DNA from: a virus
Reading direction: 5' to 3' (one strand)
Length of the DNA: 20,532 nt
IMG/VR virus record: IMGVR_UViG_3300046474_000274
Coordinates: 100,425-120,956 of that record
Under the pieces are notes generated by a model, which saw only the letters and a list, made by a program, of their open reading frames with translations, was not told the origin of the DNA and did no database searches. The position numbers were made by a program, and so were the translations under genes. Positions 1 to 20,532 of this stretch are shown in pieces (positions within the stretch are counted from its first letter, which is position 1; every line of letters begins with the position of its first letter).

Positions 1-624
1 TGGCTCAAGGAATACGAGGCCAACGCCAAGCGGCACCCCGACGACCAGGTTGCGGCCGTTGCCACCTCGATCCAGAAGTTCGGCTGGACCTCGCCGATCA
101 TCGTCTGGAAGGACGGCACGATCATCGCTGGCCACGGCCGGCGCAAGGCGGCGCTGAAGCTCGGCTTGAAGAAGGTGCCGGTCATCGTCCGGCGCGACCT
201 TACGAAGGCCCAGGCCGACGCGCTGCGCCTCGCTGACAACCGCGTTGCCGGCACCGACTACGACCAGGCCGCGATCCAGATCGAACTGCAGCGCCTGGCT
301 GACGAGCTGGACGGCACGTTCGAACTGTCCGATCTCGGCTTCACCGATAAGGAACTGGATTTCAGCCTGGCTGAGCTTGGCGAGATTTCTGACGATCTCT
401 TCGTGGACGACATCTCCGGCGCCGTCGAGACCCAGAAGGAAGAGAACAAGGCCAAGGTCGAGGCAACCGATGACACGGCCGCTCCCGTCGGCGATGCCCT
501 CGGCTTCAAGCGGGTGACCATCGAGCAGAGCCGCAAGCTCAAGGGTCTGATGGCCGGCATTGAGATGAAGACCGGACGGAAGGGCGTCGAAGCCCTGATC
601 TACGTCCTTTCTGATGCGCAGTGA
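1..624 (+). CDS. ParB/Srx-like (ParB N-terminal fold) protein, 5' partial
   Basis: Reading frame 1 is open from the first base, so the gene starts left of the window. The visible part is 207 codons plus stop. Counting from the first codon, it has an FGW..PI.V segment, the family's nucleotide-binding loop IIAGHGR (residues 41-47), VPVI (about 59-62) and a DLT...ALRLADNR segment. This is the usual order in phage ParB/sulfiredoxin-fold proteins. In chromosomal ParB this fold binds CTP and clamps DNA; phage versions are often annotated as ParB-like nucleases and commonly sit near methyltransferases or terminases. The C-terminal third is acidic and unassigned. The stop is two bases before the palindrome at 626. 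Family call is firm; nuclease activity and partner are unknown. Confidence 0.85.
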   Translation, partial: WLKEYEANAKRHPDDQVAAVATSIQKFGWTSPIIVWKDGTIIAGHGRRKAALKLGLKKVPVIVRRDLTKAQADALRLADNRVAGTDYDQAAIQIELQRLADELDGTFELSDLGFTDKELDFSLAELGEISDDLFVDDISGAVETQKEENKAKVEATDDTAAPVGDALGFKRVTIEQSRKLKGLMAGIEMKTGRKGVEALIYVLSDAQ

Positions 625-625
625 T

Positions 626-645
626 TTAAGTAAGGACTTACTTAG
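626..645. promoter_or_regulatory. 20-bp palindromic operator-like site, copy 1
   Basis: The site reads TTAAGTAAGGACTTACTTAG, with 8-bp arms TAAGTAAG/CTTACTTA around a 2-bp centre. It lies directly after the ParB-like stop and ends one base before the ATG at 647, so it overlaps the AAGGA (632-636) that would serve as ribosome site. At the position equivalent to the -10 of the 5850 site is TAGGAT, but the -35 equivalent (AGTGAT) is poor. A promoter here is less convincing than at 5850 or 9623. Confidence 0.7.
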
Positions 646-646
646 G

Positions 647-1084
647 ATGACCGAACAGACCGCCGAAGTGATCTCTCTCGCAACCCGCAAGCCCTGGCAC
701 GAGGAGCAGGCCGAGAAGCGCAAGGCCCGCCGTTCCGATGGCCAGAGGAAGCGCTTCGAGAAGGACAAGGCCAAGAAGGATCACAAGACGGGCATGCTGA
801 TCATGCTCGACGAGGTGAGGGCGCTGATCGAGGCCGGCAAGTTCGAGGGTCTGATGATCTTCGGCCGCGATCCGAACAGCAAGGCATTCTTCAACGATTT
901 CATCCTCGATGTCGGCACCGTGCCACTCAACGACTATTTCGGCTTCGCCGGTCTGCTCGACACCGTGAGCCTCGAGCTCAAGCAGTGCGCCACGATGGCG
1001 CCGGCGCTCATGAATGACGGGTCGATCGAGGATCCGTATCTCGAGCCGGAATACGTGATGCTGGACCCGGAGGATTTCGAATGA
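647..1084 (+). CDS. Hypothetical phage protein, first gene of the accessory operon
   Basis: This is a 145-residue protein with no family I recognise. The N-terminal 45 residues are strongly basic (runs such as KRKARR and KDKAKKDHK), which suits nucleic-acid contact. The rest is compact and hydrophobic (LDEVRALIEAGKFEGLMIFG) with a very acidic tail. I chose ATG 647 because it follows an AAGGA at suitable distance. An in-frame ATG at 614 would overlap the upstream gene and translate through the palindrome. The stop overlaps the start of the ABC ATPase by 4 bases (ATGA), so the two are probably translated together. That pairing is the only hint to function. Start choice is moderately sure. Confidence 0.7.
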   Translation: MTEQTAEVISLATRKPWHEEQAEKRKARRSDGQRKRFEKDKAKKDHKTGMLIMLDEVRALIEAGKFEGLMIFGRDPNSKAFFNDFILDVGTVPLNDYFGFAGLLDTVSLELKQCATMAPALMNDGSIEDPYLEPEYVMLDPEDFE

Positions 1085-1722
1085 CCCTCTACACCATCAC
1101 CCGCAAGTTCAACACCTCGGTCGATCGCACCCCGCGCGTGCTGGAGATCGCCGAAGCCTTCGGTCTCGGTCTCTCCGACAAGGAATTCGTCGTCTACAAC
1201 GGTCTCCAGATCGAGATTAACCAGGGTGATGTCGTCTACATCACCGGTCAGTCGGGCTCCGGCAAGTCGCTGCTGCTCAAGGATCTGACGGCACAGATGG
1301 GCGAGGGCGGTCTGAAGATCGCCGATCTCAACAAGGTCGAGCTCGAGGAACGCCCTGTGATCGAGCTGGTCGGCAAGACCACGGTCGAGGCAACCGATCT
1401 GCTCGCCAAGGCCGGCATCTCCGACGCCTACATCTACCTGCGCAAGCCCTCGGAGCTCTCCGACGGTCAGCGCTACCGTCTCAAGCTCGCGATCCTCATG
1501 GCGTCCGACGCCGATGTCTGGATCGCCGACGAATTCGGCGCCGTGCTCGATCGCACGACCGCCAAGCTGGTCGCCTTCTCGATGCAGAAGGTCGCCCGGC
1601 GCATGGGCAAGACCTTCATGGTCGCGACCACCCACGCCGACCTCAAGGAAGAGCTCGGCCCCTCTCTCACCATCACGAAGCGCTTCCGCGAAAAGGTGGA
1701 AGTCGAAGGAGCAAACGCATGA
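1081..1722 (+). CDS. ABC-family ATPase resembling the ATPase half of COG2401
   Basis: The protein has 213 residues and a single complete ABC nucleotide-binding domain: Walker A GQSGSGKS (56-63), signature LSDGQR (126-131), Walker B VWIADE ending in the catalytic Glu151, and switch His185 in ATTH. It has no membrane segment, so it is not a transporter by itself. The N-terminus (EIAEAFGLGL, then VYNGLQIEINQGDVVYITG) and the C-terminal ATTHADL...ITK stretch resemble, from memory, the ATPase part of COG2401 proteins, where an ABC ATPase is fused to a GNAT-like domain. A GNAT-like gene lies in the same operon at 2661. SD GGAGGA precedes the ATG, and the start overlaps the upstream stop. The ATPase call is firm; the COG2401 link is from recalled motifs. 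Confidence 0.9.
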   Translation: MTLYTITRKFNTSVDRTPRVLEIAEAFGLGLSDKEFVVYNGLQIEINQGDVVYITGQSGSGKSLLLKDLTAQMGEGGLKIADLNKVELEERPVIELVGKTTVEATDLLAKAGISDAYIYLRKPSELSDGQRYRLKLAILMASDADVWIADEFGAVLDRTTAKLVAFSMQKVARRMGKTFMVATTHADLKEELGPSLTITKRFREKVEVEGANA

Positions 1723-2030
1723 TGAATTTCGGCGATGCATTGAACCACCTCAAGTTCGACGGCAAGGCCGCGCGCCGCGGCTGGAACGGCAAGAACATGT
1801 TCATCTACCTGGAGAAGGGCTCCGCGCCTGGCAACACGGCCGTCGAGCCGACGAGCTGGGGCATGGATCTGATCTCCGGGGTCGACAAGGACCATTTCGA
1901 AACCGGCCCCGAGGGCACGACCGTCAGGCTGCCTCACATCAACCTGCGCGCTCCCAACGGCACGATCATTACTGGTTGGCTTGCCTCTCAGAATGACATG
2001 CTGGCTGAAGATTGGGTCGAGGTGCTCTGA
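1719..2030 (+). CDS. Tad2/DUF2829-family protein (probable Thoeris anti-defence)
   Basis: This 103-residue protein closely matches the DUF2829 pattern: MNFGDAL at the start, an ARRGWNGKNMFIYL stretch (GWNGK 21-25), a LPHINLR segment (71-77), and the family-typical C-terminal GWLASQNDMLAEDW (86-99). Established knowledge: Tad2, a member of this family, binds and sequesters the cyclic ADP-ribose-type signal made by the Thoeris ThsB TIR protein, and so blocks NADase activation. By family this gene is a candidate signal sponge. Other DUF2829 proteins have no tested role, so ligand specificity is inference. AAGGAG (1705-1710) precedes the ATG, which overlaps the ABC stop by 4 bases. ATG 1722 is an equally possible start. 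Confidence 0.88.
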   Translation: MMNFGDALNHLKFDGKAARRGWNGKNMFIYLEKGSAPGNTAVEPTSWGMDLISGVDKDHFETGPEGTTVRLPHINLRAPNGTIITGWLASQNDMLAEDWVEVL

Positions 2031-2230
2031 TGGCAAAGCTCGTCACCACCGCGGACATCGTGATTCCGGCCGGCACCGAAGTCGGGCCTGGCCCGCTCAA
2101 GTCAGAATATTTCACCCCGCACGGCGAGATCATCATCGGGTTCGACAAGGACACGACCGGCTCGCTGCGCTTCGACCTCGATGAAGCCCAGGCACTCGGC
2201 CTGGTGAAGGAGGTCAGCATCAATGGCTGA
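2030..2230 (+). CDS. Small hypothetical protein, 66 residues
   Basis: The start is ATG 2030, sharing one base with the upstream stop (TGATG) and preceded by GAGGTG (2019-2024). An earlier in-frame ATG at 2012 lies inside the Tad2-like gene and lacks a good ribosome site. The product has alternating beta-like segments (DIVIPAGTEVGPG, then GEIIIGFDKD) and a short helix-like end. I recognise no domain. The PAGTEV...GP pattern recalls small beta proteins of phage accessory regions, but this is not diagnostic. Overlaps on both sides show it belongs to the same translationally coupled operon. Confidence 0.72.
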   Translation: MAKLVTTADIVIPAGTEVGPGPLKSEYFTPHGEIIIGFDKDTTGSLRFDLDEAQALGLVKEVSING

Positions 2231-2546
2231 TCGCGGCTGGTATGGCGTCGACTTCGACGGAACGCTCGCAACCTATGACACCTGGAAGGGCATCGACCAC
2301 GTCGGGGAACCGATCTGGCCGATGATCAACCGTGTCAAGAGCTGGTTGGCTGCCGGCCGCGAGGTCCGGATCTTCACCGCGCGCTGCGCCGGGCCGGAAG
2401 ACTGCACGCCGGCGATCGAGAAGTTCTGCCTCGAGCACATCGGCCAGGTGCTGCCGATCACCAACATTAAGGACTTCGGTCTGATCGAGCTCTGGGACGA
2501 TCGCGCGGTTCGGGTCGAAGAAAACACGGGCCGCAGGATCCTCTGA
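2223..2546 (+). CDS. HAD-superfamily phosphatase/hydrolase
   Basis: The protein has 107 residues. Motif I is DFDGTLA with the two catalytic aspartates D10 and D12; motif II is FTAR (T52); Lys83 in NIKDFG fits motif III; motif IV is LWDDRA (D92/D93). The size and the WDDRA ending match the small, capless HAD phosphatases common in phage genomes, often annotated as nucleotidase or polynucleotide-kinase-like phosphatase. It should dephosphorylate a small molecule or a nucleic-acid end through an Asp-phosphate intermediate; the substrate cannot be read from sequence. A near-perfect SD AAGGAGGT (2207-2214) sits 8 bases before the ATG, the best ribosome site in this operon. The start overlaps the previous gene by 8 bases. 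Confidence 0.87.
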   Translation: MADRGWYGVDFDGTLATYDTWKGIDHVGEPIWPMINRVKSWLAAGREVRIFTARCAGPEDCTPAIEKFCLEHIGQVLPITNIKDFGLIELWDDRAVRVEENTGRRIL

Positions 2547-2548
2547 CC

Positions 2549-2671
2549 ATGATCATGACCATCATTCTTCTCGTGCTGCTCGTGCTCTACCTCGTTCATG
2601 ACGAAGTGAAGTTTAGGCAGCGCTGGGAAGAGCTACACGAGCTCAAGGGCGACGAGGACGATGCTGCCTGA
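2549..2671 (+). CDS. 40-residue single-span membrane peptide
   Basis: The ORF begins MIMTIILLVLLVLYLVHDEV, a clear hydrophobic helix of about 15 residues with almost no N-terminal tail, followed by a charged cytoplasmic-type stretch with acidic end DEDD. It starts two bases after the HAD stop. Its 3' end overlaps the GNAT-like gene start (ATG 2661) by 11 bases in another frame, which fits the overlapping style of the operon and argues that it is translated. Function is unknown. Small one-span peptides in phages include holin-like, spanin-like and host-modifying proteins; the location away from lysis genes makes a lysis role doubtful. A second in-frame ATG at 2555 is possible. Confidence 0.55.
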   Translation: MIMTIILLVLLVLYLVHDEVKFRQRWEELHELKGDEDDAA

Positions 2672-3524
2672 TATCGAGACACTGATCGAGCGAAACGCGA
2701 GCCCTCGAGCTAATTTCGCGCTCACGGATCACATGTATGTGGAACGTGGGACCAAGGCTGATTGGGATCTGCTGCACGATCTGCACTACAAGGCGGAAGG
2801 GCTGCCGATCGGACCTCAGTTCTGGAAGCTGACGCTCGACGGGCAGACGATCGGCGTGCTCGTCGTCGGGATGCCGAAGGGTATGCTGAAGGAGCGCCAC
2901 CTGGTCTTCAAGAAGCTGGCGCCGGGCTCCGGCGACACGCGGCTGACCAACACCAACCGCTACATCTACATCAATGCCAATTTCCGCGTGGTCTCGCGCT
3001 TTGTCGTGGACACGATGTTCCGCGGCATCGGCGCCGGCTACCGGATGATGAACCTGGTCGCCCGGATGGACGGTCACAGGTTTATCGAAATCCAGTCGTC
3101 CATGTCGAAGTTCAACGCCTTCGGTCAGAAGGCAGGCTTCAACTTCGTCAAGCCGATGAACGCCAACAAGTTCGACGCCGGCATGAAGTTCTTCCGCGGC
3201 AATTTCGAGTCCACGCCGCAGGACTTCGAGGCCGTCGTCAACGAGCTGGAGAATTCGCCGAGGTTCGAGCAGCTCCTCGCCGCCTGCAAGGAATTCTACC
3301 AGAAGAACTCGGCCCAGGAGAATACCGGGTCCGCCCGTGACAAGGCTGACTCGCGCGTGGCTGCCATGACGCCGCGGGACGTGATCAAGGGTATCCAGCA
3401 GATGGCGCTCGCCTCGCCGATGTATGGCATCTACCAGAACCCCGACCTCGGCCGCGCCCTGCCGGAGAAGCTGCCGCTCACTGCCTTCGATCGCCAGAAG
3501 GTCAACGAAAGGCTCGTGCTGTGA
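2661..3524 (+). CDS. GNAT-like acyltransferase resembling the acetyltransferase half of COG2401
   Basis: The protein has 287 residues. A GNAT-type core is visible: an LHY motif (41-43), a beta pair ending in QTIGVLVVGMPK (62-73), then VSRFVVDTMF followed by the acyl-CoA pyrophosphate-loop-like RGIGAGYR (121-128), and IEIQSSMSKFNAFGQKAGF (142-160). The last resembles, from memory, the MAKYNPFFEKAGM-type ending of COG2401 acetyltransferase domains. Residues from about 180 are helical and unassigned. The matching ABC ATPase is encoded three genes upstream, so the usual fusion appears split. Phage Mu Mom, which modifies adenine, also has a GNAT fold, so DNA or nucleotide acylation is one hypothesis; protein or tRNA targets are equally open. 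GAGGAC precedes the ATG. Confidence 0.75.
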   Translation: MLPDIETLIERNASPRANFALTDHMYVERGTKADWDLLHDLHYKAEGLPIGPQFWKLTLDGQTIGVLVVGMPKGMLKERHLVFKKLAPGSGDTRLTNTNRYIYINANFRVVSRFVVDTMFRGIGAGYRMMNLVARMDGHRFIEIQSSMSKFNAFGQKAGFNFVKPMNANKFDAGMKFFRGNFESTPQDFEAVVNELENSPRFEQLLAACKEFYQKNSAQENTGSARDKADSRVAAMTPRDVIKGIQQMALASPMYGIYQNPDLGRALPEKLPLTAFDRQKVNERLVL

Positions 3525-3769
3525 AGCCGCGTCGCACCGAGAAGCAGAAGGAGATCATGGGTCTTATTCTGAAGGCGGCCGGCGAGGGCAGGTTCCTCAC
3601 CACGACCGACATCCATGAGCTCGTCTCCTACGAGGCAAGCTATGGCGCGATCCGGATCTCTATTCGCTTCCTTGTCTCCCAGGGAATGCTGGAACGCCGC
3701 CCGGACGGTCAATTCACTCGTCTTGTTCCCACCTTGAGAGGATACGACTGGTTCCGCCCGACGACGTGA
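3521..3769 (+). CDS. Small winged-helix-like DNA-binding protein
   Basis: This is an 82-residue protein starting at GTG 3521, overlapping the GNAT stop (GTGA). The pattern is helix (KQKEIMGLILKAAG), helix (TTTDIHELVS), recognition-type helix (YGAIRISIRFLVSQGMLER), then a beta wing (RRPDGQFTRLVPT). This is typical of winged helix-turn-helix regulators and of phage replication or packaging DNA-binders. It is the last gene before the AT-rich operator region at 3785-3836, and is the most regulator-like small protein in the window. It is a candidate, not a proven one, for recognising the repeated palindromes. A dimer would be needed for a 20-bp palindrome, and no dimerisation region is obvious. 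Confidence 0.7.
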   Translation: MKPRRTEKQKEIMGLILKAAGEGRFLTTTDIHELVSYEASYGAIRISIRFLVSQGMLERRPDGQFTRLVPTLRGYDWFRPTT

Positions 3770-3807
3770 ATTCCCATCCGTCTATCGTAATAGTTATATA
3801 TATGATA

Positions 3808-3827
3808 ATAAGTAATTACTTACTTAT
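3808..3827. promoter_or_regulatory. Palindromic operator-like site, copy 2, in an AT-rich island upstream of terminase
   Basis: The site reads ATAAGTAATTACTTACTTAT. The arms match at 8 of 9 positions around a TA centre, and AAGTAATTACTT (3810-3821) inside it is a perfect palindrome. Surrounding bases about 3785-3836 are almost all A/T, with TATATATA runs on both sides, in otherwise GC-rich DNA. With the geometry of the 5850 site, ATGATA (3802-3807) and TATATA (3825-3830) would be -35 and -10. A promoter for the terminase operon under operator control is likely; exact boxes are uncertain. Confidence 0.65.
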
Positions 3828-3914
3828 ATATATCTTACCATGAGAGGACGGGAATGAAGATCCTCCGGTGATGAGATTCAAGGTCCGCGGCATTGAGAAA
3901 ATTTGGAAGAAAGC

Positions 3915-4577
3915 ATGTCTGAAGAAGTCGAAGCGAAGGAAGAAGTCAAGGAAGGCGCCGGCTCCACGGGTAAGCGCCTGTCTGATGCTGAATTCGCCGA
4001 AGCTAAGGAACTCTACGAACTCGGCAAGGCTGGCCTGTCTGAGCTCGCGGATCAGTTCGGCGTCACCAGGCAGGCTCTCTCGGCGCGTCTGAAGAACGCT
4101 GGCGCGGTTAAGGGCTCTCGGGCACACGAAGCTGCGGCTGCAACGAAGAAGGCTGCCACGGGCTCTCCCTCGGCTGCCGCGGCCGGCGCCATCGAGCGGT
4201 TCGTCGACAAGCGCGGCGAGTGGATCGAAGAAACCCGCATCACCGGTGTCCGTCAGCTCAAGCTCGCACGCCAGCTCGCCCAGAAGGCTATCCAGGACGC
4301 CATCTCGGCCGGCCGCTCGATCGCGACCGCGGATGAAGACCTGAAGGCTGTCCAGCGCTTCAACAAGATCCTCGTCGATAACCTGGAGTCCGCCCTCAAC
4401 CTGCTCGAAGCCGACAAGCACGTCGATGAAAACGACCTGCCGACGCTCAGCATCGAAGACCTGACCAACGAAGACATCCTCAAGCACCACGTCGGCACCG
4501 GCGCGCTGCCGGAGGATACGACCGTCGAGGATATGCTGGCCGGCGAGGCCGATCCGGAGATCGAGCTCGATGTCTAA
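3915..4577 (+). CDS. terS: Terminase small subunit
   Basis: The protein has 220 residues. After an acidic, low-complexity N-terminus there is a helix-turn-helix (ELYELGKAGLSELADQFG then VTRQALSARLK, about residues 30-60), the DNA-recognition module of small terminases. An Ala-rich linker and long helices follow (about 95-180), as expected for the oligomerisation core, and an acidic C-terminus ends the protein. It would recognise the packaging start site and hand DNA to TerL. I chose ATG 3915, behind GGAAGAAAG; a TTG at 3903 in frame is weaker. The 3' end overlaps terL by 8 bases. The assignment rests on the HTH, domain order and position beside TerL, because small subunits diverge strongly. 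Confidence 0.8.
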   Translation: MSEEVEAKEEVKEGAGSTGKRLSDAEFAEAKELYELGKAGLSELADQFGVTRQALSARLKNAGAVKGSRAHEAAAATKKAATGSPSAAAAGAIERFVDKRGEWIEETRITGVRQLKLARQLAQKAIQDAISAGRSIATADEDLKAVQRFNKILVDNLESALNLLEADKHVDENDLPTLSIEDLTNEDILKHHVGTGALPEDTTVEDMLAGEADPEIELDV

Positions 4578-5841
4578 TCCGATCTCCGCTCTGAAGCTTC
4601 ATCGACTGCAGAAGGTGGTCATGAACGACCGGCACCGCTTCCGCGTCGTCGTGGCCGGCCGTCGTTGGGGCAAGACGCAGGTCTCCAAGATTTCGCTGAT
4701 CAAGTATGCGGCTGCCAGGCAGAAGCAGCTCATCTGGTATGTCGCCCCGACCTACGCGATGGCACGCGACCTCATGTGGAAGCCGCTGAAGGCTGCCATG
4801 CCGAAGGAGTGGATCAAGTCGATCCACGAGACGCGCATGGAAATGATCCTGATCAACGGATCGGAAATCTCACTCAAGGGCGCCGACAAGCCGGACTCGC
4901 TGCGTGGTGTCGGCCTGCACTTCGTCGTCATCGACGAGGCCCAGGACATCAAGGAGGAGACCTGGGAAGAAGTCCTGATGCCGACGCTCGCCACGACCAA
5001 CGGCAAGGCGCTCTTCATCGGCACGCCGAAGTCCTACAATTGGCTCTACCATCGCTTCATGCTCGGTCAGCGCGGCCCGATGGTGAAGGATCACCGCAAG
5101 CGCCTGGTCACCAACGAATGGATGAGCTGGCAGTTTCCGACCATCACCTCGCCGTTCATCCCGCGCAAGGAAATCGAAGCGCGCCGGCGCGACATGGATC
5201 CTCGCTCCTTCCGTCAGGAATTCGAGGCGAGCTTCGAGACCATGTCCGGCCGCGTCTACTATCCGTTCGACCGCACCGAGCACGTTGGCGACTATCCGTT
5301 CAACCCGGCGCTGCCGATCTATATCGGCATGGACTTTAACATCGATCCGATGTCCTCGATCATCGTCCAGGAGCAGCCGAACGGCGAGATCTGGGTGGTC
5401 GACGAGGCTGTCATGTATGGCTCGAACGTCCAGGAGACGGCCGACGAGCTGTCGAGGCGCTATTTCAAGCACTTCAACCAGATCTCGATCTATCCGGACC
5501 CGGCCGGCAACAACCGCAATCACGACCGCGGCGAGACCTCGCTCGACATCCTGCGCGAGTCCGGCTTCAACCGGATCTATTTCAAGCGCAAGCACCCGGC
5601 CGTCCAGGACCGCGTCAACGCCGTCAACCGTCTGCTGCGCACTGCAGAGGGCGACGTGCGTCTGCGCGTGAACGCCAATTGCCGCAAGTTCATCGATTCC
5701 CTGGAGCAGACCATCTATAAGGAAGGCACCAACGAGGTCGACAAGAAGCAGGGCGCCGAGCACGCGACCGACGCTTTCGGCTATTATGCGGACTTCCGTC
5801 ACCCGATGCGCAAGAGCAAGATCCTGGGCGTTTCGATTTAG
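4570..5841 (+). CDS. terL: Terminase large subunit (packaging ATPase/nuclease)
   Basis: The protein has 423 residues, a normal size. The ATPase half has a Walker A-like VVAGRRWGKTQ (27-37), Walker B HFVVIDEAQD (117-126) with catalytic Glu, and coupling motif GTPKS (151-155). The RNase H-like nuclease half has YIGMDFN with Asp255, VVDE (D278) and HATDAFGY with Asp401, the expected metal-binding acids. It pumps DNA into the prohead at the portal vertex and cuts the concatemer. The start lies inside terS, so the two are coupled. The TAG stop at 5839-5841 is three bases before the -35-like TTGCAA of the next promoter. Confidence 0.96.
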   Translation: MSNPISALKLHRLQKVVMNDRHRFRVVVAGRRWGKTQVSKISLIKYAAARQKQLIWYVAPTYAMARDLMWKPLKAAMPKEWIKSIHETRMEMILINGSEISLKGADKPDSLRGVGLHFVVIDEAQDIKEETWEEVLMPTLATTNGKALFIGTPKSYNWLYHRFMLGQRGPMVKDHRKRLVTNEWMSWQFPTITSPFIPRKEIEARRRDMDPRSFRQEFEASFETMSGRVYYPFDRTEHVGDYPFNPALPIYIGMDFNIDPMSSIIVQEQPNGEIWVVDEAVMYGSNVQETADELSRRYFKHFNQISIYPDPAGNNRNHDRGETSLDILRESGFNRIYFKRKHPAVQDRVNAVNRLLRTAEGDVRLRVNANCRKFIDSLEQTIYKEGTNEVDKKQGAEHATDAFGYYADFRHPMRKSKILGVSI

Positions 5842-5843
5842 GC

Positions 5844-5872
5844 TTGCAAGTAAGTAAGTCCTTACTTACAAT
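5844..5872 (+). promoter_or_regulatory. Promoter with operator in the spacer (copy 3), upstream of portal
   Basis: The -35-like TTGCAA (5844-5849) and -10-like TACAAT (5867-5872, five of six sigma70 positions) are 17 bp apart. The spacer is filled by the palindrome GTAAGTAAGTCCTTACTTAC (5850-5869), perfect 9-bp arms around TC, which runs into the -10. A bound protein would block RNA polymerase. The portal ATG follows 26 bases after the -10, leaving room for a leader with the AGGAA ribosome site. Confidence 0.72.
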
Positions 5873-5898
5873 GCGCGTTCATTGACGCAGGAACAATT

Positions 5899-7530
5899 AT
5901 GGCCGGAACCACGGAACATAAAGACGCGCTGAGGAACTTCTACGATCGCCGGCACCCCGGCTATCAGGAGTCGATCTCGCATTGGCACTTTCTCGACATG
6001 GCCTATCGAGGCGGCCGTGACTGGTTCCGCGACAACATTTTCCGCTACTACAAGGAAGGTGACCACGAATTCGAAAAGCGCCTGCAGCGCGCCTATCGCT
6101 TCAATCACACCAAGGAAGTCGTCGAGCTCGTCCAGAAGTATCTCTTCAAGGGCGAAATCACCCGCAATACGTCGGACGCGCACGATGTCGTCACCAGCTT
6201 TTGGAAGAAGGCGACCAAGGGCGGTGTGTCCGTCGATCAGCTCATGCGCCTGGTCTCCGTCGGTAACTCGACGGGCGGCCGCGTGGCGCTTGTGGTCGAC
6301 AACAACTTCCAGGCCGAGGTCGAGGTCTCCGAAGGCGTGACGCGCCCGGTCTCGATCGCCGAGGCCAAGGCTCAGAATTTCCGCATCTACGCATACACCG
6401 TGCCGGTCAAGGACATCCTCGATTTCGCCTTCGACGAAGATGGTGACGGCGAGCTCCTGTGGGTGAAGCTGCGCGAGATCGCCCGTGACGATCGGGATCC
6501 CTTCTATTCGACCGGCGACCTCATCGAGCGCGTGCGCCTGTGGACCCGCGACGGCTGGGAGCTCTACCAGGAGGTCGAGACCGGCGAGACCACGGTCATC
6601 AACGGCATTCGCACGCCGGTCAAGCAGGTCGAGATGATCGACTTCGGCTATCACAAGCTCGGCTTCGTGCCGGTCTATTTCGCCGATCACACGATCAATG
6701 AGGACAGCTACCGCGTCACGTCCCTGATCGACGATATCGCCTATCTCGATCGCGCCGTCGCCAACTATCTGTCGAACCTGGACGCTATCATTCAGGACCA
6801 GACGTTCTCCCAGCTCGCGATCCCGTCTCAGGCGATCCAGTCGGGCGACGACATGTTCAACAAGGTGCTCGAAATGGGCACCAAGCGCATCTTCGTCTAC
6901 GACGCTGGCGCCGGCTCGTCTGCGCGCCCGGAATATCTGTCGCCCGATCCCAAGCAGGCAGGCGTCATTCTGGCGGTGATCAACAAGATCATCAACGAAA
7001 TCTACAACACCGTCGGTCTCGCCGGCGAGCGCACGAAGGAAGACAATGCCGTCGGCATCGACAATTCCTCGGGTGTCGCCAAGGCATACGACTTCGAGCG
7101 GGTAAATTCGCTGCTTCTGGCGAAGGCTCAGTCCTGCCAGAACGCCGAAAACTGGTTGGTCAAGACCGTGCTTGCCTGGGCAGGCGAGGCGGCTCCGACC
7201 GACGACCTGGTCACCTATCCGACCACCTTCGACATCATGGGCCTGAACGACGAGCTGGTAACCGCCGAGGCACTGGCGAAGCTCCAGGGGCCGATCGAAG
7301 TGCGCCGCGAGCAGATGAAGTCGGTTGTCGACAAGATCTTCCCGCAGCTCAAGAAGGAGCTTCGCAAGACGCTCCACGCCGATATCGACAAGTGGCTCGA
7401 GGGCACTGACCTCCTGCCGCTGCCCACTTCCATCGGTGGCGCCAAGCCCGCTGCCGCCCCCAACCGTCAGGGCGAGGTCACCCGCACCACGTCCGCAAAG
7501 CCGAACACGACCAAGGCTGCAGCCAAGTAA
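5899..7530 (+). CDS. Portal protein
   Basis: This is a 543-residue protein between terminase and scaffold, the usual portal position. It shows the portal pattern: an alpha/beta wing region, the beta-rich segment around VPVKDILDFAFDEDGDGE (about 170-190), long stem/clip helices after SLIDDIAYLDRAVANYLSNLDAI (about 275-300), and a basic, Pro/Ala/Thr-rich C-terminus. It forms the dodecameric ring through which TerL packages DNA and to which the connector proteins attach. AGGAA sits just upstream of the ATG. It is the first gene after the operator/promoter at 5844-5872. I found no frameshift or missing segment. Family assignment comes from size, order and sequence pattern; no short catalytic motif exists to confirm it. 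Confidence 0.85.
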   Translation: MAGTTEHKDALRNFYDRRHPGYQESISHWHFLDMAYRGGRDWFRDNIFRYYKEGDHEFEKRLQRAYRFNHTKEVVELVQKYLFKGEITRNTSDAHDVVTSFWKKATKGGVSVDQLMRLVSVGNSTGGRVALVVDNNFQAEVEVSEGVTRPVSIAEAKAQNFRIYAYTVPVKDILDFAFDEDGDGELLWVKLREIARDDRDPFYSTGDLIERVRLWTRDGWELYQEVETGETTVINGIRTPVKQVEMIDFGYHKLGFVPVYFADHTINEDSYRVTSLIDDIAYLDRAVANYLSNLDAIIQDQTFSQLAIPSQAIQSGDDMFNKVLEMGTKRIFVYDAGAGSSARPEYLSPDPKQAGVILAVINKIINEIYNTVGLAGERTKEDNAVGIDNSSGVAKAYDFERVNSLLLAKAQSCQNAENWLVKTVLAWAGEAAPTDDLVTYPTTFDIMGLNDELVTAEALAKLQGPIEVRREQMKSVVDKIFPQLKKELRKTLHADIDKWLEGTDLLPLPTSIGGAKPAAAPNRQGEVTRTTSAKPNTTKAAAK

Positions 7531-7553
7531 CCGGCCGCACCTGCACCCGCATC

Positions 7554-7573
7554 TGGTCCGAGATACTGGACCA
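7554..7573. repeat. Small inverted repeat in the portal-scaffold gap
   Basis: TGGTCC and GGACCA form a 6-bp stem around an 8-base loop in the 96-bp gap between portal and scaffold. There is no T-run after it, so it is not an ordinary terminator. It may be an mRNA processing or stability hairpin, or chance. The rest of the gap holds only the AAGGAG ribosome site of the scaffold gene. Confidence 0.3.
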
Positions 7574-7626
7574 ACCCGACTACGCCTAATCGAAACGCCC
7601 GAGACAATGGGTAAAGGAGACTGAGA

Positions 7627-8574
7627 ATGAAGACCGCAATCGCAACCGCAGGCGCAATCTATGCATCGTCCATGACGTATCCGGGCGCGCCTCAGATCAT
7701 GTTCGCCCCTGAAACTGGCGCTGGCGCCGGTGGAGCTGGGGACGCCGACGCGATCGCCGCTGCTGCTGCAGCCGCATCCGTTGAAAAGCACGAGCAGGAG
7801 ACTGCTGCTGCTGAAGCCGCAGCCATTGCTGCCGCCCAGGAACTTGCTGATGCCGAAGCCGCTGCTACGGCCGCTGAAGACGAGGGCAAGGACGCAAAGG
7901 CGCTCGCAGCCGAAAAGGCCAAGCTCCTGCGCGAGGTCATGGATAAGAAGACCAAGCTGAAGGACGCCGAAAAGAAGGCATCCGACGCTGCTGCTGCGCT
8001 CGCGGCCTATGAAGGCATCGATCCGGCAAAGGTCAAGGAGCTCATCAAGAAGGAACAGGACGCCGAGCGTTCTGCTGCCGAGGCACGCGGCGACTTCGAT
8101 CGCGTCAAGACCATGATGGCCGAAGAGCACGCCAAGAACACCAAGTCGCTCGAGGAGCGCATCGCGGACCTCGAAGGCAAGCTTTCCGAGAAGGACAGGA
8201 CGATCGACACCCTGACGATCGGCAATGACTTCGGTCAGTCGGCCTATATCAAGGATACCCTGACGCTGACGCCCGCAAAGGCTCGCCAGCTCTACGGCGA
8301 GCATTTCGAGGTGAAGGAAGGCAGGACTGTGGCTTACGACAAGCCGAAGTCCGCAGCCAACCGCAACCCGCTGGTCGACGCATCCGGCAATCCGCTGGTG
8401 TTCGATGAAGCCTTCAAGCGCATCATCGAGGCTGATCCGGACAAGGAAACGCTGCTGAAGGCGAAGGTCAATCCGGGCTCGGGCTCGAATAGCGCCCAGG
8501 TAAAGGCCCCGGAAAAGAAGGTCGTAAGCATCACGTCCGGCGTCGATCGTATCCGCGCTTCCTTCGGCGGATAA
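7627..8574 (+). CDS. Capsid scaffolding protein
   Basis: The protein has 315 residues, just before the major capsid gene. The first 35 residues are Gly/Pro-rich, then an Ala/Glu/Lys-rich coiled coil runs from about 40 to 200 (EAAAIAAAQELADAEAAA, KAKLLREVMDKKTKLKDAEKKA). The C-terminal domain, about 215-315, contains SAYIKDTLTLTPAKARQLYGEHFEV, a helical segment that in scaffold proteins touches the capsid protein, and a basic end. It guides capsid assembly and is normally expelled or cut out. No Ser-His-Asp protease pattern is visible, so there is no fused prohead protease here. A strong AAGGAG is 8 bases upstream of the ATG. The repetitive Ala codons are ordinary for this family. Confidence 0.82.
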   Translation: MKTAIATAGAIYASSMTYPGAPQIMFAPETGAGAGGAGDADAIAAAAAAASVEKHEQETAAAEAAAIAAAQELADAEAAATAAEDEGKDAKALAAEKAKLLREVMDKKTKLKDAEKKASDAAAALAAYEGIDPAKVKELIKKEQDAERSAAEARGDFDRVKTMMAEEHAKNTKSLEERIADLEGKLSEKDRTIDTLTIGNDFGQSAYIKDTLTLTPAKARQLYGEHFEVKEGRTVAYDKPKSAANRNPLVDASGNPLVFDEAFKRIIEADPDKETLLKAKVNPGSGSNSAQVKAPEKKVVSITSGVDRIRASFGG

Positions 8575-8597
8575 GCCAATTTTCAACTTATAGCGAA

Positions 8598-8621
8598 AAA
8601 AGTAAGCGCTAGCTTACTTTT
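8598..8621. terminator. AT-rich hairpin after scaffold gene (weak terminator or relic operator)
   Basis: AAAAGTAAGC and GCTTACTTTT are perfect 10-bp arms around GCTA, followed by TCCC. The A-tract/T-tract ends give a bidirectional-terminator look but the stem is mostly A-U. It shares GTAAG...CTTAC half-sites with the operator family, but with 6 instead of 10 bases between the outer halves. It could therefore be a variant site. It lies 23 bases after the scaffold stop. Confidence 0.4.
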
Positions 8622-8624
8622 CCC

Positions 8625-8672
8625 TTGCGCAGAAGCCCGCCGTTGGACTATTGTAAGTAAGTGCTTACATAC
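8625..8672 (+). promoter_or_regulatory. Capsid promoter with overlapping operator (copy 4)
   Basis: TTGCGC (8625-8630) and TATTGT (8649-8654) are 18 bp apart. The palindrome GTAAGTAAGTGCTTACATAC (8653-8672, one mismatch between arms) starts within the -10-like element. Bases 8649-8668 are identical to 15853-15872 upstream of the tail tube gene. The -35 is poor, so a second factor may be needed. The capsid SD AAGGAG is at 8700-8705. Confidence 0.55.
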
Positions 8673-8687
8673 GTAGTCCACGACGGG
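8636..8687. repeat. Long imperfect inverted repeat concentric with the capsid operator
   Basis: Outside the 20-bp palindrome, TGGACTA (8644-8650) pairs with TAGTCCA (8674-8680). Further out CCCGCCGT pairs with CGACGGG (8681-8687) with one mismatch and one bulge. The centre of the outer arms coincides with that of the operator. An RNA carrying it whole would form a very stable stem about 12 bases before the capsid ribosome site. Confidence 0.65.
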
Positions 8688-8714
8688 CTATGTGCATTTA
8701 AGGAGAATTCACGT

Positions 8715-9614
8715 ATGCCGCTTCTGATGACCGAAGCCGCAAAGCTGGCTGAAGACGATCGCCAGCGCGGCATTATCGAGGAACTCCTCGACAAGGACGA
8801 ATTTTTCGCCCTCGTGCCCTTCGTTCGGGCCAAGGACGACACGTTCAGCTACACCCGCGAGCTTGCTCTGCCGGGCGCCGGCTGGATCGACCCCTACGAT
8901 GATATCGAAGAGTCGACTGGTCAGGTCGAGAACATCAGCACCAAGATCAAGATCCTGGCTGGTCAGTTCGATATCGCCAACTTCATCTCCGAAGTTAAGT
9001 CCGACATGTATGATCAGATCGCCGTCCAGGCGAAGTTCAAGATCAAGGCGGTCGGCCGCGACTTCAAGAACGTCCTCATCAACGGCGACGCCGCTGTCAA
9101 CGCCAAGCAGTTCGACGGCCTGCGCAAGCTGGTCGATGTCGATCGCACGCTGACGGCTGGTGCCAATGGCGCGGCTCTTGCCTACTCCGCTCTCGACGAG
9201 CTGAAGGATGCCGTTCCGCTCGGTTGCGACTTCCTGATGATGCGCTCCGAAACCTGGCGCGTTATTCGCGAACTCAACCGTCTGCACGGTGGTAACACCG
9301 CTGAAATGATGATGGTCGAGAACTTCGGTGCTCCGATGCGCTTCTACGACGGCACGCCGGTCATCATCAACGACTACATTTCGAAGACCGAAACTCAGGG
9401 CTCCAGCTCTGCGACGACTTCGATCTACGCAGTCCGTGCAAACGAAGTCGACGGCTTCCATGGCCTCTGGGCCGGCGATGCCGCTGGTGTCCGCCTGGAA
9501 GAAATCGGCACCAACTTCAACAAGGACTCCAAGCGCTGGCGCGTCAAGTGGTATACCGGTGCGGCTCTCCGCGCTACCCACGCCGTTGCTCGCCTGAAGG
9601 GCGTCCTCGTTTAA
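8715..9614 (+). CDS. Major capsid protein
   Basis: This is a 299-residue protein directly after the scaffold gene, behind a strong AAGGAG (8700-8705). The N-terminus MPLLMTEAAKLAEDDRQRG, then IIEELLDKDEFFALVPF, is typical of a group of HK97-fold phage capsid proteins that lack a cleaved delta domain. The middle has the E-loop-like region with repeated negatively charged patches and AVGRDFKNVLINGDAA. The C-terminus ends in compact beta strands (RWRVKWYTGAALRATHAVARLKGVLV). It builds the icosahedral shell. The gene stands alone between a dedicated promoter region and an intrinsic terminator at 9645. A GTG at 8661 in frame was rejected because it lies inside the operator and lacks a ribosome site. 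ATG 8727 is a possible internal alternative. Confidence 0.88.
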   Translation: MPLLMTEAAKLAEDDRQRGIIEELLDKDEFFALVPFVRAKDDTFSYTRELALPGAGWIDPYDDIEESTGQVENISTKIKILAGQFDIANFISEVKSDMYDQIAVQAKFKIKAVGRDFKNVLINGDAAVNAKQFDGLRKLVDVDRTLTAGANGAALAYSALDELKDAVPLGCDFLMMRSETWRVIRELNRLHGGNTAEMMMVENFGAPMRFYDGTPVIINDYISKTETQGSSSATTSIYAVRANEVDGFHGLWAGDAAGVRLEEIGTNFNKDSKRWRVKWYTGAALRATHAVARLKGVLV

Positions 9615-9616
9615 GC

Positions 9617-9645
9617 TTGAAAGTAAGTAAGAACTTACTTATGAT
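9617..9645 (+). promoter_or_regulatory. Promoter with operator in the spacer (copy 5), after capsid gene
   Basis: TTGAAA (9617-9622) and TATGAT (9640-9645) are 17 bp apart, a good sigma70-like pair. The spacer is the palindrome GTAAGTAAGAACTTACTTAT (9623-9642), arms matching 8 of 9. Same geometry as at 5844-5872. The promoter abuts the capsid terminator, so initiation would fall inside the terminator stem, leaving new transcripts without a full hairpin. Confidence 0.75.
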
Positions 9646-9671
9646 GGGCGGGATCAATTCCCGCCCATTTT
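9645..9671 (+). terminator. Strong intrinsic terminator of the capsid unit
   Basis: TGGGCGGGA (9645-9653) and TCCCGCCCA (9659-9667) form a perfect 9-bp GC-rich stem with a 5-base loop, followed by TTTT (9668-9671). It lies 31 bases after the capsid stop. It should stop most capsid transcripts and so separate capsid expression from the genes beyond. Confidence 0.85.
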
Positions 9672-9688
9672 GCTATTCGGAGAAAGCA

Positions 9689-10255
9689 ATGCCGCGCATC
9701 AAGCTCACGAAGCCCAGCTTCGCCAATCTGACCGGGCAGCTTCCCGGCAAGAAGTTCCGGGGTGTGAATTTCACCAGCGGCATTTCCGACGACATTCCGC
9801 TCGCAGTGGTCGATAAGATCGCGGCCCAGCTCGCAGGCTCTCGCCTGGTCGACGGCGCCGGTGCCGATCTGGGTCCGGCCGGTTCTCTCTATCGCAAGAC
9901 GACGATTATCCCGACGCCGCCCATTCCGCGCACCGAGTCCGTCATCGCCGAAGGCTCCGACGCCACGCGCGTTCGGACGATCAGCACTTCGACCTATACG
10001 CTTGTCGCTACCGATGTTGGCATGATCCTCGACTTCACGGTCGGCACCGTCGTCACCGTTCCGGCATCGCTCCCGGCTGCCTTCAACTGTGCGCTTCGCC
10101 AGGGTGGTGCCAATCAGATCCAGGTGGTCGCTGGGGCCGGCGCGATCGTTGAGGAAATCGACGGCAAGTTCAAGTCCGAGAAGCGCCTTGCACTGCTGAC
10201 GCTTGCACGCTTCCCGGACGGCAAGTTCCAGCTCATCGGAAGGACTTCGGCCTAA
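9689..10255 (+). CDS. Putative head decoration/virion surface protein
   Basis: The protein has 188 residues. I start at ATG 9689, behind GGAGAAAG; the frame is open further left but only across the terminator and the capsid gene's end. The C-terminal 85 residues (from TYTLVATDVGMILDF through VTVPASLPAAFNCALRQGGANQIQVV to the GGRFPDGKFQLIG-like end) follow the compact beta-domain pattern seen in many phage fibres and capsid-surface proteins. The N-terminal part is basic and Pro-rich. Position right after the capsid gene is where decoration or cement proteins usually lie. Decoration is therefore the best guess, but a head-fibre role is equally compatible, especially with an SGNH hydrolase next door. 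Its stop overlaps the next start (TAATG). Confidence 0.55.
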   Translation: MPRIKLTKPSFANLTGQLPGKKFRGVNFTSGISDDIPLAVVDKIAAQLAGSRLVDGAGADLGPAGSLYRKTTIIPTPPIPRTESVIAEGSDATRVRTISTSTYTLVATDVGMILDFTVGTVVTVPASLPAAFNCALRQGGANQIQVVAGAGAIVEEIDGKFKSEKRLALLTLARFPDGKFQLIGRTSA

Positions 10256-11850
10256 TGGCGTCGTTCCTGTCCTCAATTGTCGGCCTCATGGCAGGCGTAG
10301 CCGCGGCATCTCTTGTCGCCGCGCCGGTCGATGTTGATCCCGATCGCTACATGTTCTTTGCGACCCGCAACCGCGTGCCGACTGGCACGCTGGTCACGGC
10401 CGCGGCCGGCCACAACTACGTCGTCTCGAAGATCGTGGTCAACACGCCTGAATACCCGGTCAACCATCTGCGCATCCACTTCTCGAACTTTCTACTGACC
10501 GAAGGCGGGAACTCGCCGCGCGAGCAGGCGACGGGTGCAATCCAGACCAATGCCAAGATCATCGATAAGGTGTTCGCCTACGCCAATGGCGAAATGGTGC
10601 AGGTCAAGTTCGGCGGCGCGCCTGGCCTGACTATCGCTACCGCGGCAAGGGGCGGTTGGTCGGACGAAATCGTTTTCACCAATAAGGTGACTTCCGAGAC
10701 CAAGGTCACCTTCTTCACTATCTATCACACGGCCGTTGGCGAGAAGCAGATCCCCGTCTATCGGATCCAGAAGCATCGCGGCGAACGCGTATGGTCGGGC
10801 GCCGATCTTGCGACCGTCGAGGCGTATATCAGCAATCCTGACGCTGACTCGGTTGGCCCTCTCGATGTGAGCTACGCCTCGCAGGCTCAGCCGCAGGTCT
10901 ATGGCCCCGACTTCATGGTTGCTAAGGGCTGGGATGGCCGTCCGGTCGCCTGCTGCTTCGTGGACTCGATCGGTGAAGCTCGCCAGGAATTCAGCGCGGC
11001 CGCCGACGATCGCGGCAATCTCGGCTGGCTTCGCCGCTGGCTCGACAAGAAGGCCGGCATCGGTCGCATCCCGCACATGATGATGGCTGGGCCTGGCGCT
11101 CACGCCGAATACGAAATGACCGGGACCGGGTCGACCATCGCAACGATGCGCTGGGATATTGTCGATGAAGTGAAGGCGATGAATGGTGGCACCAAGCTTC
11201 CCTTCACCGTGTTCGTCAATCAGATGGGTCAGAACGACACCGGCACGACCATCGCTCAGTGGTGGACGCGCATTTTTAATCCGCGCACCCGCTCGAACAC
11301 TCGCTACCCCGGCATTCGTCACGTCTATGTTCCCCCGCTGGGTCGCACCACGACCAATAACAATTGGAGGGATGCTACCGGCCAGTCCTTTTCGTCGAAT
11401 AATGTTTGGCCCGCTAACGAAGCCGATCCGGCGACTGGCAAGTGGGTAATGAGGGCTCGTATCCTTGCGCTCTTCGGCAGCATCGCCGATGCCGCAGTCG
11501 ACACCTATAGCGCCTGGGTCTCGCCCAGCGCCGATGGCAAGTGGCCTGGCTACCTCGAGCTGCCGTTTTCGACGCTCACCCAGCCGCTGAACGCCACGAA
11601 CTCGATCACGGTTGCGGATGGATCGATCTACCAGCCCGAGCAGGTGATCCTGGTCGGCGCCACCAACAAGATCATCTCCCAGGTCGACGGCAACGTCATC
11701 ACCTTCACTTCGGCTACGGCCGAGGTGCAGCCGGTTGGCACGCCGATTTATCAGATCCCCTCGGTCGACGGCGTTCACCCCTATCCGGTCATGGTTAGGC
11801 GCATCGTCGCCGGCATCCCGCAGTCCGAAAAGCAGAAGCTCGTAGCATAA
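10255..11850 (+). CDS. SGNH/GDSL-type hydrolase in the head gene cluster
   Basis: The protein has 531 residues. Catalytic blocks in order: block I FVDSIGE with Ser238 (a GDS-to-VDS variant), a block II-like Gly in MMMAGPGAH (G279), block III GQND with Asn327, and block V VDGVHP with Asp505 and His508. The N-terminus has a hydrophobic stretch SIVGLMAGVAAASLVAAP that could be membrane-active or signal-like, then a 200-residue beta-rich domain. A beta insert (about 445-500) precedes block V. Such enzymes usually deacetylate polysaccharides or hydrolyse esters. In a virion gene cluster this suggests a particle-borne enzyme that strips acetyl groups from host surface glycans. Placement among head rather than tail-fibre genes is unusual. 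Start overlaps the previous stop. Confidence 0.78.
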   Translation: MASFLSSIVGLMAGVAAASLVAAPVDVDPDRYMFFATRNRVPTGTLVTAAAGHNYVVSKIVVNTPEYPVNHLRIHFSNFLLTEGGNSPREQATGAIQTNAKIIDKVFAYANGEMVQVKFGGAPGLTIATAARGGWSDEIVFTNKVTSETKVTFFTIYHTAVGEKQIPVYRIQKHRGERVWSGADLATVEAYISNPDADSVGPLDVSYASQAQPQVYGPDFMVAKGWDGRPVACCFVDSIGEARQEFSAAADDRGNLGWLRRWLDKKAGIGRIPHMMMAGPGAHAEYEMTGTGSTIATMRWDIVDEVKAMNGGTKLPFTVFVNQMGQNDTGTTIAQWWTRIFNPRTRSNTRYPGIRHVYVPPLGRTTTNNNWRDATGQSFSSNNVWPANEADPATGKWVMRARILALFGSIADAAVDTYSAWVSPSADGKWPGYLELPFSTLTQPLNATNSITVADGSIYQPEQVILVGATNKIISQVDGNVITFTSATAEVQPVGTPIYQIPSVDGVHPYPVMVRRIVAGIPQSEKQKLVA

Positions 11851-11862
11851 GGAACCTCTAAT

Positions 11863-12498
11863 ATGGAAATGAAGAAGCTCAAGGTCGCGACGGCGCGCAT
11901 GGCCGGCTATACCGGCGTTCTCGGCCCCGTCCGCTTTACCGACGGCGTGTCGGATGAGTATCTGCCGCGTCACATCCGCGACCGTATGGCCGCTTCGATG
12001 GAATTCCTCGAAGTCGACGCCGAAGGCAACGAAGCGCCGGCCGGCGCCCAGCATCGCCTGATTAGCGAAAGCGCTGAGCGTGCGCCGAAGCTCGAGCCGC
12101 TCACGCGCCAGACGCACGCCGAAAAGGCTGCCGAAATCGCCGCTGCAGCCGTGCTTGCCGCGAAGGTGCCGGTTCTGGAAACCCGCGCAAGTCTGGAAGA
12201 GATCGCCTCGAAGCGTGGCATCAAGGGTCTGCGCGAAATCGGCAAGAAGTGGGGCGTCAAGCACCGCTCGATCCCGACGCTGATCGAGATGATCCTCGAC
12301 GCCCAGGAAAAGTCTGTCGCCGCCCGCGATAAGAAGCTCGGTATCACCGCGGCCGAACCTGTCGTCGAACCCATCGCCGCTGATGCGACCGAAATCAAGG
12401 CAGATGAGCCGGTCGTCGGCGCCGTCGAGAATGCGGCAATCACCGGCGACCTTTCGGCTGCCATCAACCAGGCATCTTCGGAGCTGCCGAAGGAGTAA
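11863..12498 (+). CDS. Hypothetical structural/head-associated protein
   Basis: This is a 211-residue protein that I do not recognise. The first 55 residues look folded (TARMAGYTGVLGPVRFTDGVS, then LPRHIRDRMAASMEFLEVD). The middle has a short SAP-like helical motif (ASLEEIASKRGIKGLREIGKKWGVK, about 107-131), which in other proteins binds nucleic acid. The C-terminus is Ala/Glu/Val-rich and probably disordered. The N-terminal segment resembles small phage head proteins found between capsid and connector genes. AAGGAA (11850-11855) is a good ribosome site for ATG 11863. It lies in the run from decoration to tail terminator, so a virion or assembly role is likely. The SAP-like reading is tentative. 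Confidence 0.6.
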   Translation: MEMKKLKVATARMAGYTGVLGPVRFTDGVSDEYLPRHIRDRMAASMEFLEVDAEGNEAPAGAQHRLISESAERAPKLEPLTRQTHAEKAAEIAAAAVLAAKVPVLETRASLEEIASKRGIKGLREIGKKWGVKHRSIPTLIEMILDAQEKSVAARDKKLGITAAEPVVEPIAADATEIKADEPVVGAVENAAITGDLSAAINQASSELPKE

Positions 12499-12501
12499 GC
12501 C

Positions 12502-13341
12502 GTGAAGTTCTATCCCGAGGATTACATCGTCGAGGTGATCGTCAAGTTCACCGACCTCAATGGAGCGGCCGTCACCCCGACGGCCATCTCTGCCGTCCTT
12601 TACGACAGCGACGACGCCGTGGTTGTGGACTTCGGTTCGCTGCCCTTCGATGTAGCCGAGGGACAGAAGGTCATCCCCATCCCGAAGGAGTTCAATCGCC
12701 TCGAGGGTGACGAGATCCGTGCGGCGCGTATCCTGCGCGTCGGCATCGAGACGGCCGAGGGCACCATCCCGCGGTCGTTCTCCTACGCCATCGAGTCCGA
12801 GCAGCGCCTCGTGACCATGGTCAACACCTTCATCACGCTCGAGGCCGCCGAGTTCATGGCGCTCGACACGCCGAACACGTCCGGCTGGAACGTGGCAAGC
12901 GAAGACCAGAAGCTCGCGGCACTGACGGAAGCCTATCGCCGCCTGACGCTGATCCCGATGAAGTTCTCGGTCTATCGCGCTTCGGTCGGGAGCACCTCCT
13001 CTGGTGGCTGGCGCCCTGATTGGAATTCGATCGCACCGCGCGAGCTGATGGAAGAAACCGTCATCGAGCGCGACATGTGGGGCGATATCACGCCCGAGCA
13101 GTTCACCGACTTTCCGACCGCCTTCAAGAAGGCCGTTCGCCGCGCACAGTTCATCGAAGCCAACGAACTGCTGCAGGGCGATAATGTGCAGAAGAAGCAT
13201 CGGCAGGGCATCGTCACCGAGACCATCGGCGAAAGCTCCGTCACGCTGCGCTCCGGTGCCATCGATTACGGCATTGGCTCTGAGACGATGAAGGCCCTTG
13301 TCGGCTACGTAAACTTCAACATGAGGATCAAGCGCACTTGA
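12502..13341 (+). CDS. Head-tail connector (adaptor) with N-terminal beta domain
   Basis: The protein has 279 residues and starts at GTG 12502 behind AAGGAG (12490-12495). Two parts are visible. Residues 1-100 form a beta-sandwich-like domain (EVIVKFTDLNGAAVTPTAISAVLYDSDD). From about 108, TFITLEAAEFMAL, a W-containing helix, ALTEAYRRLTLIPM and later FPTAFKKAVRRAQFIEANELL follow the helical-bundle pattern of DnaT-like/gp6-like connector adaptors that sit under the portal. The final strands (IGESSVTLRSGAIDYG) also fit that family's C-terminus, where an IGE..V... segment docks into the portal. The extra N-terminal domain is uncommon and may reach the capsid surface. The connector call rests on pattern and gene order. 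Confidence 0.68.
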   Translation: MKFYPEDYIVEVIVKFTDLNGAAVTPTAISAVLYDSDDAVVVDFGSLPFDVAEGQKVIPIPKEFNRLEGDEIRAARILRVGIETAEGTIPRSFSYAIESEQRLVTMVNTFITLEAAEFMALDTPNTSGWNVASEDQKLAALTEAYRRLTLIPMKFSVYRASVGSTSSGGWRPDWNSIAPRELMEETVIERDMWGDITPEQFTDFPTAFKKAVRRAQFIEANELLQGDNVQKKHRQGIVTETIGESSVTLRSGAIDYGIGSETMKALVGYVNFNMRIKRT

Positions 13342-14087
13342 TTCCTCATCGCCTCACCGAGGCTGCCGACCAGGCAGCGGTTCGCTACGACCATCTCGCC
13401 CAGACCTTCAGCGCTCTCCACACGACGGCGCTGATGTCGGCCGAGTTTGGCTATGCGAACCAGTCGAGCAAGCTTTTTGCCGAAGCATACGACGCTGCCG
13501 GTCTCTATTTCGAACGCGACAAGGAGAGCATGGGCGACCATATGTTCTCAATCGCTGAAAACGCTCACCAGCGCGTTTCTGAAAAGCTGACGACTATCGA
13601 GTCGTCTGGCCTGTCGGACGCAGCCCTGGAGCATCTGAGCGAGACCCAGACGTATCTCTCAAACGAGATCGCTGCTCAGGTGCATCGCGACATCGCACAG
13701 ATGCGCTTTTCGCTTCAGCGGGCGGTTCTGGGCGTCTCCCTCATCGAGCGCAGCCGGCGCATCCCGACCAGGCAGGCGCAGATGGCTTACGTCATGAAGG
13801 ATCGCCAGGAGCTCCAGCTTCAATTCGTCGATCGCCGCGGGCGCCGCACGCCCACCAGGACGTTCATCCGCTCGGTTTATCGCCATGCGCTGTTGTCGAT
13901 CCACAACGAGGTCACGCTGCACGCGCTGGCCGATCACGGCGTCGAGCACGCAGCGGTCATGAAGCTCGAGGATGGCGTCGAAAAGCAGATCGACCGGATC
14001 TCGATCCAGGACTACGCCGCGGTGCGCGACAGTCTGTTCCATCCCAATTCGAATTCCTTCCTGGATGTGGAGATCGACGATGTTTGA
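13338..14087 (+). CDS. Hypothetical neck/minor structural protein
   Basis: This 249-residue, mostly helical protein has no family I can name. The start is TTG 13338, overlapping the upstream stop (TTGA) with GAGGA 10 bases before; ATG 13434 is the next alternative and would drop 32 residues. Long helices (HLAQTFSALHTTALMSAEFG, SETQTYLSNEIAAQVHRDI) precede a region with basic patch VDRRGRRTPTRTFIRSVYRHAL (about 163-184), and the C-terminus is acidic. The RGRRTPT...R pattern looks somewhat like the end of phage minor head (gp7/MuF-like) proteins, but the cysteine/histidine hallmarks are not obvious. It overlaps the next gene by 8 bases, so it belongs to the neck operon. Confidence 0.62.
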   Translation: MIPHRLTEAADQAAVRYDHLAQTFSALHTTALMSAEFGYANQSSKLFAEAYDAAGLYFERDKESMGDHMFSIAENAHQRVSEKLTTIESSGLSDAALEHLSETQTYLSNEIAAQVHRDIAQMRFSLQRAVLGVSLIERSRRIPTRQAQMAYVMKDRQELQLQFVDRRGRRTPTRTFIRSVYRHALLSIHNEVTLHALADHGVEHAAVMKLEDGVEKQIDRISIQDYAAVRDSLFHPNSNSFLDVEIDDV

Positions 14088-14427
14088 GCCCAACGTGCTA
14101 GGCAAGATCTCGCGCGTCATTGGTCGCGACGTTCACGCCCGGCCGACCTTTTCCGAGCCCGCGGACTGCCCGTTCGGCATCGTCAATCTGAATATTGGCG
14201 CGGCGAAGACCGTCGTTCGCGCCGACTCGTCCGCCTCTCGCGGCTCTGCCGATGAGGAGATGGCCGAGCGCGCCAAGATCCTGATCGCCCCTTACGTCAC
14301 GGTCGCGATCGGCGACCGCTTTGAATTCGACGGCATGACCTTCGTCATCGCCTCGAGGCACGTCCGGCGCTCCGTCATGGGCCAGGTCGATCACTTCGAG
14401 TGCGATCTGGAATTGGTGCCGGCATGA
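14080..14427 (+). CDS. Putative head closure (stopper) protein
   Basis: The protein has 115 residues, start ATG 14080 behind GGAG (14069-14072), inside the end of the previous gene. The product is beta-rich with a central barrel-like segment (APYVTVAIGDRFEFDGMTFVIASRHV) of the kind found in head-closure and head-tail joining proteins (SPP1 gp16/HK97 gp9-like), where a small barrel caps the portal channel. Its place between the connector group and the gp10-like gene is the expected one. There is no catalytic pattern. The upstream in-frame extension to 13972 is only a shadow of the neighbouring gene. Assignment is by fold pattern and order, not by a unique motif. Confidence 0.6.
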   Translation: MFEPNVLGKISRVIGRDVHARPTFSEPADCPFGIVNLNIGAAKTVVRADSSASRGSADEEMAERAKILIAPYVTVAIGDRFEFDGMTFVIASRHVRRSVMGQVDHFECDLELVPA

Positions 14428-14921
14428 AGCCCAGGATGAAGCTCACCGGTCTGACGGCCGTTCGCACCGAGCTGCGCACGATTGCCGAGAAGGTGCCGGA
14501 CACGGCTCGCAAGACCATGCACCGTTCTGCGGCGAACATCGTCGAGACGGCAAGGGCATGGGCGCCGGAAGACGAAGGCAACCTGGTGCGCGGCATCCAG
14601 ATCATCAAGGACTATGCCGGCATGAACGGCCGCCTTCAGATCGATATCGGGATCGAGATGCCGCCTGACGCATTCTCGGCCTCGGGCACGCCGCTGACCT
14701 CGGACCAGTTCGACATCTACGCGACCCTGGTCCACGAGAACTACGAATACGTCATGCGCGTCAACGGCCCCGGCCCGAAGACGCTGGCGAAGATGGCAAC
14801 CAATCCGAACAAGGTCGGCTCAGGCTTTCTGTCACGCGCGGCACGCGACGAGGAACCCAAGCTGGAACAGAAAACGATCGAGGCCATCACCAAGATCATC
14901 AATGAGGTATCGACCAAGTGA
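14424..14921 (+). CDS. HK97 gp10-like neck/tail completion protein
   Basis: The protein has 165 residues; start ATG 14424 overlaps the upstream stop (ATGA). The pattern matches gp10-type proteins: LTAVRTELRTIAEKVP at the N-terminus, then helix TARKTMHRSAANIVETARAWAPEDEGNL (the A..AP...G.L signature), a strand segment with ATLVHENYEYV (the H/E-Y motif), and the end GSGFLSRAARDEEPKLEQ, equivalent to the family's FL.RA...... C-terminus. These proteins lie at the head-tail interface and complete tail attachment. The residues APEDEG (about 55-60) and HENYEY (about 111-116) are the best landmarks. Good agreement of several landmarks in order makes this one of the surer neck calls. Confidence 0.75.
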   Translation: MKPRMKLTGLTAVRTELRTIAEKVPDTARKTMHRSAANIVETARAWAPEDEGNLVRGIQIIKDYAGMNGRLQIDIGIEMPPDAFSASGTPLTSDQFDIYATLVHENYEYVMRVNGPGPKTLAKMATNPNKVGSGFLSRAARDEEPKLEQKTIEAITKIINEVSTK

Positions 14922-15334
14922 TCTACGATATTCTGGAAAAGAAGCTCATCGACTCGGGCCTGGTCGTCGCCGGCGTTTCATTGTTTCGGGGCTTCATGCC
15001 GGCCGAGTGCCTGGTTGGCGTCATGACCCGCACTCCGCTCACCGGTATCAACATCGATCCCTTCATCGAAGGCTGGCATAAGACGGAACTGCAGGTCATC
15101 TGCCGGCACAAGGATCCTGTCGACGGTGCGAAGTTTGCCGCTGACGTTTGCAAGGCGCTGATCGTCGAGAGCCTGGAGACCTATCCGGCTTCGGAAGAGC
15201 GCGGCCCGGCCCACGTCAATCTATTTTATCCGATCACGCTGCCGATCCAGTATCCGCGCCTCGAAGGCCACGGCCTGGAATTCTCGCAGCACTTCAAGGC
15301 GGCGTTCGGCTTTAAGCCGGACTGGAAGGCTTAG
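14918..15334 (+). CDS. Tail terminator/minor capsid-like protein
   Basis: The protein has 138 residues; GTG 14918 overlaps the upstream stop (GTGA) and GAGG (14904-14907) gives a ribosome site. The fold pattern is helix (YDILEKKLIDSG), strands (GVSLFRGFMPAE), a long strand with WHKTELQVICRH, then helix DGAKFAADVCKALIVE and closing strands with YPITLPIQYPRL. This matches the tail-terminator proteins (lambda gpU/HK97 gp10-gp11 neighbourhood, and the 'minor capsid protein from bacteriophage' family), which cap the tail tube and bind the neck. Gene order (after gp10-like, before tail tube) agrees. It is the last plus-strand gene before the reversed moron; only 4 bases separate the convergent stops. 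Confidence 0.7.
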   Translation: MIYDILEKKLIDSGLVVAGVSLFRGFMPAECLVGVMTRTPLTGINIDPFIEGWHKTELQVICRHKDPVDGAKFAADVCKALIVESLETYPASEERGPAHVNLFYPITLPIQYPRLEGHGLEFSQHFKAAFGFKPDWKA

Positions 15335-15338
15335 CCCG

Positions 15339-15695
15339 TCAGGATTTGCTGATGCTTTCGAGCGTCATCTTGTAGATGTTGTCGAGGGTCTCGAGGCGGG
15401 CGGAACTGTCGGCGGCGCATTCGCTGCCGCTTCGGTGTTTCTCCGTCTTGTAATATTCGATCAGGTCTTGGGTAGCCTTGCCGACATCTACATTGGTGCT
15501 GGCGAGCGCCGTTAGGAAGTCAGCGTCATATTTGCTGTCGAACTGCAGGCGACAGTTCTCAGACATGATCCTCATCCTCGATATGACATTGAGCATGACG
15601 AAATAGGTCGCGTCATCAACGTCCTTGGCCTGCGCTGCCGGGGTAAGCGAGCTGAAGATGAGTAGTGCGGCCGCGGCCGCCTTGAGTATGCGCAT
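15339..15695 (-). CDS. Secreted/periplasmic moron-like protein
   Basis: This is a 118-residue protein on the minus strand, the only convincing reverse gene in the window. It has a textbook Sec signal peptide: MRILK, a hydrophobic core (AAAAALLIFSSL), and cleavage site TPAAQA/KD after residue 23. The mature part has two cysteines (C48 and C93), possibly a disulfide, and helical character (YFVMLNVISRMRIM). I recognise no family. A reversed, separately transcribed gene for an exported protein, dropped between tail terminator and tail tube, is the classic setting of a moron. It may alter the host envelope, for example to exclude other phages, or be a lysogenic-conversion factor. A CGGAG ribosome site precedes its ATG. 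Confidence 0.78.
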   Translation of the reverse strand: MRILKAAAAALLIFSSLTPAAQAKDVDDATYFVMLNVISRMRIMSENCRLQFDSKYDADFLTALASTNVDVGKATQDLIEYYKTEKHRSGSECAADSSARLETLDNIYKMTLESISKS

Positions 15696-15797
15696 TGGTG
15701 TGGCTCCGAATGGTTTTGCAACCTCTCTAGCAACGCCTGCAAAGGTTGTCGAGCGGCCTGGTTGAGGGATGATTTCTCACCCTTATCCGAGGCCAGA

Positions 15798-15811
15798 CGC
15801 ATAAGTATGCG
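15798..15811. promoter_or_regulatory. Second-type palindrome upstream of the moron gene
   Basis: CGCATA-AG-TATGCG is a perfect inverted repeat with 6-bp arms and 2-bp centre, unrelated in sequence to the GTAAG family. It lies in the 225-base gap between the moron and the tail tube gene and overlaps the predicted minus-strand -10. It could be an operator for a separate (host or phage) regulator of the moron. Confidence 0.45.
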
Positions 15812-15835
15812 ATTACTGACTTTTTCCGTTGTCAA
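15807..15835 (-). promoter_or_regulatory. Candidate moron promoter (minus strand)
   Basis: A consensus -35 TTGACA occupies 15835-15830 on the minus strand. With a 17-bp spacer the -10 would be TCGCAT (15812-15807), which is poor but sits on the palindrome at 15798-15811. Its -35 overlaps the plus-strand TTGTCA of the tail tube promoter, so the two promoters would be divergent and mutually exclusive. A start here leaves a leader of about 105 bases before the moron ATG. Confidence 0.35.
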
Positions 15836-15876
15836 GTCCTCCCGTTTTGCGGTATTGTAAGTAAGTGCTTACTTAT
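15829..15876 (+). promoter_or_regulatory. Tail tube promoter with overlapping operator (copy 6)
   Basis: TTGTCA (15829-15834, five of six) and TATTGT (15853-15858) are 18 bp apart. The palindrome GTAAGTAAGTGCTTACTTAT (15857-15876) begins in the -10-like element. Geometry and the 20 bases from 15853 are the same as at the capsid gene. The operator is flanked by TTGCGG (15847-15852) and CCGCAA (15883-15888), again forming a longer concentric inverted repeat. Confidence 0.65.
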
Positions 15877-15920
15877 CTTCGTCCGCAATGGGCGAAGCTG
15901 TCGCTGAAGGAGAATGCGCA

Positions 15921-16751
15921 ATGGCCTCGTCCACCGAGAACGTAAAGCTCGGCGTTTGCAACGTTCTCTTCGACGGGATCGACCTTGGCTTCACCAAGGG
16001 CGGCGTCGAAGTGGAAGTTGCCACGTCTACGAAGGAAATTACTGTCGACCAGTTCGGTGAAACCCCGATCGGCGAAATCATCATGGGCCGCACGGTCTCG
16101 GCGAAGGTGCCGCTGGCCGAGACGACGCTCGATAACCTCGTCGCCATCATGCCGGGCTCCGAACTCATTTCCGATGGCGCCAAGGCCGTCGGCACTGTTA
16201 CGTTCGCCACCGCAGCTCCGGTCAACACCGACAGCATCTCGATCGCTGGCGCGGTCTTTACGTTCAAGACGACCCCGGTCGGCCCGAACGACATGGCAAT
16301 CCCGGCCTCGATCGGCGCTGCCGCCTCTGCGCTCGCAGCCAAGATCAACGCCAATGCCATCCCCTACGTTGCCTCTGCACTGGCCGGCGTCGTCACGGTG
16401 ACCGCGAAGAACCGCGGTGTTTCCGGCAATGGCGTGATCACCAAGACGGTCGCAACTCCGGCTAACGTCACCGTTGTCAACCTGGCAGGCGGCGTCGATG
16501 CCACCAAGGCTCAGGTCAAGGTCTCCAACGGCGTCAACACCAACCTGCTCGCACTCGCCAAGACGCTCGTGCTTCGCCCGAAGGGCACGGCCGGTGAAGA
16601 CGACTTCACCATCCACCGCGCGATGTGCCCCGGCGCCCTGAACTTCGCCTACCAGTTCGACAACGAGCGCGTCTTCTCGGCCGCCTTCAAGGGCTACGCC
16701 CTCGACGATGGCCAGCTCTTCGCGCTCGGCGACGTGACTGCGACCGGCTAA
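15921..16751 (+). CDS. Major tail tube protein with inserted Ig-like domain
   Basis: The protein has 276 residues; ATG 15921 follows AAGGAGA. An earlier in-frame ATG (15888) lies in the operator hairpin and is rejected. The tube domain is split. Residues 1-90 carry VKLGVCNVLFDGIDLGFTKGG and VEVEVATSTKEITVDQFG, ending PGSELISDG. Residues about 195-276 resume with NLLALAKTLVLRPKG and end in GYALDDGQLFALGD, the tail tube core. Between them (about 90-195) is an inserted domain, GTVTFAT...DSISIAGAVFTFKT...AALAAKINANA...VVTVTAKNRGVSGNG, the same type found in many phage tail proteins. It would project from the tube surface. The protein polymerises around the tape measure to form the tail. The gene is flanked by its own promoter and terminator. 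Confidence 0.85.
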   Translation: MASSTENVKLGVCNVLFDGIDLGFTKGGVEVEVATSTKEITVDQFGETPIGEIIMGRTVSAKVPLAETTLDNLVAIMPGSELISDGAKAVGTVTFATAAPVNTDSISIAGAVFTFKTTPVGPNDMAIPASIGAAASALAAKINANAIPYVASALAGVVTVTAKNRGVSGNGVITKTVATPANVTVVNLAGGVDATKAQVKVSNGVNTNLLALAKTLVLRPKGTAGEDDFTIHRAMCPGALNFAYQFDNERVFSAAFKGYALDDGQLFALGDVTATG

Positions 16752-16778
16752 GCGGCTCACCGCTTCTGATCATCACGG

Positions 16779-16811
16779 CCGGCGCCTCTCACCAGGGACG
16801 CCGGTCTTTTT
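16779..16811 (+). terminator. Intrinsic terminator of the tail tube unit
   Basis: CCGGCG (16779-16784) pairs with CGCCGG (16799-16804). After one mismatch the stem extends with CTCT/AGGG around a CACC loop. The sequence TCTTTTT follows (16805-16811). It lies 27 bases after the tail tube stop and should end most tail tube transcripts before the chaperone genes. Confidence 0.82.
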
Positions 16812-16835
16812 CCTCCTGACACAAGAGAGACTGAA

Positions 16836-17192
16836 ATGACCAAGGTCATCAACATCGCTTCCCTTCGCAAGCCTGCCGCTGTCGTCATCGAGACGGAAGA
16901 TGGGAAGAAGCACGACATGGTCCCGGCGACCGTCGGCACCTTTATCGAGAACCTCAAGGAAATCGAGGAACTCGGCCTGGACGCTTCCCCGATCAAGGAA
17001 GCCGAAATGACCCTTCGCGCTATTCAGCGCGCGTTCCCGACGCTTGAGCGCTCCGAGATCGACAAGTGGACGCTCGACGTTATCCAGAGCCTCTACGAGA
17101 TGATCCTGACGGTCAACGGTGAGGTCGCTTCGAAGGATCCGGCCGTGATCGAGGAGGTCAAGAAGACGGGAAAGTCCGCGGCGGCGGAGTAA
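16836..17192 (+). CDS. Tail assembly chaperone, short product (lambda gpG-like)
   Basis: The protein has 118 residues. Small, helical and acidic with a Lys/Ala-rich end, it lies between tail tube and tape measure, the fixed place of the gpG/gpGT chaperones. Landmarks are TVGTFIENLKEIEELG (about 28-43) and the helix IDKWTLDVIQSLYEMI (about 68-83). It binds the tape measure during tail assembly and is absent from finished virions. The slippery heptamer GGGAAAG at 17168-17174 lies 18 bases before the stop, in the correct phase (G GGA AAG), so a fraction of ribosomes would move to -1 and make the longer fusion. ATG 16836 follows a GAGAGA ribosome site. Confidence 0.85.
   Translation: MTKVINIASLRKPAAVVIETEDGKKHDMVPATVGTFIENLKEIEELGLDASPIKEAEMTLRAIQRAFPTLERSEIDKWTLDVIQSLYEMILTVNGEVASKDPAVIEEVKKTGKSAAAE
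17168..17174 (+). other. Programmed -1 ribosomal frameshift site
   Basis: GGGAAAG in zero-frame phase G GGA AAG is the X XXY YYZ class, and is the same heptamer used at the lambda G-T junction. The -1 frame is open from 17123 to the stop at 17539, so only an overlap of about 70 bases can host the shift, and the heptamer lies inside it. A GC-rich stretch follows directly (17175-17189). Confidence 0.85.
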
Positions 17193-17539
17193 GCCAGATC
17201 GACCTTGGCTTCCTGATCTGCAGGGTCATGGCCGAGTATGGTTTCTCCGTCGATCAAGTCCTGGAGCTAACGGTCAAGCGGTTCTGGTTTATCTCGAACA
17301 TGATTGACCGCATCCGGGCAGAGAAGGATCTGAGGCAGATCCAGTTGATGGCGTCAGTGGGTTCGAAGGAGGCATACGAAGCCGCCTTCAAGTCACTCAA
17401 CTCTCAGGCCGGTGAGGTCTTTGTGCTCGAAAAGGAAATCCCGACGGAGATCCGGATCGACCCGAAGACCGGATTGGACCCTGAATTCGATCGTGAGGGT
17501 CTGCGGGCACTGAAGATGAAGATCGCTGCTGGCCGCTGA
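17174..17539 (+). CDS. Tail assembly chaperone T-part, made by -1 frameshift (lambda gpGT-like)
   Basis: After the shift the reading frame gives VRGGGVSQIDLGFLICRVMAEYG and on to the stop, adding 121 residues to 113 from the first gene, a fusion of about 234. The continuity of DLGFLICRVMAEYGFSVDQVLELTVKRFWF across the ATG at 17228 shows that this ATG is internal, not the true start; it also has a poor ribosome site. The T domain (GFSVDQVLELTVKRFWFISNM, then a Lys/Arg-rich helix) is the part that, in lambda, contacts the tail tube subunit and recruits it to the tape measure. The stop is two bases before the operator at 17541. Confidence 0.8.
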   Translation, partial: VRGGGVSQIDLGFLICRVMAEYGFSVDQVLELTVKRFWFISNMIDRIRAEKDLRQIQLMASVGSKEAYEAAFKSLNSQAGEVFVLEKEIPTEIRIDPKTGLDPEFDREGLRALKMKIAAGR

Positions 17540-17540
17540 C

Positions 17541-17560
17541 CTAAGTAAGTCCTTACTTAG
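17541..17560. promoter_or_regulatory. Palindromic operator-like site, copy 7, upstream of tape measure
   Basis: CTAAGTAAGTCCTTACTTAG has perfect 9-bp arms around TC. It lies between the chaperone stop and the tape measure ATG (17570), and its right end overlaps the AGGA ribosome site (17559-17562). The -10 equivalent (TAGGAA) and -35 equivalent (GCTGAC) are poor. GATAAT at 17566-17571 covers the start codon and is unlikely to be used. Here the site may block elongation or translation rather than initiation. Confidence 0.7.
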
Positions 17561-17569
17561 GAATTGATA

Positions 17570-20532
17570 ATGACGGCTATTCGCGTTGAACTTCAGCTTG
17601 CAGACGGCAGCTTCACGACCGGTATGCTCCGGGCGGGGCAGTCGCTTGCTCAGTTCCAGCGGCAGCTAATCGCAACCAATCCTAACCTCCAGAACATTGC
17701 CGCTAACGGCGGCAATGTCATTCGCTCCATGCAGGGCATGGATAGCGCGACCAAGGGCTTCCTGAGCACCATGCGCGACGTGTCGATCGTCGCCGGCATT
17801 GTCTCGATGGGCCTGTCGAAGATGACCGGCGCGGCCAATGGCTGGGTCGGTGAAATCGTCCGCATCAATGCGGAGATGGAAAAGCTCAACTATCAGATGA
17901 AGGCCATGTCCACGGCTGCCGATCCTATCAAGGACGCCGCGGACAACGTGAAGTATCTGCGCGAGCAGGCAACCCAGATGCCGTTCTCGCTGCGCACGAT
18001 CACCTCGGGCTTCGTCAAGCTGAAGGCAACCGGCACTGATCCGACCAACGGCTCGCTGAAGGCAATCGCCGACGGCATTGCGGCCTTCGGTGGTTCGGAC
18101 GAAGCCTTCAGCCGCACCATTCTCGGTATCACCCAGGCGGCCGGTAAGGGCGTCCTGCAGATGGAAGAGCTCCGTCAGCAGATCGGTGAATCGATGCCGA
18201 TTGCGATGCAGCTTCTTGCCCGCTCGATGGGCATGACGGTCGGTCAGCTCGCCAAGGAAATTCAGACCGGCACTGTCGCAGCGCGCCCCGCGCTTCAGAA
18301 GCTCTACGACGAGCTTGATCGCGTCTATGGTGGCACCGCGCAGCGCATGATGCAGACCTTCTCGGGTCAGCTCACGCAGCTCAGCACCAACTTCCAGAAC
18401 CTGGCGACCAACGAAGGCGGCCGCGGCTTCTTCGACCAGGTGAAGACGCAGCTCCGCGACATCAACCAGTTCCTGTCCGGCGACATGGCAAACCGGATCG
18501 CGACCTCGGTAGGGCAGGGACTGTCCTCGATCGTCTCCGGTATGCGCACGGCTGTCGAAGCCGCTTTTGAGTTTCGTGATGAGCTTGGCCGCATCGCCAT
18601 TCTCGTCGGTGGTGGTCTCGGCATGCTGGCGCTGGCCCGCGGCATCACGACCACGACGGCCGCTATTCAGGCTGCTGGTGCCGCCTGGTCGATCTTCCGC
18701 GTTAACATGGGCGAAGCGGTTTCCAATATCGCACTCGGGGCGAGCGGCTTCCGCAACATGGCAACCGCGGCGACCGGCGCTCAGTTCGTCTTCATGGGCA
18801 TGCGTGGGGCGCTTGGCGCTCTCGTCAGCGGTTTTGCTGCCTTCGCTCCGCTGATCGTCGGCGTCGGCGTCGCTGCCTACACGGCCGGCGAATATTTCGG
18901 CATGTTCTCCGACCGCGTCAAGGACGCCTACGAGGAGCTGAAGAAGTTCGGCGCCGAGTCCAAGCGCCAGGCCGAGGAGATCGTCAACACTCGCCGCAAG
19001 CAGCTCGAGGATCGCATCGCTGCGATGGAGAGCATGCGCTCGCAGTCGTCTCCTGGCGCATGGGACAAGAAGATCGAAGATGCCCAGGCCCAGCTTGCCG
19101 CGGTCATCGCCGAGAGCCCGAAGATCATCTCTCAGGCGGCCAAGGCCGAAACCGGCAAGGCGCTTGAGGATTACAAGCAGGGCCTCGATGAGGCAATCGC
19201 TGCCCGTCAGCGCGAATACGACAAGCTGCAGGGCGAGCAGGACAAGGCTTTCGAGTCCGATCTTGCCGCGACGAAGGATAACGAGGAGTCGAAGTCTGCG
19301 ATCACCGAGAGGTATCGCAAGCAGCTTCTGGCCAACCAGAAGAGCCTGTCGCAGGCAATCATCGGCGAATACGACGCGCGCCTGACCGCGCTGCAGGATT
19401 CGCTGAAGACGGCCGACACCGACAACAAGGAATTCATCCAGGCGCAGATCAACTTCACGCGCGGGCTCCGGAACAGCGAGTTCCAGAAGCTCACGCTGCT
19501 TGATGGTAAGACCTTCGGCGCTGACAAGACCACTGCCGGCGCCGGCAACGAGACGAAGGCTGTCGAGCGTGGTTCCAATGCGCTTGAGCGTCTGAAGGCC
19601 GATATCGCCGGCATCACCGCGAACATGAACGGTGCATCCGGCGCTGCCGCCGAAATGGCCGAGAAGATTGCTTCCGGTGACTACGGCTCGGTGAAGGAAG
19701 GTGGCGAGGAAGTCGCCAAGCTCCATGGTGAGCTGCTCGCCGCTGCCGAGGCTAAGGAAGCCCTCGACAAGGTGATGAAGGGCAACCAGAAGGCCGATCG
19801 CGACCTGGAGAACGTCCAGGAGGATATTCGCGAGCGCGAAATGAAGCTCCTCGAGCGTCAGCAGGGCAGGGAGCTCAACGACGCTCAGAAGATGCGCCTG
19901 CGTCTCGACAACGGCAGCTACTTCGGCCTCGGCCCTTACGACAACATCAAGAAGGCACTCGGCGAAGTCGTCGGCGCCATGAACGCCCAGGGTGAGGCTG
20001 CCAATCAGGTTGGCACCGTCATGCGCGAGAACACGTTCTCGAACGCCACGGTCAATCATGTGGATGGCGTCACCTCGGCTGTCGCCCGCCTGACCCAGCA
20101 GGTCAACCTGCTTCAGGGTGGGCTGAACGGCGTCAACTTCTCCGAGATCGGCAAGGGCCTCTCGGGCGGCATCACCAGCGGTCTTGGCGCCGGTGGCCAG
20201 GCTATCCGTCAGTTCTCTGGCTCGATGCTGGAGCTGATCGCCCGCGGCGAGTCCGGTGGCAACTACAATGCGACCCTCGACAACGGCGCCTGGACGGGCG
20301 GTCCGCAGAACCTCGTTGGCATGTCGCTCAACCAGGTCCGCGACCTGCAGCGCCAGATGCTCTCCAACCCCGCCAACCGTGCCAAGTATGGCGACGGCAA
20401 GGGCTCGTCTGCTCTCGGCAAGTATCAGATCGTCGGTCAGACGCTCCAGGGTCTCATGGAAGAGATGGGCCTGTCGGGCGACGAGATGTTCGATGAGAAG
20501 ATGCAGGACCAGATGGCGATGCGTCTGCTCAA
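17570..20532 (+). CDS. Tail tape measure protein with muramidase-like domain, 3' partial
   Basis: The frame is open for 987 codons and leaves the window. Residues about 115-245 match the tape-measure N-terminal domain (TDPTNGSLKAIADGIAAFGG, ITQAAGKGVLQMEELRQQ, GMTVGQLAKEIQTG). Hydrophobic spans near 339-357 and 413-441 could insert into the host membrane. A long coiled coil, about 455-640 and again 700-780, sets tail length. From about 885, IARGESGGNYNA with Glu894 followed by GSSALGKYQIVG looks like a lysozyme/transglycosylase-type domain (catalytic Glu, then GKYQ motif), which would open peptidoglycan during DNA entry. AGGA (17559-17562) is 7 bases before the ATG. The muramidase domain is cut by the window edge, so completeness is unknown. 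Confidence 0.88.
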   Translation, partial: MTAIRVELQLADGSFTTGMLRAGQSLAQFQRQLIATNPNLQNIAANGGNVIRSMQGMDSATKGFLSTMRDVSIVAGIVSMGLSKMTGAANGWVGEIVRINAEMEKLNYQMKAMSTAADPIKDAADNVKYLREQATQMPFSLRTITSGFVKLKATGTDPTNGSLKAIADGIAAFGGSDEAFSRTILGITQAAGKGVLQMEELRQQIGESMPIAMQLLARSMGMTVGQLAKEIQTGTVAARPALQKLYDELDRVYGGTAQRMMQTFSGQLTQLSTNFQNLATNEGGRGFFDQVKTQLRDINQFLSGDMANRIATSVGQGLSSIVSGMRTAVEAAFEFRDELGRIAILVGGGLGMLALARGITTTTAAIQAAGAAWSIFRVNMGEAVSNIALGASGFRNMATAATGAQFVFMGMRGALGALVSGFAAFAPLIVGVGVAAYTAGEYFGMFSDRVKDAYEELKKFGAESKRQAEEIVNTRRKQLEDRIAAMESMRSQSSPGAWDKKIEDAQAQLAAVIAESPKIISQAAKAETGKALEDYKQGLDEAIAARQREYDKLQGEQDKAFESDLAATKDNEESKSAITERYRKQLLANQKSLSQAIIGEYDARLTALQDSLKTADTDNKEFIQAQINFTRGLRNSEFQKLTLLDGKTFGADKTTAGAGNETKAVERGSNALERLKADIAGITANMNGASGAAAEMAEKIASGDYGSVKEGGEEVAKLHGELLAAAEAKEALDKVMKGNQKADRDLENVQEDIREREMKLLERQQGRELNDAQKMRLRLDNGSYFGLGPYDNIKKALGEVVGAMNAQGEAANQVGTVMRENTFSNATVNHVDGVTSAVARLTQQVNLLQGGLNGVNFSEIGKGLSGGITSGLGAGGQAIRQFSGSMLELIARGESGGNYNATLDNGAWTGGPQNLVGMSLNQVRDLQRQMLSNPANRAKYGDGKGSSALGKYQIVGQTLQGLMEEMGLSGDEMFDEKMQDQMAMRLL

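Follow-up and report, generated by a model that had tools for sequence, protein, structure and literature searches.

Phage P1 carries 22 operators of its C1 repressor across its genome (PMC8546580). In the L5 clade of mycobacteriophages (cluster A), stoperators are asymmetric, orientation biased, and located mostly away from promoters, and motif and repressor drift together, giving rise to immunity groups (PMC6550527). SPBRE of SPbeta, a dispersed intergenic element, was known by sequence long before its repressor, MrpR (PMC10516654). Furthermore, when a 42-kb Tritonibacter phage-plasmid loses its C1-type repressor, the genes for capsid, tail, and lysozyme come on but those of the plasmid do not (PMC10090143); the text searched there names neither operators nor a set of binding sites. 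The SSU5 type ranks among the most frequent phage-plasmids, a related terminase being present in 932 plasmid records, and the literature searched contained neither an operator set nor a regulon for it.

The stretch analyzed here (the window; 20,532 nucleotides, positions 100,425 to 120,956 of IMG/VR record IMGVR_UViG_3300046474_000274) belongs to an SSU5-type phage-plasmid contig of 121 kb (Rhizobiaceae). The type is assigned from homologous terminase, portal, and capsid genes together with plasmid replication and partition genes; repC and parA are annotated in V1VFA-S, X66, and Y2_11. Judged from sequence, the palindromes of the window are very likely promoter-embedded operators of one phage-encoded master repressor of the Cro/CI type, similar to P1 C1, and not stoperators. 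With a DNA code that shifts, this switch very probably spans a large phage-plasmid family, from Rhizobium to Klebsiella and Acinetobacter. As in P1, a plasmid prophage would have one master repressor and many dispersed operators, one of them at the repressor's own gene, a likeness of operator arrangement. Unlike the asymmetric 17-bp operators of P1, the sites are symmetric 20-bp palindromes, number 29 to 55 per complete genome, and lie directly at late structural promoters too. About 30 dispersed sites are likewise found in the L5 clade, but those are asymmetric 13-bp sites that block elongation, whereas the present ones are palindromic and embedded in promoters. With SPbeta our system shares a dispersed intergenic element found from sequence first; there, in contrast, the motif has 15 bp, the repressor has a recombinase fold, and about 10 promoters are bound, whereas the candidate reader here is an HTH_3 protein. 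The Tritonibacter element is a different, smaller phage-plasmid, which we liken to ours by the presumed effect of repressor loss.

The original prediction listed seven palindromes in the window, placed between genes or at a gene start. All seven are real, with 0 to 3 mismatches to GTAAGTAAGNNCTTACTTAC, and all seven lie between reading frames, while 100 dinucleotide shuffles gave no match (0 expected by chance); two weaker copies, 55 bp from the site at 8653 and 56 bp from the site at 15857, had been missed (Table 1). Across the whole contig, 39 matches were found at ≤3 mismatches (reversed-pattern control, 0) and 33 at ≤2 mismatches, and a symmetric matrix yielded 38 sites. The arms had been described as conserved and the central 2 bp as variable. 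The palindromic form held, but the central pair is not wholly free, position 10 being C or T in 31 and position 11 A or G in 35 of the 38 contig sites. Neither the motif letters nor SSU5 operators brought up anything relevant in the text of freely readable published papers.

Table 1. Putative operators and promoter boxes in the window (positions are those of the window)
Feature	Position	Strand	Context
Operator TTAAGTAAGGACTTACTTAG	626..645		Between ParB-like gene (stop 624) and next gene (ATG 648); same boundary occupied in V1VFA-S (32039) and X66 (15577)
Operator ATAAGTAATTACTTACTTAT	3808..3827		Upstream of terminase-small-subunit-like HTH gene (about 3903-4577); equivalent place occupied in V1VFA-S (35169)
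-35 box TTGCAA (portal)	5844..5849	+	17-bp spacer filled by operator 5850-5869
Operator GTAAGTAAGTCCTTACTTAC	5850..5869		Before portal gene (5899-7530)
-10 box TACAAT (portal)	5867..5872	+	
Weaker second operator AAAAGTAAGCGCTAGCTTAC	8598..8617		Capsid promoter
Operator GTAAGTAAGTGCTTACATAC	8653..8672		Overlaps -10 box TATTGT (8649-8654); major capsid gene ATG 8715
-35 box TTGAAA	9617..9622	+	Promoter of gene 9689-10255
Operator GTAAGTAAGAACTTACTTAT	9623..9642		Before gene 9689-10255
-10 box TATGAT	9640..9645	+	17 bp from -35 box TTGAAA; operator = spacer
Weaker second operator ATAAGTATGCGATTACTGAC	15801..15820		Tail-protein promoter
-35 box TTGTCA	15829..15834	+	Tail-protein promoter
Operator GTAAGTAAGTGCTTACTTAT	15857..15876		Overlaps -10 box TATTGT (15853-15858); tail-protein gene ATG 15921
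Operator CTAAGTAAGTCCTTACTTAG	17541..17560		Before tape-measure gene (ATG 17570); equivalent place occupied in V1VFA-S (49214) and X66 (33055)

The sites are not, as had been proposed, tied to late structural units; they precede early, middle, and late units alike, and most contig sites lie outside the late region, where genes for replication and nucleotide metabolism as well as small unknown ones are preceded by them. In the sequenced relative V1VFA-S, 36 of 41 sites are intergenic, although intergenic DNA makes up 9.7% of the genome; gene bodies are thus nearly free of the motif, as predicted, and the median distance to the next start codon is 40 bp. The proposed marking of transcription-unit boundaries applies to unit starts but not to convergent gaps, none of which has a site in V1VFA-S (0/5), and the repC side carries no operator sites. 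The palindrome accompanies two unlike promoter types, in one of which it fills the 17-bp spacer. Many sites are directly preceded by an CGCTATAA element, in the form TCCC-N12-CGCTATAA, which is found also without a palindrome, including before the repressor gene. In four genomes, roughly half of the sites matched none of the three simple promoter patterns tried, and some lie between codirectional genes without a recognizable promoter. The tandem operator pair at the capsid promoter recurs in V1VFA-S, X66, LM21, Y2_11, N1_10, and Pararhizobium.

The prediction that relatives would keep the sites at the same gene boundaries is borne out in two comparisons. Sites recur before the same genes in G000 (31/33 versus 3/98). 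In the more distant Y2_11 clade the window motif is absent, and another palindrome, TCAATCAATATTGATTGA, stands before the same genes (19/22 versus 4/65; P = 1.6e-12). Moreover, the motif is specific to the phages: 101 bacterial genomes of the order hardly contain it, with 17 matches in total at ≤2 mismatches, compared with the 33 of the contig. The sites, their position at promoters, their conservation across the change of motif, and their co-occurrence with one protein, described next, can be read from the DNA itself.

Candidates for the reader were sought without preselection, by comparing all 160 V1VFA-S proteins across elements. Thirty-five of them are common to the Y2_11, Methylobacterium, Klebsiella, and Acinetobacter elements, and among these core proteins a Cro/CI-type (XRE, HTH_3) protein of 130 amino acids, encoded outside the window (contig positions 24146 to 24538) beside repC and cobT, is alone in being missing from both nickie and SSU5. 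Neither XRE protein nor sites occur in nickie, hairong, and BUCTxx99, and both are present in a Methylobacterium oryzae plasmid. In SSU5, about 30 operators are kept and the repressor is gone; the stretch of Cyrano from tRNA-Thr through integrase, repressor, and CYRAN_46 is absent from it. The candidate repressor gene has an operator of its own, which contains its -35 box (TTGACT). In eight Rhizobiaceae elements, which represent three lineages, this operator stands 131 to 150 bp ahead of the repressor start; the M. oryzae gene likewise has its own operator. A second promoter-like element without operator is found at the repressor gene in four genomes. XRE homologs also exist on bacterial chromosomes and on plasmids of other kinds (loci L108-L118; a Cereibacter plasmid). 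Judged from their context these are not repressors of phage-plasmids, and no sites were found near loci L108-L118; the scan of genome contigs for repressor homologs used a 5-row alignment.

The V1VFA-S XRE protein, gp105, scores 27.6 bits against Pfam HTH_3 (cut-off, 23), and its Y2_11 ortholog scores below the Pfam cut-off. Structure prediction suggests a five-helix repressor head, for which the Foldseek matches, none of them with an E value below 0.001, include lambda repressor, 434 Cro, and C-proteins. A C-terminal S24 peptidase or cleavage domain, as in the self-cleaving lambda CI, gave no Pfam match in the 130 amino acids. CYRAN_45, the repressor ortholog of Cyrano, is annotated as a putative repressor, and its transcription in the Escherichia coli lysogen reaches 10 times the local median (PMC9928086). 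Among the genes reported as expressed in the Cyrano lysogen, 13 of 14 have no predicted operator, which is the expected direction but not significant because chance would give about 2 overlaps. Cyrano is inducible by ciprofloxacin (PMC9928086), which contrasts with a repressor that has no Pfam cleavage domain.

Protein and motif appear to change together. The residue just before the recognition helix matches an inner operator position in 32/32 proteins, Asn pairing with A and Gln, Arg, or Lys with C, and M. oryzae (Lys and C), checked blind afterwards, fits the match. The match fails at three weakly sampled loci, each with 1 site, that have the helix YENP. On the tree, the residue and base change three times, two of them well supported, and once when the AT-rich L132 group is excluded; formal significance is not reached because independent switches are too few. 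The L132-L138 group is uncertain, as the reversed control gave 11 matches and the pattern 5 in its 38.7-kb contig.

Several other readings of the palindromes were weighed. If they were stoperators, where, as in mycobacteriophage L5, the repressor mainly blocks RNA polymerase during elongation, one could account for about 30 to 55 dispersed sites in a temperate phage and for those between codirectional genes that have no recognizable promoter. This is unlikely, since the sites are mostly intergenic and close to start codons, coincide with -35/-10 boxes or come straight after a conserved -10-like element, and, being symmetric, carry no orientation; the original likening to stoperators, which are asymmetric and mostly off promoters, is not supported. 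Activator sites or promoter elements for a phage sigma factor or late activator would suit the sigma-70-like protein that the phages encode and the TCCC-N12 element before many sites. We regard this role as quite improbable: the two promoter types are unlike, a protein bound in the 17-bp spacer would block polymerase, early and late genes are both preceded by sites, and the CGCTATAA element can stand without a palindrome.

Dispersed centromeres exist in N15, and the present elements are plasmids that encode ParA and RHH proteins, which would agree with sites of the partition, origin, or nucleoid type whose reader is a ParB- or RHH-type protein. Such a function is very improbable, however, as the sites keep to gene starts and are missing on the repC side. 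The proteins themselves were rejected as readers: the plasmid RHH (CopG-like) protein beside repC and the RHH protein beside ParA are missing from the other site-bearing elements, and ParB-like proteins are present also in nickie, which is free of sites. Perfect palindromes between genes might finally form RNA hairpins (terminators or attenuators) or bind a host regulator, either of which is scarcely credible. A 2-nt loop is poor, the five convergent gaps of V1VFA-S are empty, and where the palindrome forms the promoter spacer, transcription starts downstream of it and it is therefore not transcribed, while the near absence of the motif from bacterial genomes of the order argues against a host regulator.

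With the palindromes taken as operators of one master repressor, the prediction of a site for a dimeric DNA-binding protein, 20-bp palindromic and tied to transcription units, finds support in the sequences, from which we infer dimer binding, repression, and immunity. A repressor dimer would read two half-sites of 9 to 10 bp and, once bound, cover the -35/-10 region or the transcription start at about 30 to 55 promoters. In the phage-plasmid of the window, about forty lytic gene groups would be kept off at their own promoters, with nearly all units for phage replication, nucleotide metabolism, head, and tail silenced individually during replication of the element as a RepC plasmid. The operator over the repressor's own -35 box would lead to autorepression, and repressor loss would release all units at once.

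We see about an even chance of an immunity code across the whole supergroup, in which one repressor family directly silences 30 to 55 lytic promoters in SSU5-type phage-plasmids of alpha- and gammaproteobacteria. A single HTH-residue change and the matching base change in dozens of operators would then create new immunity groups with the same regulon, and free-living lytic relatives would arise by repressor loss. The Y2_11 clade and the clade of the window may offer a natural case of one protein and dozens of operators shifting specificity together, the regulon being unchanged. A defined repressor-operator pair would explain the silence of lytic genes during plasmid life, would predict mutual exclusion among elements, and would tell from sequence which relatives escape silencing.

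The 20-bp palindromes of the original prediction were all recovered at the coordinates given, with zero to three mismatches where chance would yield none, and 7/7 lie between genes. Two further, weaker copies were detected with a symmetric matrix, each 55 to 56 bp from a strong copy. The resulting operator pairs, about 55 bp apart, stand at the capsid and tail-protein promoters; they are kept in several Rhizobiaceae elements, and none was seen in enterobacterial ones. Genome-wide, TAAGTAAGNNCTTACTTA (at most three mismatches, overlaps counted) occurs 39 times in the contig, 42 times in Rhizobium phage V1VFA-S, and 39 times in RHph_X66, while the reversed pattern has no match in the contig. In V1VFA-S, intergenic DNA makes up 9.7% of the genome but holds 36 of the 41 sites in full. 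Among the 68 gaps that measure 25 bp or more, 34 have an operator; none of the five convergent gaps has one, nor does the gap before repC. At up to two mismatches, 101 bacterial genomes of one order contain 17 matches in total; the contig alone contains 33. This intergenic bias, the rarity in bacterial genomes, and the recurrence in V1VFA-S and X66 mean that neither refuting outcome named in the original prediction applies: the motif is not equally dense within genes or host DNA, and it does not lack conservation in relatives.

The window spans bases 100425-120956 of a viral contig of 120,956 bases. The closest named relatives of the contig are V1VFA-S, B1VFA, and X66 (about 87% DNA identity), followed by RHph_Y2_11, N1_10, and RHEph10 and then by the SSU5 group. 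repC and parA are annotated in V1VFA-S, X66, and Y2_11; V1VFA-S and B1VFA were reported as phage-plasmid-like (PMC12509600), and close relatives are deposited as plasmids (pLM21S1 of Sinorhizobium and pRlX6 of Rhizobium beringeri). At the place of the ParB-like gene end in the window, V1VFA-S and X66 have two consecutive ParB-like nuclease genes, distant from parA. Against the direction of the late module runs a small gene that begins like a signal peptide and may be expressed in the lysogen; the gene at this place is similar in V1VFA-S and different in X66.

RHph_Y2_11 has no match to TAAGTAAGNNCTTACTTA; palindromes resembling TCAATCAATATTGATTGA occupy the same positions between its genes. 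An unseeded palindrome count yielded TAAGTAAG for the clade of the window, LM21, Shinella, and Klebsiella, TCAATCAA or TAAGTCAA for Y2_11, N1_10, and Pararhizobium, TCAGTCAG for Methylobacterium, TTAGTAAG for Acinetobacter pABTJ2, TAGGTAAG for SSU5, and no coherent palindrome for nickie. Matrix counts are 38 to 55 sites per alphaproteobacterial genome and 29 to 32 in Klebsiella, Acinetobacter, and SSU5. When genes of the relatives were split by operator presence or absence at the V1VFA-S counterpart, the operator was found at 31/33 versus 3/98 genes in the contig, 18/20 versus 9/57 in Shinella, 19/22 versus 4/65 in Y2_11 (p = 1.6e-12), 11/15 versus 4/39 in Methylobacterium, and 8/11 versus 1/19 in Klebsiella. 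Because operators stand at the same genes across differing motifs, these comparisons indicate that the regulon is older than the present motifs.

Thirty-five of the 160 V1VFA-S proteins recur in Y2_11 and in the elements from Methylobacterium, Klebsiella, and Acinetobacter. The site-free nickie lacks four of them, and SSU5 lacks just one of these four, the Cro/CI-type XRE protein V1_105. Neither this protein nor the sites are present in hairong and BUCTxx99, and M. oryzae has both. The gene for this candidate repressor has a conserved position next to cobT/cobS, with repC as a further neighbor in alphaproteobacterial elements and integrase in enterobacterial ones. Eight elements belonging to three lineages of Rhizobiaceae have an imperfect operator, with TTGACTTA as its end, 131 to 150 bp upstream of the repressor start; it contains the -35 box TTGACT of the gene, an arrangement also present in M. 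oryzae; we infer autoregulation by the XRE protein.

In the motif TnAnTnAn, T and A are invariant and the intervening letters vary. The putative specificity residue is the third past the helix-turn-helix glycine (N37 of the contig protein, just before predicted helix 39-45). Asn there accompanies A at the inner variable base and Gln, Arg, or Lys accompanies C in 32/32 proteins with at least two sites and a clear majority base; M. oryzae, examined afterwards, has Lys with C. As the tree requires only three changes (two on well-supported branches, one without the AT-rich L132 group), these sequences support the pairing without proving it. That AT-rich lineage of IMG/VR loci (L132-L138; GC content, 41%) has helix FKRPN and TCAGTCA-type sites, and its motif is uncertain, since the reversed control is commoner than the motif in one contig.

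At two window sites the operator makes up the 17 bp between the -35 and -10 boxes of a sigma-70-like promoter; at the capsid and tail genes it overlaps the -10 box TATTGT. In four genomes, a TCCC-N12-CGCTATAA element directly precedes 52 oriented sites, and about half of the sites fit none of the three simple promoter patterns tried. The median distance from site center to start codon is 40 bp, and a protein bound at these sites would block initiation. The TCCC-N~12-CGCTATAA element may be read by a sigma-like factor of the phage. An operator-free copy between operator and start codon of the repressor gene is possibly a second, unrepressed promoter.

Coordinates of features in the window and in related elements
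Feature	Element	Coordinates	Remark
ParB-like gene, 3' end	Window	166-624	Frame open from window start
TTGCAA-operator-TACAAT	Window	5844-5872	
Weaker operator copy	Window	8598-8617	
Operator pair, capsid promoter	Window	8598-8672	
TTGAAA-operator-TATGAT	Window	9617-9645	
Small gene	Window	15339-15695	Minus strand
Weaker operator copy	Window	15801-15820	
Operator pair, tail-protein promoter	Window	15801-15876	
Operator-free CGCTATAA element	Contig (G000)	24082	
Operator-free CGCTATAA element	V1VFA-S	75284	
Operator-free CGCTATAA element	X66	59721	
Operator-free CGCTATAA element	LM21	1760	
CYRAN_98	Cyrano (OV696614)	89311-89700	
Integrase-repressor stretch	Cyrano	39021-43137	Missing from SSU5
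Corresponding region	SSU5 (NC_018843)	42525-42761	

The sites, their promoter overlap and conservation, their co-occurrence with the XRE protein, and the operator of the repressor itself are read from sequence. A repressor dimer most likely silences every lytic unit separately: bound to each operator, the predicted dimer would hold the units off one by one, and binding, repression, and immunity would all be due to the XRE protein. The ortholog of this protein in Cyrano, a phage-plasmid of E. coli LF82, is CYRAN_45, which is called a putative repressor and whose transcript level in the lysogen is 10 times the local median (PMC9928086). With a matrix trained on other genomes, Cyrano has 20 sites, 18 of them intergenic; 13/14 of its genes reported as expressed lack an operator, a difference in the expected direction that is not significant. 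A Pfam search found no S24 domain in the repressor, yet ciprofloxacin induces Cyrano (PMC9928086); the off-switch is therefore likely to be an antirepressor or a partner that responds to damage. Cyrano also has an annotated LexA-like S24 peptidase gene, CYRAN_98, a possible link to DNA-damage induction.

The likeness to stoperators proposed in the original prediction did not hold up, since the present sites are symmetric and promoter-embedded. The system resembles P1 C1, with its 22 dispersed operators (PMC8546580), more closely than the L5 and SPbeta systems, and this resemblance is one of working mode, with dispersed operators. We file the system as a newly found case of the dispersed-operator master-repressor kind. 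SSU5 keeps about 30 operators and lacks the stretch that in Cyrano spans tRNA genes, integrase, repressor, and CYRAN_46; loss of this stretch with the operators kept may be the reason for the isolation of SSU5 as a lytic phage.
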